Assembly (NCBI GenBank): GCA_905235505.1
Contig: CAJOMJ010000031.1
Coordinates: 18,816 to 82,815, forward strand
DNA: 64,000 nucleotides
Reading direction: 5' to 3'
Origin: Paludibacteraceae bacterium
Lineage (GTDB): Bacteria > Bacteroidota > Bacteroidia > Bacteroidales > Paludibacteraceae
This document shows, piece after piece, positions 1 through 64,000 of this stretch. Position numbers and translations under genes: made by a program. Position 1 is the stretch's first letter, and each line of letters starts with the position of its first letter. The notes beneath the pieces were generated by a model. It was not told the origin of the DNA, made no database searches, and saw only the letters and a program-made list of their open reading frames with translations.

Positions 1-694
1 CCACCACGCCGCGAATATACGAATACGAACTGTCGTTTACAAGAAACTCGTCAGCAGTGCCGAGCACCTCCGAACGGACAATGTCTATATTGCTGCCCGT
101 CGTGTCAAGCACAAGCACCGATGCGCAGTTTGCCATATACAGCATCGACTCAAACTCCTGGTCACCCACCGTGTCTTTTATCTCCATCGACAGACGCGAG
201 GTGAACAGACCCGTACGCTGCGACGTGAAACGGGCACCCTCAGGCAACGTAAGGCGCGAACCTATACTGCTGAGTGTATCAGCCATATACGCTACGTCAT
301 TGTCCTCAATGTTGGCTACGGCAAGATTCTCGTAGTTCTCAACCGGAAGATAAAACACATACTCCGAACGGTTGTTGTCTATCACATCCTGTTTGTAGAA
401 GGTGCGTTTGTCTTCAGGCTGCTTGTAGAACGAGATATCCACATCATGCGCCATATCGGAGAATACAGGCGCAAAATAGCGCTCAATCTCATTCCTTACA
501 GGTAGGTCCGCCTCCTCGTGGAACACCTCGTCAAGCTCCGTCTGCATGTTAGTTATCAGACGCAACTTGTACACCATCTTGTAGTTATAACCACAGTTGG
601 TAAGGTCGTCATCAATCAGCGAGCAACTCTGCACCATACACATGCACAGCACAAACACTAACCAAACACAATATGTAAACCGTCTTGTCGGCAC
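1..694 (-). CDS. Mfa2/FimB-family fimbrial anchor subunit (3' end beyond window)
   Basis: Reading the minus strand gives an uninterrupted frame from about 700 to base 1. It opens with two Arg, a hydrophobic stretch and a lipobox ending VQSC at the Cys, then SLIDDDLTNCGYNYKM, which matches the start of Mfa2/FimB-type subunits as I know them. These lipoproteins anchor and cap Mfa-type fimbriae in the outer membrane. The gene follows the fimbrillin gene in the same direction, as usual for these operons. The start is uncertain. GTG at 694 gives a good lipoprotein signal peptide. An ATG at 731 with a GGAG upstream is one base out of frame and would join if one A of the AAAA at about 710 were absent. 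The carboxyl end lies outside the window. Confidence 0.8.
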   Translation of the reverse strand, partial: MPTRRFTYCVWLVFVLCMCMVQSCSLIDDDLTNCGYNYKMVYKLRLITNMQTELDEVFHEEADLPVRNEIERYFAPVFSDMAHDVDISFYKQPEDKRTFYKQDVIDNNRSEYVFYLPVENYENLAVANIEDNDVAYMADTLSSIGSRLTLPEGARFTSQRTGLFTSRLSMEIKDTVGDQEFESMLYMANCASVLVLDTTGSNIDIVRSEVLGTADEFLVNDSSYSYIRGVV

Positions 695-730
695 TACCTG
701 TTTGTTTACTTTTCTCCCGCGGTTTTCTCA

Positions 731-760
731 TTCTCCTGCCCGCCAATGCGGGCAGGAGAA
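731..760. repeat. Perfect 13-bp inverted repeat between fimbrial genes
   Basis: Arms TTCTCCTGCCCGC (731-743) and its exact complement (748-760) flank a four-base loop. It lies between the fimbrillin stop (820) and the Mfa2-like gene on the minus strand. No T run follows on either strand, so it is not a classical terminator. It could stabilise the upstream fimbrillin mRNA or mask the GGAG and ATG at its edge. Confidence 0.75.
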
Positions 761-819
761 CGGAAAGAAACGGAATCAATCAAAAAACTATTGAATAATT
801 ATTTTACTCTAATCCGTGA

Positions 820-2676
820 TTAAAGAGTTTCGGTGAATGTCAGACCAGCTTGCCATGTCAAGTCAACCGAAAGACCAAGTTCCAACTCGGGCAAACGGAG
901 GTCAGGAATAACGTTGTAAGCATGCTTCAAGTCACCAATGGTGAGATTGGCTGTGGTAACAAAATCCTGTTTGAACACTTTTCCGTCAACAGCAGTATAG
1001 TTGGTCATAGTTGTTGAGGGAGTCAGGGTTGCTACCATATAGAACTTGGTTCCGTTAGCAATAACCTTGTTGTCAACACCTACGAAATCTGCACCGGTAT
1101 TCTCCATCTCAATTGCAATCTGAACAGGTTGGTCTTTTACGGTTTCAAGAACAAGAGTATAGTTGGCAGCACTTGCTGTAGTAGCGGCTGCAGCCATACC
1201 TGTAGGAATTGCATTGTCATAGATGGTGTAAACATCTGTACCACTGGTCTCAAACTTCCAGTCAACGGCTTTCTGATTGCCTACGAACACTGCAGTAACA
1301 GGATAACCGGCTGCAGGAACAGCGATTTCAGCGTTAACATTGTCAATCAGTTTTGTAGCATCGCCCAAAGCTATAGTAACGTCGAGACGGCCTACTGCAT
1401 ACTGAATCGGGTTCTTTATTGCTACAGAACGTGTGCTTGATTGAACTGCTCCGTTGTCAGTTGCATATTCAGCAAGAATAGCATCCCAGTTGTTTGCTGC
1501 TACATAATGTTCTTTCTCTGACAAGTTGGAAGTCTTGATTGCACTGTTGGCATAATACCAGAGGTTAGCAGGATAAACCAGCTTGCTGGCAGGAGTCATG
1601 TTCAAACCTTCAGCAGAAGCGGCAGTTTCAGCTATAAGGCTGAATGTCTTTGCAGTAGCGTCATAAGTGATACCGATAGTACCGTCAGGAAGATTGGTCT
1701 CGCTTGCAGGATAATCGGCGAGAGAGGCATCAAGAGTAATGACTGCCTTGTTGGGAGTACTGTCGTCTGCAGTAGCTTTGCCTGTAGCAACAATGTTGCT
1801 TCTGATAGCGATAGCCATTGCATCACCAGTACCAGTATTAGCGCGGGTGTACAGAGCGTTGTAAAGAGCCTCAACCAAAGCCTTGACGGTAGCAGAAGAT
1901 GCGCAGGTGGCACCGGTACCGGTGGCAGCATTATCAGTTGTGAACGATACATAGAGGTCTTGCATACCGGGGTCGGTAGATTCGCTCCACTTTTTGGTAA
2001 CTCCGCCTTCTGTAATCTCGGTAGCAATGATTGAGTTAAGATAAGCTATCAAAGCCTGACCTTTGGTAGTAGCAAGAGTCGAGGTGTAAATCTGCTCCGG
2101 AGCAAAGGTGTAAGTGTTAGGCTGAGCTGTCCAGTCCGGAGCGACAAGATAACCATACTGATGTTTCTTAGCATCGTCATCGGCCACTGCATTAACAGCA
2201 CCATTGCAAGCCTTAGCATAGAAAAGGAAAGCGTTGGTACGCAGAGGAATCTGTACATCGCGGAACAAGTGGGCATTGCCTGCACCTGCAACTTCTGATG
2301 CGCCAACAATAGCATTGGCGGTTGAAGTGTTGGCTGCTGCCACAGCGTCACCGCCAATTGCTCCAAGAACGATGTTTGTACCGAAACGTGAGTCGGAAGC
2401 GGCTACAGAATTGCCTGCTGTTGCTACATTGAACGGTACGAGAACGATGTTGTCCATTCCGCGGAAGTCAGCGGCAGCACCTGTACTCTGAACAGTCTCT
2501 GCAGCCATGTTGCGTTTGCCGACTGCCTGCTTCGGAAGACTGATAGAGAACTGGGTCTTTACCACCTCGCCATTGTAGTTGCCGTCAACAGTGGGTTCAT
2601 TGTTTTTGCAAGATGCAAAACCTACGCCTACGAGTGCAATTGCACTTACATAAGCAATCTTTTTGATTGATTTCAT
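820..2676 (-). CDS. Fimbrillin-family lipoprotein (Mfa1-like major fimbrial subunit)
   Basis: This 618-residue protein is the likely shaft subunit of the fimbria. It has a lipoprotein signal peptide with the lipidated Cys at residue 23 (GFASC). Fimbrillins of this group travel as lipoproteins, are trimmed at an Arg/Lys site and polymerise by strand exchange; Lys-Arg near residues 53-54 is a possible cleavage site (inferred). The middle is Ala/Thr-rich and low in motifs, typical of variable surface subunits. The C-terminus (DLRLPELELGLSVDLTW, then a short tail) is characteristic of Bacteroidales fimbrillins and would be the donor-strand region. It follows the DUF3868 gene by 56 bases and precedes the anchor gene. 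Confidence 0.85.
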   Translation of the reverse strand: MKSIKKIAYVSAIALVGVGFASCKNNEPTVDGNYNGEVVKTQFSISLPKQAVGKRNMAAETVQSTGAAADFRGMDNIVLVPFNVATAGNSVAASDSRFGTNIVLGAIGGDAVAAANTSTANAIVGASEVAGAGNAHLFRDVQIPLRTNAFLFYAKACNGAVNAVADDDAKKHQYGYLVAPDWTAQPNTYTFAPEQIYTSTLATTKGQALIAYLNSIIATEITEGGVTKKWSESTDPGMQDLYVSFTTDNAATGTGATCASSATVKALVEALYNALYTRANTGTGDAMAIAIRSNIVATGKATADDSTPNKAVITLDASLADYPASETNLPDGTIGITYDATAKTFSLIAETAASAEGLNMTPASKLVYPANLWYYANSAIKTSNLSEKEHYVAANNWDAILAEYATDNGAVQSSTRSVAIKNPIQYAVGRLDVTIALGDATKLIDNVNAEIAVPAAGYPVTAVFVGNQKAVDWKFETSGTDVYTIYDNAIPTGMAAAATTASAANYTLVLETVKDQPVQIAIEMENTGADFVGVDNKVIANGTKFYMVATLTPSTTMTNYTAVDGKVFKQDFVTTANLTIGDLKHAYNVIPDLRLPELELGLSVDLTWQAGLTFTETL

Positions 2677-2732
2677 TGTTTTGTAAATTAAGTTGTTAAT
2701 AATTAAATTGAGTTTGTTTGTATTTATTGTTT

Positions 2733-4106
2733 CTATTCTTCTTTCTCTACTTCTTTCTGTTCCCCTTTCTGACCTTCGTCCAGGTCTTTTCCCCAGTAGC
2801 GCTCCGCCTCTTCAGTGTTACCTATCATATAGTATGCCACACCTATCGCCTCATGTGTACGCTTGTCGTCCTTGAACGGCAGGAGCACCTCAAGAGCCTC
2901 GTCGTAGTTATGCGCCTTTATGAGTTCCACTGCAGTGTTGATTGCCACAGCAGCCGAGTCGGTAAGCAAATCGTAATAAACGCGTATATAACCCGCATTA
3001 CGCTGGTCGGCAAGCAGGTTGTTGCGTATATAGTCGTATGTCCTGCCTCCGTTCATTCTCTTTATAAGTTCTTCCTTCCTCTCCGGCCAGATGGTGGAAT
3101 CTTTCAGTATCTTCATCACCCTGTTCTTGCCTATAAAGTCAGAATTCTCGATCTGCCATGCAAATTCCGCCCATGCCTCACCGCCGTTGTTCACCTCAAA
3201 CAGCGAGTCCGCCACACCGGTCTCCTGAATTATATATTTCTTCAGTGCCTTGCCACGCTCCCTGGCGAGCCACTCGTTGTGCGCGATAGAACCCTCCACC
3301 GATGCCAAACCTATAATCTGTATCGTCCTTATCTCCGCCATCGTGTCGGCAAGCATGGTGTTGATGGCATTCACGATAGTGTCCAGTTTTACATAGTTCT
3401 TCCTGAAGTTGCGCTTCAGCGTTATAGAGTCAAGTTCGTAGTAAACGCACAGCACATCCTCGCGTCTGCTCAGCACCTCGGTGCGCAAATACGGCATGTA
3501 ACGGCCTCTCGGCACAAGCATCTTGGTGTTTTCTATCGTATTCAGAGTGTACTCCTGAGGCAGAGCCGCCACTATCGGCACAAAACTTGCAACCTGCTTC
3601 TCGGTAGGCAACTCCTGCATCTTCTCCTCGAAATACGAGAACGGCTCCGAGCACTCGTCGTCTTGCTCTACCACCTTGCAGCAACCCTCTTTCACCTGCG
3701 ACATCCTGCATAGCGCAACCGTGTCCGCCATCAGCCAGCGATACTCGCTGAGCGGCAACAGCATCGTGTCGCGCAGCACATTCACACGCAACCGCTGCGG
3801 ATAGTAGTCCGGCTCCTCTTCATCCTTGTGGTTGAGCACATGGTCACGGTGCAACTGGCGGATCATATTCTTGCCCTGAAGCACTATCGGCTCAAGCAGG
3901 AGCGTGTCGCTCTGCCCTACCACCGCCGGCTGCAGCGTAATCTGATAGTCGGTCGCAGGACGACGCAGAGGCAGGTCATACACCAACCGGATAGTTGTGT
4001 CTATCCTGCTGATGTCCACAATGCGCATCTCTGTCGTGTCGCGCGCCGCCTGAAGCATAAACGCCCACAATAGGAAAGCTGACAATATGTATGTGCGTTT
4101 GGTCAT
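2733..4106 (-). CDS. DUF3868/OmpA-like fimbrial-operon protein
   Basis: A 457-residue exported protein with an N-terminal signal peptide ending near QAA. The N-terminal two thirds resemble the DUF3868 proteins of Mfa/Fim operons. Residues about 258-292 (IIGLASVEGSIAHNE, then LARERGKALKKYI) match the OmpA C-terminal peptidoglycan-binding fold. The end is a TPR-like stretch (DEALEVLLPF, EAIGVAYYMIGNTEEAERYW) followed by a very acidic/Lys tail. It probably links the fimbrial apparatus to peptidoglycan. It sits between the DUF3575 gene and the fimbrillin gene, the order usually seen in these loci. Family assignment is firm from context and sequence; the exact role is inferred. Confidence 0.8.
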   Translation of the reverse strand: MTKRTYILSAFLLWAFMLQAARDTTEMRIVDISRIDTTIRLVYDLPLRRPATDYQITLQPAVVGQSDTLLLEPIVLQGKNMIRQLHRDHVLNHKDEEEPDYYPQRLRVNVLRDTMLLPLSEYRWLMADTVALCRMSQVKEGCCKVVEQDDECSEPFSYFEEKMQELPTEKQVASFVPIVAALPQEYTLNTIENTKMLVPRGRYMPYLRTEVLSRREDVLCVYYELDSITLKRNFRKNYVKLDTIVNAINTMLADTMAEIRTIQIIGLASVEGSIAHNEWLARERGKALKKYIIQETGVADSLFEVNNGGEAWAEFAWQIENSDFIGKNRVMKILKDSTIWPERKEELIKRMNGGRTYDYIRNNLLADQRNAGYIRVYYDLLTDSAAVAINTAVELIKAHNYDEALEVLLPFKDDKRTHEAIGVAYYMIGNTEEAERYWGKDLDEGQKGEQKEVEKEE

Positions 4107-4114
4107 TATTCTAT

Positions 4115-4167
4115 ACCTTATTATATATATGCTTTTACACCTTATTATATATACCTTATTATATATG
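4115..4167. repeat. Three near-copies of a 15-bp A+T-rich unit
   Basis: The unit ACCTTATTATATATA occurs at 4115, 4139 and 4153 with at most small changes. It fills the gap between the DUF3575 and DUF3868 genes of the fimbrial operon. On the coding strand it reads as TATATAATAAGGT repeats, each with an AAGG that could act as a ribosome-binding element. Copy number could vary by slippage. Confidence 0.6.
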
Positions 4168-4178
4168 CTGTTCTACTG

Positions 4179-4892
4179 CTACTTTATCTGCCAGATGAAG
4201 TTCAACCCGAGTTTCGGACCCACAAACCACTCTTCTTTCTTCTCTATGAACGGTCCGCAACGCTGGCACTCAAACTCATCGTACCACACGTGGCCCACAT
4301 CTACACCAGCCTCCACCTCAAGCGAGATATGCGGCGAGAGTATCCACGACCAGCCGTAGAACACGCCACCTGCCACCATGTTGCCCTGCTTGCGGGTGTC
4401 AACCACACTCGACTCCGAACCTTCAGGAGTTGTGCCGAAAGTGTAGAAACACTTCTCCGCCCAACCCACAGGATAACCGGCTCCCGTAGCATTAAAATGA
4501 CTGTATGCAGCATTGATACCTATGAAATCGCGCACGAACACCGAGCAGAACCAGTAGCGCGCCTCCGCATTCACAAGCACGTGACGCCACTTGGGAGGCA
4601 GGTCTGCCTTCGGGTCTGACGACTTCACAGGGCTCCACAGGTTCAGGCCTGCACCCGCACCGAGCGTCCACCGCTTGCCCACCTTCACCTCGAAAGCAAG
4701 GTTAGCCGAAGCCGTAGCATCATAAAGGAGGTTGGTCTTCAAGGCTATCACCTGTGCCGAAACCTGATTACCCGCACCCGACAATGACGTGAAAAGCACC
4801 AAAACAATACAGCCCTCAAGCATGCACCGTAGCACACCCGAGAGACACGTTCTCTTCTTTTCCCCATTAATATTTAGGTGGAGTAACCTCAT
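4179..4892 (-). CDS. DUF3575 outer-membrane protein, first gene of the fimbrial operon
   Basis: A 237-residue protein of the DUF3575 family, small outer-membrane barrels encoded beside DUF3868 in fimbrial operons. After a Lys/Arg-rich start, a hydrophobic signal segment (about residues 24-45) ends at VSAQ; the mature part opens IALKTNLLYDAT, the family hallmark. It continues with alternating beta-strand patterns and ends in an aromatic/hydrophobic strand (GLNFIWQIK), as outer-membrane barrels do. The start may be the internal Met at residue 24, because the residues before it are poor signal-peptide sequence. It is the first gene after the promoter at 5010-5040. Confidence 0.8.
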   Translation of the reverse strand: MRLLHLNINGEKKRTCLSGVLRCMLEGCIVLVLFTSLSGAGNQVSAQVIALKTNLLYDATASANLAFEVKVGKRWTLGAGAGLNLWSPVKSSDPKADLPPKWRHVLVNAEARYWFCSVFVRDFIGINAAYSHFNATGAGYPVGWAEKCFYTFGTTPEGSESSVVDTRKQGNMVAGGVFYGWSWILSPHISLEVEAGVDVGHVWYDEFECQRCGPFIEKKEEWFVGPKLGLNFIWQIK

Positions 4893-4937
4893 TTACACAA
4901 GTCTGTACCTTATAACTCTTTATAAATCAGTCGTTTA

Positions 4938-4949
4938 CCCCCCCCCCCC
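4938..4949 (-). repeat. Homopolymer G12 in the fimbrial leader
   Basis: Twelve consecutive C on the plus strand, i.e. G12 in the transcript. It lies about 55 bases downstream of the predicted start of transcription and about 45 bases before the first fimbrial gene. Runs of this length are prone to slipped-strand length change and are a classical phase-variation signature. Confidence 0.85.
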
Positions 4950-5009
4950 AGTGATTCATTATTCTAATACCTTAAATACACTCAGATATGGGGGCTTTAA
5001 AAAAACGTG

Positions 5010-5040
5010 CAAAGGTACAACATTTTCTCCATACACGCAA
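5010..5040 (-). promoter_or_regulatory. Bacteroidetes promoter of the fimbrial operon
   Basis: On the minus strand TTG (5040-5038), 20 bases, then TACCTTTG (5017-5010), an exact fit to the Bacteroidetes -33/-7 pattern. Transcription would start near 5003, giving a leader of about 110 bases. Confidence 0.75.
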
Positions 5041-5202
5041 GTTTTTTAATAAAAAAGTGAGTTTTTTTAATTAAGAATTTTTTCGTCCCCCCCACACACC
5101 ATGTTCGAAATACAAAAATATCGATTCCACGGAATCCCGAAATATAGATTCCTTAAATATTGGAATCCCGAAAACGCCCGAAAATACTCGAATTCCCGCG
5201 TA

Positions 5203-5225
5203 GAGACGCGACACCGTCACGTCTC
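5203..5225. repeat. Dispersed palindromic element, copy 1
   Basis: GAGACG - CGACACCGTCA - CGTCTC. The same arms and an almost identical 11-base centre recur at 13769-13791 and 16193-16215; looser relatives are at 13826-13849 and 63909-63937. All copies are intergenic. Confidence 0.65.
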
Positions 5226-5414
5226 CTCAATTAAAAAGTAAAAAGTAATAATGAAAAAAGCACTTAATGCGAGAAACGAAAGGTTCCGAAAGGTTCCGAA
5301 AGGTTTATCTATTGAATAAAGGTTTTATTCTTTTCTTCAAAAACGCATCTCATCGCACTCTCTCACAAACCTCGTACAGTGCTTTGTTAATTTCTCATTT
5401 TTACTTAAACACAT

Positions 5415-7187
5415 CTACTCTTCCGAAAACTGCACAAGCACATCTCTGTACGAATTGAATATCTTCGACTTCGAGACAAACCCTATATAATGTTTGTCTC
5501 TGTCCACAACGGGCAGGTTCCATGCGCCCGTATCCTCGAAGATCTCCATCACCTTCTCCATCGGCATGTCGCTATACAGCACCGCCTTCGGTGACGTCAT
5601 CAGTTGCGACACGGTGAAACGGTTGTACAGTCTCGGCTGAAACATTATGTTTCTCACCTCGTCGAGCAGAAGCACACCGAGCAGGTGCCCCTCTTTGTCT
5701 ATCACGGGGAAGATATTGCGCTTGCTCTCTTGTATCACTTTTATCAGTTCGCCAAGTTTCATCTCGGGTGCAAGTATGCGGAAGTCGCTCTCCAGCACCT
5801 CGTCGAGCGACATCAGCGTCAGCACCGACCTGTCTTTGTGGTGGGTCAGCAGTTCGCCCTTCTGCGCAAGACGCATCGCATACAGAGAGTGAGGCTCGAA
5901 AAGTATTATCGTCAGATACGACAGCACCGACACTATCATCAGCGGCATGAACAGGTGGTAGCCGCCGGTCAGTTCGGCTATCAGGAATATCCCCGTCAGT
6001 GGCGCATGCATCACGCCTGCCATCAGACCCGCCATACCTACAAGGGTGAAGTTAGCCTCGGGCACCTCAAGACCCGCCATGTTGAGCATACGGGCAAGCA
6101 GAAAGCCCGTGATAGCACCCGTGAACATCGCAGGCGCAAATATTCCGCCTACACCGCCCCCGCCGTTGGTCGCAACTGATGCCACTATCTTCAGCAGCAC
6201 CACTATAAACAGGTAGATAACCAACAGCCACATCTGCGGCAGAGGCAGAGCCGCAAGAGGCGAGTCGCTCAGCACTGCCTCCGACCTGCCGTTCAGCAGG
6301 TTCGCTATCGTGTCGTAACCCTCACCGTACAACGGCGGAAACAGGAATATCAGCACCGACAGAGCCGTGCCGCCAGCCACTATCTTCAGCCAGAACCCGT
6401 CTATCTGCTTCATCCATGTCTCAAGCCGGTTCATGCCGCGGGTGAAATAGAGCGACATCAGCCCGCACACCACGCCGAGCAGAAGATATACAGGTATTCT
6501 GCCTACCACAAAGTCCGATGTCGTCTCAAGGGCGAACATCGGCTGCGTGCCTGAGAAGATATATGCAAATACGGTAGCCGTAACCGAAGAGATGAGCAGT
6601 GGCGATACCGATGCCATCGTCATGTCTATCATCAGCACCTCAAGCGTGAACACCAAGCCCGCTATCGGCGCCTTGAATATACCGCCTATCGCACCAGCAG
6701 CGCCGCAACCTATCATCAGCATCATTGTGCGCTGGTCAAGACGGAAAATGCGGGCGAGGTTGCTGCCTATGGCGGCACCTGTCAGCACTATAGGCGCCTC
6801 CGCACCTACCGACCCGCCGAAACCTATAGTAAGCGACGAACCAGCTATGCTCGTCCACATGTTATGCGGTTTGATGATAGACTTGCGTTGCGAGATGGCA
6901 TACAGTATCTTCGTTATACCATGCGAGATATCGTCTTTCACCACATAACGCACAAACAGAGCCGCAAGTGCTATGCCCGCCGTCGGCGCAATCAGATACC
7001 AGAAAGTGTGCCCCGAAGCCATCACAGCGGAATGAACCAACCCGCTTAGCAGATGTATCAGTGTCTTGAGCAACCATGCAGCCACAGAGGTGAAGAACCC
7101 CACAAACAACGCAAGCAGCAACACGAAATGCCGCTCCGGGATATGCTTCTCCCTCCATGATATTATTTTCTCCATTCCCAGCATCAT
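5415..7187 (-). CDS. ClC-family chloride channel/transporter with C-terminal CBS pair
   Basis: A 590-residue inner-membrane protein with the ClC core (about residues 20-430, many hydrophobic helices) and two CBS domains (about 465-590). The selectivity signatures are visible: DISHGI near residue 86 in place of GSGIP, GSVGAEAP with the gating Glu at residue 130, and GGIFAPAMF later. Retention of the gating Glu is known to go with either channel or Cl-/H+ exchange activity; the sequence alone does not decide. CBS domains bind adenine nucleotides in relatives and may gate transport. It follows the sugar transferase gene by 49 bases and is probably its operon partner, although no functional link is obvious. 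Confidence 0.9.
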   Translation of the reverse strand: MMLGMEKIISWREKHIPERHFVLLLALFVGFFTSVAAWLLKTLIHLLSGLVHSAVMASGHTFWYLIAPTAGIALAALFVRYVVKDDISHGITKILYAISQRKSIIKPHNMWTSIAGSSLTIGFGGSVGAEAPIVLTGAAIGSNLARIFRLDQRTMMLMIGCGAAGAIGGIFKAPIAGLVFTLEVLMIDMTMASVSPLLISSVTATVFAYIFSGTQPMFALETTSDFVVGRIPVYLLLGVVCGLMSLYFTRGMNRLETWMKQIDGFWLKIVAGGTALSVLIFLFPPLYGEGYDTIANLLNGRSEAVLSDSPLAALPLPQMWLLVIYLFIVVLLKIVASVATNGGGGVGGIFAPAMFTGAITGFLLARMLNMAGLEVPEANFTLVGMAGLMAGVMHAPLTGIFLIAELTGGYHLFMPLMIVSVLSYLTIILFEPHSLYAMRLAQKGELLTHHKDRSVLTLMSLDEVLESDFRILAPEMKLGELIKVIQESKRNIFPVIDKEGHLLGVLLLDEVRNIMFQPRLYNRFTVSQLMTSPKAVLYSDMPMEKVMEIFEDTGAWNLPVVDRDKHYIGFVSKSKIFNSYRDVLVQFSEE

Positions 7188-7236
7188 AATCTAAAAAAGC
7201 TCAGCAACGTTCGAAATCCCGATCTCCCCCGAAAAC

Positions 7237-8589
7237 TCACTGCCCCTTCCCGTCCACAAGCACCTTCACCGTGTACATCATTATCTTCAGGTCGAGCCGA
7301 AGCGACATATTCTCCATATATACTATGTCGTAATTCAGCCGCTGAATCATCTTCTCCAATGTGTCTGTATAGCCCACTCGTATCGGCCCCCACGATGTGA
7401 GACCCGGGCGGATCTTGTACAACAGGCAATAATACGGTGCCTGCTCGGCTATCTTGTTGATATAATACCTTCGCTCGGGGCGCGGGCCCACAACCGACAT
7501 GTCTCCGCGCAATATATTCCAGAACTGCGGCAACTCGTCCAAACGGTATTTGCGCAACCAATGCCCCACGCGCGTTATGCGCGGGTCATCCGCCGTGCTC
7601 AGCATAGGCGTCTCTTGCTCCGCATCTGCCACCATCGTCCTGAACTTGAGGATATTGAACGGTCTGCCATACAGCCCTATCCGCTCTTGACGATATATGA
7701 TGCCGCCCTTCGACGAGGTCTTCACCAATATCGCTATCAGCAGCATCAGCGGCGACAGCAGCACTAAAGCCGTAAAGGAGAACACCATGTCGAACGCCCG
7801 CTTGAAGCATATCTGCCAGTCTGCCATGCTCGGCGAGGTCACCGTCACCAACGGCTCGTCTTCCAAACTGCCTATACGCGCTGCACCCGTCAGCATATCA
7901 TACACACGGGCGGGAAAACTGATGTCAACCTTCTCCGGATAAAGCTGGTTGATCATGTTGTATAGCGACTGCTCGTCCGACTGCCTATCGTGCGCTATTA
8001 TCACCTCCGACACATCATACTGCTGCTTCAGCGAGTGAAACCTGTCCGCCTCCTCAGGCGGCAGCACTGCCACTATCCTGCGGTCGGCTGTCAGCTGCGA
8101 CACGAGTTGCTTCACTGCCTCCTCCTCACCTATCACCACCGTACTCATACGCTCCTGCCGGTGACCGTTTACTATGAGCGTAATCACGAGCCTCGGTATC
8201 CATGACAGCACAAACTGCAGCGACAACAGCACCAACAGCGACACATAATACCGCTCGTAACTGTCCACCGAGTCGTCTATGATGATAAAGAAAAACGCCC
8301 CGAGCGAAATCACGCACGCACAAGCAAAGGTCAGAAGTGCCTCCTGCAGCACCTTATGCTGCAACGGACGGATATAATAGCCCGACAGATAATATATTAT
8401 CAGGCACCCCACAGGATACAGTATCATGAACCGCCACAGGTTGAAAGCGGGGATAAGCACCGTGTCGGCACTGAATATCCTCCCCTCGTACACCATCCAG
8501 CGGAACAGCAGAAACAGCAGCCACACTGCTATCGACGACAAGATGTCTGCCAATATATATATAAGTTGTATTTTCCTGTATCTTGTCAT
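7237..8589 (-). CDS. Polyprenyl-phosphate sugar-1-phosphate transferase (WcaJ/WbaP type)
   Basis: A 450-residue integral membrane enzyme that would start surface-polysaccharide repeat units by transferring a sugar phosphate to undecaprenyl phosphate at the cytoplasmic face. The N-terminal half has about four membrane helices and a Rossmann-like segment. The C-terminal third is the conserved bacterial sugar transferase domain: KRAFDMVFSF, the transmembrane LLSPLMLLIAIL, RQERIGLYGRPF, KFRTM, DELPQFWNIL and GDMSVVGPRPE. These are the family's active-site and reentrant-helix signatures. It starts 10 bases after the tRNA-modification gene. The glycosyltransferase cluster at 54-60 kb could use its product, but that is inference. 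Confidence 0.9.
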   Translation of the reverse strand: MTRYRKIQLIYILADILSSIAVWLLFLLFRWMVYEGRIFSADTVLIPAFNLWRFMILYPVGCLIIYYLSGYYIRPLQHKVLQEALLTFACACVISLGAFFFIIIDDSVDSYERYYVSLLVLLSLQFVLSWIPRLVITLIVNGHRQERMSTVVIGEEEAVKQLVSQLTADRRIVAVLPPEEADRFHSLKQQYDVSEVIIAHDRQSDEQSLYNMINQLYPEKVDISFPARVYDMLTGAARIGSLEDEPLVTVTSPSMADWQICFKRAFDMVFSFTALVLLSPLMLLIAILVKTSSKGGIIYRQERIGLYGRPFNILKFRTMVADAEQETPMLSTADDPRITRVGHWLRKYRLDELPQFWNILRGDMSVVGPRPERRYYINKIAEQAPYYCLLYKIRPGLTSWGPIRVGYTDTLEKMIQRLNYDIVYMENMSLRLDLKIMMYTVKVLVDGKGQ

Positions 8590-8599
8590 GCCGGTCGGT

Positions 8600-9196
8600 T
8601 TATCTTATTACCTTTATACTGTTGTCTGACGAGAGTTTCACTATGTGCGAAGGCACAGGTCTCGAGTTGTCGTCTTGGCGATAGCGCACTATATAATCCA
8701 CGCCACGCTTTATCTCGTCCGCTATCTCGCCGAAGTTGCGTGCCGCAGGCATACCCGATATGTTGGCACTCGTGCTCACCACGGGGTGGTGCAGCCGCTC
8801 GCACAACGCCTTGCTGAACGCCTCTCTGGTAATGCGTATGCCCAGCGAGCCGTCTTCTGCAAGAAGGTTGGCTGCAAGGTTGCGTGCATCGTCATAAATT
8901 ATGGTGAGCGGCTCAGTTGCCATCTCTATCAGATCCCACGCGAGGTCGGGCACTTCTTTCACATAGCCCTGCAACTTCGCAGGCGAGTCCAACAGACAGA
9001 GCATAGCCTTATGCTCCTCGCGCTGCTTCAGACGGTATATCTTGCTCACTGCCTCGCTGTTGCAAGCGTCGCAACCTATGCCCCACACCGTGTCAGTCGG
9101 GTAAAGCACTATGCCCCCCTCCTGCATCACCCTCACCGCCTCCATGAGGTCCTCTCTATCATATCTGTTCCCCTCGTTCATATTATTATCATTCAT
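8600..9196 (-). CDS. L-threonylcarbamoyladenylate synthase (Sua5/TsaC family)
   Basis: A 198-residue cytoplasmic enzyme that makes threonylcarbamoyl-AMP from Thr, bicarbonate and ATP, the first step of t6A37 tRNA modification. The YrdC fold signatures are clear: GGIVLYPTDTVWGIGCDA near residue 27, KIYRLKQREEHKA (nucleotide-binding Lys/Arg), and VSTSANISGMPA. The length matches the short TsaC/YrdC form without the Sua5 C-terminal domain. A start at the second Met (NEGNRYD) is possible. It heads a three-gene minus-strand run with the sugar transferase and the ClC gene. TATCTTTG at 9212-9205 on the minus strand would serve as its -7 element. Confidence 0.92.
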   Translation of the reverse strand: MNDNNMNEGNRYDREDLMEAVRVMQEGGIVLYPTDTVWGIGCDACNSEAVSKIYRLKQREEHKAMLCLLDSPAKLQGYVKEVPDLAWDLIEMATEPLTIIYDDARNLAANLLAEDGSLGIRITREAFSKALCERLHHPVVSTSANISGMPAARNFGEIADEIKRGVDYIVRYRQDDNSRPVPSHIVKLSSDNSIKVIR

Positions 9197-9204
9197 ACAG
9201 CCCG

Positions 9205-9212
9205 CAAAGATA
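9205..9212 (-). promoter_or_regulatory. Probable -7 element for the threonylcarbamoyl-AMP synthase operon
   Basis: TATCTTTG on the minus strand, just before the start at 9196. No TTG is found at the ideal distance upstream, so the promoter is only partly supported. Confidence 0.4.
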
Positions 9213-9341
9213 CAACAAATAATTTACACTGTAAAATCACAACTATTAGGTATTTTCCAATTCCCAAAAATATACTAATTTTGCACCCTGAAAAATAACA
9301 TGCCCGAAAGGTATATCGGAAATACACTCTGAAACTAAAAT

Positions 9342-10898
9342 ATGCGCAAAAAATCACTCTGTTTATCCTTATTGTTTCTGTTGCTTGCAACCATCTGCTT
9401 GCATGCCCAGCAACCAACCGTCACTCTCACGCAGGAAGAATACCTGTCTATTCTGCAGCGGCTTGACAATCTCGAAAAGAAACAACAATCCGTTGACGCA
9501 CTGACCTCCGCCACAACCCTCCACCCGCAAGACACCACCCACATCTCCGCAAGCCGGAACGATGCTAACTCTATGCTCTCGTCATCGGTTCAGGATGCCC
9601 CCGCTTTGCCGACGGTATCAACAGGCAACAACAACTCCTCCAAGGCAGTTCACAACCGCCTCACCATTGGTGGGTATGGTGAGATAACTGCCAAGCATTG
9701 CTTCTACTCCAACAACTACCTCCGCTATGGCAAGAACCCCGACAAATTCAAGGGCGACCACTACGGCGAGTTCGACTTGCCCCACGTGGTGATATATCTC
9801 GGTTATGACTTCGGCAAGGGTTGGAGTATGGCAACGGAGATAGAGTTTGAGCATGGCGGCTCCGAAGTAGCCACAGAAATCGAAGAAGAGGAAGGCGGCG
9901 AATACGAGAGCGAGATAGAGCGCGGCGGCGAGGTGGCACTCGAGCAGTTCTGGATCCAGAAGCGCTTCAACGACTACGCTATCATACGCGCCGGCATGCA
10001 GGTCATACCCGTCGGCGGACTCAATGACCACCACATGCCCACCGAGTATTTCGGCGTCTATCGCCCCGAGGGGGAATTTACCATTCTGCCCTCCACGTGG
10101 CACGAAGTGGCTCTCACTTTCATGGGCAAAACTCCTTTCGGACTCTCATATCAAGCAATGTTTCTCCCCGGACTCGATTCCGACCGCTTCAATAAGAAGA
10201 ACTGGATTAAACCCGGAGCCGGCAGCCCCTACGAGTTCAAACTCGCCAATGTGTTCGCCGGCGCCGCCCGAGTTGACTACACAGGTGTCCGGGGCCTGCG
10301 CCTCTCCCTCTCAGGCTATCTCGGCAACTCCTTCCGCAACACCCTGAGCATGAGCAATGTGGAGTTGGACAACAGTGCCTATAAAGACGTGCACGGCACA
10401 GTGGGTATAGGCAGTTTCGACTTCTGCTATAACGACCACAATCTTATTCTCCGAGGCTCCGCCACCTACGGACACCTTACAGATGCCGCCGCCATCACTA
10501 CCTACAATATGGGGATGCGCAAAGGCAGCGTCAGCAGCAAACAATGGGTGGCAAGCGACGCTGTCGCCGCAGGTCTCGAACTCGGCTACGACTTCTTCCA
10601 CTTCAACAACCGTCTCCGTGAGAAAAACCAACGGTTCTATCTCTTCGGACGCTACGAGTACTACGACTCGATGTTTCGCTTCGACAACAAGCCTACCGAC
10701 TCGTATTCATATTGTGGCAGGCAGCGCGCCGCCTTTGGCATCAACTACTACCCCCTCCCGCAGATTGCCGTAAAGGCTGAGTTCGCATACGCGATCCTCA
10801 ACAAAGGCAAAGACGCAGAGGGCAACCTCGTCAAACTCTATAACGATGAGCCGCACATAGCCGTCGGAGTAGTCTTCGCCGGCATGTTCAGACCGTAA
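9342..10898 (+). CDS. Outer-membrane porin-like barrel of the imelysin/di-heme cluster
   Basis: A 518-residue exported protein. It has a signal peptide to about residue 22 (LHAQ), a short predicted coiled coil (about 28-55, EEYLSILQRLDNLEKKQQ) like the trimerising N-terminus of OprP/OprO-type porins, then a long run of aromatic-flanked beta-strands (LTIGGYGEITAKH, VVIYLGYDF, and others) ending in AVGVVFAGMF. An acidic insert, EIEEEEGGEYESEIERGGE (about residues 180-200), could bind metal. No exact family is recognised beyond porin-like. It is the first gene of a plus-strand cluster with the imelysin lipoprotein (gap 35 bases) and the di-heme protein, so uptake of iron or haem across the outer membrane is the natural inference. 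TAATTTTG at 9276-9283 is a likely -7 element. Confidence 0.75.
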   Translation: MRKKSLCLSLLFLLLATICLHAQQPTVTLTQEEYLSILQRLDNLEKKQQSVDALTSATTLHPQDTTHISASRNDANSMLSSSVQDAPALPTVSTGNNNSSKAVHNRLTIGGYGEITAKHCFYSNNYLRYGKNPDKFKGDHYGEFDLPHVVIYLGYDFGKGWSMATEIEFEHGGSEVATEIEEEEGGEYESEIERGGEVALEQFWIQKRFNDYAIIRAGMQVIPVGGLNDHHMPTEYFGVYRPEGEFTILPSTWHEVALTFMGKTPFGLSYQAMFLPGLDSDRFNKKNWIKPGAGSPYEFKLANVFAGAARVDYTGVRGLRLSLSGYLGNSFRNTLSMSNVELDNSAYKDVHGTVGIGSFDFCYNDHNLILRGSATYGHLTDAAAITTYNMGMRKGSVSSKQWVASDAVAAGLELGYDFFHFNNRLREKNQRFYLFGRYEYYDSMFRFDNKPTDSYSYCGRQRAAFGINYYPLPQIAVKAEFAYAILNKGKDAEGNLVKLYNDEPHIAVGVVFAGMFRP

Positions 10899-10933
10899 CA
10901 TAGTAATAACAATAACTAAAATTTCTTATAATA

Positions 10934-12076
10934 ATGAAAACAATCAACTATCTCTTCATTGCCGCTATATGCGGCATGACCGTCGTTGCATGCAGCAACG
11001 CTCAGATTGAGCAGTCGGACAAAGAAGCCGAGCTCAAGAAAATAGTCCAACCCTATGTCGAAAACACCGTTATTGCCACCTACAGTGCCATGGCAAGCGA
11101 AGGCATCAACCTCCTCGACAAAGTAAGCGCCATTCAAGAGGCCATCGAAAACAACGAAGACTACAGCAACCTTCTCGTAGAGGCAGGCACCTCATGGCGT
11201 GCTATGCGCCATTACTGGGAGCAGAGCGAAGCCTTTCTTTACGGACCTGCCGACAAACACTACATCGACCCGCACATCGACTCATGGCCGCTCGACTACA
11301 ACGTTATGCAATCCAAACTCAACAATGCCGAGGAGATGCAGCTTATAGAGGAAGGCGGCGGTGACTATGTTCGCAGCAACTTCGGCTATGCACTCATGGG
11401 ATTCCATGCTGCCGAGTATTTCCTCTTTGAAGAAGGCAAAATCCACGAAGCCAACCTCACCCACGCACAGTCTGTCTATCTGACCGCCATAGTAGAAGAC
11501 CTCGTGCAACAGGCTATCCTCCTCGAAGACTGCTGGGCTGGCAGCGTAAGCGCAGAGAAAGAAGCCCTTATCTACGATGAGGAGGAAGGCGAATCTCTCA
11601 GTTGGGGCGAGAACTGGGGAGAATACTTCATGCAGCTCACCTACCCCGAGTGGAAAACCAATCAGGCAGTGGTCGAGCAAATAGTATCAGGTTGTATAGA
11701 CATAGCAGGCGAGGTGGCAGACCTCAAGATGGGTAAGCCCTACCGCTCGTCAAGCAAAGCAGACCAGGAGTATATCGAGTCGCCCTACAGCTACACCTCC
11801 ACTACCGACTTCGCCGACAACATCATCTCCATTCGCAATGCCTACTGTGGTGCCAAGGCAGGAGACGCCTCCGTTGCCGACTATATAAAGAAGCAAGACC
11901 CCGAACTCAACAACAAAGTCATTGCCGCTATAGACGAATCTGTCAACCTCATCGGCAAGATACAGAACTTCGAGACCAACGCGAAAGGTAATGCCGAAGT
12001 CAAAGCCGCCATCGACCAAGTGAGTGAACTTGCCGAACTGCTCGAAGACGAAGTAATGCCACTGCTGAGCAAATAA
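10934..12076 (+). CDS. Imelysin-family lipoprotein
   Basis: A 380-residue lipoprotein with a lipobox ending VVAC, lipidated Cys at residue 20. The imelysin signature GxHxxE is present as GFHAAE (residues 156-161) after the SWRAMRHYWEQSEAF and DSWPLD segments typical of the family. Imelysin-like proteins (IrpA, ICMP, EfeO relatives) are helical, periplasm-facing and linked to iron uptake; they are not known to be active peptidases. It lies 35 bases after the porin-like gene and 37 bases before the di-heme gene, consistent with one transcript. The ligand (Fe2+, Fe3+ or haem) cannot be read from the sequence. Confidence 0.9.
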   Translation: MKTINYLFIAAICGMTVVACSNAQIEQSDKEAELKKIVQPYVENTVIATYSAMASEGINLLDKVSAIQEAIENNEDYSNLLVEAGTSWRAMRHYWEQSEAFLYGPADKHYIDPHIDSWPLDYNVMQSKLNNAEEMQLIEEGGGDYVRSNFGYALMGFHAAEYFLFEEGKIHEANLTHAQSVYLTAIVEDLVQQAILLEDCWAGSVSAEKEALIYDEEEGESLSWGENWGEYFMQLTYPEWKTNQAVVEQIVSGCIDIAGEVADLKMGKPYRSSSKADQEYIESPYSYTSTTDFADNIISIRNAYCGAKAGDASVADYIKKQDPELNNKVIAAIDESVNLIGKIQNFETNAKGNAEVKAAIDQVSELAELLEDEVMPLLSK

Positions 12077-12113
12077 TCACACACGATTATTAACTATAAA
12101 ACATCCGAATACA

Positions 12114-13754
12114 ATGAAAAAGAATATCTGTCTTATCCTGACAATCATTGCAGCAGTATCTCTTACCTCCTGCAACAACCCTAATCCCAACCCCGAAACC
12201 GACCTGCCCGATTGGTATTACACCGGCGGCGAACTTGGCACTACATTCACTACCACCACCAACTGCTTCCGCCAGCCTACCCCCGCCACCTCCGATGCAG
12301 GCTTGGGGACAGCCTTCGCCGAGGGCGACAACATAGCAGAGAAAGACTTCATCACTACCGCCTCAGGCCGTCAGGCAGGTCTCGGACCCGTATATGTGCG
12401 CGCCTCCTGCCAGCACTGCCACCCCAACTACTCGCACGGCACCGACATCCCCGCAGGCAAATACGATGCTTTCCATCAGGGCAACGGCACACTCCTCGTA
12501 GTATATAACCCCGCCACCAACGCCTATGTGCCATGGCTCGCAGGTATGCCGCAACTCTTCGGAGTAGCACCTTTCAAAGCACCCATCAACCCCGATATGA
12601 TTACCGTCAGTTGGAACACCGCTACCGATGAGCACGGCAACACCTTCCCCGACGGCGAGACCTACGAACTGCGCTACCCCGAAGTCAGCATACCCAAAGA
12701 AGCAATATATGTCTATAACCAAGGCTACCGCGACCCTGACGGTCTGCTCGAGTCGGAAGGTTATGTAGTGGCATTGGAAAACACCATCGGTGTCTATGGC
12801 ACTGGTCTCCTCGATGCTATCACCGACGAAGACATCATCGCCCAATACCAAAAAGAGGCTGACGACGGCAAACTCAAGAACGGACTCAACCCCGCCTTCT
12901 GGGACGGCGGCTTCACAACCTCCGGCTACTACAGAAACGACCCGCAATGGGGACCCAAGCGTTTCACCTATGCCCTCACCCGCGGACCATTGCTAGACGC
13001 TGCAGGTGCCAACGCCATCTGGAACATAACCAATGTGACACGCTCCGACCGCACATACCACTATCTCGACCTCAACGGCACTATCTATGCCGAATATGCT
13101 TCCAAAGACAAGGCTGTTCAAGACGGCTTCGAAGCCTATATCTCCGCTATCACCACCAAAGACGAACACCCTGAGTGGTTCACCGCTGACATGGAGAGCA
13201 ACATCTACGACTTCCTCACCTCAAAGAGCCTGCCCGCCGAGATGTCCGACGAAGACTATACCGCTGTCATGGTATGGCACCGCGGACTGGCTGTGCCTGC
13301 AGCACGCAATGTGACTGACGAGAAGGTGCAGCGCGGAAAAGAGTTGTTCTCCCAACTCGGCTGCGACTACTGCCACCGCCCCACTTGGACTACAGGTGCC
13401 GACAACCTGCGCGACCCCAACCAATTCTTCATGTCACAGTCAGACATGCCCCGCTATCAGAATCAGAAGATATGGCCCTACACCGACATGGTGCAACACA
13501 AACTCTATATGGAGAACGACATACGCACAGGCTGGTGCCGCACCACACCTCTATGGGGACGCGGACTGCATAAGAAAGCCACCGGCGATGCCTCTGAAGC
13601 ACGCCTGCACGACACCCGCGCACGCAATGTCATTGAGGCTATCATGTGGCACGGCTACAGCAACCAGAGCGACGCCTACTATCCTACACAGCAGTTCTAC
13701 AAGCTGCCTAAAGAAGACCGCGATGCCATAGTAGAGTTTATCAACGCTATATAA
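12114..13754 (+). CDS. Di-heme oxidoreductase-like lipoprotein (DUF1111 family)
   Basis: A 546-residue lipoprotein (lipobox SLTSC, Cys 20) with two covalent haem sites: CQHCH at residues 99-103 and CDYCH at 417-421. The C-terminal motifs RTTPLWGRGL and HDTRARNVIEAIMWHG are typical of the DUF1111/di-heme oxidoredictase family, which is distantly related to MauG/cytochrome c peroxidases. It would accept or donate electrons in the periplasm. In other bacteria this family is often encoded next to imelysin genes, suggesting a role in iron redox chemistry; that function is inferred. The next gene encodes a haem lyase needed to attach its haems. Confidence 0.9.
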   Translation: MKKNICLILTIIAAVSLTSCNNPNPNPETDLPDWYYTGGELGTTFTTTTNCFRQPTPATSDAGLGTAFAEGDNIAEKDFITTASGRQAGLGPVYVRASCQHCHPNYSHGTDIPAGKYDAFHQGNGTLLVVYNPATNAYVPWLAGMPQLFGVAPFKAPINPDMITVSWNTATDEHGNTFPDGETYELRYPEVSIPKEAIYVYNQGYRDPDGLLESEGYVVALENTIGVYGTGLLDAITDEDIIAQYQKEADDGKLKNGLNPAFWDGGFTTSGYYRNDPQWGPKRFTYALTRGPLLDAAGANAIWNITNVTRSDRTYHYLDLNGTIYAEYASKDKAVQDGFEAYISAITTKDEHPEWFTADMESNIYDFLTSKSLPAEMSDEDYTAVMVWHRGLAVPAARNVTDEKVQRGKELFSQLGCDYCHRPTWTTGADNLRDPNQFFMSQSDMPRYQNQKIWPYTDMVQHKLYMENDIRTGWCRTTPLWGRGLHKKATGDASEARLHDTRARNVIEAIMWHGYSNQSDAYYPTQQFYKLPKEDRDAIVEFINAI

Positions 13755-13768
13755 AAACCACCAACGTA

Positions 13769-13791
13769 GATACGCGACACCGCCACGTATC
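13769..13791. repeat. Dispersed palindromic element, copy 2
   Basis: GATACG - CGACACCGCCA - CGTATC, differing from the copy at 5203 by compensating arm changes (A/T pair for G/C) and one centre base. The paired changes suggest the stem is maintained. Confidence 0.6.
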
Positions 13792-13825
13792 ATTTAAGAC
13801 AGACTCAACAACCTGCTCCACCTGT

Positions 13826-13849
13826 AGAGACATTTGACTAAATGTCTCT
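13826..13849. repeat. Hairpin AGAGACATTT/AAATGTCTCT, distant relative of the palindrome family
   Basis: Ten-base arms at 13826-13835 and 13840-13849 with a GACT loop, between the di-heme and Ccs genes. It shares the GTAGAGAC edge with the other dispersed elements. Confidence 0.55.
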
Positions 13850-13869
13850 CCCATACCCCCGCCGACTCA

Positions 13870-13905
13870 GAGATACAAGCAGCCATACATGGCTGCTTGT
13901 ATCTC
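13870..13905. repeat. 16-bp perfect hairpin upstream of the Ccs gene
   Basis: GAGATACAAGCAGCCA (13870-13885) and its exact complement (13890-13905) with a TACA loop; ACTC/GAGT extend the stem after a small internal loop. No T run follows. It sits 32 bases before the proposed Ccs start and may attenuate or stabilise the downstream message. Confidence 0.7.
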
Positions 13906-13937
13906 CAGAGTTCACAGAACCACAAACGAACCATGCA

Positions 13938-16133
13938 ATGAAGTTTCTCCGTCCTCTTAGTTTCTCCCTCATGGGAGTCATCATTCTGCTACTCATAGCA
14001 GGCAGCATTACCGAGCAACTGGCAGGCACCGACATAGCCGTGCGCTATGTCTATTCCGCCCCGTGGACTATATGTCTGTGGGCTGCGGCAGTCATCAGTG
14101 CACTCGCATATATGTTCACCGTAAGAATATACAAGCATGTCATCACCTGCCTCCTGCATCTCTCGTTTGTGGTCATTCTCGGCGGAGCACTCATCACCCA
14201 TATCTTCGGTCAGCAGGGGCAAATACATCTGCGCTACGACAGCCAACCTGAGTCAGACGGAATAGAACTGCCCTTCAGCGTTACTCTCCGTGACTTTCAT
14301 ATCGACTACTACCCTGGCACCAATGCGCCTATGGACTTCGTGAGCGGAATAGAGACAGAGGGCGTGAGCGGTAAGGTAAGTATGAACAACATCTTCACCC
14401 ACCGCCACTACCGCTTCTATCAAGCCGGTTACGACTCCGACATGCAAGGGGTGACTCTCCGTATCAGTCACGACCCATGGGGAATAGCAATCACCTACAC
14501 CGGATACGCTCTCCTTCTCCTTTCCATGCTTCTGTTCTTTCTGCAGAAGCGCACCCGCTTCCGCTCTTTAGTCAACAAACTGCATACGGCTGAAGCACGC
14601 AAGACTGTGCCTCTCTGTCTGTTGCTCTTTCTCCCCGCAGGCATACTCTCTGCCGGAGAACCCACTCCGCCCACTCTCTATAAGCCTACGGCACAAGAGT
14701 TCTGCAACCTATATGTATATTACAACAACCGTATCTGCCCTATGCAGACATTGGCAAAAGATTTCACCGTCAAGCTCTACGGCAAACCCACATATAAAGG
14801 GCTCTCTGCTGAAGAGGTACTCTGCGGCTGGCTGTTCTACTACGACCAATGGGCAAAAGAGCCTTGTATCAAGATAAAAGGCAAAGACACCCGCCGACTG
14901 CTTGGTATCGACGGCAAATATGCTTGCCTTAACGACTATACAGGCAGAGGACAATACAAACTCGAAGAAGCAGTAAGGCAGGGCGACAAGAACGCCATAG
15001 CAGCCGACGAGAAGTTCCAACTGATAAGCATGGTCTGCACCGCCTCCATGCTGAGAATATATCCTATTGCCGCTAACAATGAGCCTGACCGGAAGTCTGT
15101 AAGTTGGTATTCATGGGTTGACCATCTGCCAACTGACATTGCGGTTGAGGATTGGCAGTTTGTTATGGGCAGTATGGAGTATGTCTTTCTGTGTGTCGCC
15201 CGTAATGCCCATGGTGAGGCTGCTGACGCACTCCGCAAGATACGCCTCTGGCAGCAGACCCATGCAGGCACCGGCATGCCCTCTGAGACTAAGTTCAAAG
15301 CCGAAAATCTCTACAACTCTGCCAACTTCACCCGCCCGTTGGCTATGGTCTTTGCCACCGTCGGACTTTTACTCTTCTTCGTATGCTGTCTGCTGACCGC
15401 AAGAGGCAAACGTCTTAATGTGTGGATTAACTATAGTCTTGTAGGGCTGATGGCGGCTTTGTTTCTGTACCTTACCATGCTTCTCTCTCTCCGCTGGTTT
15501 GTCAGTGGGCATGTGCCTCTAAGCAGCGGGTACGAGACCATGCTGTTTCTCGCATGGGTAGGTGCCGGGCTTACCGTCATACTCGCAGCAAAAGCCTTGC
15601 GTCGTAAGAGCGGTCTTATGCTTGTTCTCCCCTTCGGCTATCTCATCTGTGGCATGACAATGATGGTAAGTATGATGTCGCAGGCGAATCCGCAGATAAC
15701 CAACCTTATGCCTGTACTGCAGTCACCTCTGCTGACAATGCATGTAGCTATAATAATGATAGCCTACTGCCTCCTTGCTTTTGTCATGCTCAATGGTATT
15801 GCAGCCCTCTTTCTGCCCGACAACCGCGAGCAACTGCAGACCGTCAGTCAGCTGCTGCTCTACCCTGCCGTCTTCTGCCTCACAACAGGCATATTCCTTG
15901 GGGCCGTGTGGGCTAACATCTCATGGGGGAGATACTGGGGTTGGGACCCGAAAGAAGTGTGGGCACTGATAACAATGCTCGTCTATTCCGTCTTACTCCA
16001 CACCGGCTCTATACGCTTCCTGCAGAAGCCCCTTGCCTTCCACATCTATAGCATACTCGCCTTCCTCTTTGTGCTATTCACCTATTTCGGAGTCAACCTC
16101 CTCCTCGGCGGGATGCATAGTTATGCCGCATGA
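13938..16133 (+). CDS. Cytochrome c biogenesis protein, ResB/CcsA-type fusion
   Basis: A membrane protein of 731 residues from the ATG at 13938; the longer frame from 13842 would read through the 16-bp hairpin and lacks a signal-like start, while MKFLRPLSFSLMGVIILLLIAG is a normal first helix. The N-terminal part is ResB-like (helices plus a large periplasmic domain). The C-terminal part is CcsA-like: HVPLSSGYETMLFLAWVG, the haem-binding WWD-type block WGRYWGWDPKEVWAL, and terminal GMHSY with conserved His. It exports haem and attaches it to CxxCH proteins. Placement straight after the di-heme gene implies dedicated maturation. Confidence 0.88.
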   Translation: MKFLRPLSFSLMGVIILLLIAGSITEQLAGTDIAVRYVYSAPWTICLWAAAVISALAYMFTVRIYKHVITCLLHLSFVVILGGALITHIFGQQGQIHLRYDSQPESDGIELPFSVTLRDFHIDYYPGTNAPMDFVSGIETEGVSGKVSMNNIFTHRHYRFYQAGYDSDMQGVTLRISHDPWGIAITYTGYALLLLSMLLFFLQKRTRFRSLVNKLHTAEARKTVPLCLLLFLPAGILSAGEPTPPTLYKPTAQEFCNLYVYYNNRICPMQTLAKDFTVKLYGKPTYKGLSAEEVLCGWLFYYDQWAKEPCIKIKGKDTRRLLGIDGKYACLNDYTGRGQYKLEEAVRQGDKNAIAADEKFQLISMVCTASMLRIYPIAANNEPDRKSVSWYSWVDHLPTDIAVEDWQFVMGSMEYVFLCVARNAHGEAADALRKIRLWQQTHAGTGMPSETKFKAENLYNSANFTRPLAMVFATVGLLLFFVCCLLTARGKRLNVWINYSLVGLMAALFLYLTMLLSLRWFVSGHVPLSSGYETMLFLAWVGAGLTVILAAKALRRKSGLMLVLPFGYLICGMTMMVSMMSQANPQITNLMPVLQSPLLTMHVAIIMIAYCLLAFVMLNGIAALFLPDNREQLQTVSQLLLYPAVFCLTTGIFLGAVWANISWGRYWGWDPKEVWALITMLVYSVLLHTGSIRFLQKPLAFHIYSILAFLFVLFTYFGVNLLLGGMHSYAA

Positions 16134-16192
16134 TTGACTTGGTTTAGAGAATACGGTATTTCGGAGTATCGGTATTCCGATATTTCGGACAA

Positions 16193-16215
16193 GAGACGCA
16201 ACTCTGTCACGTATC
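16193..16215. repeat. Dispersed palindromic element, copy 3
   Basis: GAGACG - CAACTCTGTCA - CGTATC, between the convergent Ccs and GH3 genes, in the same orientation as copies 1 and 2. Confidence 0.55.
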
Positions 16216-16238
16216 TACAAGCGGCAACCTCTCATACC

Positions 16239-18494
16239 TTACTTCAGTTTGAAAGGCAGTCGGGCAACTATGTCTGAGGCAGAGGTGGCTATTACTGCCT
16301 CGAAGTCGCCGGGTTCGGACTCCCATTGGTGCTTGTCAGGGTTGAAATACTGCAACATATCTTCCGTTATGCTGAAACTTACAGTCTTAGTCTCGCCCGG
16401 CATGAGTTCCACCTTTTGGAAGGCTTTCAACTCTTTCAGTGGGCGCGGCAGAGTGGACTTGAGGTCTGCGATATATAGTTGCACCACCTCTTTGCCTGCA
16501 CGCGTACCCGTATTGGTAACCGGTATCTGCACCTGTAGGCTGCCGTCTTTGGTCATCTCTCTGCCTGAAATCTGAGCCTTGCCGAAGTCAAAGGTAGTAT
16601 ATGACAGTCCGTAACCGAAACTATAAAGAGGTTTATGCGGCCTCACGTTCTTGGCATTCATAAGTTTCTGCACAGTCTTCTGTTTCTGACCGGCGAGGTC
16701 GGTGAAGCGGTAGCCTACGAAGATGTCTTCCGAGTAATAGAGTTCATCGTAGTTACCGCTGCTTACACCCGGGTAGGTCTCTCTCCCGAATTGGTGTGCG
16801 GGGTAGTCGGAGAGTTGGCGGCAGACAGTGAAGGGCAGTCTGCCTGAAGGATTGACCTTGCCAAACAGCACATCTGCAAGAGCATTGCCGCCTTCCGAGC
16901 CCAGATACCATGTCTGCACGATAGCAGGTACGCGTTCTGCCCAGGGCATGGCAACTGCATTGCCCGACATGTTGACTACAACGAGGTTCTTGTTAGCGTC
17001 AAGCAGAGCCTCTATCAGTTCGTCTTGGTTGTATGGCAGGTTGTATTGTTCACGGTCGGAGTCCTCACAGTCTTGGTGCGGTTTCTTGTTAAGTCCGCCT
17101 ATATAGATTACTATATCTGCCTGCTTGGCTGCTTCCACTGCGTCATGCTTCATCTGCTCTGCGGAACGCGGGTCGGAGAGTTGCTCGTGGAAATCTACAT
17201 TGTCTTGTATATAGTTCTCTCCGCTGCTATATCCGCGCTCGAATACTACATGCTCCGAGCAGAGTGTGATTGCCTCTAATGGTGATACTTCGTGCTTGAC
17301 CTTGAGTTGCGACGAGCCGCCACCTACCGTCATCATCTTGATAGCGTTCTCGCCTACTACAAGCAGGTTCTGCTCATTGCTGTTTATCGGCAGCAGACCG
17401 CCCTCGTTCTTCAGAAGGACTATGCTCTCGGCTGCTATCTCGCGGGCTGCCTTCAGATGTTCTTCACTCACCATACTTCCGAAACCTTTATTCGTACTCA
17501 TTGAGGTGCGGAAGATAAGGCGGAGCACATTGTGCACTTTCTCATCAAGTTGCTGTTCGGTATATCTGCCTTCAAGAATACCGAGACGGAAGGGTTCTGC
17601 CAGCATATATGCGTGGTACTCACTGTTGTTGATTGTGAGTCCGTTGGTCCAAGTGCCGTATTCAAGGTCGAGACCGTTTCTTACTGCAAGGTCGGTGTTG
17701 TGTGCCCCACCCCAGTCGGAGATAACACATAGGTCTGCCTGCCACTCGTCGCGAAGAATCTTCTTCAGCAGATACTCGTTCTCACAGGCGTGCTCTCCGT
17801 TATAGAGGTTGTATGCGCCCATCAGACTCCATGCCTTGCCTTCGGTTACAGCCGCCTTGAAAGCAGGCAGATAAATCTCGTACAGAGCGCGGTCGGAGAT
17901 ATGCACATTGTAGCCGTGACGGTTGTGCTCTTGATTGTTCAGAGCAAAGTGCTTCACGCAAGCCGCCACGCCCTTCGACTGCAGACCCTCAATATAAGGT
18001 ACAACCATGCGTGAGGCAAGCAGAGGGTCCTCGCCCATATACTCGAAGTTGCGCCCGTTGAGGGGAGTGCGGTAGATATTGACACCGGGTCCGAGTACCA
18101 CGTTCTTGTTGCGATACAGAGCCTCTTCTCCGAGCATCTCGCCATAGAGAGGAGCGAGGTCAGGGTTCCATGTGGCAGCAAGTGCTATCAGAGCAGGAAA
18201 TGCCGTGCAGGAGTCGTTGGTCCAATTGGCATTGTTCCACTCGTTCCAAAGCACCTCGGGACGGATACCATGAGGGCCGTCGGTGCACCATATTCCGGGG
18301 ATACCGAGTCGGGCGACACCGGGGGAGGAGAACTTTGACTGTGCATGAACCATATTGATTTTCTCTTGCAGGGTCATGCGTGAGAGGGCATCGCTGATAC
18401 GCTCTTCGAGAGGTGCGGAAGAGTCAAGATAGACTTGCGCGGAGAGTGTTGTCGCAAGCACAAAGAGAGAGAAGACAATAATGATTCTTTTCAT
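16239..18494 (-). CDS. Glycoside hydrolase family 3, exported beta-glucosidase/xylosidase-like
   Basis: A 751-residue enzyme with a signal peptide (to about residue 20, LSAQ). The GH3 N-terminal domain shows DGPHGIR (72-78), KHFALNNQEHNRHG (181-194) and the nucleophile Asp at residue 260 in VISDWGG. A GH3 C-terminal domain follows (SIVLLKNEGGLLP, GGGSSQLK, YLGSEGGNALADVLFGKVNPSGRLP) and then a fibronectin-III-like domain at the end (GTRAGKEVVQLYI, LKAFQKVEL, GETKTVSF). It releases terminal sugars from beta-linked glycans in the periplasm; substrate is not predictable here. It is separate from the PUL operon but points the same way, and its leader carries a 10-bp periodic repeat. Confidence 0.92.
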   Translation of the reverse strand: MKRIIIVFSLFVLATTLSAQVYLDSSAPLEERISDALSRMTLQEKINMVHAQSKFSSPGVARLGIPGIWCTDGPHGIRPEVLWNEWNNANWTNDSCTAFPALIALAATWNPDLAPLYGEMLGEEALYRNKNVVLGPGVNIYRTPLNGRNFEYMGEDPLLASRMVVPYIEGLQSKGVAACVKHFALNNQEHNRHGYNVHISDRALYEIYLPAFKAAVTEGKAWSLMGAYNLYNGEHACENEYLLKKILRDEWQADLCVISDWGGAHNTDLAVRNGLDLEYGTWTNGLTINNSEYHAYMLAEPFRLGILEGRYTEQQLDEKVHNVLRLIFRTSMSTNKGFGSMVSEEHLKAAREIAAESIVLLKNEGGLLPINSNEQNLLVVGENAIKMMTVGGGSSQLKVKHEVSPLEAITLCSEHVVFERGYSSGENYIQDNVDFHEQLSDPRSAEQMKHDAVEAAKQADIVIYIGGLNKKPHQDCEDSDREQYNLPYNQDELIEALLDANKNLVVVNMSGNAVAMPWAERVPAIVQTWYLGSEGGNALADVLFGKVNPSGRLPFTVCRQLSDYPAHQFGRETYPGVSSGNYDELYYSEDIFVGYRFTDLAGQKQKTVQKLMNAKNVRPHKPLYSFGYGLSYTTFDFGKAQISGREMTKDGSLQVQIPVTNTGTRAGKEVVQLYIADLKSTLPRPLKELKAFQKVELMPGETKTVSFSITEDMLQYFNPDKHQWESEPGDFEAVIATSASDIVARLPFKLK

Positions 18495-18819
18495 GGGTGT
18501 ATGGGGAGTTTGTTTAGTTTTGTTTAGGGTTGTTTAGAATGGTTTAGGGTTGTTTAGAGTGGTTTAGAGAGTTTAATTGTATTGAGTGTTTTGGCGAGGT
18601 TGGTGGAGGGGTTACAGCCTGTGAGAGAGGCATAAATCTCGAGTGCGGAGCTAATCATACAGCCTTCTGCAAGCGCTTTGCCTCACGCGGAGAGAGCAAT
18701 TGTGGCAGAAAAAGCCAATTAGAACATATTGAACATAAAAGTGGAATAAACATAGATGACTGACAGCAAAAAAACAGGACAAATATATGAAGGGTATGCT
18801 TATCAGGCTTTTATCAATC
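18495..18819. other. Gene-free region upstream of GH3
   Basis: Apart from the 10-bp repeat array at 18511-18570 nothing supported is seen. Short readings here have no recognisable product and look like decay next to the hip remnant. Confidence 0.5.
18511..18570 (-). repeat. Six 10-bp direct repeats before the GH3 start
   Basis: Six units of exactly 10 bases, each containing GTTTAG at the same offset (18511, 18521, 18531, 18541, 18551, 18561), with a partial seventh. On the coding strand this is CTAAAC every 10 bases. Start of the array is 16 bases upstream of the GH3 ATG. Confidence 0.8.
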
Positions 18820-19098
18820 TTAGCAACAAAGCAATAGCAAGCCCATTTGGTCGAGTTGGGAGATATCGTTATTGCGCAATGCCACATCCAACAGCCAACC
18901 TTCCGGTATCAAACCACCAAAAAACGGATGAAGGATATTATTGTCATATGATTGTTCGCGAAGAGGCAAAGTTAAACTTACAGGTTCTGCATCTGCCTTT
19001 TCCAAATAGCGGCTATCATACGTAAAACGATATCTCGTCTCTGTTTCCTCTAAACGTCCTACCAAAAGGTCACGGACATAGATGTCAGCTTTGCGCAT
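18820..19098 (-). pseudogene. hipA: HipA N-terminal fragment
   Basis: Ninety-two residues matching the N-terminal domain of HipA kinases: ADIYVRDLLVGRL, FTYDSRYLEKADAEPVSLTLPLRE, LHPFFGGLIPEGWLLD and DQMGLLL. In intact relatives DQMGLLL is followed by a few more residues of this domain and, in the same or next gene, by the kinase. Here it ends at once in LLCC and a stop, and no kinase motifs follow in any frame. The ATG overlaps the end of the preceding hipB frame (its stop is at 19085), the usual coupling of antitoxin and toxin. It is therefore a remnant of a type II hipBA system and should have no kinase activity. Confidence 0.8.
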
Positions 19099-19285
19099 GG
19101 TTCTTGGGCTGAGCGGTTAAACAATAGTTAAACAGGTTGAGCAGTTGATTGACCGTATCCATACGAGCAGTCGTTTTGCCTTGTTCCAATTCCCGAAGGA
19201 ATGCCAAACTTACTCCCGCTTTACGGGCAGCCTCCTCTTGCGTTAAGCCATACTGCTTTCGCAAGGTTTTGACAGTGTTTGCTAT
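19085..19285 (-). pseudogene. hipB: HipB-like XRE antitoxin with ATG changed to ATA
   Basis: A 66-codon frame reads IANTVKTLRKQYGLTQEEAA then RKAGVSLAFLRELEQGKTTA and RMDTVNQLLNLFNY, a clear XRE/HipB helix-turn-helix. There is no usable ATG: the codon at the expected start is ATA, preceded by TAA (19288-19286) and an ATG at 19297 only three codons before that stop. The homologous sequence at 43618-43634 has ATG GCA AAC ACT at the same place, so the start appears to have mutated. ATA can occasionally initiate weakly, so complete silence is not proven. Confidence 0.8.
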
Positions 19286-19340
19286 TTACGTTCTCATAAT
19301 ATTATATATTATAGTAGATAATCTTATCTGCCATCTTGAT

Positions 19341-19399
19341 TATACTTACGATAGTATATAAATTCATGCATTTATTTTTGATTTATATACTACGGTAGT
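19341..19399. promoter_or_regulatory. Predicted HipB operator region
   Basis: TATACT-TACGAT-AGTATA (19341-19358) and ACTAC-G-GTAGT (19389-19399) lie between the hip promoter and the hipB start. The first palindrome is kept at 43699-43716 with a different spacer, which supports a protein-binding role. Confidence 0.55.
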
Positions 19400-19412
19400 T
19401 AAAAACATATCG

Positions 19413-19443
19413 CAAAGGTACTTCTTTTTATCAAAACCCACAA
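19413..19443 (-). promoter_or_regulatory. Bacteroidetes promoter of the hip remnant
   Basis: On the minus strand TTG (19443-19441), 20 bases, TACCTTTG (19420-19413). The promoter appears intact although the genes are decayed. Confidence 0.65.
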
Positions 19444-19476
19444 GTGTTCTGCCATTTTTTAATACTATATAACCTA

Positions 19477-19498
19477 TTGGCAGAATTAAACCTGCCAA
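19477..19498. terminator. Possible hairpin at the end of the PUL operon
   Basis: TTGGCAG (19477-19483) and CTGCCAA (19492-19498) with an eight-base loop, just after the esterase stop at 19509. There is no T run on the minus strand, so termination is only suggested by position. Confidence 0.3.
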
Positions 19499-19508
19499 CG
19501 GGGTTACT

Positions 19509-20906
19509 TTACCATTTGTCATTACGAAATGGATATACCGGCATGCCATTTGTACAAAAAAGTGATGGGATAGCGTAATCTTTGAAACAATAGCGTACGG
19601 CTACTGGATGTTTAACGTATGCACTTCGTACTACAAGGTTCGTTTTTGTTCTAATGGCAGTAGCTGGATAAAACACTCTGTTTTCTCCAGCTATTTCAAA
19701 TCCCGTAACTGGTTGTCGAAGTAGTGCAATTCTTTCTATAGAACAGTTAAAAGTGATAATGCATGAATCACCCGTTATAGTCATATTTCGATAATATGGG
19801 ACATCAATATCAAGTCCATTATATCCGTATGTGTTACAGAGCGTAAAATAGGCCAATCTCTCTCCCACTTCGCGCTTCTTTGTAGGATGCAGGTTGAGGG
19901 AATCTCCCATATCAAACATTGGAATTAGCCAGACATTTGGCAGTTGTTTCGACATATCAAATTGTACCTCGCGAAGGTAACCGCAATTATATATTGTATC
20001 AGGATATTCATAAGGAGGTATCTCCACTGTATAAAATGGCAAGTCCTCAACATGCCAATCACCACGCCATTGCTGACATAACTGTGGAAACAGACGGCGA
20101 TACAAATCAGGAGTTTTGCGTCCTGATTCTCCTTGATACCACCATACTCCACGGATACTATAACCTGCTATCGGATAAATCATACCACGATATATACCAC
20201 ATGGGTTACGGTTTTTCGGATTATTTTCTTTTCCTATTTGTGGGATAATCAGTTCTGGTGCCACTTCCCGTACTCGTTCAGGACCAATCCACGCTTCAAT
20301 AGTTGAACCAGCCCAACTAGAATGAATAACGCCTATTGGAATATTCAGGCTTTTGTACAACTGAATGGCAGCATAGTATGCAACAGCGGAAAAAGAACCT
20401 GTCGTTTGCTGACTTGCCTGTTGCCAACGACCAATACAATCATCCTGCTTTGTTACGCTTGAAACATGTTTCTGAGAAAAAAAACGAATATAAGGATTAT
20501 TAGAGTTGGCAATAGCATCCAGTGATCCATCTGCCATTGCAACTCGAAACTGCATATTGGATTGTCCGGATGCCAACCAAACCTCCCCTACCAAAACATG
20601 ACTATAAGTCCTGACTTCGTCTTTGGCAGAGATTCTAATTGTATGTTCCTTAAACGATGCTACCGGTGTTGGTATAGTCAATGACCAGACACTATCTGCC
20701 TCAACAACAGTAGATTTATATCCCTTGAAGAACGAGGCAGATACCTTAATCATGGTATTAGGTGATGCTTTCCCCCACAAACGTACATCAGTCTGTTGCT
20801 GAAGTACCATACTATCAGCAAATATAGACGGCAATGTTAGTGATGCTGAAAAACCGATACCGGCCCATATGAAGGCCGGTATCGTACATAATATTCTAAG
20901 ATTCAT
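19509..20906 (-). CDS. SGNH-family sialate/carbohydrate O-acetylesterase
   Basis: A 465-residue exported esterase with signal peptide (to about residue 22). The N-terminal beta domain (LPSIFADSMVLQQQTDVRLWGKASP) and the SGNH catalytic block GQSNM, with the nucleophile Ser at 116, are typical of the 9-O-acetyl sialate esterase (SASA) family. Downstream are WAGSTIEAWI, GVWWYQGES and the candidate catalytic His in DSLNLHP. It removes acetyl groups from sugars; in plant-glycan loci these enzymes often act on acetylated xylan or pectin, so sialic acid is not implied. Last gene of the PUL operon; its ATG shares one base with the previous stop (TAATG). Confidence 0.88.
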   Translation of the reverse strand: MNLRILCTIPAFIWAGIGFSASLTLPSIFADSMVLQQQTDVRLWGKASPNTMIKVSASFFKGYKSTVVEADSVWSLTIPTPVASFKEHTIRISAKDEVRTYSHVLVGEVWLASGQSNMQFRVAMADGSLDAIANSNNPYIRFFSQKHVSSVTKQDDCIGRWQQASQQTTGSFSAVAYYAAIQLYKSLNIPIGVIHSSWAGSTIEAWIGPERVREVAPELIIPQIGKENNPKNRNPCGIYRGMIYPIAGYSIRGVWWYQGESGRKTPDLYRRLFPQLCQQWRGDWHVEDLPFYTVEIPPYEYPDTIYNCGYLREVQFDMSKQLPNVWLIPMFDMGDSLNLHPTKKREVGERLAYFTLCNTYGYNGLDIDVPYYRNMTITGDSCIITFNCSIERIALLRQPVTGFEIAGENRVFYPATAIRTKTNLVVRSAYVKHPVAVRYCFKDYAIPSLFCTNGMPVYPFRNDKW

Positions 20907-21679
20907 TATTGAATACGTATAATGTAATAGTTAACGGGTAATTGAGGATTGTAATGAGTATCATTAACCACCTCTTCAGCGACTACCTGTACTAACAAAT
21001 CATATACGGTCACACGTTGACCCGGAGTTATATTGGGAATGTTAACTGTCCCATATTGTTTATATATAACAGAATTAGAGGTACGCGACTCAATTACTGA
21101 TGTCGTTACACCTCCTTCCTTTTTAGCTAAATAAAGATACGGTCGTTGACCTGATGTTCCTTTATAACTCTGTGATTTCAAGAGAGGCTTTCCATTAGTA
21201 AGATTACGCATTTCAACTCGAAAACCTATTACTGAATCCTCTTCTGCCAATGTATTAAAAAGTGGCATAACGTCAAAGGAAACAAACTTTCCTTGACAAG
21301 CGTCCTTATAAGTAACAACTGAATCACACAGAATACCTGGAACAGCATGTGCAACCGAGTATACAGGATTTATTCCGTTTGCTATATAATGATCCATACC
21401 ATACACTACAAGTGCAAATAGAGAATCTATATCCACAGACGATATATAAAGGTTAAAAATAGCCGTATCAGGCTTGAAGGTTAATTCGGAAATATTAAAA
21501 TCTGAAATAATATCCCTACAATAGCCCGAATCAGATTTTAATTCTGTACCTGCATTGCCGACATACTTGTCACCCTGCTCTTTGGTAAAACTACCATAGT
21601 TGGAATTAATTGTCATATTCTCAGCCATTACAGCGACTGACATTCCAACGCAAATAAAAAGAATAAATAAGTTTCTCAT
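20906..21679 (-). CDS. Secreted PUL protein, DNRLRE/CBM96-like
   Basis: A 257-residue protein with signal peptide (to about residue 19, VMAE). I do not recognise a full-length family. The body (TAIFNLYISSVDIDSLFALVVYG and SYKGTSGQRPYLYLAKKEG) has the beta-rich layout of the DNRLRE/CBM96-like modules seen in its neighbours. The end is unusual: TPGQRVTVYDLLVQVVAEE then PVNYYIIRIQ, recalling a sorting or C-terminal strand. It lies between the frameshifted GH16-like gene and the acetylesterase and overlaps the latter by one base. A glycan-binding role is inferred from context only. Confidence 0.6.
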   Translation of the reverse strand: MRNLFILFICVGMSVAVMAENMTINSNYGSFTKEQGDKYVGNAGTELKSDSGYCRDIISDFNISELTFKPDTAIFNLYISSVDIDSLFALVVYGMDHYIANGINPVYSVAHAVPGILCDSVVTYKDACQGKFVSFDVMPLFNTLAEEDSVIGFRVEMRNLTNGKPLLKSQSYKGTSGQRPYLYLAKKEGGVTTSVIESRTSNSVIYKQYGTVNIPNITPGQRVTVYDLLVQVVAEEVVNDTHYNPQLPVNYYIIRIQ

Positions 21680-21721
21680 AAATTTAATATTTTAAAAGTT
21701 AAACATAAAGTTTTTGTGATG

Positions 21722-23310
21722 TTATTTAATAATCAAAGGTGCGCATACGCTTTCACCTAAATGATTTTTGAGGATTAAATATACAATCCCATTGTAATCA
21801 GGAAGATTGAAACTATTATTTTCAACACGACCTTTATTGATCAGATTACCTATGGGTGATACAATTTGAACCTCACACCCGTTATAATTACCAGATATAT
21901 ACACTTTTCCCGAAGCCGGATTTGGATATATATATAACATATTGTCTTCATTAGAGGTTCTTATTTCATCAATTGATGTGGGTACATAAGGATCCATAGC
22001 AAGATATGGGAATTGTGATTCAATCTCGAGAGAGTCCGGAACATACTGACGCCATGTAAGTAGCGATGCTGTATTTCCACCTGTTAGTTTTACACACAGG
22101 TCTACTACACCCGCACCCGAACGCAGTTCCTTATTGATAAACTTATGAAGATCCCAATTAACACGCACACCATAGAATCCTGGATTGGGAGCATTGATTG
22201 TTCCTATGGGCTTAAGATTCGCTTCACTCGGAGCATTGACAAAGGTAAGACTCCAAAGAGGATCCGGCATACCGGATTTCACCTGATATAGTGTCAGTTG
22301 CGTAGCATCTCCTTGATCATTACTCAAGATGAACATTGAGAAAGTGGCAACATCTATAGAGTCTTTCGGGTCATACTCAGAAATATCAAAGCGGAAATAT
22401 GCATCACGTTGGAATGTCGCATGTTTCTTGATATATCCAGTAGGCTTGTCATAAAATGTTAGTTCCGGTTGATTGCCATCAGCATACGTGTCAAAAGTCG
22501 GATAAATATTTCTTGCTTCTGGAGATTTTACCTTGACAGTATTTTGTCCGGTAGCAATACCCTTACTATTGTTACCATCAATCACAGATACAAGAGAATA
22601 TTTGGTTGTAACTATCGGATTCACAGCAATCTCGTAAGTGTTTGTTGTTATATCAGTTATTGTATGTTCCTCGTTACCTTCTTTGTAAGTGATTGTCCAT
22701 GGTGCTACTCCGCTCAGTGTAATTCTCAGAATAGCAGTTTCTCCTGCACCTATATAATGAAGATCATTGTCCAATATGGCAAATGATTCACGCGGGAGGA
22801 TACCATCAAATGACGGACTAAGCATCACCTTTTCACAAATAAAATCCCCTTTGCCTCCTATTTGAATGGCTGATATTTCCGATGCATCTATTTCGGATTT
22901 GTAGTTTAAATCCCATCCGGAACCCATAGCAGTGTGACCATATTCACCTTCAATGTTAGGATAGAAATACGGTTGTATTTTCTCTTCCTGAATTGGGAAT
23001 AATGCTACTGACACATAGTCGTCAGCATCTTTATGTGTTTCCACACGACCGGCAAGCAGATACATCTGACCATCATCATAATAACTTAGTTTCTTATTAG
23101 TCGGCTTAGCGGATATAGTAGATGCATAATATAGGCGATTACTACCGAAACCTGTTCTTATTGTATTGGCGGCATCTACGGCTGTACCGACTATTACTTG
23201 TCCATCTTCGTTAAGTAATGATATAGTAAACTCAGAATCTGTTTCCTTTGCAAAGATAGCAGAGAAGTAGAATATATTGTCTGAGGAGGTATTGATATTT
23301 TCATCAAGAG
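21722..23310 (-). pseudogene. 3' half of a frameshifted PUL gene, ends in T9SS sorting domain
   Basis: The open frame continues upstream of its first ATG (23065) through IALDENI and NIFYFSAIFAKE without a stop, right up to and past the end of the preceding gene. It has no signal peptide of its own. Domains in order: beta-rich module, Ig-like/SprB-like repeat (GVAPWTITYKEG), a DNRLRE/CBM96-like domain (about NIYPTFDTYADGNQPELTFY), and a C-terminal type A sorting domain (YIYPNPASGKVYISG). A sorting domain without a signal peptide, beside a gene with the reverse defect, strongly suggests one original gene. Restoring one base within about 23317-23345, for example in the A6 run, joins the two into roughly 1220 residues. 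Confidence 0.7.
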
Positions 23311-25389
23311 CTATTGTTTTTTGCTCGATAGACCACCCAATGTTTCATCGCATGCAGGATCGGCCATATCGGCTGATCTACGATAAAAACGAATATAATC
23401 TACAGCTGCCGTATTATTTATATCTGCTGCATCAAACGTTGACAAATCAATATTTAGCCCTACTTGTAAAGCCATTTTGTCACCTGCGTACCCTCCATAA
23501 TAGTGCCAATCTTCCTGTTCGTAATAACCATAAGCATTTTGAGCGACATCCTGATATGCCGAACCGGGAGCAGTAAGAACAGATATAAGATTACTTTCCT
23601 CAAAACCTGACATATTAGCAGCTTCTTTTACTATTTCTCCATTTATAAAATAACGAACATTACGGGCTGTAATTTCTACACCTAATATTATATAGTCGTC
23701 CAGATGACGATTGTTGACAGAATCGACCATTACGTAATTGGTCTTCGTAGGATCTATTTCAAAAATATAATACGTGGTTTTCCAGTCCGTAAGGGAGTAG
23801 TGAAAATCATAGATATTATCACCTTTATATGTTACCTTGGGAAATGTCATCCCATAACGTTGTTGATATTTGGAGCTCAAATGTGTGTCGTATGTCTGAG
23901 CACTGAAGGTAAGGTCGGTGTTGTTTACTTTCATTGGTCTTACACGCATCTCCATGTACATATCTGTTTCTGTTGGCATCGCAGATACTAATTGTATTTG
24001 AGATGTAGAGTACGAAGAACCTGATTGTTTTACTCCAAGTAAAATCTCTTCTCCGTTCATACTCACATCGCCGTTCTTTACAGACCACATTTGTGTGTTA
24101 AGTTCATCCGTCCCAAACTCATCTCCTTTGTAAAGCACCCAGTCATCGGCTCCGCTATTGAGCATTGGTTTAGGAGCTGGAAGAATGGTAACAACAGCAG
24201 TTCCAATTGTTTGAATTGTCGTGTTATTTGCATCCGATGCCAATACGAGTGAATATGTCGTGGTTGCTGTAGGACTAATAGGTATCAGTATTTCATTCTT
24301 CATGATGCTTGTCCCAGAATATTGGTTACCATCTGTACCTGAAATAGTATATGAAAACGGAGCTACACCAGAAAAGTTGACTTTAAGATTGACTTGCGTC
24401 CCTTGATAGGTTTTGTTGTTACCTGATAAAAAGGCTTGGGGTTGGATTACATCGTATATTGCAATACCATCAACTGAAAGTTCTTTCTCCTTGTCATAAG
24501 CACTTATGAGAGTATATGTGGTATTCTCTGTCGGTTGTACCTCGAAGGAATATTCATACATTTGAATATCTTTGCATTCGAATGTATTTTTGCCGTCTGT
24601 ATATAAAAACTTAAACGGAGGAACACCATTGGTGGGAAAATACACATGAACTGTATCTTTCTCACCTGCAAAAATCTTGCGCCCGGAGCTGATTGATACA
24701 ATTGGTTTCTCTTCGAATAAAAATAATCCGGGACGGAAAGAATTATTGCCTTCGGAAGAATAGAAAAATACAGAGCAATCTACTTTATAATCAGCATTTG
24801 AACCTAATAGGAAATATATTTTCTCATTTGTATTGATATGCTTGTTTACATACTCTGTTATATCAAGGAATTTATAAGTCATAGAGTCGTTCTTGTCGAT
24901 TTCAATTTCCCCTACCAATTCCATATCAGTTTCTTTATATACCAATGGATATGTACCTGTATATGAGAACCCATCTCCTGCAGGATCTCCATCAGGTGAA
25001 CCATAGAAAATACTCCAACATGTTGGAGTCTGTATTGCCCGTTTTATAGCATAAACAGCCAACGGATAGGTCGTGATTGCAGATTTTTTCCAAAAATCAT
25101 CACTGGTATTATAAGCGTAGGGAACCAACCCCAGTAACACTTTTTCGCGCATAGAGGACGCTTCGCTCATGTCGAAGCCAACAATACTCTGACGCCAATA
25201 ATTCATTTTGTTGCAAACTTTAAGAAAACCATCAGTCTCTTTCATTGACGTTTTTTGAGAATAATCAATAAATGTGTCAAAAAACGCACCCAGAGTGTCT
25301 TTTGCAACTGTAGCATCTGCCTTTTCTGCCGAAACAAGGTTACCTACTCCATAAAGGAGAATAGAAATAATAAATAATGTTCGTTTCAT
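23311..25389 (-). CDS. 5' half of the frameshifted PUL gene: CBM96-like, Ig repeats, GH16-like domain
   Basis: A 692-residue product with signal peptide (to about residue 21). A DNRLRE/CBM96-like module comes first (AFFDTFIDYSQ to LFLFEEKP, about 30-235), then two Ig/SprB-type repeats (TNGVPPFKFLY, SGVAPFSYTIS), then a concanavalin/GH16-like domain (DEFGTDELNTQMWSV, NVRYFINGEIV, VDYIRFYRR, about 440-680). I see no ExDxxE catalytic motif, so this domain may bind rather than cut glycan. The frame stops at 23311 directly after an A6 run while another frame stays open, so the protein lost its type IX sorting domain. It is the gene after susD in the PUL operon. Confidence 0.75.
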   Translation of the reverse strand: MKRTLFIISILLYGVGNLVSAEKADATVAKDTLGAFFDTFIDYSQKTSMKETDGFLKVCNKMNYWRQSIVGFDMSEASSMREKVLLGLVPYAYNTSDDFWKKSAITTYPLAVYAIKRAIQTPTCWSIFYGSPDGDPAGDGFSYTGTYPLVYKETDMELVGEIEIDKNDSMTYKFLDITEYVNKHINTNEKIYFLLGSNADYKVDCSVFFYSSEGNNSFRPGLFLFEEKPIVSISSGRKIFAGEKDTVHVYFPTNGVPPFKFLYTDGKNTFECKDIQMYEYSFEVQPTENTTYTLISAYDKEKELSVDGIAIYDVIQPQAFLSGNNKTYQGTQVNLKVNFSGVAPFSYTISGTDGNQYSGTSIMKNEILIPISPTATTTYSLVLASDANNTTIQTIGTAVVTILPAPKPMLNSGADDWVLYKGDEFGTDELNTQMWSVKNGDVSMNGEEILLGVKQSGSSYSTSQIQLVSAMPTETDMYMEMRVRPMKVNNTDLTFSAQTYDTHLSSKYQQRYGMTFPKVTYKGDNIYDFHYSLTDWKTTYYIFEIDPTKTNYVMVDSVNNRHLDDYIILGVEITARNVRYFINGEIVKEAANMSGFEESNLISVLTAPGSAYQDVAQNAYGYYEQEDWHYYGGYAGDKMALQVGLNIDLSTFDAADINNTAAVDYIRFYRRSADMADPACDETLGGLSSKKQ

Positions 25390-25434
25390 ATTGGTAAAAT
25401 TTTAAGTTTAAGTATCTATTAAGAATTATTCATC

Positions 25435-27012
25435 TTAATATCCTGGATTTTGTTGTCCGCCAATAGCGGTATTCGCATCCATTTCAGATTGAGGTATCGG
25501 CCATAGATAGTGATGGGGGAGAAACATACGATTGTCATCAATAATGTATTTTTCCCATACACCTCCTTCATATGCTGCAGGATCATATCCGTACGCAGGC
25601 TCGTTCAAAACATCTTCTGCTATACGCCAACGTCGGAGATCATCATAACGAGTATTTTCAAAAGCCAACTCGCAACGACGTTCACGACGCATTATATCAC
25701 GCAACTCTTCGCGAGTAGGATTGGCAATTATATCAGTAATGTTAGGCATTCCTGCTCGGTTACGGACATTGTTCAACAGACTTATCGCTTCCGTACGTTT
25801 AATATCATATAAACTATCTGATTCTATTATACATTCTGCTTGCATAAGAAGAGCATCTGCGTAACGGTACACTATGATGTTAAGCGTTGAACGTTTGTTA
25901 GAATTGGTAATATCTGAATAAACAAGATATTTTTTTACCTTTAAACACGAGTTGTAATATGTTTTGTCCTTGGCCACTGGTTTATATACTTTATCTCCCC
26001 AATTGTCCATAGGTCGTGTTAGTGTCACTTCCATTCGGTTGTCACGATTTTTGAACATGTCTCCAAACTTGCGAGGAGGAAACTCTGGCGGAGTACCGCG
26101 CAACTCATAATAGTCTTCTGCCAAAGAAACGGTTGGAATATAACCACCAGACCATTCTTTTATGTAAGAATAGAAAGAATAAGAAGAATTGCTATTCGAG
26201 GGATTAGAATATTGAATGTCAAAGATGACTTCAGCATTATTTTCGTTTTGAGGATCAAAAATGGCCGAATAATCAGTAAGTAGTTGGTATTTGCCTTGTT
26301 CATCCAAGGCCTTCAAAGCTGAATACGCTTCCTCATATCGTTTATTATAGAGAAGTACTCGTGCTTTTAACACCAAGGCGGCCCCACTCGTCGCACGACC
26401 TTTATAATTGACAGGAGCATCATCATTAAGGCACTCAATAGCACGGTTTACATCGGTTAATATAAACTCCAGCGTCTCTTCAGCTGTGCTACGAGGTAAA
26501 TTATATTCCCTTAAACTCTCCTTCGGTTCATCTATCAATGGTACTCCGCCAAAGTAATTAAGAAGGTCAGCATAGAAATATGCTCTAAGGAAGCGAGCCT
26601 CACCTTCATATTGCAATCTGTGAGCATCAGAAATAATAATATCAGGACGATTCTGCAGGTTGTAAATAACCAGATTGGCACGGGCAATACCTTGATAATC
26701 TTTTGTCCATTTTTCTTCAACGTATGAAGTTGATGGATTTAAAGCTCCTTTGGTAAAGGCAAGCCATTCCGAACCACTTGCTGATGAATAGACACAATTG
26801 TCACTGATAACTTCAGGGTTTAATATAAAAGAGGCTCCTCCCTGAGTGGTTAATACTTGATATATGCCATTTACCGCTTTTTCAACTTCTGCAGCAGTGT
26901 TATAGTAAGTCGTTGGAGACAAACTATCTTGTGGAGTCAGTTCAAGAAAATCACTGCATGCTGTCAGCATTATCAATGATATGGACAATAAAAATATATA
27001 ATATTTCTTCAT
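25435..27012 (-). CDS. SusD/RagB-family glycan-binding lipoprotein
   Basis: A 525-residue outer-membrane lipoprotein, lipidated Cys at residue 19 (MLTACSDFLELTP, the usual SusD opening). Family features include SPTTYYNTAAEVEKAVNGIYQ, EARFLRAYFYADLLNYFGGVPLI with its TPR-like helices, and the C-terminal RRERRCELAFENTRYDDLRRW and LWPIPQSEMDAN blocks. It forms the hinged lid on the SusC barrel and captures oligosaccharide at the surface. It starts 33 bases after susC. Confidence 0.95.
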   Translation of the reverse strand: MKKYYIFLLSISLIMLTACSDFLELTPQDSLSPTTYYNTAAEVEKAVNGIYQVLTTQGGASFILNPEVISDNCVYSSASGSEWLAFTKGALNPSTSYVEEKWTKDYQGIARANLVIYNLQNRPDIIISDAHRLQYEGEARFLRAYFYADLLNYFGGVPLIDEPKESLREYNLPRSTAEETLEFILTDVNRAIECLNDDAPVNYKGRATSGAALVLKARVLLYNKRYEEAYSALKALDEQGKYQLLTDYSAIFDPQNENNAEVIFDIQYSNPSNSNSSYSFYSYIKEWSGGYIPTVSLAEDYYELRGTPPEFPPRKFGDMFKNRDNRMEVTLTRPMDNWGDKVYKPVAKDKTYYNSCLKVKKYLVYSDITNSNKRSTLNIIVYRYADALLMQAECIIESDSLYDIKRTEAISLLNNVRNRAGMPNITDIIANPTREELRDIMRRERRCELAFENTRYDDLRRWRIAEDVLNEPAYGYDPAAYEGGVWEKYIIDDNRMFLPHHYLWPIPQSEMDANTAIGGQQNPGY

Positions 27013-27045
27013 ATTTATATTGTTTTTATAAGTGTTTTTATAAGT

Positions 27046-30000
27046 TTAGAACATGATTTCTGCTCCTACAGAATATATACGAGCCTGAGGGTGAAAGTCT
27101 GAACTGACCACATTGCCCATTTTTTCAGGGTCAAATGATTTAGTTTTACTCCATGTCCATGCATTCTGAATAGTTCCGAAAATCTTGAATTTCTTTACGC
27201 GTATCTTACTCATCCATTTTTGTGGAAACGTATAAGCGAGTTCTATACTTTTTAACCGCAAGTATGAGGCATCTTCAACGTAATAATCTGACACTATCTT
27301 CTGCTTTGTTTTGTCAATATAAACACGTTGGTATTCGGTGCTAGGGTTATCTATTGTCCATCTGTTATTTAAATAATTACTTAAAACAGGCGCACTATTG
27401 TAGAATGGAGAAACAAGATAACCTCCTGTGTATACTTGTCCACCAGCTACACCCTGAAAGAAACAAGAGAACTCGAGTCCTTTCCAGTTCAACCCTAAAC
27501 CAAATGAATACATTATATCCGGCAACTGTTTACCAATGATTGTACGATCATCATCGTTTATTTCTCCATTCTGATCCAAATCACGGAATTTCAAATCACC
27601 AGGACGGGGATTCTCTGCTTGTGTAGGATATTCATTCTTAAGTGTATAATTACGCGCTTCGTGTGGAATAGAAGGATCACTATTGTTTTGCCAAATAAAA
27701 TCATCTACCTGAAAAATTCTATCCACTTGATAACCATAGTATGAACCGTAAGAATACCCTACCTTGGTGATAATCATATTATAACCACTGAACATTTCTC
27801 CTGCAACAGCATTGAATACGTAATCTTGGTCTGTATTGTTAAGTTTTAAGAACTTATTGGCTTGACCGGAGATGTTGGCATTTACCCAAAAATGAAGATC
27901 ACGATATAGTTTATCTTTATAGCTTAAACTCAACTCCCAACCTTTATTTTCCATCTCACCGATGTTCTGATAAGGAAGAACTGTTGTTCCAAGCAATGAA
28001 GTCATTTGTACACGGGCAAGAATGTCATAAGTATGTTTGTAATACAAGTCTAACGACATATTCAGTCTACCAATCCACTGCATATCCAATCCGACATCTG
28101 CCTGAGAAGTTTTTTCCCAAGTCGTATTCTTATCTGCCAACTCAGTAAGACGAATGGCATTATAATCCTTTCCTTCAAACGAATATGTCACATCACTTTC
28201 CAACTTGTCATAAGCTGCGTAGTACGAAGATATGGCCTCATTTCCTAACATGCCATATGAAGCTCTGATTTTGAGGTTGCTTAGAACTTTTTCTGCGGGT
28301 TCATACCACTCTTCCTGGGAGATTCTCCATCCTACAGATGCTGAAGGGAATAGTCCCCAACGATGTCCTTTGCGGAATCGCGAGGAGCCATCACCGCGCA
28401 AGTTAAACTCTACCAGATATCGTTCTTTGTACGAATAGTTTAGACGCCCGAAAACAGACAACGCACGACGATTTGATATAGTCTCCTTAGGTTTTGTAAC
28501 ATCTTCTCCATAATCAAGAACTCCTACACTTGTAACGAAGTTGGATACCTTCACGGTAGTGCCATTTAGTTTGTAATCTTCAAGTGAAAAACCAAGTAGA
28601 GCTCCGAAATGATGGCTTTGCTTGAATACGTTATCATATTTGGCAAGAAGATTTAGATTCTGAGTATATGATTCTTGTTTCAGTTCTGTTAGTTCGGCAC
28701 GAGCGGAAGAGATTGCTCCTCCAGATTCATTATTGACATCGTTCTGTAATGTCATCACAGGAAGAAAATTCTTCATGCTGTTGTTCAAAAATCCGAAGGC
28801 ATAACGAGCCTCAAAATTTAAACCTTTAATAGGTTCATATACTAAGGCAAAATTACATGTGGCACGATTTCTTATAGTGGTTTTTCCACCATTGTTTTCT
28901 TTGTATCCTATATAGTTGGCATAACCGCTATATATCGTACCTTCATCAGTAACCTTACGTATATAACTAAATAGGTCATTAGGGTCGGAATCAGGATTGA
29001 CAAATGGAGTATATGGTGGCGCAGAATTGATTTTGTTAAGCACACTCTGGCTTGATGCTGTATTATCTCCTGTTTTGTCGCGATAGCCAGCAATATGCAT
29101 CTCCAGTTTTACTTTCTTGTTTTTAGTAGTTGCCTCAATATTCGTACGATAGTTGAATCGGTTGTAGTCAGTTCCATAAAGCATACCCTTTTGGTCCATG
29201 TAATTGAATGAAGTGGAAGTTTTTACGTTTCCGGCAGACAATATTAGATTCAGATAATGCTTTTGCATAGGGGCAGTTTTAAAATATAAATCATACCAGT
29301 TGAATGACCGTTTAGTACCATTATCATACTTTGCATATTCAGTCTCCAAGTCCCAACGCTCAGCAGTACCATCATTCCTGTTTGCTTCATTCCACAGCAT
29401 CAAATAGTCTTTTGCTCCGACAACCTCTGGGAGACGTGTTGGTTGCTGAAAGGATTCAGTAAATGAGTAATTTACCTGAAACATATCTTCTTTACCTCTA
29501 CGTGTCGTGATAAGAATTACACCGGCTGCAGCCTTGTTCCCATAAATAGCGGCAGATGACGCATCCTTCATGACAGTCATTGATTCTATATCTTTTGTGT
29601 CAACTTCATTCAAATTACCTTCAACTCCATCAATGATTACAAGAGGGGCATTGTTGTTCTCAATAGACGAAATGCCTCGGATACGTATTGTAGCATCATC
29701 TGCACCGGCCTGACCAGATTCTTGTACAACCAAAACACCCGACACTTGTCCTTGTAAAGCAAGCGAGGCATTTGTCAAAGTGCGGTCACCAATAGATGAC
29801 ATATCTACATTTTCAATAGCTCCAGTTAAATTTACCTTCCGCTGTGTGCCATAACCGACCGACACTACTTCCTCCAACATCACCGCATCCTGCTCCATTG
29901 TTACATTCACAACATCTTTCTTTGTGATGTTAATTGTGGCTGTTTTATGTCCGATGTAACTAATTGTAATTTCAGTTGCTTTATCAGGAACAGTTAGCAC

Positions 30001-30171
30001 AAATTTGCCATTAACATCTGTTGTTGTACCAATAATAGTTCCTTTGCACAATACTGTAGCGCCTATCACCTCCAGTCCTTCAGAATCTTTCACCACCCCG
30101 CTTACAGTTCGGTCTGCATAAACTACTACCACCGACAGACTCAGCAATAATATGAGTATCGACTTCTTCAT
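27046..30171 (-). CDS. SusC/RagA-family TonB-dependent outer-membrane transporter
   Basis: A 1041-residue protein with signal peptide, carboxypeptidase-regulatory-like domain (VSGVVKDSEGLEVIGATVLCKGT, split here: SGVVKDSEGLEV near residue 23), TonB-box-like LEEVVSVGYGTQRKVNLTGAI, plug domain (IRIRGISSI, PLVIIDGVEGNLNEVDTKDIESM, AAIYGNKAAAGVILITTR) and a 22-strand barrel ending RIYSVGAEIMF. It imports oligosaccharides with TonB energy, paired with the next gene. Its ATG overlaps the stop of the 1238-residue gene by four bases, so all are probably co-translated. Confidence 0.95.
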   Translation of the reverse strand: MKKSILILLLSLSVVVVYADRTVSGVVKDSEGLEVIGATVLCKGTIIGTTTDVNGKFVLTVPDKATEITISYIGHKTATINITKKDVVNVTMEQDAVMLEEVVSVGYGTQRKVNLTGAIENVDMSSIGDRTLTNASLALQGQVSGVLVVQESGQAGADDATIRIRGISSIENNNAPLVIIDGVEGNLNEVDTKDIESMTVMKDASSAAIYGNKAAAGVILITTRRGKEDMFQVNYSFTESFQQPTRLPEVVGAKDYLMLWNEANRNDGTAERWDLETEYAKYDNGTKRSFNWYDLYFKTAPMQKHYLNLILSAGNVKTSTSFNYMDQKGMLYGTDYNRFNYRTNIEATTKNKKVKLEMHIAGYRDKTGDNTASSQSVLNKINSAPPYTPFVNPDSDPNDLFSYIRKVTDEGTIYSGYANYIGYKENNGGKTTIRNRATCNFALVYEPIKGLNFEARYAFGFLNNSMKNFLPVMTLQNDVNNESGGAISSARAELTELKQESYTQNLNLLAKYDNVFKQSHHFGALLGFSLEDYKLNGTTVKVSNFVTSVGVLDYGEDVTKPKETISNRRALSVFGRLNYSYKERYLVEFNLRGDGSSRFRKGHRWGLFPSASVGWRISQEEWYEPAEKVLSNLKIRASYGMLGNEAISSYYAAYDKLESDVTYSFEGKDYNAIRLTELADKNTTWEKTSQADVGLDMQWIGRLNMSLDLYYKHTYDILARVQMTSLLGTTVLPYQNIGEMENKGWELSLSYKDKLYRDLHFWVNANISGQANKFLKLNNTDQDYVFNAVAGEMFSGYNMIITKVGYSYGSYYGYQVDRIFQVDDFIWQNNSDPSIPHEARNYTLKNEYPTQAENPRPGDLKFRDLDQNGEINDDDRTIIGKQLPDIMYSFGLGLNWKGLEFSCFFQGVAGGQVYTGGYLVSPFYNSAPVLSNYLNNRWTIDNPSTEYQRVYIDKTKQKIVSDYYVEDASYLRLKSIELAYTFPQKWMSKIRVKKFKIFGTIQNAWTWSKTKSFDPEKMGNVVSSDFHPQARIYSVGAEIMF

Positions 30172-33100
30172 GGTTTGAATGTTTTATAATATTTATATTC
30201 CCCGTCTCGAGTTTTAACTTTAAGAATAATAATTCCAGTAGTCCGATCAGTCGTTGGTCGTCCGAGTATATCATAACCGGACCCTTCAGCTTCCCATTGT
30301 TGCTCTATTTCATGTAAATCAGTAGATATTGGCTCTAAAATCATAAGCGAGGGTTTATGTACTCCTTCTTCATTTGAGGCAAATGACATGTTAGCAGTCT
30401 CGGCACCATCCAACCAACGAAGATGCATATCTATATTGTCCCCTACATTATAGATTTGCGTTAATGGAGTAATATCCCAATACACATAACACCCAGTGGG
30501 AGTAACATTGCTAAATGCGACCGTATCTGAAAACACACATTTTGTTATTGCAGGTTGATTGGCATACGTAATGGTATTATCCTCCCATTCCATAGAACCG
30601 ACATCGACAACACTACGCATAACAACACCATCATCACTAAGTCGAGAGGTTTCCGTTAAATATAGTCCCAGACGCAATGATTGATTTTCACTCAAAGCAA
30701 CAGGCGGCATTTTGGCTCTTATATATATGTCTTTCCGAGATGAAGATATTCCCTTCATGTCCAGGTTAGTAGCCATTCCATAGTTAATATTTTTCTGAGA
30801 GGAGAAAACATAACTATCAGCTGTTACAGGAAAAGATTGTACAACCTTATATGCATCTATTACAACTACCTTTGCATCTCCTTCACATATAGCCTGTGCC
30901 GAATGACTATCTATCAAAGACGTGAGGCTATATCTTGTATCTAATTGCGGATATTGAATGGTTTTTATGGGGTTTGTAGAATCGGAAAATGAAAGATTCA
31001 TTGTCCCGTCTTGATTTAACTCGCCATTGAAGGGCGGAACACCTCCATCTACATCTATCGTCAGACAGGTCCCTTGCTTAAGGGTTGTAGTATTCCAGCC
31101 TTTGAGAATAGCCTTTGGACGCTTTCTTTCAAAATATAAGGTATCTGAATGCTGTTCACCTACACAAATAATGAAATCAATACGATTTGCTTCATCCACT
31201 GCAATCGTGCATTCGTATGGAAATATATTGTCAGTTTTCTCCTGCCATTTACCTCCGTCAAGCGAGTATTTCACTGTATATGGCTCAGTCAATGATGCGT
31301 CTTGTGAATATACAAATAGTCGTACGACAGAATCAGAAGGATTCAATAAAATTGCTTTTGAATCAGCCATTGCTATTGTATCCATAACGTATCTGTTCCA
31401 ATTGTTTGCATTCGTATTTGATTCAAAGCGATGCTGCCATTGTGTCTTAATTTGCACATCTTCTATTGCTACAGCAGTTACTCCAGATGCAGATACCGTG
31501 ATAGGAAAAGAATTGTTAGTTATGGAGCCTCCATCGGAAGGGTTGTTGTCGCGACGGACAGAATATGACTTCCCATTCAAATTTAAGCCACCACCAATGA
31601 TTATTGTAGAATTAACCTCTTGCTTGCATTGATTGGTAAATACCAAATATAATTTATTGTTACCATGAGCAGCAATATAGTTTAATTCTTGATTTGTTGT
31701 TTTTAGAAAATCTTTAGGCATATACAATGTCAGACCTTTTTCTCCGTAATATGTACCATCAGTATAATAGGCACGGTTCGCCATGTGAACAATGTTTTGT
31801 ACATAATATCCCGGAAAATCAACTTGCCCGTTTGTACGGACAGCAACATCAGATACCAAATAGTCTATCAACATTCCAATTTGCGGCCACAGATGATTGT
31901 GATGTACGGATGTGCAGGAATTCAATATACTAAAGGGGCGGAGGGGGAAATCAGCTTTTTCATATACTGTGGTTCGATCTGTATTGATGTGATATCCCGG
32001 AAAATTACGATAGCGACCAATCACATTAGCCTTGCCTATATTCATAAGAAATGTGTCTCTTGTTTGGGCACCGATACGAAGCATAAGAGGGGCATAATTG
32101 GCAGTGAATACACCACGATGACCTCCATATGACGTTTGTGAACATTCAGACTGCATACCTTGTTCGCTCAGGCGCCATGTCGGAGCATATTCCTCAGGAA
32201 GTGAAATTGCCGTTCCTGATCGATAAAGAGGGGCCTTGTTACCTATATTGCACAATACGGAATCACCTTGTACTACACGTGGAATCATCCATAGATGCAA
32301 TGCATACATACGGGCACCCTCGCGAGCAGCATAAAGATAAGTGGAGTCGCCCGTGAGACGGAACACCTCGTATATTTCTACGAACTTCGGGGCCAACTGG
32401 CACCAAAATGATGAATTAGAGTTGTTAATCCAGTCAAAACTTGTAGGTTGTCTTGTTATTTCTTCAGCAATATACTTATCGGCACCTTCAGTCATATATT
32501 GGCGATAAGTTTCGCTTCCTGTTGCCATATAATATGAGAAGCTTCTTCGAAGATTATTTTCATGAGAACCAATACAAGACCCTTTAGAATGATCTGCAAA
32601 ATACATCATTGCTCCCATACGCTTGCCAAACATCGTGTACATGGTTAACATCTCAGATGTATTCATACAAGGTGCCCCCAAATCGGCAGTTGCTGTTTGC
32701 CCCCCTGCACCATCCGTGGGTACCGGCGAAAAATTAGAGTTCTTACGCGAGAGCAAGAACTCAGTTAAAGGTTCTGCCCGCTCTTCAAATATTGTTTCGT
32801 CATCACGTATTAAAGACGCAATCCATGCCGGCATAGCCGATACATTCTTTACAGAACCGGGAACATCTGTTTCATACGACGAACCTTTCATATCCGCTTT
32901 CCATACGTCCCACTCTGTACTCATAGCGTAATCCACCAATCTGTCTAATGTTTCATTGAGTGTTCCCAAATCATTATGTCGGTAATCTCCGAATCCAAAC
33001 ACACGACATGAGATATCTTCATATGCGCTACGTAATGTGCGAGAAGATACGTATAGCCTTACGGAAAATGTTAATGACTTGTTAACAGATGATAATTGAG

Positions 33101-33884
33101 ATCCGGTATTTGACATTATCGGAGCCCATATCATCGGTTTTAGTTCTTTTCCTACACCTTGTTTGTTGCGTAAAGCCACTCCAAACGGACTGCGTTTCAA
33201 AGTAACAGGGAGCGGGTCGAACGGCAGTTCGTCAGCATCAGCATATACACCATACGTTAATTGACCTATTTCAACAAATGTTCCTGGAATTGTTGCCATA
33301 AATGCCGGTGTAAGATAGGAATCATTTGGTGCACGCAAACCTGTAAATACATGGGGCTGAAACAACTCAGTCACTTCTGAAATATTCATTTCATTTGCAC
33401 CATAATAACCTACGGAGAAAAATCCTGTTGCCTTATTAACTAAGTGAGATGTCAATTTTATATCTTCATTACCTGATGGACAAGTTAAAGTCGCCGTCAG
33501 GGTATATTTATCTTGTGCAGGATACGTGAATTCAATTGTCGAATCACTGCTAATTGTTGCAGATGTAGGTTCTAATGTGCTAAATGTGGCTTTGGCATCA
33601 AAAAGTGAATATGAACTACCAAATCCACATACCCTAAAAGTTATATTCTCCGCTGTTGATTTTATATCCATGAGCGACATAGATGGCTTTGATGAAGAAT
33701 ATGCAACTTGATATGTCGGAGTGAAAATCTGCGCTTTACCTGATACTCTTTCACGCACAATGATAGAGTGATCACTGGAATTATAAACCACTACATACCG
33801 TGCGTTGGATAACGTGATCTCACTTGCGCTTAATAATTGTGCAAGAAATATAAACAGCAATAATATATTTTTTCGCGTTGTCAT
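30168..33884 (-). CDS. Large secreted PUL protein of unrecognised family, T9SS cargo
   Basis: A 1238-residue protein with signal peptide (LAQLLSASE). I do not recognise the core family. Residues about 300-760 are helix-rich with repeating patterns of an (alpha/alpha) toroid, as in several lyases and hydrolases; this fold is inferred. Blocks shared with the broken paralogue upstream are GHRGVFTANYAPLMLRIG, AVIGRYRNFPGYHIN-like, RTTVYEKADFP, HHNHLWPQ and GQVDFPGYY, rich in His, Tyr, Asp and Arg that could be catalytic. An Ig-like repeat and a DNRLRE/CBM96-like domain follow (ADSYVFSSQKNINYGMATNL, about 1030-1180), then a type A sorting tail (YDILGRPTT to YKTFKP). It begins two bases after the previous stop and overlaps susC by four bases. 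A surface glycan-degrading enzyme is likely. Confidence 0.7.
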   Translation of the reverse strand: MTTRKNILLLFIFLAQLLSASEITLSNARYVVVYNSSDHSIIVRERVSGKAQIFTPTYQVAYSSSKPSMSLMDIKSTAENITFRVCGFGSSYSLFDAKATFSTLEPTSATISSDSTIEFTYPAQDKYTLTATLTCPSGNEDIKLTSHLVNKATGFFSVGYYGANEMNISEVTELFQPHVFTGLRAPNDSYLTPAFMATIPGTFVEIGQLTYGVYADADELPFDPLPVTLKRSPFGVALRNKQGVGKELKPMIWAPIMSNTGSQLSSVNKSLTFSVRLYVSSRTLRSAYEDISCRVFGFGDYRHNDLGTLNETLDRLVDYAMSTEWDVWKADMKGSSYETDVPGSVKNVSAMPAWIASLIRDDETIFEERAEPLTEFLLSRKNSNFSPVPTDGAGGQTATADLGAPCMNTSEMLTMYTMFGKRMGAMMYFADHSKGSCIGSHENNLRRSFSYYMATGSETYRQYMTEGADKYIAEEITRQPTSFDWINNSNSSFWCQLAPKFVEIYEVFRLTGDSTYLYAAREGARMYALHLWMIPRVVQGDSVLCNIGNKAPLYRSGTAISLPEEYAPTWRLSEQGMQSECSQTSYGGHRGVFTANYAPLMLRIGAQTRDTFLMNIGKANVIGRYRNFPGYHINTDRTTVYEKADFPLRPFSILNSCTSVHHNHLWPQIGMLIDYLVSDVAVRTNGQVDFPGYYVQNIVHMANRAYYTDGTYYGEKGLTLYMPKDFLKTTNQELNYIAAHGNNKLYLVFTNQCKQEVNSTIIIGGGLNLNGKSYSVRRDNNPSDGGSITNNSFPITVSASGVTAVAIEDVQIKTQWQHRFESNTNANNWNRYVMDTIAMADSKAILLNPSDSVVRLFVYSQDASLTEPYTVKYSLDGGKWQEKTDNIFPYECTIAVDEANRIDFIICVGEQHSDTLYFERKRPKAILKGWNTTTLKQGTCLTIDVDGGVPPFNGELNQDGTMNLSFSDSTNPIKTIQYPQLDTRYSLTSLIDSHSAQAICEGDAKVVVIDAYKVVQSFPVTADSYVFSSQKNINYGMATNLDMKGISSSRKDIYIRAKMPPVALSENQSLRLGLYLTETSRLSDDGVVMRSVVDVGSMEWEDNTITYANQPAITKCVFSDTVAFSNVTPTGCYVYWDITPLTQIYNVGDNIDMHLRWLDGAETANMSFASNEEGVHKPSLMILEPISTDLHEIEQQWEAEGSGYDILGRPTTDRTTGIIILKVKTRDGEYKYYKTFKP

Positions 33885-33886
33885 AA

Positions 33887-35430
33887 TTATCTATATAGAT
33901 TTAATGTTTTACTTTTTTCATCAGTTCCATCATAACGATGCTGTAATACTGATATCTCTATCCTTTTAGCATTATACGGTAAAATTATGGTTTGCTCAAA
34001 TGGGAATATTTTGGAGGGCATTGTGACAAAAGGCTGACCATCTATGGAATAAGTAAACTCTGCATTTTTGTAGCCAGCATCCTTTTTGTTCACATACATA
34101 TAAAGTGTGGATTTGTCTTCAACATTTATTATAACACCCGTGAGACCACTTTCTGGATCATAAACATAGTCTCTCGACTCCGCTACTACCTTCTCCAATG
34201 GGATCTCTATCATTTGAATCCCCTCTGACGGCACATCAACAGAAATCACCTGATTGGAAATCATCAAACTGCTATCTACTACGGTAATCGTACCCTTCTG
34301 GGATATAGATGACTGATTTAATAACACAATATAGAGCCCTTCATCGTTATATCCCGAAATGTAATTTAACTGGTTGAGATTTGTTTTGACAAGACCCTGC
34401 GGCATATACAAACGAACATTGCGATGATTATACATTCGGCCCAAGTTGTTACCATACCATTTACTCTTCAAATATCCGAAACCTTCTATATAATCTGAAG
34501 GAAAATCCACCTGCCCTTTTGATTTTACATATGCATCTGTAACAAGATAGTCAAGCAGAATATTAATATGAGGCCATATATGATTATAATGGAAAGAATT
34601 TACACTAAGTTTGTCATATTCTAGATATGGATAATCTACACCCTCATAAACTGAAGTGCGCTCGGTATTGATATGATAGCCAGGAAAGTTGCGGTACCTA
34701 CCAATCACTGCACTTCGCGCAATATCCATCAACCATTGATCATTTGTAAGATACCCCACACGAAGCATCCATGGTGCATAATTTACCATAAATATTCCGC
34801 GATGTCCGGTAGAAGTACCCGAACTTTCAGAAGTCAAGCCAATTTCACTTAAACGCCAGTTTGGCACAGTATCTCTTTTTGCACGCATTCTTGCATATCC
34901 TTTGCCTTTAAGATACGGATACCAAGGGGCCCAACCCTCTGGATTAACTATTGTTGCTCCTTCCGGAATCGTAGGACACATCCACGTAAACATTGCATAT
35001 TGGCGCAAGGCCTGGTGAGCAGCTTCCAAATATCGCTTTTCTCCTGTTTGTTCATATAGACCTAACAAGCATGCCCAATCTGGCACAAAAGAATCCCAAA
35101 AGAAATAATAACCATTATTAAAATCTGTCTGCTTGGTTTCGACACGGGTAAGAAGATATTCATCAGCACCTTTACATGCCTGATCCAACATTTTCTTGTC
35201 TCCCGTGGCTACATATATAGCCAACGCATTCTGCCAATTTGCTCCGCTCTCGGACTCTGACAAGTTACGTATGCGCGAGGAATTATATTCTTGCTCAGCA
35301 AGTTGCAGGAAGAAGTGGTTTCTACATTTTGTGATTTTATAAAGCAAAGCCAATTCACTAATGGGAGCACAAGGACCATTGAGTTGACGAGACGGTGATT
35401 GTATTTTTTGAGTAGAATCAACAAAAACTT
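33887..35430 (-). pseudogene. 3' part of the frameshifted paralogue of the 1238-residue protein
   Basis: The largest ATG frame is 488 residues from 35353, but the coding sense begins at the frameshift near 35430 (FVDSTQKIQSPSRQL precedes the ATG in frame). It contains GHRGIFMVNYAPWMLRVG, AVIGRYRNFPGYHIN, RTSVYEGVDYP, HYNHIWPHI and GQVDFPSDY, matching the neighbouring 1238-residue protein block for block. It ends after an Ig-like segment (FTYSIDGQPFVTMPSKIFPFE) and lacks the CBM96-like and sorting domains of the neighbour. Read alone it would have no signal peptide. Confidence 0.75.
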
Positions 35431-36540
35431 TTCTCTTGATATCATGTATTCAATCATGGGATACGCACGTTCTTCCAATATATCGTTCCTATTTGTTATC
35501 ATCGAAATCTGAAGTGGGTGTAACGATGATACATTTTTGACTGCCCCTGGAGCATCGGTAGAATAATTGCAACCCTTCAACGAATCTATGAACATGGAAT
35601 ATCGGCTCATGGCATAATCTATCATGTTATCCATTGTGGCATTTAGTGATATATCCATATTGACGCGATAATTATGAAATCCACATAATTCACGTGATAT
35701 CTGTTCATATGCTTGACTTAACGATAGATTGCTCTCGTAGAGATGTACCTTAAAAGTCATCGGCTGGTTAGGTGTGCAATATGACTCTGCACCACCTAAT
35801 ACAGGAGCATATAATTGAGGTTGCAAACGACCATTCATTGTGCGTAGTGTAACCCCAAACCGACTATTCATCATATTAGGAAGGGGATTGAAAGGGAACT
35901 CAGAGGAGTCTGCCACCACTCCAATGGTCTTTTCATTCATTGAAAGCAGTGTTGTGGGAATCGGACAACGATAGGCTAATGTCATATATGCACGTTGCGG
36001 AACACGTAACTCTTGCCAAATCAGTGGTTGCCAGATTTCATCTGCCTCATCTATATTACATGACGGAGCTCCTGTATATGCTATCGAATAGAATCCTTTT
36101 TTGGATGGAATGAATTTCCATTTCAATTCATCATCTCGGCGCTCTGCACTCAATTGACCTACTTCACATGGCGCAAATACCCATATCTCACATCCTTTCC
36201 CCCGACGAACACAACGTGCTTTCAACTCATATACTTGCCCCGCTGCGGCCACTTCCGGGGTTAGCATATCTTGACTAATTGAAAGAATTTGATCATCAAA
36301 ACCATCTCCAAAATGATCTTTTTTGCGTTGAGTGTGTTGTAAAGTATTTGTACTATCAATGGAGTGCCAAACTGCTACATTATACGGAACATGGGCTATG
36401 CCAGCTGGTTTTGCTGCCAGTTTCGGATCTGTAGGAGAATAAATCACAGTAAAATTAGGAGCAAAATCGGATTTCTTTGCTTCTATATTTACAACTAACA
36501 ATCCGAATAATATCGGTAAAAAGAATTTTACGTATTTCAT
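35209..36540 (-). CDS. 5' part of the frameshifted paralogue
   Basis: A 443-residue reading with signal peptide (LLVVNIEAK). Its N-terminal beta-rich domain and first helices (AYEQISRELCGFHNYR, MDNMIDYAMSRYSMF, DAPGAVKNVSSLHP, ILEERAYPMIEYMISRE) correspond to residues about 1-390 of the 1238-residue neighbour. After SREK the frame goes wrong (LLILLKKYNHRL) and ends at 35209. One base restored in the A4/T5 runs at 35424-35433 rejoins the downstream part into about 884 residues. Its ATG overlaps the stop of the FAD oxidoreductase (ATGA). Real inactivation and base-calling error are both possible. Confidence 0.75.
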   Translation of the reverse strand: MKYVKFFLPILFGLLVVNIEAKKSDFAPNFTVIYSPTDPKLAAKPAGIAHVPYNVAVWHSIDSTNTLQHTQRKKDHFGDGFDDQILSISQDMLTPEVAAAGQVYELKARCVRRGKGCEIWVFAPCEVGQLSAERRDDELKWKFIPSKKGFYSIAYTGAPSCNIDEADEIWQPLIWQELRVPQRAYMTLAYRCPIPTTLLSMNEKTIGVVADSSEFPFNPLPNMMNSRFGVTLRTMNGRLQPQLYAPVLGGAESYCTPNQPMTFKVHLYESNLSLSQAYEQISRELCGFHNYRVNMDISLNATMDNMIDYAMSRYSMFIDSLKGCNYSTDAPGAVKNVSSLHPLQISMITNRNDILEERAYPMIEYMISREKFLLILLKKYNHRLVNSMVLVLPLVNWLCFIKSQNVETTSSCNLLSKNIIPRAYVTCQSPRAEQIGRMRWLYM

Positions 36541-38819
36541 AACTCATCTATTATTATTCCAAAGACTGAAGCAGGCACATTCCTCGATGGATGGACTAAT
36601 TCAATAACTAAATCTGATACTTCCTCTGCAAATAATACTATATTATTGTACGCAAGATGATTATCTGTCTTGTGATATAAAATCTTGTTTGAAGAGTCCT
36701 TAATATAATATTCGCGCACGCATAAGGGTGATATACTATCATAGTGCCCCATTTGTATTGGTTCCAATGCTTGATCATAATCACAATCAAAGAATATGCG
36801 AATGCCTTTTATCTTTGTTGCTTTAGGCATATGTATCCTCAGCCTTGGATTGTTATCTTGCAAATCTGCAACCCAGCAATTAGTACCTTTGTACGGACGA
36901 TAATATGAATTCATCAATTCTTTTGTAGAATATATCAACAATGGAGAGGAAAAACGCAATGCAAAATTGTTATTATTTGGTCTGCGTTTAGGACACCAAA
37001 ATTCAAAACTTTCCACTCCTATACCATCCGGAGGTGTTTGTCTCCCATAATTTGATACTGCTGGATTGATATGGTTATAAACAGACGTTAATCCCGGCAA
37101 ATACATGTCCGACAAACCTATTTTTATCTCTGCATTTGCCATAAAACATATAAAGACAAATGAAGATTCTGGTAAGCGTTGCTCGCACGGGATCTCAACC
37201 CACTGCTCACCTTTTTTTACTGATAGTTCATATCTTACCAATACCACTTCTGGAGTATAGTTCCCTGATTTTTTCGAGGCCCTTATCTCTATCTGCAAAG
37301 TAGTATCACTATGGCTAAGTACCGGGATACTTATTGATGAAAGATATTCTGTGGCAAATAGCAATTGTGCTGCCGAGTAATTTAACTGACGCCATTGACC
37401 GTTAAAAGGCAGTTCCTTGAGACTGAAAGTTGAACTTGCAGAAATCTGTAGATTGCTCTGAGGCAGTTCTGCATTAGGAATGAAGTGACCTATTTGAATC
37501 AGTTTTTGTTGCAATTCACCTATACGATTGTTGAAATACAAATCCTTTGGCATCTCTGCATATTTCTTGGCTAAACTGGTGGCCATACCTGCCACTTGTC
37601 CTGACAATGCGGCTGTACAAATCACTCTCGTAGAACCATGGGCTATTTGAGTTACGCTTATTAAACGACCGCCAAGAAATAGATTGTCAATGTCACGACT
37701 AATATAACAACGATATGGTATTTCATATATCCCCTTAGAATGATATTGGTGACAGCCTTCCTCATTACTATAAACAGGATTCACAGGATGAAGATCGATT
37801 GCCCAGCCACCGTATGTAACAGTATCATCAAAATGTGTCTGCGATATAATATCATTCTGAGTTAATGTATAATATCCAATAAAACGGCGCGATTCACGCT
37901 TCCCGGGTATTGTTCCTACCCATTCCAACGTATATGTACTCATATCCGGATAACGCCCACTGTTCTTAATATAGTTCCATACACCATAAACTATCCGCCA
38001 TAACTCATATTTTATCTGCTCTGTATCATGAATTGTGTCAAGATGACCACCATACTCAAGCCACCATAACTTACAACCATATAGTTTTGAATTGAAGTAT
38101 CTTGGATTACTAAGTTTTGTGACTAACGTTTCAATCTGATTTGGTCGAAGCGCAAAATCAGGAACTACGAAATCTACATTGTGCCCTGTGTCGCGTGTAT
38201 AAAACAAAATGGAATCGCCTAATAAATTGTTATTTGACAACTTCTCTGGTGCCATTCCTTCCTTCGTTAATATTTTCTCTTCAGGCCCAATTCTATATGA
38301 AGCTCCAGCAAGATAGCCTACTATTCCATCGCCAGAACAATCGGCGAAATAAGTCGCGGAAAGTGAATATGATAATTGATTGAGTGAATTAAATGCCAAT
38401 ACGCCGTTTATTGTTTTATCGTCTTTCATCACTACATCATACACACACGTATTGAGATATAATGTTATATTTTCTTCTGCAAGTACCTTGTCCATCAATA
38501 CCATATCAAACAAAACAGGATTACCCTCCTTGTTTCGATACTGATTTTCAAGTAAAATCTCATCAATAACACCACCTTCGCGAGACCATCGATTATTATT
38601 CCCCATGTGAGATGTCGCACCTAATGCCCAAACGCGTATCTCACTGGATGCATTGCCTCCCAAAACAGGGCGATCCTGCACAAGTGCTACACGTACACCT
38701 TCACGTGCGGCAGTAATGGCACAACATGTGCCGGCCATCCCTCCTCCTACTACAATCAAATCATACGTCGCTTCACATGTAGGAAGTGTACGCTTAATGT
38801 GTTCGTCAAATAATATCAT
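36537..38819 (-). CDS. FAD-dependent oxidoreductase, cytoplasmic, PUL-associated
   Basis: From the ATG at 38819 (760 residues), chosen because it overlaps the symporter stop as ATGA and gives a normal start; a longer frame to 38897 is inside the symporter gene. YDLIVVGGGMAG (residues 19-30) is the dinucleotide-binding GxGxxG, followed by GGNASSEIRVWALGA and ADCSGDGIVGYLAGASYRIG, typical of the FAD_oxidored (PF12831) group common in Bacteroidota PULs. The C-terminal 350 residues form beta-rich, discoidin-like modules. There is no signal peptide, so it should act on sugars or derivatives inside the cell. The substrate is unknown. Confidence 0.85.
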   Translation of the reverse strand: MILFDEHIKRTLPTCEATYDLIVVGGGMAGTCCAITAAREGVRVALVQDRPVLGGNASSEIRVWALGATSHMGNNNRWSREGGVIDEILLENQYRNKEGNPVLFDMVLMDKVLAEENITLYLNTCVYDVVMKDDKTINGVLAFNSLNQLSYSLSATYFADCSGDGIVGYLAGASYRIGPEEKILTKEGMAPEKLSNNNLLGDSILFYTRDTGHNVDFVVPDFALRPNQIETLVTKLSNPRYFNSKLYGCKLWWLEYGGHLDTIHDTEQIKYELWRIVYGVWNYIKNSGRYPDMSTYTLEWVGTIPGKRESRRFIGYYTLTQNDIISQTHFDDTVTYGGWAIDLHPVNPVYSNEEGCHQYHSKGIYEIPYRCYISRDIDNLFLGGRLISVTQIAHGSTRVICTAALSGQVAGMATSLAKKYAEMPKDLYFNNRIGELQQKLIQIGHFIPNAELPQSNLQISASSTFSLKELPFNGQWRQLNYSAAQLLFATEYLSSISIPVLSHSDTTLQIEIRASKKSGNYTPEVVLVRYELSVKKGEQWVEIPCEQRLPESSFVFICFMANAEIKIGLSDMYLPGLTSVYNHINPAVSNYGRQTPPDGIGVESFEFWCPKRRPNNNNFALRFSSPLLIYSTKELMNSYYRPYKGTNCWVADLQDNNPRLRIHMPKATKIKGIRIFFDCDYDQALEPIQMGHYDSISPLCVREYYIKDSSNKILYHKTDNHLAYNNIVLFAEEVSDLVIELVHPSRNVPASVFGIIIDEL

Positions 38820-40465
38820 TTTCGTGTCAATAATGTTATTGCTATTCCAAGTGCAATCAGTATTATTCCTATACCTGTTACAATCCAAAAGGTCCATCCG
38901 GATGTTAACATCCCTAAAACCATTATCATTAGTCCGGTTAAAGCAATACCGATACCAATAACCTTGAAACTATATCTGTTTGCGACAGCTTTCTCCGAAT
39001 CTTGTTGAGAAAATGCCCTGTCTGCTATCATTTGCTCACTAAAAGCGGCATGCTCGTCTTCCTGCTTACGTATGGCAAAATATATTTCACATATAACAAG
39101 TAAAGCCACTGGAACGCTAACACCTACAACCATTTCTTGTGTGCGATTCAAGCTAAATCCGAACAAGGGAGTTATGAACTTGAAAATTGCGTTGATGATA
39201 AGACTTATCAAGGTTGTAGCGAGTACTGTATGTCTATTCTGCCGCCGCGAAAATAGTGTCCATATAACAGGTAAATACAATGGTACGCCTGTAAGTGCTG
39301 CCACACTTATAACCACATTCACTATCCCACCCATCTTTGGTATTAAAAGAGCAACTATCACAGCCAAGATCCCAAAACCTATGGTCGATAGACGCGCTGT
39401 AAGCATTAGCTTTTTGTTTGATGCATTTGGATTCAAACGTTTGTAAATATCGTTAGTAAATACGCCAGATGAGATGTTTAATGCACCATTAAGCGAACTG
39501 ATTGTAGCGAAGACCATTCCACCTAACATTAATCCTAATATGCCTCGGGGGAGCACTTCCTTACACATAAGTAAATAGGCACCTTCGTCTGCCAATCCCT
39601 CTAAACTACCATTGCAAACTCGATATATCATAGGAGGTAACATCCATAGCAAAGGACAAATAAGATACAAACAACCAAATAGTAATCCAACTTTACGAGC
39701 ATCTGTCTTTGTTGCCACACTCGTATAACGTTGAACATAACCCCAGTTTCCTCCAAGAAAAATGAAATTGTATAAACAAAAGGCTATAAGAAAAGCCCAT
39801 GTGTATTCTGCATTAACAGGCGAGAAAAAATTATCAGGAGCTTGCAGGACAAAAGCGGTTATACCCCCCACCTTATTGAATGATAAGGGCACGACAATCA
39901 ATACGGCGGCAGATAGAATAACAAACTGTAATACATCGGTTACAAGTACTGCCCACAAACCACCCATGGCAACATACAGAATACCTATACCTCCTAAAAG
40001 CAAGATTGCAACTTGAAGAGATAACCCGGTAGACACTTCTACTATCTTTGCAACAGGATAAAGGAATGCTCCTGTAGTAAAAAGAGATACCAGCAAGAAA
40101 AGATATGTGTAAATTACTCTGGTGTTACCGCCCAGGCGTTCGTTAATATATTCGGCTACAGTAAGAACTCTGGTACGTTTCCATCGTGGTGCAATTAATA
40201 AAGCCACCCCAAAACCAGCTATACACATTCCCATCTGAATAGATATTGATACGAACCCATGAGAATAAGCAATAGACCCCCATACAACGAAAGTTCCTGC
40301 TGAGAAAAATCCCATGAACAAAGACAATCCTGCCATCCACCATGGAACAAATCCTCCTGCTGCATAAAAACTTTTCATATCAGTACCCTTTCGAGTAAAC
40401 GATAGTCCTGCAACTACTATCCCGCAGCAAAACATGAGGATGACTATATAATCTAATATTTCCAT
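38816..40465 (-). CDS. Sodium:solute symporter (SSS family)
   Basis: Start taken at the ATG at 40465 (MEILDYIVILM, 549 residues), because the longer frame to 40516 would begin upstream of the predicted -7 element. About 14 membrane helices are visible. SSS motifs include GGFVPWWMAGLSLFMGFFSAGTF near residue 35, RTRVLTVAEYINERLG and GGLWAVLVTDVLQF. It would import a monosaccharide, sugar acid or disaccharide with Na+. First gene of the PUL operon and translationally coupled to the FAD oxidoreductase, suggesting that the imported solute or its product is that enzyme's substrate. Confidence 0.9.
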   Translation of the reverse strand: MEILDYIVILMFCCGIVVAGLSFTRKGTDMKSFYAAGGFVPWWMAGLSLFMGFFSAGTFVVWGSIAYSHGFVSISIQMGMCIAGFGVALLIAPRWKRTRVLTVAEYINERLGGNTRVIYTYLFLLVSLFTTGAFLYPVAKIVEVSTGLSLQVAILLLGGIGILYVAMGGLWAVLVTDVLQFVILSAAVLIVVPLSFNKVGGITAFVLQAPDNFFSPVNAEYTWAFLIAFCLYNFIFLGGNWGYVQRYTSVATKTDARKVGLLFGCLYLICPLLWMLPPMIYRVCNGSLEGLADEGAYLLMCKEVLPRGILGLMLGGMVFATISSLNGALNISSGVFTNDIYKRLNPNASNKKLMLTARLSTIGFGILAVIVALLIPKMGGIVNVVISVAALTGVPLYLPVIWTLFSRRQNRHTVLATTLISLIINAIFKFITPLFGFSLNRTQEMVVGVSVPVALLVICEIYFAIRKQEDEHAAFSEQMIADRAFSQQDSEKAVANRYSFKVIGIGIALTGLMIMVLGMLTSGWTFWIVTGIGIILIALGIAITLLTRK

Positions 40466-40486
40466 TTTACCTGCTTGAAATTTCTG

Positions 40487-40516
40487 CAAAATTAAACATT
40501 TATTCTCAGAAAACAA
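40487..40516 (-). promoter_or_regulatory. PUL operon promoter
   Basis: On the minus strand TTG (40516-40514), 19 bases, TAATTTTG (40494-40487). Transcription would start about 15-20 bases before the symporter ATG. Confidence 0.75.
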
Positions 40517-40539
40517 TACGTTTTATGGTAAAAAATCAT

Positions 40540-40553
40540 CGTAAACGTTTACG
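40540..40553. promoter_or_regulatory. LacI-family operator
   Basis: CGTAAACGTTTACG, a perfect 14-base palindrome with the central CG of LacI/GalR-family sites. It lies between the two divergent promoters, upstream of both -33 elements, so one regulator could control both the PUL and itself. Confidence 0.8.
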
Positions 40554-40557
40554 AAAT

Positions 40558-40588
40558 TTGGTGTATTCCAATATATTATGTACTTTTG
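40558..40588 (+). promoter_or_regulatory. Promoter of the LacI-family gene
   Basis: TTG (40558-40560), 20 bases, TACTTTTG (40581-40588). Start of transcription falls near 40595, about 20 bases before the ATG at 40614. Confidence 0.75.
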
Positions 40589-40613
40589 TCCCAACTTAGT
40601 AAAACCACTCAAC

Positions 40614-41630
40614 ATGAAACATTCCACAACAATAAAAGATATTGCTAAATACTTGGGTATATCTGTCGCCACTGTGTCTCGGGCATTATCAGACCAATGG
40701 GATGTTAGCCCACAAACGCGTGCCAAAGTATTAGAAGTCGCTAAATTGCTTAATTATCAGCCTAACCTTTCGGCTCAAAGACTCTGCCAGCAACAATCGC
40801 ATCTAATTGGACTCGTTGTTCCGGAACTTGAGAATTCTTTCTTCCCACGTATTATAGTAGGATTACAATCTATTCTTGAAGAAGCTGGTTATCTGCTCCT
40901 TATTACTAATTCCAATGAATCTTCTGCTATTGAAGAGAAGAATATAAAAACTCTCGAGCGTAATCGCGTGGATGGCATAATCTTGTCTGTCACACAAGAA
41001 GGAGCTAATAAGCAAATATACGAAGAAATCATTGCTAATGGCACTCCGCTTGTTTTGTTTAATAGAATCTGTGATATTGACTCACCTAAAGTTATTATTG
41101 ACGATTATCAAATGTCCAGTTTGGCTGTTGAACACCTTATTAAACAAGGATGCAGAAAGATCGCTCATATTGCCGGACCAGAACAACTTTCTATTACAAA
41201 CTCCCGAAAACAAGGTTATATTGACACGCTAACAAAACACAAAATTACTATTCCAAATGATTATATTATTCATGCCGGAATAATGCAAGAACAAGGATAT
41301 ACTGCTATGCTGCAGTTATTACAAACTAAACCAAGACCTGATGCAGTGTTCTGTGTCAACGACCCTGTTGCTATAGGAGCCATGAAAGCTATAAAACATT
41401 TTGGACTGAAAATACCCAAGGATATTGCCATCGTAGGTTATTCTGAATCCAGATCCGCATGCCTTGTAGAACCTAATCTTACAAGCGTAGCACAGCCTCT
41501 TTTTGAGATAGGTAAGAATGTTGCTGAACTCATGTTAAAAAAAATTGAAGGCAAGATGAAAGAAAATCCCACGATAATCCTTCATGCACAGCTAAATATT
41601 AGAGAGAGCTCTTTGCGAAAAAAAGTATAA
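40614..41630 (+). CDS. LacI/GalR-family transcriptional regulator of the PUL
   Basis: From ATG 40614 (338 residues); the longer frame from 40578 overlaps the -7 element. The DNA-binding domain is residues 1-60 (TIKDIAKYLGISVATVSRAL, helix-turn-helix; hinge YQPNLSAQRLCQQQ). The ligand-binding periplasmic-protein-like domain follows (IGLVVPELENSFFPRIIVGLQ, RVDGIILSV, AHIAGP, DAVFCVNDPVAIGAMKAI, IAIVGYSES). It probably senses a sugar released or imported by the PUL and acts at the 40540 palindrome. Such a regulator is less usual for SusCD loci, where hybrid two-component or ECF sigma systems dominate. Confidence 0.92.
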   Translation: MKHSTTIKDIAKYLGISVATVSRALSDQWDVSPQTRAKVLEVAKLLNYQPNLSAQRLCQQQSHLIGLVVPELENSFFPRIIVGLQSILEEAGYLLLITNSNESSAIEEKNIKTLERNRVDGIILSVTQEGANKQIYEEIIANGTPLVLFNRICDIDSPKVIIDDYQMSSLAVEHLIKQGCRKIAHIAGPEQLSITNSRKQGYIDTLTKHKITIPNDYIIHAGIMQEQGYTAMLQLLQTKPRPDAVFCVNDPVAIGAMKAIKHFGLKIPKDIAIVGYSESRSACLVEPNLTSVAQPLFEIGKNVAELMLKKIEGKMKENPTIILHAQLNIRESSLRKKV

Positions 41631-42047
41631 CACTTATCGCTTTGTTACTGTCAAAATATATACCCCTCCATATATAAGGCAAAAAACAGGGCAAATCTAT
41701 CACTCGAAAACAAAAAAAATGTGGAATTGTGCAATTTTTTTTGAAAGACAATACTTGTTCGGCTAAGCATATAAACAAAGACAATAAAATAATCCACAAG
41801 CGGATGGGAAACGGAGTAAAAAGACTTAACTTACATGACTTTCCCTTCTCAGAGAATACAGACTATTTCTTTAAGTGCGAAACAGGCGAATCGGACGAAA
41901 CAGGTGAATACTTGGTTATTTTTGCTAATGAACCATCCTCAATTACCCTCCCAAATAATTTGTTTGACAAAGCAAGCGGGAAACTTTTGGTACTTATTAA
42001 TACTAGTCAATGTTGATGGTAATGGCAAACGCAAACAACGAATTGCG

Positions 42048-42067
42048 GCAATGATAGACAAAAACAA
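42048..42067 (+). repeat. 20-bp direct repeat, left copy, flanking the ATPase gene
   Basis: GCAATGATAGACAAAAACAA here; the copy at 43537-43556 differs by one base. The pair brackets the ATPase gene and its promoter. Confidence 0.6.
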
Positions 42068-42214
42068 CCTTTGAAACCTGTTCCATTTATTTCCATCGTC
42101 CGGAAATAGTTAATCGGTTGCGACTTCCCTCTTGTTATTTTAATTCATACACCATTATTCCTCTTGATTTTTACATTAATATACTATTTATTCGTCTTTA
42201 TTCTTGCATAACAC

Positions 42215-42245
42215 TTGCATGTTTCATTCTTTTTTTGTAGTTTTG
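42215..42245 (+). promoter_or_regulatory. Promoter of the ATPase gene
   Basis: TTG (42215-42217), 20 bases, TAGTTTTG (42238-42245). The leader would be about 90 bases and contains the repeats at 42254-42305. Confidence 0.65.
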
Positions 42246-42253
42246 CGGCGGAT

Positions 42254-42305
42254 TTTGACTTTTACAATCGACAAATAGGCAAAGATTTGACTTTTGTAGT
42301 CGACA
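42254..42305 (+). repeat. Two 20-bp direct repeats in the ATPase leader
   Basis: TTTGACTTTTACAATCGACA (42254-42273) and TTTGACTTTTGTAGTCGACA (42286-42305), 17 of 20 identical, 32 bases apart (three helical turns). They lie just downstream of the predicted transcription start, a good place for a repressor. Confidence 0.65.
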
Positions 42306-42341
42306 TTTTCCAATATATATTGACTCTTTAAAACCACAATT

Positions 42342-43529
42342 ATGCAAAGACTAAATGCCATGTACCTGCATCTTTTGGATGAGGTAACATTAGATTTTAC
42401 GCGGTATTTGTACTCTCAGATTAATTGGGAGAATCGTCTTATTCTGCTAAAGGGGCCAAAGGGTGTTGGTAAGACCACGATGCTCATTCAGCATATCAAG
42501 CGTACGTTTGATGATAAATCCAAAGCTTTTTATGCGTCTGTGGACAAGTCGTGGTTCGCGACACACACGATTGTTGATTTGGCGGAATATTGCGTATCAC
42601 ATGGTGTAACGCATTTGTTTTTGGATGAGGTACACAAATATCGTGGTTGGGACAAAGAAATCAAGGAGATATATGATGCCTACCCTAAACTGCATGTGGT
42701 CATTACCGGTTCATCGATGCTACAACTAAGCGAGACCGAGGCCGACTTATCACGCAGATGCAGAGTTTACACAATGTTGGGGTTAAGCTTCCGTGAGTTT
42801 TTAGAGTTAGAAAAAGTGGCTGTTTTTGATCCTATTACTTTAGAAGATATTCTTCAAAATCATCCATCTATAGCTGCTCACATAACCAATCGGTTGCCCA
42901 TCCTTAAATATTTCGAATCATATCTTGAGCATGGTTACTATCCTTTTTACAAAGAAGAAGGAGATGGTTTTGCTAATCGTTTAGAGAATGTCGTTGATTC
43001 AATTATCCAGGTAGAGATGCCCACACTTGCTAATGTGTCTTACGAATTAGTGTATAAAATCAAAATCCTATTGGGAATTTTAGCAGAACTCAATCCTTAT
43101 ACACTCAATGTTTCTGACTTGGCGAACAAATTAGGATCATCAAGAGACAGTGTGTACAAGATGCTGGATTTGATGCAGAAAGCAGGACTCATTAGACGTT
43201 TGTATCAAAAGTCCACGGGTATGAAGAAACTGCAAAAGCCGGAGAAGATTTTGTTTGACAACACGAACTTGATGTATGCTTTATCACCCAATGCCGATCT
43301 GGGCACTCTTCGTGAGACCTTTGTATCAAATATGCTCAGTATGCACAAGTTAGCAATGCCTCAAACCGGCGACCTACAAGTTGATAATCACTACCTGTTT
43401 GAAGTAGGAGGAAAAAGCAAAAACTTCACACAAATTGCTGATATACCAAATAGTTACATTATCGCAGACGGAATAGATGTTGGTATTGGTAACAAAATTC
43501 CACTTTGGCTATTCGGAATGATGTATTAG
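42342..43529 (+). CDS. AAA-family ATPase with DUF4143-type C-terminus
   Basis: A 395-residue cytoplasmic protein. Walker A GPKGVGKTT is at residues 38-46 and Walker B HLFLDE at about 91-96, followed by the sensor-like VVITGSSMLQLS. Then comes a winged-helix segment (NVSDLANKLGSSRDSVYKMLDLMQKAGLIRRLY) and the DUF4143 part (ETFVSNML, NHYLFEVGGKSKNFTQI), whose Glu/Lys pattern recalls a PD-(D/E)xK nuclease remnant. These ATPases are widespread in Bacteroidales, often mobile, and of unknown function. Flanked by 20-base near-identical repeats, it may be an inserted cassette. Confidence 0.9.
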   Translation: MQRLNAMYLHLLDEVTLDFTRYLYSQINWENRLILLKGPKGVGKTTMLIQHIKRTFDDKSKAFYASVDKSWFATHTIVDLAEYCVSHGVTHLFLDEVHKYRGWDKEIKEIYDAYPKLHVVITGSSMLQLSETEADLSRRCRVYTMLGLSFREFLELEKVAVFDPITLEDILQNHPSIAAHITNRLPILKYFESYLEHGYYPFYKEEGDGFANRLENVVDSIIQVEMPTLANVSYELVYKIKILLGILAELNPYTLNVSDLANKLGSSRDSVYKMLDLMQKAGLIRRLYQKSTGMKKLQKPEKILFDNTNLMYALSPNADLGTLRETFVSNMLSMHKLAMPQTGDLQVDNHYLFEVGGKSKNFTQIADIPNSYIIADGIDVGIGNKIPLWLFGMMY

Positions 43530-43536
43530 TATTATA

Positions 43537-43556
43537 GCAATGATAGACAAAGACAA
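43537..43556 (+). repeat. 20-bp direct repeat, right copy
   Basis: GCAATGATAGACAAAGACAA, eight bases after the ATPase stop; 19 of 20 bases match the copy at 42048. Confidence 0.6.
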
Positions 43557-43627
43557 ATAGCGGAGGTGAACTATCGTCTCTTATCCGTTCGGTAAACGAG
43601 TCGTACGCGTTTTCTTCCAACATCTTT

Positions 43628-43730
43628 GATAGTGTTTGCCATTCCCGTTTTCTTTAAACTATATATTATTGTAGATACTCTCATTCTCCTGCCACAATTA
43701 TACTTACAAGAGTATATAATTTTATGTATT
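43628..43730 (-). pseudogene. Second hip promoter/operator with truncated hipB start
   Basis: About 100 bases align with 19271-19375: the start region of hipB (ATG GCA AAC ACT ATC AAA on the minus strand, from 43637), a TATATATTATTGTAGATA block, and the palindrome TATACT-TACAAG-AGTATA (43699-43716). After six codons the hipB similarity ends and the frame stops after 23 residues. No HipA sequence follows. Confidence 0.65.
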
Positions 43731-43753
43731 GGGGGGCAAACTTGTATGGTCCA

Positions 43754-43918
43754 CTATTTGAAAGTGCCATCAGCGAAAAACTCCGTTTCGGAGTGGAAAC
43801 ACATAACGTCATCATCGGCAACACGGCGAATCAGTCGGTCTGTATCGGAGTTAAACCCATCGGTGTATCGCTCGCCGCTATCTACCGCCTTTGAATATTC
43901 TGACGGCCTGCCGGTCAT
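43754..43918 (-). CDS. Small acidic protein, third gene of an unknown operon
   Basis: Fifty-four residues, MTGRPSEYSKAVDSGERY at the start and CFHSETEFFADGTFK at the end, not recognised. Its ATG overlaps the stop of the preceding membrane-protein gene (ATGA), which supports it as a real, translationally coupled gene despite its size. It is rich in Asp/Glu and has one Cys and no membrane segment, so it should be cytoplasmic. Confidence 0.5.
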   Translation of the reverse strand: MTGRPSEYSKAVDSGERYTDGFNSDTDRLIRRVADDDVMCFHSETEFFADGTFK

Positions 43919-44130
43919 TTTTTCTTTTGCCAGTACATCGGTACAATCAATGTTCCGTCACGTTTTCGCCTTATCGCCTTCAGCCGGGCACGTTCTTTTC
44001 GCGGCAACCGGGGCTTGGGCGCTTCGCTTTCGCCATGAATGGCAATATACATGTACCGCACAACAATAGCAAGCACTGCTATCACAAGCGCTTCGATGAT
44101 TATTAGCAATATGAGGAATACGGTTAACAT
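43915..44130 (-). CDS. Small single-pass membrane protein of an unknown operon
   Basis: Seventy-one residues: one strong membrane helix (LTVFLILLIIIEALVIAVLA, residues 2-21, extending to about 30) and a basic cytoplasmic tail (PRLPRKERARLKAIRRKRDG). It may bind nucleic acid or a partner through the tail. It follows the 265-residue gene by 46 bases and overlaps the next by four. Family not recognised. Confidence 0.5.
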   Translation of the reverse strand: MLTVFLILLIIIEALVIAVLAIVVRYMYIAIHGESEAPKPRLPRKERARLKAIRRKRDGTLIVPMYWQKKK

Positions 44131-44176
44131 GGGAATCTTCCATTAAGTTTATAAGTTTACTTATACCGCAGGGGAT

Positions 44177-44974
44177 TTATAAATATTTCTGTATGTACGG
44201 ATAAAGCTTGCGGGCATCCGCACGTGAATCTACCAACTCGGGAAAACATTCGTGAAGGACGTTGAATATATTTGTGTCTGCTGCATATTTGAGCTTCGAA
44301 ATTTTTCGCGCCAATGATAAAACTTCGGCATTATATTCCTCTCCGTTTATTTTCCTGTTTTTCTTTTCTTCGTAAAGAAATTCGCGTTCCTGCTGCAAAC
44401 TGCGTATTTTGCTTTGTATCTCACAATATGATTGCGCCATAGCGTGCAGACACTCTTTGTAGGGCTTGGTTAGAAGTTGAAAGTACTTGCGTTCCCACTC
44501 GTCACGCTCAAGAGTGATCCGGGAAATTTCTATACTCTTGCGTTCCGAGAGAAGGCGGGAAGCAACGGTTGACTCGTCATAACCAAGCAACGTCACAACC
44601 TGACTCAGCGAATATGGCGGATATTCAGACTCGGGATAGCGCTCTTCAGCTTTTTTGCGAGCGGAAGCAAACTCTTTCAAGTGCGACAACATTTCACCGG
44701 TTTTAAAGGTCTGCTTTCTCGCTTCTATATCCGAACAACTACTATAACAAGTCCCGCTTAACGGAGATCCGTAAAACGAATATACGAGACAGAGTCCGCC
44801 ATTTTTTTCAAAGTGAGACCACTCTCCCGTCTCCCACCATTCAATATACGACCCCAAAGTAGGATAACCATTGCAAAACGGGGTTGGGATAAACACCGGC
44901 GAATTGTACATCCGCGCATCACCTTTAATCACTTCTCTGCCTTCCCAAAACAGATAGGCAAACTTACTCATCAA
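44177..44974 (-). CDS. Hypothetical protein with C-terminal coiled coil
   Basis: A 265-residue soluble protein I do not recognise. The N-terminal 85 residues are rich in aromatics and Cys (FCNGYPTLGSYIEWWETGEW, CYSSCSD), followed by a long helical, probably coiled-coil region (about 95-240, with IQSKIRSLQQEREFLYEEKK). There is no signal peptide. It is the first gene of a three-gene minus-strand operon with a membrane peptide and an acidic peptide. A canonical minus-strand promoter lies about 365 bases upstream with a terminator-like hairpin between them. Confidence 0.65.
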   Translation of the reverse strand: MMSKFAYLFWEGREVIKGDARMYNSPVFIPTPFCNGYPTLGSYIEWWETGEWSHFEKNGGLCLVYSFYGSPLSGTCYSSCSDIEARKQTFKTGEMLSHLKEFASARKKAEERYPESEYPPYSLSQVVTLLGYDESTVASRLLSERKSIEISRITLERDEWERKYFQLLTKPYKECLHAMAQSYCEIQSKIRSLQQEREFLYEEKKNRKINGEEYNAEVLSLARKISKLKYAADTNIFNVLHECFPELVDSRADARKLYPYIQKYL

Positions 44975-45239
44975 AGAATACGACTCTTTGACTTGCTCTG
45001 GACTCTCACTCTTTGTGCTTCAGTTCTAATCATAGTTGATAATTTATTATTTATTGAATATTAGATTTTATCCCGTTGGAGGATTTAGACTTGCGCATAT
45101 CTGATTCTTCCAATCGGGTTGTTGACAATAGAATAGACAGTTATATTAGATGATAGGTATAACCTTCTTTTGAGTGCCATATCAATAACTTCCATGATGA
45201 GAATAATTTATAAGTTATTACAACTCGTCTCGCAAAACA

Positions 45240-45333
45240 AAAATCCTTATTGCGTAATGGCAATAAGGGTTTAATGCCATTAGTTCATTCTTTTTAGTCG
45301 GGAACAAAGACGAAATCAACCGACTTTCTTTTC
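45240..45333 (-). ncRNA. Candidate small RNA or attenuated leader
   Basis: From the minus-strand promoter a transcript would start near 45332, fold AGTCGG with CCGACT (45325-45320 and 45301-45296), and then meet the hairpin at 45272-45241 followed by TTTTTG. This gives a structured RNA of about 95 bases ahead of the 265-residue gene. No known RNA family is recognised. Confidence 0.4.
45241..45272 (-). terminator. Intrinsic terminator/attenuator, minus strand
   Basis: CCTTATTGC/GCAATAAGG stem (45245-45253 and 45260-45268), lengthened by A-T pairs, followed on the minus strand by ATTTTTGTTTTG. It lies inside the leader of the unknown operon. Confidence 0.6.
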
Positions 45334-45338
45334 ATTTG

Positions 45339-45369
45339 CAAAGGTACAACCTTTTTTAGAAATACGCAA
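45339..45369 (-). promoter_or_regulatory. Bacteroidetes promoter directed at the unknown operon
   Basis: On the minus strand TTG (45369-45367), 20 bases, TACCTTTG (45346-45339). It fires away from the thioredoxin gene. Confidence 0.65.
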
Positions 45370-45413
45370 TACTTTAGTCATAATTTATGTAGATTCCACC
45401 CTCTAAACATTAT

Positions 45414-45444
45414 TTGCATATTTGCTCAACTTTGTGTAATTTTG
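45414..45444 (+). promoter_or_regulatory. Promoter of the thioredoxin-like gene
   Basis: TTG (45414-45416), 20 bases, TAATTTTG (45437-45444), about 65 bases before the ATG. Confidence 0.7.
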
Positions 45445-45509
45445 CACACTTTTTGTAATATGCCAAATTATACGATATCTATGAACACCCGCTAATTCAG
45501 ATTCAGTCT

Positions 45510-45947
45510 ATGAGAAATACTATCTATCATATTGCTATTCTGACTATTGTTTTCTCATTAGCCCTCGCTCCCGCTAAGGCTGGAGACGTAACATACCTCA
45601 CTACAGAGCAATTCAAAGAACGCGTATTTGACTATACAAAACACCAACAATGGCACTATCAGGGTGAACTGCCATGCATAATCGACTTCTACACCACTTG
45701 GTGCGGACCATGCAAACGCCTCGCTCCGATACTTGAGGAATTGTCCGAGGAATACTGCGGAGAAATACTCATATATAAAGTAGATACGGAAAAAGAGCGC
45801 GAGTTAGCGGCAGTGTTCGGTATAAGCAGTATCCCCACCCTGCTCTTTTGCCCTATACAAGGCAGACCACAGATGGCAAAAGGACTACTGCCCAAAGAAA
45901 CCCTCAAACAAGCCATCTCCGAAATCTTACTGATTAATAACCTTTAA
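45510..45947 (+). CDS. Exported thioredoxin-family protein
   Basis: A 145-residue protein with a signal peptide (to about residue 24, APAKAG) and a single thioredoxin fold. The redox motif WCGPCK is at residues 64-69, and the cis-Pro loop reads SIPTLLF. It would reduce or isomerise disulfides in the periplasm; the canonical CGPC suggests reductase-like potential. It is followed 33 bases later by the antiporter gene. It resembles the TrxP-type exported thioredoxins of Bacteroides, though the exact subgroup is not certain. Confidence 0.9.
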   Translation: MRNTIYHIAILTIVFSLALAPAKAGDVTYLTTEQFKERVFDYTKHQQWHYQGELPCIIDFYTTWCGPCKRLAPILEELSEEYCGEILIYKVDTEKERELAAVFGISSIPTLLFCPIQGRPQMAKGLLPKETLKQAISEILLINNL

Positions 45948-45980
45948 CCGGCGTAAACCGCAACAACTCTTATTCTCTCG

Positions 45981-47615
45981 ATGGAATTATTCTTACTCAC
46001 AATATCCTTACTCTTTTTTGTTAGCATACTCACGGATAAACTCAGTAGCCGGTTCGGAGTGCCTTCTCTCGTACTTTTCCTGCTTGTCGGTATGCTTTTC
46101 GGTACCGATGGATTGGGTATAGATTTCGACAATATAGATTTGGCACAATCTATTGGCACTATAGCACTCAGCGTCATCCTGTTCTCCGGTGGTATGGATA
46201 CCAAGTTAGAAAGCATTCATCCTGTGGCAAAAGAAGGTCTGTTGCTCTCTACAATAGGTGTCTTGCTTACGGCAATGATTGAAGGTGTCCTTATCTGGCT
46301 TCTCATGAAGTGGACCCATACAGGCGTGGAACTCGCATTGCCCACAGCTCTCCTGATGGCATCCACCATGTCGTCCACCGACTCCGCATCCGTATTCTCC
46401 ATCTTGCGCTCTAAAGGACTCCGGTTGAAATATCACTTGCGCCCAATGCTCGAACTCGAGAGTGGTAGCAACGACCCTATGGCTGCCGTACTCACCTCTG
46501 TAATGATTTCTGTTGTGCAGGCAGGTGGGGCACCTAATGTGTGGCTGCTCATATTGTCTGTTGTATTCCAACTCTTGTTTGGCTTCCTCATGGGCTTCTT
46601 CGCTGGCAAACTACTCGTGTGGCTGATGAACAAAGTGAACATAGAAAACGAAAGTTTGTATCCTATACTTATCCTCACAAGTTGCATCTTTATCTTTGCC
46701 GTAACCAATTATACCTCCGGCAACGCCTTCCTTGCCGTGTATATCGGCGGTCTGGTATTCGGTAACTCCAAGTTCGCTCACAAACGCAGCACCGTCAATT
46801 TCCTTGATGGTGTCACTTGGCTCTGCCAACTCTCCATGTTCCTCACTCTTGGATTGCTTGTTAATCCGCATGAGCTTTTCCAACCCAATGTGCTCATTCT
46901 CGGCAGTATCGCCAGTGTTATTATGATATTCATCTCCCGACCGGCAGCGGTATTCCTCTCTCTTGCCCCATTCCGCAAACTGCCTTTTAATGCAAAGACC
47001 TTCATCAGTTGGGTGGGACTGAAAGGTGCTTCACCTATCCTCTTCGCCATACTTTGCCTTGCTGCCGAAGTGCCTAATGCACGCCTTATATTCAATGTCG
47101 TCTTCCTCTGCACACTCATTTCTCTACTTCTGCAAGGCATGACACTCAGCCGGATGGCAACTCTGCTCGGCGTATTGGAAGATAATGAACCACAACTCCA
47201 GAAGGTTGAGAATTTTGATATAGACCTTCCCGAAGAAATAAAGTCTGTAACAACAGAAATACACATAACCGAAGATATGCTCCAGCGTGGTAATCGCCTT
47301 ATGGATTTAGGGTTTCCACAGAACACTCTCGCCATCATGGTCAAACGCGGGCAGCAATATTTCGTACCTACCGGCAAATCTATCCTCCAAACAGACGATG
47401 CTCTGCTTGTTATCACCGACAATGAACAGACTCTGCAGGAGACTTATCAACAGATAGAAAACAAGCAGAACAATTATAAACCCGCCTTCCTTGACGATAC
47501 AGCAGATTTTATGCGTGAGTTTTTTGCCATGGTCAAGGAGAATCGCAAGGTGAAAAAGAAGAATGAATCTGCATCAGAAAAGACTACAAATAAAAGAAAA
47601 GAAGAAAAAACATAA
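45981..47615 (+). CDS. Potassium/proton antiporter, CPA1 (NhaP2/CvrA) type
   Basis: A 544-residue inner-membrane protein with about 12 helices of the Na+/H+ exchanger fold (GVPSLVLFLLVGMLFGTDGL, SSTDSASVFSILRS, ELESGSNDPMAA with the conserved Asp pair), and then a cytoplasmic TrkA-C/RCK-C-like domain (about 400-490: MLQRGNRLMDLGFPQ, KRGQQYFVPTGKSILQTDDALLVI). The C-terminus is highly charged, Lys-rich. It exports K+ or Na+ against H+, controlling cell turgor or pH. It forms a plus-strand run with the SDR fusion gene 27 bases downstream. Confidence 0.9.
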   Translation: MELFLLTISLLFFVSILTDKLSSRFGVPSLVLFLLVGMLFGTDGLGIDFDNIDLAQSIGTIALSVILFSGGMDTKLESIHPVAKEGLLLSTIGVLLTAMIEGVLIWLLMKWTHTGVELALPTALLMASTMSSTDSASVFSILRSKGLRLKYHLRPMLELESGSNDPMAAVLTSVMISVVQAGGAPNVWLLILSVVFQLLFGFLMGFFAGKLLVWLMNKVNIENESLYPILILTSCIFIFAVTNYTSGNAFLAVYIGGLVFGNSKFAHKRSTVNFLDGVTWLCQLSMFLTLGLLVNPHELFQPNVLILGSIASVIMIFISRPAAVFLSLAPFRKLPFNAKTFISWVGLKGASPILFAILCLAAEVPNARLIFNVVFLCTLISLLLQGMTLSRMATLLGVLEDNEPQLQKVENFDIDLPEEIKSVTTEIHITEDMLQRGNRLMDLGFPQNTLAIMVKRGQQYFVPTGKSILQTDDALLVITDNEQTLQETYQQIENKQNNYKPAFLDDTADFMREFFAMVKENRKVKKKNESASEKTTNKRKEEKT

Positions 47616-47642
47616 AAAGAATCAACCAAACGAAACCAATAC

Positions 47643-49202
47643 ATGAAAACTACCGTATTCCTTACCGGAGCCACAGGCACCATGGGTTGGGCAGGGCTTC
47701 AAGAACTCCTCGCCCACAAAGAAAACTATAACATTCGTATCCTCGCCAGACCAAGTGAGAAGAACAAACGTAAACTTGCCGGCATGGAGCAAGATGTTGA
47801 TATCATCTGGGGAGACCTCGGTAAATACGAAGATGTGCTTCGTGGAGTAACAGAGGCAGACATAGTGCTTCATGTGGGAGGTATGGTATCCCCGCAAGCA
47901 GACTATTGCCCGCGCGCTACAAGAAAAACCAACCTCGGTGCTGCCAACAATATTCTCCAAGCAGTACTTGCACAAGGCGACAACCAACCTAAAGTGGTAT
48001 ATATCGGCTCTGTGGCTCAGATGGGAGACCGTCGTGAACCTCTGCATTGGGGAAGAGCAGGTGACCCTGTCTGTGTCTCTGCTTACGACCACTACGGACT
48101 TACCAAAGCACTTGCCGAGCGCATACTCACCGATGGCGGCATAAAACGATGGGTCAGCCTCCGTCAATCTGGCATCCTCTACCCTGCCATACTCAAAAAC
48201 TACGACCCCATAATGTTCCACGTTCCTATCCGCGGTGTCCTCGAATGGGCTACTGTGGAAGACTCCGGTCGTCTGCTCGAGCGTGTATGCCGACCCGAGG
48301 TGCCCGACGAGTTCTGGAACCGCTACTATAATATCGGCTCCGGACCGGAATACCGCATCTCTAACTATGAATTCGAATGTCTGCTCCTGAATGCTATCGG
48401 TTGTCCCAAACCTGAGAAGATATTCAACGCTAACTGGTTCACCACACGCAACTTCCACGGCATGTGGTATCTCGACGGTGATGTACTTGAAAACTATCTC
48501 CATTTCAGACAGAATATACCTATACAAACTTACTTCGAGCAGATGTCGCGCAGTCAGTCTGTACCCAAGGGCATACGTATTGCCAAAGCAACAAAAGCAG
48601 CCAAACTTGTGCCTCATATAGTCAAACTTGCCATGCGCTCTATGGCGAACAAGCCTGTGCACGGCACGCAGACATGGATTCGCGAGAGTCAGAACAATAC
48701 CGACCCCGTCAAACAGAAGATTGCCCAACAGCGTGTCGCTGCCTATTACGGCTCTATAGAGATGTATAAGCAGATACCCGACTGGAAACATACCGACCTC
48801 AGCCATAACTCACTTACACCTGTCATTCTCGACCACGGCTACGATGAACAGAAGCCTATGTCGGAATTCACAATCGAAGATATGCAGCGCGCTGCCGCTT
48901 TCCGTGGAGGTAAATGTCTGAGCAAAACAATGGTTAAAGGCGATTGGGATACCCAACTCGAGTGGCAATGTGCCGAAGGCCATGTCTTTAAGGCCTCACC
49001 AAGACTTATACTACTTGGCGGACACTGGTGCCCAGAATGTTTCCCTTACCCCTATGCCGACGAGCCTGCAGACAAACAACGCCCGTGGCAGTGGGACAAA
49101 GAGGCGAAACGCAACCCCTTCTTCGCACAGTTATGGACTCCCCTTCATGACCCCAACGAAGACAATACCTACGACTCCCACGTCTTCGATGGCTGGGAAT
49201 AA
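47643..49202 (+). CDS. Extended SDR (NAD-dependent epimerase-like) fused to a zinc ribbon
   Basis: A 519-residue cytoplasmic protein. Residues 1-330 are an extended short-chain dehydrogenase: GATGTMG nucleotide-binding loop near residue 9, WGDLGKYEDV, IGSVAQMGD and the catalytic YxxxK as YGLTK. Residues about 400-470 are a DUF4379-like zinc ribbon: Cys 425, Cys 443 in EWQCAEGHVF, then CPEC at 463-466. The tail is Trp/Pro-rich and acidic. A sugar or lipid dehydrogenase/epimerase joined to a nucleic-acid-type ribbon is unusual. It is encoded after the K+/H+ antiporter and followed by a strong terminator. Substrate unknown. Confidence 0.8.
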   Translation: MKTTVFLTGATGTMGWAGLQELLAHKENYNIRILARPSEKNKRKLAGMEQDVDIIWGDLGKYEDVLRGVTEADIVLHVGGMVSPQADYCPRATRKTNLGAANNILQAVLAQGDNQPKVVYIGSVAQMGDRREPLHWGRAGDPVCVSAYDHYGLTKALAERILTDGGIKRWVSLRQSGILYPAILKNYDPIMFHVPIRGVLEWATVEDSGRLLERVCRPEVPDEFWNRYYNIGSGPEYRISNYEFECLLLNAIGCPKPEKIFNANWFTTRNFHGMWYLDGDVLENYLHFRQNIPIQTYFEQMSRSQSVPKGIRIAKATKAAKLVPHIVKLAMRSMANKPVHGTQTWIRESQNNTDPVKQKIAQQRVAAYYGSIEMYKQIPDWKHTDLSHNSLTPVILDHGYDEQKPMSEFTIEDMQRAAAFRGGKCLSKTMVKGDWDTQLEWQCAEGHVFKASPRLILLGGHWCPECFPYPYADEPADKQRPWQWDKEAKRNPFFAQLWTPLHDPNEDNTYDSHVFDGWE

Positions 49203-49250
49203 ACAGAATTCACAATAGTTATTCCCTATAAGACTAAAAGAAAATACAAG

Positions 49251-49276
49251 AAAAGAGCGATTTCTCGCTCTTTTCT
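49251..49276 (+). terminator. Terminator after the SDR fusion gene
   Basis: GAAAAGAGCGA - TTTC - TCGCTCTTTTC, 11-base perfect stem ending in a T-rich 3' side, 49 bases after the stop. Confidence 0.8.
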
Positions 49277-49563
49277 CTTTACTATATCCTTTATTTGCTA
49301 ACCAATTCTATAAAAAAAAGAAGGGTTGTCATCACGACAACCACAATCTTTACTTAACCTTAAATCTAATACCATGAAAAACACGGTGCAAAAGTACTGC
49401 ACTTTTTTCATATACGCAATACCCTGACCCAAAAAAGTATGCTAAAAAGCATATTTTCCCCTCACTTTTTCAATTTTGCTATCTATACTTGACAAAATGA
49501 CACTATTCTTTGACATATTTAACTACCATAGAATACAATTATGGAAATAATTCCGTAATAAAT

Positions 49564-49594
49564 TTGCAGCACTCATATTTTTATATTATCTTTG
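49564..49594 (+). promoter_or_regulatory. pckA promoter
   Basis: TTG (49564-49566), 20 bases, TATCTTTG (49587-49594). The start near 49601 leaves an unusually long leader of about 310 bases. Confidence 0.65.
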
Positions 49595-49706
49595 TAGCGC
49601 CTTAAGAAGGGACTTTGAAATAACCGAACGCATACTCCAATATTAACAAACCGCAACCAAACCGCAACGCAAACACTATTTCAAGCACTCAACCGGACAC
49701 ACTCAA

Positions 49707-49839
49707 CAAAACATGCGTTTTTTTAAGATTCATGCATAAATATACAATGCTCTCGTCATGCTATCTCCATGCTCAGTGTTAGCCTACTCCTCCCTATCGC
49801 AAAACATGCGTTTTTTTAAGATTAGTGCATAATTATACA
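49707..49839 (+). repeat. Two 40-bp direct repeats in the pckA leader
   Basis: Copies at 49707-49746 and 49800-49839 match at 37 of 40 bases; the first 24 are identical and include ACATGCGTTTTTTTAAGATT. Each ends in TGCATAAwTATACA, an imperfect palindrome resembling ArgR-type boxes. A further TGCATAA is at about 49847. Confidence 0.75.
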
Positions 49840-49909
49840 TACTTCTGCATAAAACTGAAGAACATACATCCTATAAGAAAAACAAAATAATTATAACTCA
49901 TATACAACA

Positions 49910-51514
49910 ATGAAAACATTAGATTTAACCAAGTACGGAATTACCAACGCAACGGTAAAGGCCTACAACCCCTCCTACGAATATCTTTTCGAGGAGGAAA
50001 CAAATCCCGCTCTCACAGGCTATGAGAAGGGGCAGGAAACTGAACTCGGCGCAGTTAACGTCATGACAGGTATATATACCGGTCGCTCGCCCAAAGACAA
50101 ATACATCGTTATGGACGAGAACTCCAAAAACACCGTCTGGTGGACCTCAGACGAGTACAAAAACGACAACCACCCAATGTCAGAGGAGGTTTGGGCAAAA
50201 GTTAAAGAACTCGCAGTCAAAGAGCTCAGCGGCAAAGAACTATATGTAGTTGACGCTTTCTGCGGTGCCAACAAAGACACTCGCATGGCTGTCCGCTTCA
50301 TCGTTGAAGTTGCTTGGCAGGCTCACTTCGTACGCAATATGTTTATAAAGCCTACTGCCGAAGAGGAAGCCAATTTCACACCCGACTTCATCATCTACAA
50401 CGCTTCTCTCGCAAAGGTTGAGAACTACAAAGAACTTGGTCTTAATTCCGAAACTTGCATCGCCTTCAATACTACCTCTCGCGAACAAGTTATCCTCAAC
50501 ACCTGGTACGGAGGCGAAATGAAGAAAGGTATGTTCTCTATGATGAACTACTACCTGCCCCTCAAAGGTATCGCTTCTATGCACTGCTCCGCCAACACTG
50601 ACATGCAGGGCAAAAACACTGCCATCTTCTTCGGCCTTTCAGGCACAGGCAAGACCACTCTCTCCACCGACCCCAAGCGTCTCCTTATAGGTGACGACGA
50701 GCATGGTTGGGACGACAATGGTGTCTTCAACTTCGAAGGTGGTTGCTATGCCAAGGTTATCAACCTCGACAAAGAGTCGGAACCTGACATCTACAATGCC
50801 ATCCGCCGTAACGCTCTTCTCGAGAATGTCACCGTTGACGAAAACGGCAAAATCAACTTCGCAGACAAGTCAGTTACTGAGAATACCCGCGTAAGTTATC
50901 CTATCGACCACATTGAGAAGATTGTTCGTCCTATCTCGGCAGGTCCTGCTGCTGAAAACGTTATCTTCCTCTCTGCCGACGCTTTCGGTGTTCTGCCTCC
51001 TGTAAGCATTCTTACTCCCGAGCAGACCAAATACTATTTCCTCAGCGGTTTCACTGCTAAACTGGCAGGTACAGAGCGTGGTATCACCGAGCCTACTCCT
51101 ACCTTCTCCGCTTGCTTCGGTCAGGCTTTCCTTGAGTTGCATCCTACCAAATATGCAGAAGAACTAGTAAAGAAGATGGAAAAGAGCGGTGCCAAGGCAT
51201 ACCTCGTAAATACCGGCTGGAACGGCACAGGTAAGCGTATCTCTATTCGCGACACCCGTGGAATTATCGACGCTATTCTTGACGGCAGCATCAAGACTGC
51301 TCCAACAAAGAAGATTCCTTACTTCGACTTCGAAGTACCTACCCAACTCCCCGGTGTTGATCCTAACATCCTCGACCCTCGCGACACTTATGCTGATGCC
51401 GCTCAGTGGGAAGAGAAAGCTAAAGACCTCGCTTCACGCTTCATCAAGAACTTCGTCAAGTATGAAGGCAATGCAGCAGGCAAGGCTCTCGTAGCAGCAG
51501 GTCCGAAACTTTAA
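49910..51514 (+). CDS. pckA: Phosphoenolpyruvate carboxykinase (ATP)
   Basis: A 534-residue cytoplasmic enzyme interconverting oxaloacetate plus ATP and PEP, CO2 plus ADP. In Bacteroidota it commonly runs in the CO2-fixing direction on the way to succinate, with ATP gain. Diagnostic motifs: [15 protein letters not shown] near residue 50, the kinase-type P-loop [11 protein letters not shown] near 245, the metal/nucleotide site [11 protein letters not shown], and [12 protein letters not shown] with [11 protein letters not shown]. Length is typical. It has a strong promoter, a long repeat-bearing leader and its own terminator, so it is probably monocistronic. Confidence 0.97.
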
Positions 51515-51536
51515 TAGGAACTGTCTTATATAACAA

Positions 51537-51575
51537 GAAAGAAGCATATCGTGGATATGCTTCTTTCTCTTTTTG
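51537..51575. terminator. Terminator between pckA and ychF
   Basis: GAAAGAAGCATATC - GTG - GATATGCTTCTTTC (14-base perfect stem, 51537-51567), followed by TCTTTTTG. A-rich on the other side, so it could serve both convergent genes. Confidence 0.85.
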
Positions 51576-51596
51576 TATATCTGTTTGCAACACTCC

Positions 51597-52703
51597 TTAT
51601 ACATTGAACAAGAAGTGCATAATGTCGCCGTCTTGTACAAGGTAGTCTTTGCCTTCCACTCCCAACTTGCCTGCAGCACGGCACTGCGACTCTCCGCCCA
51701 GACTGACAAAATCGTCGTATTTGATAACCTCCGCCCTTATAAACCCTCTCTCAAAGTCCGTGTGAATAACACCTGCACACTGAGGAGCCTTCATGCCCTC
51801 ACGGAAAGTCCAAGCCCTGACTTCATCACTGCCTGCAGTAAGGAAAGTCTTAAGCCGCAACAATGCGTATGCAGCCTTTATAAGCCGGTTCACGCCCGAC
51901 TCTTCGAGACCTATCTCTTCGAGAAACATCTGTCTCTCTTCGTATGTATCAAGCTCTGCTATCTCCGACTCTATCTTTGCCGCTAACACCAATACCTCCG
52001 CATCTTCGTCGGCAACGGCCTTCTTCACTTGTTCTACATACATGTTTCCTGTAGCTGCCGAAGCCTCGTCAACATTGCAGACATAGAGTACAGGTTTGGC
52101 TGTGAGTAAGAACAACTCCTTTGCTATCAGTTCTTCGTCTTTGCTTTGCAACTCAACGGTACGTGCCGACTTGCCCTGCTCAAGTGCTGCCTTGTATTTG
52201 AGCAACACCTCAAGTGCCGCCTTCGCCTGCTTGTCTCCCCCGGTAGTGGCCTGCTTCTGAACCTTCTGTATTCTTGACTCTACAGTCTCCAAATCCTTCA
52301 GTTGCAACTCGGCATCTATTATCTCTTTGTCACGTACAGGGTCCACACTGCCGTCCACATGCACTACATTGTCGTCATCAAAGCATCTCAGCACATGAAT
52401 TATAGCATCCGTCTCACGTATGTTGGCAAGAAACTTATTGCCCAAACCTTCTCCCTTGCTTGCACCTTTCACCAAGCCTGCTATATCTACTATCTCTACC
52501 GTTGTAGGTATCACGCCTCGCTCAGGATGGCATATCTCTGCCAGTCTGTTCAGACGCTCGTCAGGAACAGTTATTACCCCGACATTGGGTTCAATAGTAC
52601 AGAAGGGGAAATTGGCAGACTGAGCCTTGGCATTACTTAGACAATTGAAAAGAGTGGACTTGCCTACATTCGGCAGACCTACTATACCGCATTTGAGTGA
52701 CAT
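51597..52703 (-). CDS. ychF: Redox-regulated ATPase YchF, Obg family
   Basis: A 368-residue P-loop protein: GLPNVGKST (residues 8-16), the effector region [27 protein letters not shown], and in place of the GTP-specific NKxD a CNVDE sequence, which in this family goes with ATP preference. A coiled-coil insertion follows, then the C-terminal TGS domain ([19 protein letters not shown]). It associates with ribosomes and modulates translation and stress responses in bacteria. Divergent from the antiporter gene; own promoter at 52743-52773. Confidence 0.96.
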
Positions 52704-52742
52704 ATCGCTTTCTTGTTATATTATTCTGTTGTTTCTGACTTG

Positions 52743-52773
52743 CAAAGTTAGGCATTTTCTGCGAATAGGGCAA
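52743..52773 (-). promoter_or_regulatory. ychF promoter
   Basis: On the minus strand TTG (52773-52771), 20 bases, TAACTTTG (52750-52743); about 40 bases before the start codon. Confidence 0.75.
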
Positions 52774-52791
52774 ACAGAAAACATATAATTA

Positions 52792-52822
52792 TTGCATAGG
52801 TATGATTTTTGTTGTAACTTTG
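52792..52822 (+). promoter_or_regulatory. Ca2+/Na+ antiporter promoter
   Basis: TTG (52792-52794), 20 bases, TAACTTTG (52815-52822); about 45 bases before the ATG. Confidence 0.75.
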
Positions 52823-52873
52823 CAGCAGAAAACATTTATCTGACAATTACAGAAACCAAGGTTTATCTCTAAC

Positions 52874-53848
52874 ATGTTGGAATTACTCAATAATCCATGG
52901 ATACTGGCAGCAGCACTTATAATCGGACTTGTACTGCTTGTCAAAGGTGCAGACTTGCTCGTTGACGGAGCCTCCGGTCTTGCCAAGCGTTTTGGAATCT
53001 CAGACCTCGTGATAGGTCTCACAGTGGTTGCCTTTGGCACCAGTATGCCTGAGTTCGTAGTAAACATGGTGAGTGTGGCAGACGGGGCCACCGACCTCGC
53101 TATTACAAACATACTTGGCTCTAATATAATAAATACCTTTGTCATACTCGGACTCACGGCAATTATTTACCCTGTCGCAGCAAAGCACAGGTCTATCGTA
53201 TTGGATATACCTATGTCGTGTGCAGGTGGGGTTCTTATATTCATAATGGTGGTCCTCAATATCGGCTACGGAGGCAACAATGGCATTACACGTGCCGAGG
53301 GTATTGCTCTGCTTGCATGCTTTGTTTTCTTTCTATATAGCACATTCAGACATACCAAAGACAATACTGATGAGGCAGAAGAAGTGAAGCCTATGAAAAC
53401 ATGGAAGGCTATAGTCTTCATAATAATAGGACTCGTCGGGTTGGTTGTCGGAGGAGAAATGATAGTTAAGAGTGCTGTCAAGATTGCTACCGACCTCGGG
53501 GTGGGCGAAGCAATTGTCGGACTTACTATTGTTGCACTTGGTACCTCACTGCCGGAATTGGCAACGTCAGTTGTGGCTGCCATTAAGAAGAATACTGATA
53601 TTGCTCTTGGCAATGTCATCGGCAGCAATATATTCAATGTCTTTCTTGTACTTGGAACCAGTGCCACAGTGCGGACTCTGCCTGCATACAGCGGTCTGTG
53701 GATAGACGCTCTTATGGCGGCTTTGGGCAGTTTGCTCGTACTGCTGTTTGTTTTTACCAACAAAGAGCGGGAAGTGAAACGTTGGGGAGGTGCTGTCTTG
53801 CTGCTTGTATATGCAGGGTATCTTACTTACCGACTGCTTACTGTCTGA
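52874..53848 (+). CDS. Calcium/sodium antiporter, CaCA family (YrbG-like)
   Basis: A 324-residue inner-membrane protein of about 10 helices in two inverted halves. Each half carries the alpha-repeat signature: GLTVVAFGTSMPEFVVNMV (about residues 48-66) and GLTIVALGTSLPELATSVV (about 217-235), with the following NILGSNIINTF and NVIGSNIFNVF. The acidic residues in these repeats bind cations. It exchanges Na+ for Ca2+ (or related ions). The loop between halves is short and charged (HTKDNTDEAEE). Stands alone between convergent and divergent neighbours. Confidence 0.95.
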   Translation: MLELLNNPWILAAALIIGLVLLVKGADLLVDGASGLAKRFGISDLVIGLTVVAFGTSMPEFVVNMVSVADGATDLAITNILGSNIINTFVILGLTAIIYPVAAKHRSIVLDIPMSCAGGVLIFIMVVLNIGYGGNNGITRAEGIALLACFVFFLYSTFRHTKDNTDEAEEVKPMKTWKAIVFIIIGLVGLVVGGEMIVKSAVKIATDLGVGEAIVGLTIVALGTSLPELATSVVAAIKKNTDIALGNVIGSNIFNVFLVLGTSATVRTLPAYSGLWIDALMAALGSLLVLLFVFTNKEREVKRWGGAVLLLVYAGYLTYRLLTV

Positions 53849-53883
53849 CTGTGAGGTTGAGGTGAAGCCTCAGTGTAATGTCT

Positions 53884-54648
53884 CTACAACTTCTTGTACT
53901 TCCAATAGAAATACATAAGTGCCTTTATATGCTTTCTGCCTAAAGGTGAGAAGGGTTTCTTTGTTGTCTTGCGCTGACACAGATGTTGCATAGTGAATTG
54001 TGGCAGATACATCACTTTCCACCCTGCCTTGCTTACTCGCAGACAATAGTCGGCATCTTCCGGACCATAGAATATGTTTTCGTCAAGCAATCCTACAGTC
54101 TCCAATGTTTCGCGTCGTATCATCTGGCAAGCCCCTATCACATATACAGGTTCGAAAGGTTCACCGTTCATCTTCTCTTTATAGTAGAATGTCCGTCTGT
54201 CAGGTAACACTACATTTCGCACCTTAATCATCATGCCCGGGTATGGTTTGCAGCTCTCTTGTATTTCTCCGTCAGTGCCTGTCAACTTGCATCCGCACAA
54301 GCCTGCATCTTCGTTTTCATCCATATATCTCTCCATACCTTCAACCGCAGTGTCATTTATCACAATGTCGTTATCAAGTATGAACAGATATTTGCCCTCC
54401 GCCACTTCCAAAGCCCTGTTCCTTGCGTATGCCACTCCCTTGTTTTCGGGGTTTTCTATCAGTCTTATAGTAGGATACTCGGTGCGAATATAGTCTGTAC
54501 TGCCATCCTCAGAACCATTATCAACCACTATCACCTCCACATCAGTACGCTTCATCTGCACTGACATTGAGCCGAGCAACCTCTTTAGCAGAGGTAACCC
54601 GTTCCAAGTGATGATAATATACGATACTTTTACAGACACCTGTTTCAA
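53884..54648 (-). CDS. Glycosyltransferase family 2
   Basis: GT-A enzyme beginning VKVSYIIITWNGLPLLKRLL; DNGSEDGSTDYI (UDP/metal region), NKGVAYARNRAL, and the DxD-like LDNDIV follow, then YGPEDADYCLRVSKAGW. The rhamnosyltransferase-like layout is common in O-antigen loci. A longer ATG frame (54738) would run far into the radical SAM gene, so the real start is more likely TTG 54648 or GTG 54639, right after that gene's stop at 54653; I use 54648. Cytoplasmic face of the membrane. Sugar and acceptor not predictable. Last gene of the glycan cluster. Confidence 0.85.
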   Translation of the reverse strand: MKQVSVKVSYIIITWNGLPLLKRLLGSMSVQMKRTDVEVIVVDNGSEDGSTDYIRTEYPTIRLIENPENKGVAYARNRALEVAEGKYLFILDNDIVINDTAVEGMERYMDENEDAGLCGCKLTGTDGEIQESCKPYPGMMIKVRNVVLPDRRTFYYKEKMNGEPFEPVYVIGACQMIRRETLETVGLLDENIFYGPEDADYCLRVSKAGWKVMYLPQFTMQHLCQRKTTKKPFSPLGRKHIKALMYFYWKYKKL

Positions 54649-54652
54649 TATC

Positions 54653-56089
54653 TTATCCGAATAGTTTGACCTTGAGCGTGCGCAGTGCATGCGTAAAGTC
54701 TTTCCACGAATGGAACTGCCTGAGTTGTTTCCACACAAACGAAGGAGAAAGGAAATAACTCAAGTTGGAGCGGAACAGCAGTTTCTCCATCTCACGGGCA
54801 CTCAGGTGAGGGTAATTAAGTATGGAGTTGCGCTGTACGTCAGTCGGTACGTATTCATTATTCTCTATCCAACCGTTCTCAAGTGCAGTCTTGTAGAACT
54901 CCGTGCCGGGGAAAGGTGATACAATGTTTATCATCAACTGGTTCACCTTGAGTTTCTTTGCCTTGTGTATGGTATCTTTTATTGTCTGACTTGTTTCCAA
55001 CGGACTTGTCCCTATCAATATATTCAGTTTCACGGGCACATTGTATTTCTGCAACAGTCTGATAGCCGAGTATATCTGTTCAGAGGTTATTCCTTTGTGT
55101 ACGTACCCGAGTATGTCATCGTTGAACGACTCCACCCCTAAATCTATGTATCTGCACCCGCTCTCGCCGAGCATCTTTGCTATGTTCTCCGTTATGGCAT
55201 CCACTCTTGCCTGGCACCCCCACAATATGCCGGTCTCTCTCATTACCTCACAGATTGCTCCCGTTCTCTCTTCGTTCCATATAAAGTTGTCGTCCATAAA
55301 CCCTATTGCCCGTATCCCCTGTTTGTGCAACATTCTTATCTCTTCCTGCACCTTTTCCACAGAGCGGAAAGATATAGGCGGTTTCCTGTTATAATGCTCT
55401 TTATAGTCTATCTCACGGGCGAAAGTGAGTGAACTGGGGACACAGTAAATACAGCGGAACGGGCAGTTACGGGAAGTTACCATCGTAACATAAGGTGTAA
55501 GTTTCAGTTTGGGGTTTCTGTATTCTATGTCGCATACCAGATGTCTTGCGGGTACAGGCAGTTCGTCCAAAGTTTTCATCAGTGGTCGCATAGGTGTACG
55601 TTTGTGTTCTTCACCCTGCAGATACGATATGCCTGCCGTATCCTGCCATTCTTCACCCTTATCTATCTTCTCAAGCAATTCCACAACTGTCTGTTCCGGC
55701 TCACCATGCACCACTATGGTATGCTCGTCCACATGACATTTATGACTGAAATATGTTGCCCCCGGACCTAACAGCACTACCCATGCATCAGGTAATACAG
55801 CATGCAGTCTGCGAGTAATCTCTATATCATTATCAACACTGAGGTTGACAGTCCACATCATATATACGTCTGCCGGTGTAGTATTCTCGTTTTCCAAGAG
55901 ACATTCTATACTCTCGGCATGGTTAATGCAATCACGATATCTGACCTCGTGACCCGCCTGCTCAACGCATGCCGCCACCTGCAACTCGTATATGTTAGGT
56001 GTGGCATACACCACACTTGTGCATCCCGAACTTCTCTCAGCAGGATGTGTTCCCACTACTACAGGCGGTACAAGAAAACTTACTTTCAT
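54653..56089 (-). CDS. B12-binding-domain radical SAM protein of the glycan cluster
   Basis: A 478-residue cytoplasmic protein. An N-terminal B12-binding-like Rossmann domain (about 1-145; VVLLGPGATYFSH) has no obvious DxHxxG cobalamin motif. The radical SAM barrel has the cluster motif CPFRCIYC, with Cys at 209, 213 and 216, followed by GFMDDNFIWN and a GVES-type segment (IDLGVESFNDD). Relatives carry out methylation or other modification of sugars, lipids or tetrapyrroles. Embedded between glycosyltransferases, it may modify a glycan or lipid precursor; this is inferred. The following gene starts within ten bases of its stop. Confidence 0.85.
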   Translation of the reverse strand: MKVSFLVPPVVVGTHPAERSSGCTSVVYATPNIYELQVAACVEQAGHEVRYRDCINHAESIECLLENENTTPADVYMMWTVNLSVDNDIEITRRLHAVLPDAWVVLLGPGATYFSHKCHVDEHTIVVHGEPEQTVVELLEKIDKGEEWQDTAGISYLQGEEHKRTPMRPLMKTLDELPVPARHLVCDIEYRNPKLKLTPYVTMVTSRNCPFRCIYCVPSSLTFAREIDYKEHYNRKPPISFRSVEKVQEEIRMLHKQGIRAIGFMDDNFIWNEERTGAICEVMRETGILWGCQARVDAITENIAKMLGESGCRYIDLGVESFNDDILGYVHKGITSEQIYSAIRLLQKYNVPVKLNILIGTSPLETSQTIKDTIHKAKKLKVNQLMINIVSPFPGTEFYKTALENGWIENNEYVPTDVQRNSILNYPHLSAREMEKLLFRSNLSYFLSPSFVWKQLRQFHSWKDFTHALRTLKVKLFG

Positions 56090-56100
56090 CTCCGAAAAAC

Positions 56101-56862
56101 TTACTTACTATATTTTATAACACCTCGCACTGCCCACTGACACAGATAATAGAGGCTCGCTACCACATTAAGTCCTACGACTTTTCTGTACACTTTGTAT
56201 TGAGGTACTATGACCTTCCGTTTGCTTCTTGACACCGAATTCCCCACTATCCTGTAACTGCTCAGCAATTCCTGATTCCCGTATGCCTTGCCACACTTTT
56301 TTACTATCTCAAGCCAATAAACATAGTCATCTCTCAGACTCTTGAAGTCTTCGTTAAGATATACTTTGCCGTATTTACCTGTATCGTATAAAGCCGTTAC
56401 GGGAGCAATATAACAGGTTTTCAACAGCTGTTTGTAATCTATACACACAGGCGGAACAAACGGTTGCAGTATCTCTTTGTTGTTTTCGTCTATACGCTTG
56501 TATGCACTATAGACGAGCTGGCAATCCTTATCCTGCAACAGTCTGAGTTGCTTCTCAAGGAAATCTGCTTCCCACAGGTCATCTGCGTCAAGTAGTGCGA
56601 TATATCTTCCTGAGGCTCTGCGGATACCATTATTGCGGGCGGCAGCACTGCCTGCATTCTCTTGCGAATATACTTTTATACGGTTGTCTTTCTGAGCGTA
56701 ACTGTTTGCTATCTGTTCACTATTGTCAGTACTGCCATCATTTACAATCAACATCTCCCAACAGGGATATGTCTGATTGAGGACGCTCTCTATTGTCTGA
56801 CTGAGGAAACGCTCACCGTTGTATAGAGGCGTGATGATACTTACCAGTTTCTGTTCTTCCAT
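56101..56862 (-). CDS. Glycosyltransferase family 2
   Basis: A 253-residue GT-A transferase: VSIITPLYNGERFLSQTIES, VLNQTYPCWEMLIVNDGSTD, ENAGSAAARNNGIRRASGRY and the DxD region LLDADDLWEADFLEKQ, followed by DDYVYWLEIVKKCGKAY. Resembles TuaG/WcaA-type enzymes that add sugars to lipid-linked repeat units. The C-terminal end has a hydrophobic segment (LNVVASLYYLCQWAV) suggesting membrane contact. Four bases separate it from the preceding GT4 gene. Confidence 0.9.
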   Translation of the reverse strand: MEEQKLVSIITPLYNGERFLSQTIESVLNQTYPCWEMLIVNDGSTDNSEQIANSYAQKDNRIKVYSQENAGSAAARNNGIRRASGRYIALLDADDLWEADFLEKQLRLLQDKDCQLVYSAYKRIDENNKEILQPFVPPVCIDYKQLLKTCYIAPVTALYDTGKYGKVYLNEDFKSLRDDYVYWLEIVKKCGKAYGNQELLSSYRIVGNSVSRSKRKVIVPQYKVYRKVVGLNVVASLYYLCQWAVRGVIKYSK

Positions 56863-56866
56863 CTTA

Positions 56867-57943
56867 CTAAAGGTTATTTATAAGGGTCTTCCACTTGTTG
56901 TATATATTATCGGGGGTATATTCTTCTATTATCTTCGGCAGTTGTTCTCTGCATTGTTGCCTAAGGTTGCTGTTGTTTGCCATACGTGATATGGCATCTG
57001 CGAGGGCATCGGTGTTTTCCGCTTCCACCAGAATTCCGCCGCCATTGTTTAGCAGTTGTTTTGGTCCTTCGGGACAGTTGAAACTTACTATAGACAACCC
57101 TGCTGCAGCGGCTTCAAGCAGTACCATAGGAAATCCTTCAAACCTTGAGGACATCACATAAAAGCATGCGTTACTATATATCTGCGACATTCGGGTACTA
57201 TACCCCATCAGTTTCACATAATCCTCAAGTTCAAGCACCTTTATCTGTTGCTCCAGTTCACTGCGCATAGGTCCGTCACCATAGATATGCACCACGAAAC
57301 CTGAGAGCAGTGGAGCTGCTTTCTTTATGCTTTGCAAGAGCAGGTCATACCCTTTCTGCTCTGTCAGCCTGCCAACAGAGAGGATAATCTTACTGTTCTC
57401 ACCATGGTAGGGTTCGGCTTTGATAGATATCATGTTGGGTATAACTGCCACCTGTTTTACTCCTCTCTGCCTGTATTCAGCGGCATCGTTATCAGTGAGA
57501 ACGACTAACTGCCGTATATGCTTGTACATATTGTCTCTCAATGCTCTCACCGCCTTATTATACATTTGGTATTTGTAATGTTCACAGGCAATGGTTTTAT
57601 GGCGGTAGCCTGACAGCAGAGCCATGGTGGTGGCGAGCAATTTCTGACTTATTATTATGTCAGCCTGCTGCAATTCTGCACATTCACGGACTCTCTTTGT
57701 CTCTTTCAACATCAGCCGGATACGACCGAATATGCCTAATTTAAGGCTATATTGAGCCTGAGAGAGGAATTTGCACTGCACATTCTGCGGCAACTCATAC
57801 GCAGGTTGCTCTCCTTCGGAGGCGAATACTGACACTATGCAGACTTGATTGCCATGCCGAGCCATCTCAGCTGCAAGACAACAAGTGGTGCGCTCTGTGC
57901 CTCCTTGTGTAGATATATCCTGTATAAGAAACGCTATCTTCAT
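56867..57943 (-). CDS. Glycosyltransferase family 4 (GT-B fold)
   Basis: 358 residues from the ATG at 57943, chosen because it overlaps the previous stop as ATGA; a longer frame to 57982 exists. Features: N-terminal QDISTQGGTERTTCCLAAEMA acceptor domain, then the donor domain with ILSVGRLTEQKGYDLLLQSI, YGDGPMRSELEQQI, and the E(x7)E motif in SRFEGFPMVLLEAAAAGLSIV (split here: FEGFPMVLLEA). A retaining enzyme that adds a sugar to the growing glycan, in the cytoplasm. Donor and linkage unknown. Confidence 0.9.
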   Translation of the reverse strand: MKIAFLIQDISTQGGTERTTCCLAAEMARHGNQVCIVSVFASEGEQPAYELPQNVQCKFLSQAQYSLKLGIFGRIRLMLKETKRVRECAELQQADIIISQKLLATTMALLSGYRHKTIACEHYKYQMYNKAVRALRDNMYKHIRQLVVLTDNDAAEYRQRGVKQVAVIPNMISIKAEPYHGENSKIILSVGRLTEQKGYDLLLQSIKKAAPLLSGFVVHIYGDGPMRSELEQQIKVLELEDYVKLMGYSTRMSQIYSNACFYVMSSRFEGFPMVLLEAAAAGLSIVSFNCPEGPKQLLNNGGGILVEAENTDALADAISRMANNSNLRQQCREQLPKIIEEYTPDNIYNKWKTLINNL

Positions 57944-58767
57944 GACAATAAATGCAGGCGTATGAAATATAATGTCTTCCAATAAAGGAAGTGCAACTTG
58001 TTATGAAATACAGTAGGATGACCTGTTGCATAGCTCTGGCGGGCAAGCACAAGTTTTTCTTTGAGGTTGTCGATGCGGAAACGATATGCCTGGGCACCGA
58101 TTACATTGTCATCGTGTTGTCTGTAGAACATCAGAGCTTCGGGCAGTGCAATAATATGTCCTCCGCTTACAAGCACCTTCAGCCCTATCCACGCATCGTG
58201 CATATACACTCCTTCGCGGAAAGGCAGTACAGCGGCAACTGCAGCATGGTTTATCATGGCAGCGCACCCTTGCGCGCTGTTACAGATTGCCAGATAATGG
58301 GCGTTGTGGTCAAGTATTTCCGGATGAATGTTGGCATACTGCCAGAAAGAAGGTGCTATAGGGTTGAGAGAGGAGTCGGTTACGACAAGGTCGCAATGAA
58401 CAATCAGCGGGCAATAGGTGCCATACTTGTCTTCAGCCTCTTTCATGCGGCCAAGGCACTTGGAAAGTTTGTCAGGTTTCCAGACATCGTCTTGGTCGGC
58501 AAGCTGCACGTAATCGGCTTCGGAGCATTGTTCAAGCAGCAGTTCAAAAGAGCGCACCACGCCTACGTTCTGTCCGCCATTGTCAATGATACGGATTTTG
58601 TCAGGACGGCTCTCCGCGTAGGCAGTCAGTATTTGCATTGTGCCATCCGAGGAGCCGTCGTCACGTATGAGCAACTGCCAATCTTGCTCGGTCTGAGCAA
58701 GGATGGAGTATAACTGCTGCTGCACGTAGTCTGCACCATTATATGTGGACATTATGATGTATATCAT
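57940..58767 (-). CDS. Glycosyltransferase family 2, rhamnosyltransferase-like
   Basis: A 275-residue transferase: IYIIMSTYNGADYVQQQLYS, DDGSSDGTMQIL, DNGGQNVGVVRSFELLL and ADQDDVWKPDKL (DxD-type). This arrangement (RDDGSSDGT, then LADQDDVW) is typical of the WbbL/RgpB-like rhamnosyltransferase group. C-terminal hydrophobic/aromatic segment (LHFLYWKTLYFIRLHLL) may contact the membrane. Two bases after the EpsG-like gene and four-base overlap with the next. Confidence 0.88.
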   Translation of the reverse strand: MIYIIMSTYNGADYVQQQLYSILAQTEQDWQLLIRDDGSSDGTMQILTAYAESRPDKIRIIDNGGQNVGVVRSFELLLEQCSEADYVQLADQDDVWKPDKLSKCLGRMKEAEDKYGTYCPLIVHCDLVVTDSSLNPIAPSFWQYANIHPEILDHNAHYLAICNSAQGCAAMINHAAVAAVLPFREGVYMHDAWIGLKVLVSGGHIIALPEALMFYRQHDDNVIGAQAYRFRIDNLKEKLVLARQSYATGHPTVFHNKLHFLYWKTLYFIRLHLLS

Positions 58768-58769
58768 AT

Positions 58770-59966
58770 CTATTGCCGGACACCTGAATCAATGAGTCGT
58801 TTATAATCATATTTCCAATAATTCTCCGCCTGCTTGAGTTGACGGTTTTCCAGTTCTGTCCTTGAATGATGTCTGCGCTCGAATACAAGCGAGATATTGT
58901 CAGTAGGATACATCATTGCCGCATTCTTACTCGGAATAGAAATGACGAATACAACCACATACAGGATGAAGAACAGACAATACAACTGTCTGGGCAAGAC
59001 ATCTTTAATATCAGTATCAGCGAGTGTCTTCACAATATATACCACCAAGAACGGCAGGAAATAGGAGCGCAGTCTGTTAAGCAGGAACCAGTAGGGATAA
59101 AGTACAACCAGTATGGCAACACAGCACCACATCAGCCAATGCACTTTCTTGTTCGCCACCTTATCCTGCAGGTAATATGCGAGTATGAATATAGTGGCGA
59201 AATATAAGAGGAATACACGTTGGAACATCTTCCCCACTTGCAGGTGGTGTTCGACTGAATGCCGCATATCAGACATCATTGGCAGTTTGTCCAACACGGT
59301 ATCCAATAATGGTTGCAGAGGTATGAAGAGCATTCCTACGATTAACAATGCGAGCAGTATGTAGCCGGTCTTCTTCATGTCAATACCTTGCAGGAAGTAG
59401 AACAGTACAGTGCCAAGAACAATCAACATTGCAGACTTGTGCATACTAATACACAGCAAGACCCAAACGGTGCTCAGTACATAGTGTTTCTTTTCGAAAG
59501 AGAGGATAAAGAAGATGAAGAAGGTAACGGCAAGGCATTGTCTGAACTCGGAGAGTATGAGGTTGGAGTCAAGAAAGACAATGGCGAGCAGTGCAGTTGC
59601 ACGATAGCGTGGAAGGCGTTGCAGAACAAGCGCGATAGCCAAGAAATACAGGATAGAGATGACGGCAGTCATTTCCCAGAAGGTACAGCCGAGTGTTTTC
59701 ATGAGACTGCAGAAGACATCGAATCCGGGCTCGTACTTATAGTTATCCAAGTGGTGAATGTCATAACTTATTCCTTGAAACTTATCGTAATAAGGTATAT
59801 AGGTGGTTATATCAGGTCCGTAGGCATACTTGGCAGTGCACCAAACCGCCACCAACACGAATGACAGCCAGTACAACTGGTTCTGCATAGCAGGATAGCG
59901 GTCTGCCATGAACTCAAGGATGCTGAAAACCAGAGCAATCAATATCAATACACTAACAAAACTCAT
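58770..59966 (-). CDS. EpsG-family membrane protein, probable glycan polymerase
   Basis: A 398-residue protein with about ten membrane helices and the EpsG pattern: WCTAKYAYGPDITTYIPYYDKF, YKYEPGFDVFCSLMK, SEFRQCLAVTFFIF and charged loops between helices. EpsG/Wzy-like proteins polymerise undecaprenyl-linked repeat units on the periplasmic side. First gene of the minus-strand glycan cluster; TATCTTTG at 60006-59999 on the minus strand is a possible -7 element. No Wzx flippase is in the window, so the cluster probably depends on genes elsewhere. Confidence 0.85.
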   Translation of the reverse strand: MSFVSVLILIALVFSILEFMADRYPAMQNQLYWLSFVLVAVWCTAKYAYGPDITTYIPYYDKFQGISYDIHHLDNYKYEPGFDVFCSLMKTLGCTFWEMTAVISILYFLAIALVLQRLPRYRATALLAIVFLDSNLILSEFRQCLAVTFFIFFILSFEKKHYVLSTVWVLLCISMHKSAMLIVLGTVLFYFLQGIDMKKTGYILLALLIVGMLFIPLQPLLDTVLDKLPMMSDMRHSVEHHLQVGKMFQRVFLLYFATIFILAYYLQDKVANKKVHWLMWCCVAILVVLYPYWFLLNRLRSYFLPFLVVYIVKTLADTDIKDVLPRQLYCLFFILYVVVFVISIPSKNAAMMYPTDNISLVFERRHHSRTELENRQLKQAENYWKYDYKRLIDSGVRQ

Positions 59967-60322
59967 ATCATATCCGGGACTACTGCCGGCGTATTCAGCA
60001 AAGATATATCATTATAAACAGCCAAACTATTGTGCATAAATATCAACAGGCGGGTAACGGGGTGAAAACAAAGCACCTTTTCTCTTCCTCCTACATTTAT
60101 TCTGCAAAGGTACAACTTATTTTTCATATACTAAAATATAGACCCGTTAAGACGTATAATGTTGAGTGAATATAGAAGAATACGGGTAGTATCGGGAGGC
60201 GTTACAATGCAGCGCATATATATTGTTTGCGTAATTCAATAAATATTATTACCTTTGCACAGCAAATCAGGCAATCTGTCAGATAGCACGATATAACAGA
60301 AACTACTAATCCGCGAAGCCCC
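59967..60322. other. Gene-free region between the glycan cluster and NfeD
   Basis: Divergent intergenic region. It carries minus-strand TATCTTTG (60006-59999) and TACCTTTG (60112-60105), neither with an ideal TTG partner, and the plus-strand NfeD promoter. Nothing else is seen. Confidence 0.5.
60227..60257 (+). promoter_or_regulatory. Promoter of the nfeD-floA operon
   Basis: TTG (60227-60229), 20 bases, TACCTTTG (60250-60257), about 65 bases before the ATG. Confidence 0.75.
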
Positions 60323-60790
60323 ATGAATACTTTATTAGTCATTATTCTTATTCTTGTAGGAGTGGCATTGTTAGTCACAGAGTTGTTTTTGATACCCGGT
60401 TTCGGGTTGCCAGGGATAGCAGGTTTAATATCCATAGGAGGGGGAGTATTCTGTGCATATTATTATTCAGGCACGTTGGCAGGTCATATAACACTTGCCG
60501 CCTCAGTAGTGCTTTGTGCTGTTGCCATTTATGTTTTCCTCAGGAGTAAGACTTTGGACAAGATGGCTTTGCAGGAGAATATAGATTCGAAAGTGGATTT
60601 GATAGAGGGCACGAACATAAAGGCAGGAGACAGGGGTGTGACAATAAGCCGTCTTGCACCTATGGGCAAAGTCCGTTTAGGAGACTCTGACATAGAAGCG
60701 AAGAGTTATGAGGGCTTCATAGACCAGAAGACCGAGGTGGAGGTGGTGGCAATAGAGGGCAACACGATAATAGTAAAACCCGTGGTTTGA
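60323..60790 (+). CDS. NfeD-family membrane protein
   Basis: A 155-residue protein of the short NfeD type: membrane helices (VIILILVGVALLVTELFLIP, GLISIGGGVFCAYYY, ITLAASVVLCAVAIYVF) and a C-terminal OB-fold domain (about 95-155, DRGVTISRLAPMGKVRLG, FIDQKTEVEVVAIEG, TIIVKPV). NfeD proteins act with flotillin-like scaffolds in membrane microdomains. It precedes floA by 81 bases, the expected pairing. The truncated form lacks the ClpP-like protease domain of long NfeD. Confidence 0.9.
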   Translation: MNTLLVIILILVGVALLVTELFLIPGFGLPGIAGLISIGGGVFCAYYYSGTLAGHITLAASVVLCAVAIYVFLRSKTLDKMALQENIDSKVDLIEGTNIKAGDRGVTISRLAPMGKVRLGDSDIEAKSYEGFIDQKTEVEVVAIEGNTIIVKPVV

Positions 60791-60871
60791 CACTGTCTGG
60801 GCGCTATTGCTATCTTATTTTTCAAGTAAATACATATCAACCTAATATCAATTTTATAAACACTTACAGTT

Positions 60872-61846
60872 ATGGGAGTATTTGAAATAGTGATGCTTGT
60901 AATTTTAGGCATCTTTCTTATTCTATTTATTTACTATGTGCCGTTTCTTCTCTGGATTTCGGCGATAGTATCGGGCGTTCATGTTTCGCTGATGCAGTTG
61001 TTTCTAATGCGTATCCGCAAGGTTCCGCCACGCCGTATCGTAGATTGTATGATAGAGGCTCACAAGGCGGGGTTGAAGGATGTGAAGAGAGACGGTTTGG
61101 AGGCTCACTACCTCGCCGGCGGTCATATAGAGCGGGTGGTACACGCATTGGTAAGTGCGAACAAGGCGAATATAGACCTGAGTTTCCAGATGGCTACGGC
61201 GATAGACTTGGCAGGCAGAGACGTGTTTGAGGCGGTACAGATGTCGGTTAATCCGAAGGTGATAGACACGCCGCCTGTTACTGCAGTGGCAAAGAACGGA
61301 ATACAGTTGATTGCCAAAGCGCGTGTGACGGTGAGAGCCAACATCAAGCAACTGGTAGGCGGTGCGGGAGAAGATACTATACTTGCGCGTGTAGGCGAAG
61401 GAATAGTGAGTTCAATAGGTTCTTCCGACACGCATGAGGCCGTACTCGAAAACCCTGACAGCATCAGTAAGCTGGTTCTTAAGAAAGGTCTGGATGCGGG
61501 CACTGCCTTTGAGATACTGTCAATAGACATTGCGGATATTGATGTGGGCAAGAATATTGGTGCCCAGTTGCAGATGGATCAGGCGGAGGCAGACAAGAGT
61601 ATAGCCCAAGCCAAAGCCGAGGAGAGACGCGCAATGGCCGTTGCTCTTGAGCAGGAGATGAAGGCAAAGGCACAAGAGGCACGTGCACACGTAGTAGAGG
61701 CAGAGGCAGAGGTACCGAAGGCTATGGCAGAAGCCTTCCGCAACGGCAACTTAGGCATAATGGACTACTATCGCATGCAGAATATCATCTCGGACACAGA
61801 CATGCGCAATGCAATAGCCCAGCCGGGTAAGAAGACTAAGAAGTGA
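60872..61846 (+). CDS. floA: Flotillin-like protein FloA
   Basis: A 324-residue membrane scaffold: N-terminal reentrant/transmembrane segments ([31 protein letters not shown]), an SPFH-like domain (about 60-240; [40 protein letters not shown]), and Ala/Glu-rich flotillin coiled coil ([20 protein letters not shown]). It organises membrane microdomains. Length and family match FloA/YqfA. Its stop overlaps the ATG of the next gene by one base (TGATG). Confidence 0.95.
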
Positions 61847-62619
61847 TGCGGGTTGCACTGCTGCAGTATCCGATAGAATGGGCAGATATAGAGACTAATC
61901 TGCGCCTGACAGAGCGTCGCCTTGCTCCGCTGAGGGGCAAGGCAGACGTTGCTTTATTGCCTGAGATGTTCACGACAGGGTTTTGTACAGACCGCCCTGA
62001 ACTGGCAGAAGAGCCGGATGGTATGACGACGGAGTGGTTACGAAGATGCTCGCAAGAGTATGATATAGCGATTGCGGGGTCGTTTATGGCAGCAGAGAAG
62101 CAGAATCTGTACAATCGGGGATTCTTCATGAAACCGGACGGCAGTGCCGATTTCATCGATAAAAAACACCTGTATGCGCATGGCGGGGAAGCGGACTTCT
62201 TCACGGCAGGCACAGAGCGAAAGACGATAGAATACAAAGGGTGCAAGTTTTGTCTGCTTATATGCTACGACCTGAGGTTTCCGGTATGGAGCCGGAACAG
62301 GACGGGGTATGACTATGATATACTGCTCTACTCTGCCAACTGGCCTGATATAAGAATACAATACTGGGACGCGTTGTTGCCTGCACGGGCATCGGAGAAC
62401 CAATGTTATATAGCAGGAGTGAACCGCATAGGGGACGACGGGTTAGGGCTGCATTATAACGGTCACTCGGTGGCATACGATACTCATCTTGACAAGATCG
62501 CAAGTTTCGCAGACGATGAGGCGGGCACGAAGATAGCGGAGTTTGACATAGAGGCATTGCAGCACTTCAGGCAGCGTTCGCCACTATGGAGGGATTCCGA
62601 CAGATTCGAATTGCTGTAA
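61846..62619 (+). CDS. Nitrilase-superfamily amidase (omega-amidase/YafV-like)
   Basis: 257 residues from the ATG at 61846; a GTG three bases earlier lies inside the floA end. Catalytic Glu 40 (LLPEMFTTGF), Lys 106 (IDKKHLY) and Cys 140 (LICYDLRFPVW) are all present, plus the substrate-side SANWPDIR. The sequence fits the omega-amidase/YafV subgroup, which hydrolyses alpha-ketoglutaramate or similar deaminated amides (metabolite repair). Coupled to floA by a one-base overlap, a placement with no known functional reason. Confidence 0.92.
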   Translation: MRVALLQYPIEWADIETNLRLTERRLAPLRGKADVALLPEMFTTGFCTDRPELAEEPDGMTTEWLRRCSQEYDIAIAGSFMAAEKQNLYNRGFFMKPDGSADFIDKKHLYAHGGEADFFTAGTERKTIEYKGCKFCLLICYDLRFPVWSRNRTGYDYDILLYSANWPDIRIQYWDALLPARASENQCYIAGVNRIGDDGLGLHYNGHSVAYDTHLDKIASFADDEAGTKIAEFDIEALQHFRQRSPLWRDSDRFELL

Positions 62620-62674
62620 CTGCGTAGGGGCAGGTAATACTTTACTCTTATCACAATTAAACTATTTTCACACC

Positions 62675-63679
62675 ATGAAAAAAATTCTCTCAATGGTTAT
62701 GCTACTGCTATTACCGTTTATGGCAGTGATGGCAGACAGTCAGTACACAGTGACAGCGAGCAGTCTGAATGTAAGGAAGTATGCGAATCAGAACTCTGAG
62801 GTGATGTTCAAGGTGTCGAAAGGAGATGTTGTTACAGTGAAGGAGATAAACGGCAGTTGGGCATTTATAGATGTGCCGAAAGGCGGGGGTTGGGTTGCAA
62901 AGAAGTATCTGAAGAAGGTCACGGGCACTGCGGCAAGTGCGGGCAGCAAGCAATTAAAAAGCAATCGTACCACTGAGAAGATAACAGACGAGCCGGTTCA
63001 CAAGGTGATGACGTGGATAATAAACATCACGGCGGGATATGGCGCATTGTGTTTCCTGATATTTCTTGTGCCTGCGATAAAGCGTAAGAAGTGGCTCGCA
63101 CATTTGTTTATACTCGGCCCATTGGTGTTTGTATTGGCAATAGCGGGCAGTTCGACAGGTACTTTTCTGCGTTTCTTTGCTCCGGTAGCTATTATTGCAG
63201 TTCTGCTCTGGCCGCTATTGTACGCAAGGATAGGAGCAGGCAAGCTGACAGTTGCGGGGTATATACTAATGGCAGGTGGTTGCGTGGCATTGTATTTCAT
63301 GTTCAGGGTGGAGTTTACGAGCAGTTTCTGGGTATGGTTCTGGACGATATTGTCAGGGCTTCTGAGTGTAGGTTTGTTGCAAATGACGATTATAAGTCAG
63401 AATTACGACAGATGCCCGTCGTGCAACTATTACGCTAACCATCCGGTAGTAGATTCGGAGTACCTGGATTCGCACATGAGCAGTGAGACGAGTACACGAG
63501 ACGAGTACTCGCATAGTGAGACACGCGGTAATGTGAAGACCGATTACTATACCCGTTATCATGACGTGACGTACTACAGACATGACAGATATAGAGATAC
63601 GCACAGATGCATGTATTGCGGAGGGCGATTCACAAGGCAGAGGACGACGACGAACAGAGTAGGCAAAAAGACATATTAA
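62675..63679 (+). CDS. Membrane protein with N-terminal SH3b domain and split CxxC ribbon
   Basis: A 334-residue protein with signal peptide (PFMAVMADS), an SH3b domain (about 24-88: YTVTASSLNVRKYANQNSEV, GGGWVAKKYLKK), a basic linker, four or five membrane helices (about 115-245), and a cytoplasmic tail where CPSC (near 256) and CMYC (near 314) could form a zinc ribbon split by a Ser/Tyr/Arg-rich spacer with many Thr and His. SH3b domains usually bind peptidoglycan or peptides outside the membrane. The family is not recognised; a sensor spanning the envelope is one reading. Follows the amidase by 55 bases and ends in its own terminator. Confidence 0.7.
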   Translation: MKKILSMVMLLLLPFMAVMADSQYTVTASSLNVRKYANQNSEVMFKVSKGDVVTVKEINGSWAFIDVPKGGGWVAKKYLKKVTGTAASAGSKQLKSNRTTEKITDEPVHKVMTWIINITAGYGALCFLIFLVPAIKRKKWLAHLFILGPLVFVLAIAGSSTGTFLRFFAPVAIIAVLLWPLLYARIGAGKLTVAGYILMAGGCVALYFMFRVEFTSSFWVWFWTILSGLLSVGLLQMTIISQNYDRCPSCNYYANHPVVDSEYLDSHMSSETSTRDEYSHSETRGNVKTDYYTRYHDVTYYRHDRYRDTHRCMYCGGRFTRQRTTTNRVGKKTY

Positions 63680-63707
63680 AGGGAGAAAAAGGAGAAAGAA
63701 CATAATG

Positions 63708-63745
63708 AGTAGCAGAGGCGAGAGAGCTTCTGCTACTTGTTTTGT
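63708..63745 (+). terminator. Terminator after the SH3b membrane protein
   Basis: AGTAGCAGAGGC (63708-63719) pairs with GCTTCTGCTACT (63726-63737) with one G-U pair, followed by TGTTTTGT. Confidence 0.75.
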
Positions 63746-63804
63746 GCACGGAAAGAGTTTGATAATATGGTGATAAAGTGGTGGTTTTATGTGTGTTACG
63801 GCTT

Positions 63805-63870
63805 AATCACATAGTAATCACATAGTAATCACATAGTAATCACATAGTAATCACATAGTAATGATATAGT
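63805..63870. repeat. 11-bp tandem repeat array
   Basis: Five exact copies of AATCACATAGT (63805-63859) and one changed copy AATGATATAGT (63860-63870), without spacers. Confidence 0.9.
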
Positions 63871-63908
63871 AAAGTTGTTATAATCAAATGGATAAGTCAG
63901 CAAAAAAA

Positions 63909-63937
63909 GTAGAGACAGGGATGCGACCCGTCTCTAC
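63909..63937. repeat. Palindrome GTAGAGAC/GTCTCTAC
   Basis: Arms at 63909-63916 and 63930-63937, with further partial pairing inward. It resembles the edges of the dispersed elements at 5203, 13769 and 16193. Confidence 0.6.
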
Positions 63938-63960
63938 GTAAACAGAAATGAATTAGGATT

Positions 63961-64000
63961 TTATCTGATTATATCGGCACTCACTACAAGAGGTTTGAGG
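63961..64000 (-). CDS. Possible C-terminus of a gene beyond the right edge
   Basis: The minus strand reads LKPLVVSADIIR and TAA (63963-63961). It is an acceptable C-terminal sequence but only 12 codons are visible, so the call is weak. Confidence 0.25.
   Translation of the reverse strand, partial: LKPLVVSADIIR

Follow-up and report, generated by a model that had tools for sequence, protein, structure and literature searches.

The DNA analyzed here, a 64,000-nt window from a Paludibacteraceae bacterium (GCA_905235505.1, contig CAJOMJ010000031.1), carries a SusCD-type polysaccharide utilisation locus, in which adjacent SusC and SusD homologues lie with glycan-active genes. Two neighbouring proteins of this locus, termed member a and member b, are the subject of this study. 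The features are listed by position in the window.

16239..18494, minus strand: GH3 glycosidase, downstream (Pfam N- and C-terminal GH3 domains and an Fn3-like domain)
19509..20906, minus strand: SASA-type carbohydrate acetylesterase (Pfam SASA 59.8 bits; PDB relatives 9h4u, 9ega and 7kmm)
20906..21679, minus strand: 257-aa protein, unassigned (no Pfam match at E ≤ 1)
21722..23065, minus strand: 447-aa CBM96 protein (CBM96 35.9 bits; Por_Secre_tail 23.4 bits against a cut-off of 27)
23311..25389, minus strand: 692-aa protein (sub-cut-off CBM96 match of 20.8 bits)
25435..27012, minus strand: SusD homologue (28 PDB sequences at E ≤ 1e-5, best E 2.3e-41)
27046..30171, minus strand: SusC homologue (PDB 8aa4, a SusC homolog, E 1.9e-137)
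30168..33884, minus strand: member a, 1238 aa (CBM96 is the only curated family above cut-off)
30339..30836, minus strand: CBM96 of member a, residues 1017-1182 (Pfam PF24517, 60.7 bits against a cut-off of 26)
31095..31784, minus strand: predicted C-terminal beta domain of member a, residues 701-930 (AlphaFold model, DSSP)
31785..33041, minus strand: predicted (alpha/alpha) toroid of member a, residues 282-700 (AlphaFold models, Foldseek)
31815..32123, minus strand: conserved blocks of member a first seen in an earlier note on this DNA, residues 588-690
33042..33821, minus strand: predicted N-terminal beta domain of member a, residues ~22-281 (AlphaFold model, DSSP)
33887..35353, minus strand: 3' piece of member b (aligned by tblastn to the L029 homologue at 44% over 544 aa)
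35209..36540, minus strand: 5' piece of member b (aligned by tblastn to the L029 homologue at 47% over 363 aa)
35413..35422, minus strand: frameshift site splitting member b (overlap of the two tblastn segments)
36537..38897, minus strand: FAD oxidoreductase (PF12831) of the ~760-aa type (Pfam FAD_oxidored 285.2 bits)
38816..40516, minus strand: SSF sodium:solute symporter, a putative sugar importer (Pfam SSF 126.8 bits)
40578..41630, plus strand: LacI-family regulator, divergent from the operon (Pfam LacI 56.5 bits, Peripla_BP_1 125.2 bits)

From the SSF gene through susC, neighbouring genes overlap or almost touch. The earlier note, made from the letters alone, had the coordinates and reading frames right, and the SusC, SusD, acetylesterase and FAD oxidoreductase neighbours that it named were all recovered by PDB sequence or Pfam matches. 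It omitted the flanking GH3 gene and the recurrence of the FAD oxidoreductase as a partner. The GH3 gene is separated from the SASA esterase gene by 1014 bp, and its membership of the operon is uncertain. SusC and SusD proteins serve in the uptake of glycan fragments during polysaccharide utilisation, and the PDB matches of the SusD homologue are mostly named SusD homologs. The 447-aa CBM96 protein, with its sub-cut-off match to a T9SS tail, is a probable surface glycan binder. A by-eye idea that the C-terminal part of the 692-aa protein is GH16-like found no support when searched. As the earlier note had claimed, a Pfam scan of ten operon proteins, covering the operon outside SusC and SusD, found no standard endo-acting GH or PL.

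The unusual blocks that the earlier note had seen in the 1238-aa protein and its broken neighbour are present in both. With member a as query, the two pieces of member b were matched at 253 bits (E 1.8e-75, 38% identity) and 169 bits (E 6.9e-50, 41% identity), and the two members are thus homologues of 38-41% identity. The pair have four blocks in common: GQVDFP, identical in the two proteins; NHLWP / NHIWP; GHRGVFTANYAPLMLRIG / GHRGIFMVNYAPWMLRVG; and NVIGRYRNFPGYHIN / AVIGRYRNFPGYHIN, where the large protein has N rather than A at the first place. Judged by these alignments, such sharing is far beyond chance. Member b reads as a full-length family member broken by a single frameshift near 35413-35422, because both pieces align with the intact L029 homologue and meet at this site; the open frame of the 3' piece extends back to about 35422. 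The frameshift may be genuine or an assembly error. Member a has a signal-like N-terminus by eye and is presumably secreted.

In the family tree, member a belongs to a clade of four rows whose SH-like support is 100%, and members of this clade carry CBM96 (named DNRLRE in NCBIfam) in 5/5 distinct genomes. Their placement makes the two window genes old paralogues: member a comes from the CBM96-bearing clade and member b from the general clade, where it is represented by a fragment of 488 aa with a long branch, a kind of join prone to a tool-flagged artefact. A recent tandem duplication was rejected, as the two window genes lie in different supported sets of the tree.

We examined whether the family is recognised elsewhere. 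The ~900-aa core gave no Pfam, NCBIfam or PDB-sequence match beyond a weak or partial level, and by the measure of these three collections the family is not recognised. The profile searches that the earlier note had called for thus yielded no clear match to an existing family, and its claim that the proteins match no known enzyme family holds in these collections for all but the C-terminal CBM96, which it had missed. Family members gave weak matches to GH127, GH88, GH9, pectate lyase and C5-epimerase models. Matches to acyl-CoA-binding protein (best E 0.054) were taken as chance, and those to GH76 (best E 2.4e-4), which cover ~90 positions, as toroid likeness. No recognisable description of the family or of its FAD partner was found in the literature searched (open-licence PMC papers).

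A contig scan with the single 1238-aa protein as query returned no relative; relatives came from a second contig scan in which alignment A1 was the query. By this profile scan, 169 relatives were detected and 80 retained, and the 77 loci kept belong to Bacteroidota, Verrucomicrobiota, Lentisphaerota, Hydrogenedentota, Planctomycetota and Pseudomonadota. Profiles A2 and A3 were built from 52 of the 77 loci and the window, with truncated, near-identical and other loci omitted by choice. Residues 588-690 of member a include R603, R624, Y631, H632, N634, R637, H661, H664 and D674. Judged by one MAFFT alignment of divergent proteins and a cut-off of our own, the only polar positions conserved in all four clades are T511, R603, R624, H664 and D674, together with position 684, which is T in the window protein where the family has S. 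In the most distant clade, Q and N take the place of the candidate carboxylates D340 and E375, and E580 falls below the conservation cut-off in the small 'mid' group; these changes weigh against the cleavage reading set out below.

AlphaFold modelling (pLDDT 90.8, pTM 0.92) predicted a beta-sandwich, an (alpha/alpha) toroid and a beta domain in this order, in agreement with the toroid that the earlier note had thought likely. The predicted architecture is like that of PL27 and other toroid sugar enzymes. When the whole model was searched with Foldseek, the 50 matches listed were all sugar-active enzymes, including GH101, GH95, GH97, GH127, GH36 and PL27, with TM-scores ≤ 0.40 among those listed and some matches covering a beta domain only. 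For the toroid alone, the 50 matches listed were mostly sugar-active (GH9, PL27, PL2, GH76 and epimerases, which we presume to be of the AGE type) and included some lanthipeptide synthetases and LanC-like proteins; none had E < 0.001. In this comparison with PL and GH toroid folds, which the earlier note had proposed, TM-scores among the toroid matches listed were ≤ 0.5; the low structural scores weigh against the cleavage reading set out below.

The ~760-aa FAD oxidoreductase is a recurring gene partner of the family, and this is the strongest new result of the analysis. By tblastn, it was present at 39 of the 77 family loci, and at 32 of the 51 loci of at least 15 kb. Across 20 genomes that were hand-picked and hold the family by selection, 19 of the 21 full-length copies lay within 10 kb of a family match, compared to about 0.16 expected; for the short FAD type, the figure was 2 of 11 copies. 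The other two full-length copies (G702, G704) were away from any family match. Within an order sample of 295 genomes, full-length FAD (E < 1e-200) was found in 7, the family in 4 and both in 3. Counter to a strict link, FAD-SSF pairs were also found in four order genomes without a family match (G257, G006, G262, G132), the FAD gene and the family pair of G008 are on different contigs, and Sphingopyxis and Luteimonas genomes with the family gave no FAD match at E ≤ 1e-50. The window FAD oxidoreductase is probably cytoplasmic, since no signal peptide was visible by eye.

Among other neighbours, GH95 and SSF were each detected by tblastn at 15 of the 77 loci, and relatives of the SASA-type esterase at 7 to 13 (two queries). 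Scanned neighbours elsewhere included GH97, GH106, GH43, GH2 and GH31 proteins and GDSL esterases; these GH families, like GH95 and GH3, are mostly exo-acting. The interpretation given in the earlier note is supported in part, the backbone cleavage that it proposed being a candidate activity. For Bacteroidota loci, the Pfam tallies take in 97 of the 103 non-redundant ORFs without a label (6 dropped) and, for other loci, representatives only of 252 ORFs; the underlying ORF-based lists also contain fragments, duplicates and, in GC-rich loci, antisense ORFs, and one recurrent cluster is a mix of GDSL and GH97 proteins.

Since the family is unrecognised in the collections searched, occurs in several phyla and often lies beside one type of flavin enzyme, it probably represents a complex-sugar-cleaving enzyme of a kind not yet described. 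Building on what is established, namely that the family exists, how it is predicted to fold, how the genes are ordered and that one FAD enzyme type is linked to it, we consider it somewhat probable, at slightly better than even, that this three-domain toroid family cleaves, most likely hydrolytically, a glycan that is decorated and often acetylated, with import by SusCD and SSF followed by a FAD-dependent step. In favour stand the confident toroid model, the mostly sugar-active structural matches, the weak profile matches of members, the setting among SusC/SusD, esterase and CBM96 genes, the glycosidases near relatives and the FAD partner. We infer glycosidic cleavage, the cell locations and the order of steps as follows. 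Member a, with its CBM96, would cleave the polymer or large fragments outside the cell, while the acetylesterase would strip acetyl groups; SusC/SusD would carry fragments to the periplasm, where member b would perform a like cleavage on shorter pieces; the SSF symporter would bring the small product into the cytoplasm, and there the FAD flavoprotein would oxidise or reduce it before ordinary catabolism. More tentatively, and with the balance somewhat against it, the family may found a new class of glycan-cleaving toroid, chained with the importer and the ~760-aa flavoprotein, whose released sugar needs a flavin redox step. If true, a flavin-dependent route of glycan catabolism would be common to Bacteroidota and Verrucomicrobiota; no description of such a route was found in the open-licence PMC papers searched. 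Unnamed glycan enzymes are a main gap in reading bacterial diets, and with a coherent family in several phyla, a confidently predicted fold and a recurring partner, the substrate and the role of PF12831-type flavoproteins in glycan use become directly testable. Demonstration of the activity would define a new enzyme family, and demonstration of the FAD step a new catabolic step.

The earlier note had allowed for a lyase or a hydrolase. We regard a PL27-like polysaccharide lyase, which would attack a uronic acid bound in the toroid cleft by beta-elimination via the conserved R624, H664, Y631 and H661, as unlikely, although several observations speak for it. Among the 50 whole-model matches listed, the highest TM-scores (0.31/0.40) belong to the PL27 enzyme BACCELL_00875 (5nok), 5nok and 5no8 are top by query length among the 50 toroid matches listed (0.46), and R624 and H664 are conserved in the four clades, whereas D340 and E375 vary. 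These two structures are, however, absent from the PDB-sequence matches up to E 10. Furthermore, GH88/GH105 enzymes, which usually follow lyases, are seldom near the family: in 18 of the 20 FAD-linkage genomes, 12 above-cut-off matches were found on contigs shared with the family, of which one lay within 10 kb and one more within 20 kb (distances were taken at 13 places chosen by eye, those 12 and one on another contig). Five sub-cut-off GH88 matches ~2 kb from family matches sit in long open frames sized and placed like members of the distant clade, which themselves give weak GH88 matches. Because GH88/GH105 genes near the family are so few, the lyase option is weakened and we infer hydrolysis rather than beta-elimination.

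Still less probable is that the toroid proteins epimerise, isomerise or bind sugars and do not cleave them. Cellobiose and GlcNAc 2-epimerases, with mannose isomerase, account for many of the 50 toroid matches listed, and weak C5-epimerase C-terminal matches were found; the large set of invariant polar residues argues against this reading, and exported-looking CBM96 members beside SusC/SusD and exo-glycosidases would suit cleavage better. It is also doubtful, to much the same degree as for the lyase, that the family is already in CAZy and simply not covered by Pfam, NCBIfam and PDB, in which case the find would be ordinary annotation. This is compatible with any of the other readings, and a family spread across several phyla may have been noticed; against it stand the lack of a clear relative in those three collections and of a recognisable description in the literature searched.

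Hydrolytic cleavage by the toroid family remains our preferred reading, and its members were compared with known systems, membership of GH127, GH95 and PL27 by sequence being rejected. GH127 (Beta-AFase-like, PF07944) shares the toroid, with weak matches in 21 of 53 members and an hhalign probability of 80%, but hhalign aligned only 115 of 424 columns (GH127 side 117-258), did not cover the conserved Cys/Glu region, and left the invariant Cys of A5 (304, 370 and 371; 7 sequences) outside the alignment. No GH127 match at the curated cut-off ran along the catalytic domain; matches in the member scans were partial and below cut-off, but in a further scan member b of G008 was flagged as marginally over it, with 24.3 bits (26.2 with neighbours) against a cut-off of 24.9 over 99/376 positions; the score of this protein in one member scan was 23.2 bits. 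GH95-type enzymes have a beta-sandwich followed by a toroid, and GH95 (2eab, which we take to be GH95) and related glycosidases and phosphorylases are among the best whole-model Foldseek E-values listed; their TM-scores, by contrast, are ≤ 0.2, neither the two window proteins nor any relative scanned matched PF22124 (the GH95 catalytic domain), and GH95 occurs here as a neighbour gene. A further comparison concerns the esterase and not the toroid family: the operon SASA protein matches 7kmm, a presumed CE20-type acetylesterase (E 4.4e-63). In PMC8245568, 7KMM is named once and the CE20 founder is described, and 7kmm is presumably the CE20 xyloglucan esterase. Finally, BACCELL_00875, a PL27 L-rhamnose-alpha-1,4-D-glucuronate lyase, is described in PMC8377490 as acting by beta-elimination and as combining a beta-sandwich at its N-terminus with an (alpha/alpha)6 barrel. 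In the model of the window family, a predicted beta-sandwich and a predicted (alpha/alpha) barrel follow in like order. By contrast, no sequence match to 5nok or 5no8 was obtained up to E 10 with profiles A1, A2 and A3, and the window family differs in its extra C-terminal beta domain, its CBM96 in the clade of member a, its FAD partner and the few GH88/GH105 genes nearby.

Member a (1238 residues) and its neighbour, member b, were found to represent a real protein family that is unrecognised by Pfam, NCBIfam, PHROGs and PDB sequences, the libraries covered. An absence of recognised identity had been suspected in the earlier note, and the searches agreed, returning weak or partial matches to the core. 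For member a, CBM96 was the single Pfam match, NCBIfam detected this domain as DNRLRE (41.6 bits) together with one match below the cut-off, and no match was found in PHROGs. When 53 toroid domains were searched with Pfam, weak GH127-type matches were detected in 21 (best E 9.4e-6), and GH9, GH88, C5-epimerase and an unrelated model were each matched weakly by one domain. In a separate Pfam search, one member (b of genome G008) marginally passed the GH127 cut-off. NCBIfam gave weak matches to lanthionine synthetase in two toroid domains and to aceric acid hydrolase in one. The best profile match among PDB sequences was to GH76 (~90 residues, E 2.4e-4), and profile-profile comparison with GH127 (7 sequences) aligned 115 columns at 80% probability.

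The (alpha/alpha) toroid fold guessed at the outset was borne out by AlphaFold prediction, with a mean pLDDT of 90.8 and pTM of 0.92 for residues 1-935 of member a (87.1 and 0.89, respectively, for the toroid alone). By Foldseek, the full model had its best E-value with GH101 (1e-9, TM 0.20), followed by GH95, GH97, GH127, GH36, phosphorylases and PL27, the last with the top TM-score among the best 50 rows (0.31/0.40). The toroid alone retrieved GH9, 2-epimerases, GH76, PL27, PL2 and lanthipeptide synthetases, among others, with no E-value below 0.001. Residues invariant across the 53 rows of the family alignment (52 of 77 loci plus the window) included R302, N304, N310, Y337, D340, K346, E375, R380, E565, E580, D610, R624, Y631, H632, N634, R637, H661 and H664.

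The operon encoding the pair and its flanks were organized as follows.

38816-40516, minus strand: SSF symporter, first gene of the operon
Next, minus strand, in order: FAD oxidoreductase, split member b, member a, SusC, SusD
23311-25389, minus strand: 692-residue protein following SusD, with a CBM96 match below the cut-off
Next, minus strand, in order: 447-residue CBM96 protein, 257-residue protein
19509-20906, minus strand: SASA-type acetylesterase, last gene of the operon
Operon head, divergent: LacI regulator
16239-18494, minus strand: GH3 glycosidase, downstream of the operon

Neighbouring genes from SSF to SusC overlapped or were almost in contact, and the SusC and SusD identities were borne out by comparison with PDB sequences. 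A gap of 1014 bp separates the esterase from the GH3 gene, which may be part of the operon. PDB matches of the esterase were 9h4u, 9ega and 7kmm, the last of which is presumably the CE20 xyloglucan acetylesterase described in PMC8245568, a paper that names 7KMM once. The conserved His site of the esterase reads NLHP; in the five homologues shown it is DLHP or DIHP (three), NIHP (one) or TVHP (one). Residues 405-692 of the 692-residue protein, its C-terminal region, are without family assignment. A neighbouring plus-strand group (10934-16133), perhaps iron-related, encodes an imelysin-type peptidase, a di-haem oxidoreductase and a cytochrome c assembly protein.

The sequence blocks described earlier as shared were present in members a and b alike, and the two proteins were homologous, with the pieces of b scoring 253 and 169 bits. 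Member b is a full-length family member save for a single frameshift near 35413-35422; on the Paludibacter contig L027, with the identical order SSF, FAD, b, a and SusC, b is unbroken. In a FastTree tree, the clade of member a comprised four rows (window, L027, L028 and L012), and member b, represented by its 3' piece, was placed in the general clade. CBM96 was found in these four proteins and in a G096 protein (45% to member a) absent from the tree, and three of the five had a T9SS tail below the cut-off. Thus, members a and b are probably old paralogues that differ in export features, a difference that fits one presumably secreted and one presumably periplasmic enzyme.

Relatives were detected in 3 other genomes among 295 sampled from the order and, with the toroid profile (E <= 1e-10), in 1 other among 395 sampled from the phylum, where a single-protein search also detected distant members in 2 genomes. 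In the phylum of the Opitutaceae genome G702, 13 of 240 genomes had a match, a count that includes G702 itself and G701, which had been preselected. When genome contigs were scanned with a profile, 184 pattern matches were obtained, 169 of which encoded relatives; the best 80 of these were kept, giving 77 loci that belong to Bacteroidota, Verrucomicrobiota, Lentisphaerota, Hydrogenedentota, Planctomycetota and Pseudomonadota. Searching the fetched loci with a hidden Markov model built from the family alignment yielded 121 ORFs, counting fragments and duplicates. These were binned by score, and the bins were compared with a 112-row FastTree tree. Each of the two lowest-scoring bins (14 and 12 rows) was set apart from all other rows by a branch with SH-like support of 100%, and the separation was nearly complete for the core and middle bins. 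The most distant group was linked to the core by profile-profile comparison (E 2.2e-24). T511, R603, R624, H664, D674 and position 684 were conserved past the chosen cut-off in all four groups. Three superfamily groups adjoin in Bacteroidota loci L041, L045, L051, L055, L060, L063 and L096; a GDSL esterase ORF lies between two groups in L041, and no ORF lies between groups in L060.

The FAD oxidoreductase is a strong partner gene of the family. By tblastn it was detected in 39 of the 77 loci (32 of the 51 of at least 15 kb). At E <= 1e-50 it was present in 18 of 20 whole genomes selected as holding the family. In these chosen genomes, 19 of the 21 full-length copies (>700 bits) were within 10 kb of a family match, compared to ~0.16 expected; a shorter FAD type was this close in 2 of 11 copies. 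Conversely, 28 of 39 family matches had a full-length FAD within 10 kb. Among the 295 order genomes, full-length FAD (E < 1e-200) was found in 7, the family in 4 and both in 3. The link is not obligate, since FAD-SSF pairs occurred in four order genomes (G257, G006, G262 and G132) in which the family search gave no match, FAD and the family pair were on different contigs in G008, and the Sphingopyxis and Luteimonas genomes among the chosen 20 had the family with no FAD match. Of the four loci with these FAD-SSF pairs (L110, L111, L112 and L114), three had a LacI gene; in the two scanned, L110 and L112, the pair adjoins GH43, GH95-like, GH97 or esterase genes, and the flavoprotein may therefore serve more than one glycan-release enzyme.

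Other neighbours included GH95 and SSF (each in 15 of the 77 loci), and Pfam searches of 97 unlabelled neighbours in Bacteroidota loci detected GH97 (5), GDSL esterase (5), GH2 (4), beta-helix (4) and sulfatase (3). Representatives of recurring neighbour clusters were GH106, GH43, MFS, GFO/IDH/MocA and GH31. Glycosidases thus differ between loci while the family and FAD recur together, from which we infer that the family sets free one particular product, which would then be handled by an importer and the FAD oxidoreductase.

The earlier note had proposed the family as the best candidate for the backbone-cleaving enzyme. It is most likely a glycan-cleaving toroid enzyme, for which acetylated, side-chain-rich glycans would fit as candidate substrate. 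Among 18 genomes searched, 17 encoded GH88/GH105; of the 12 above-cut-off matches on contigs with a family match, one was within 10 kb of the family and one more within 20 kb. Five sub-cut-off GH88 matches ~2 kb from family matches were in long open frames fitting the distant clade of the superfamily. The scarcity of GH88/GH105 near the family argues mildly against a classical lyase, and the putative enzyme is more likely a hydrolase than a lyase.
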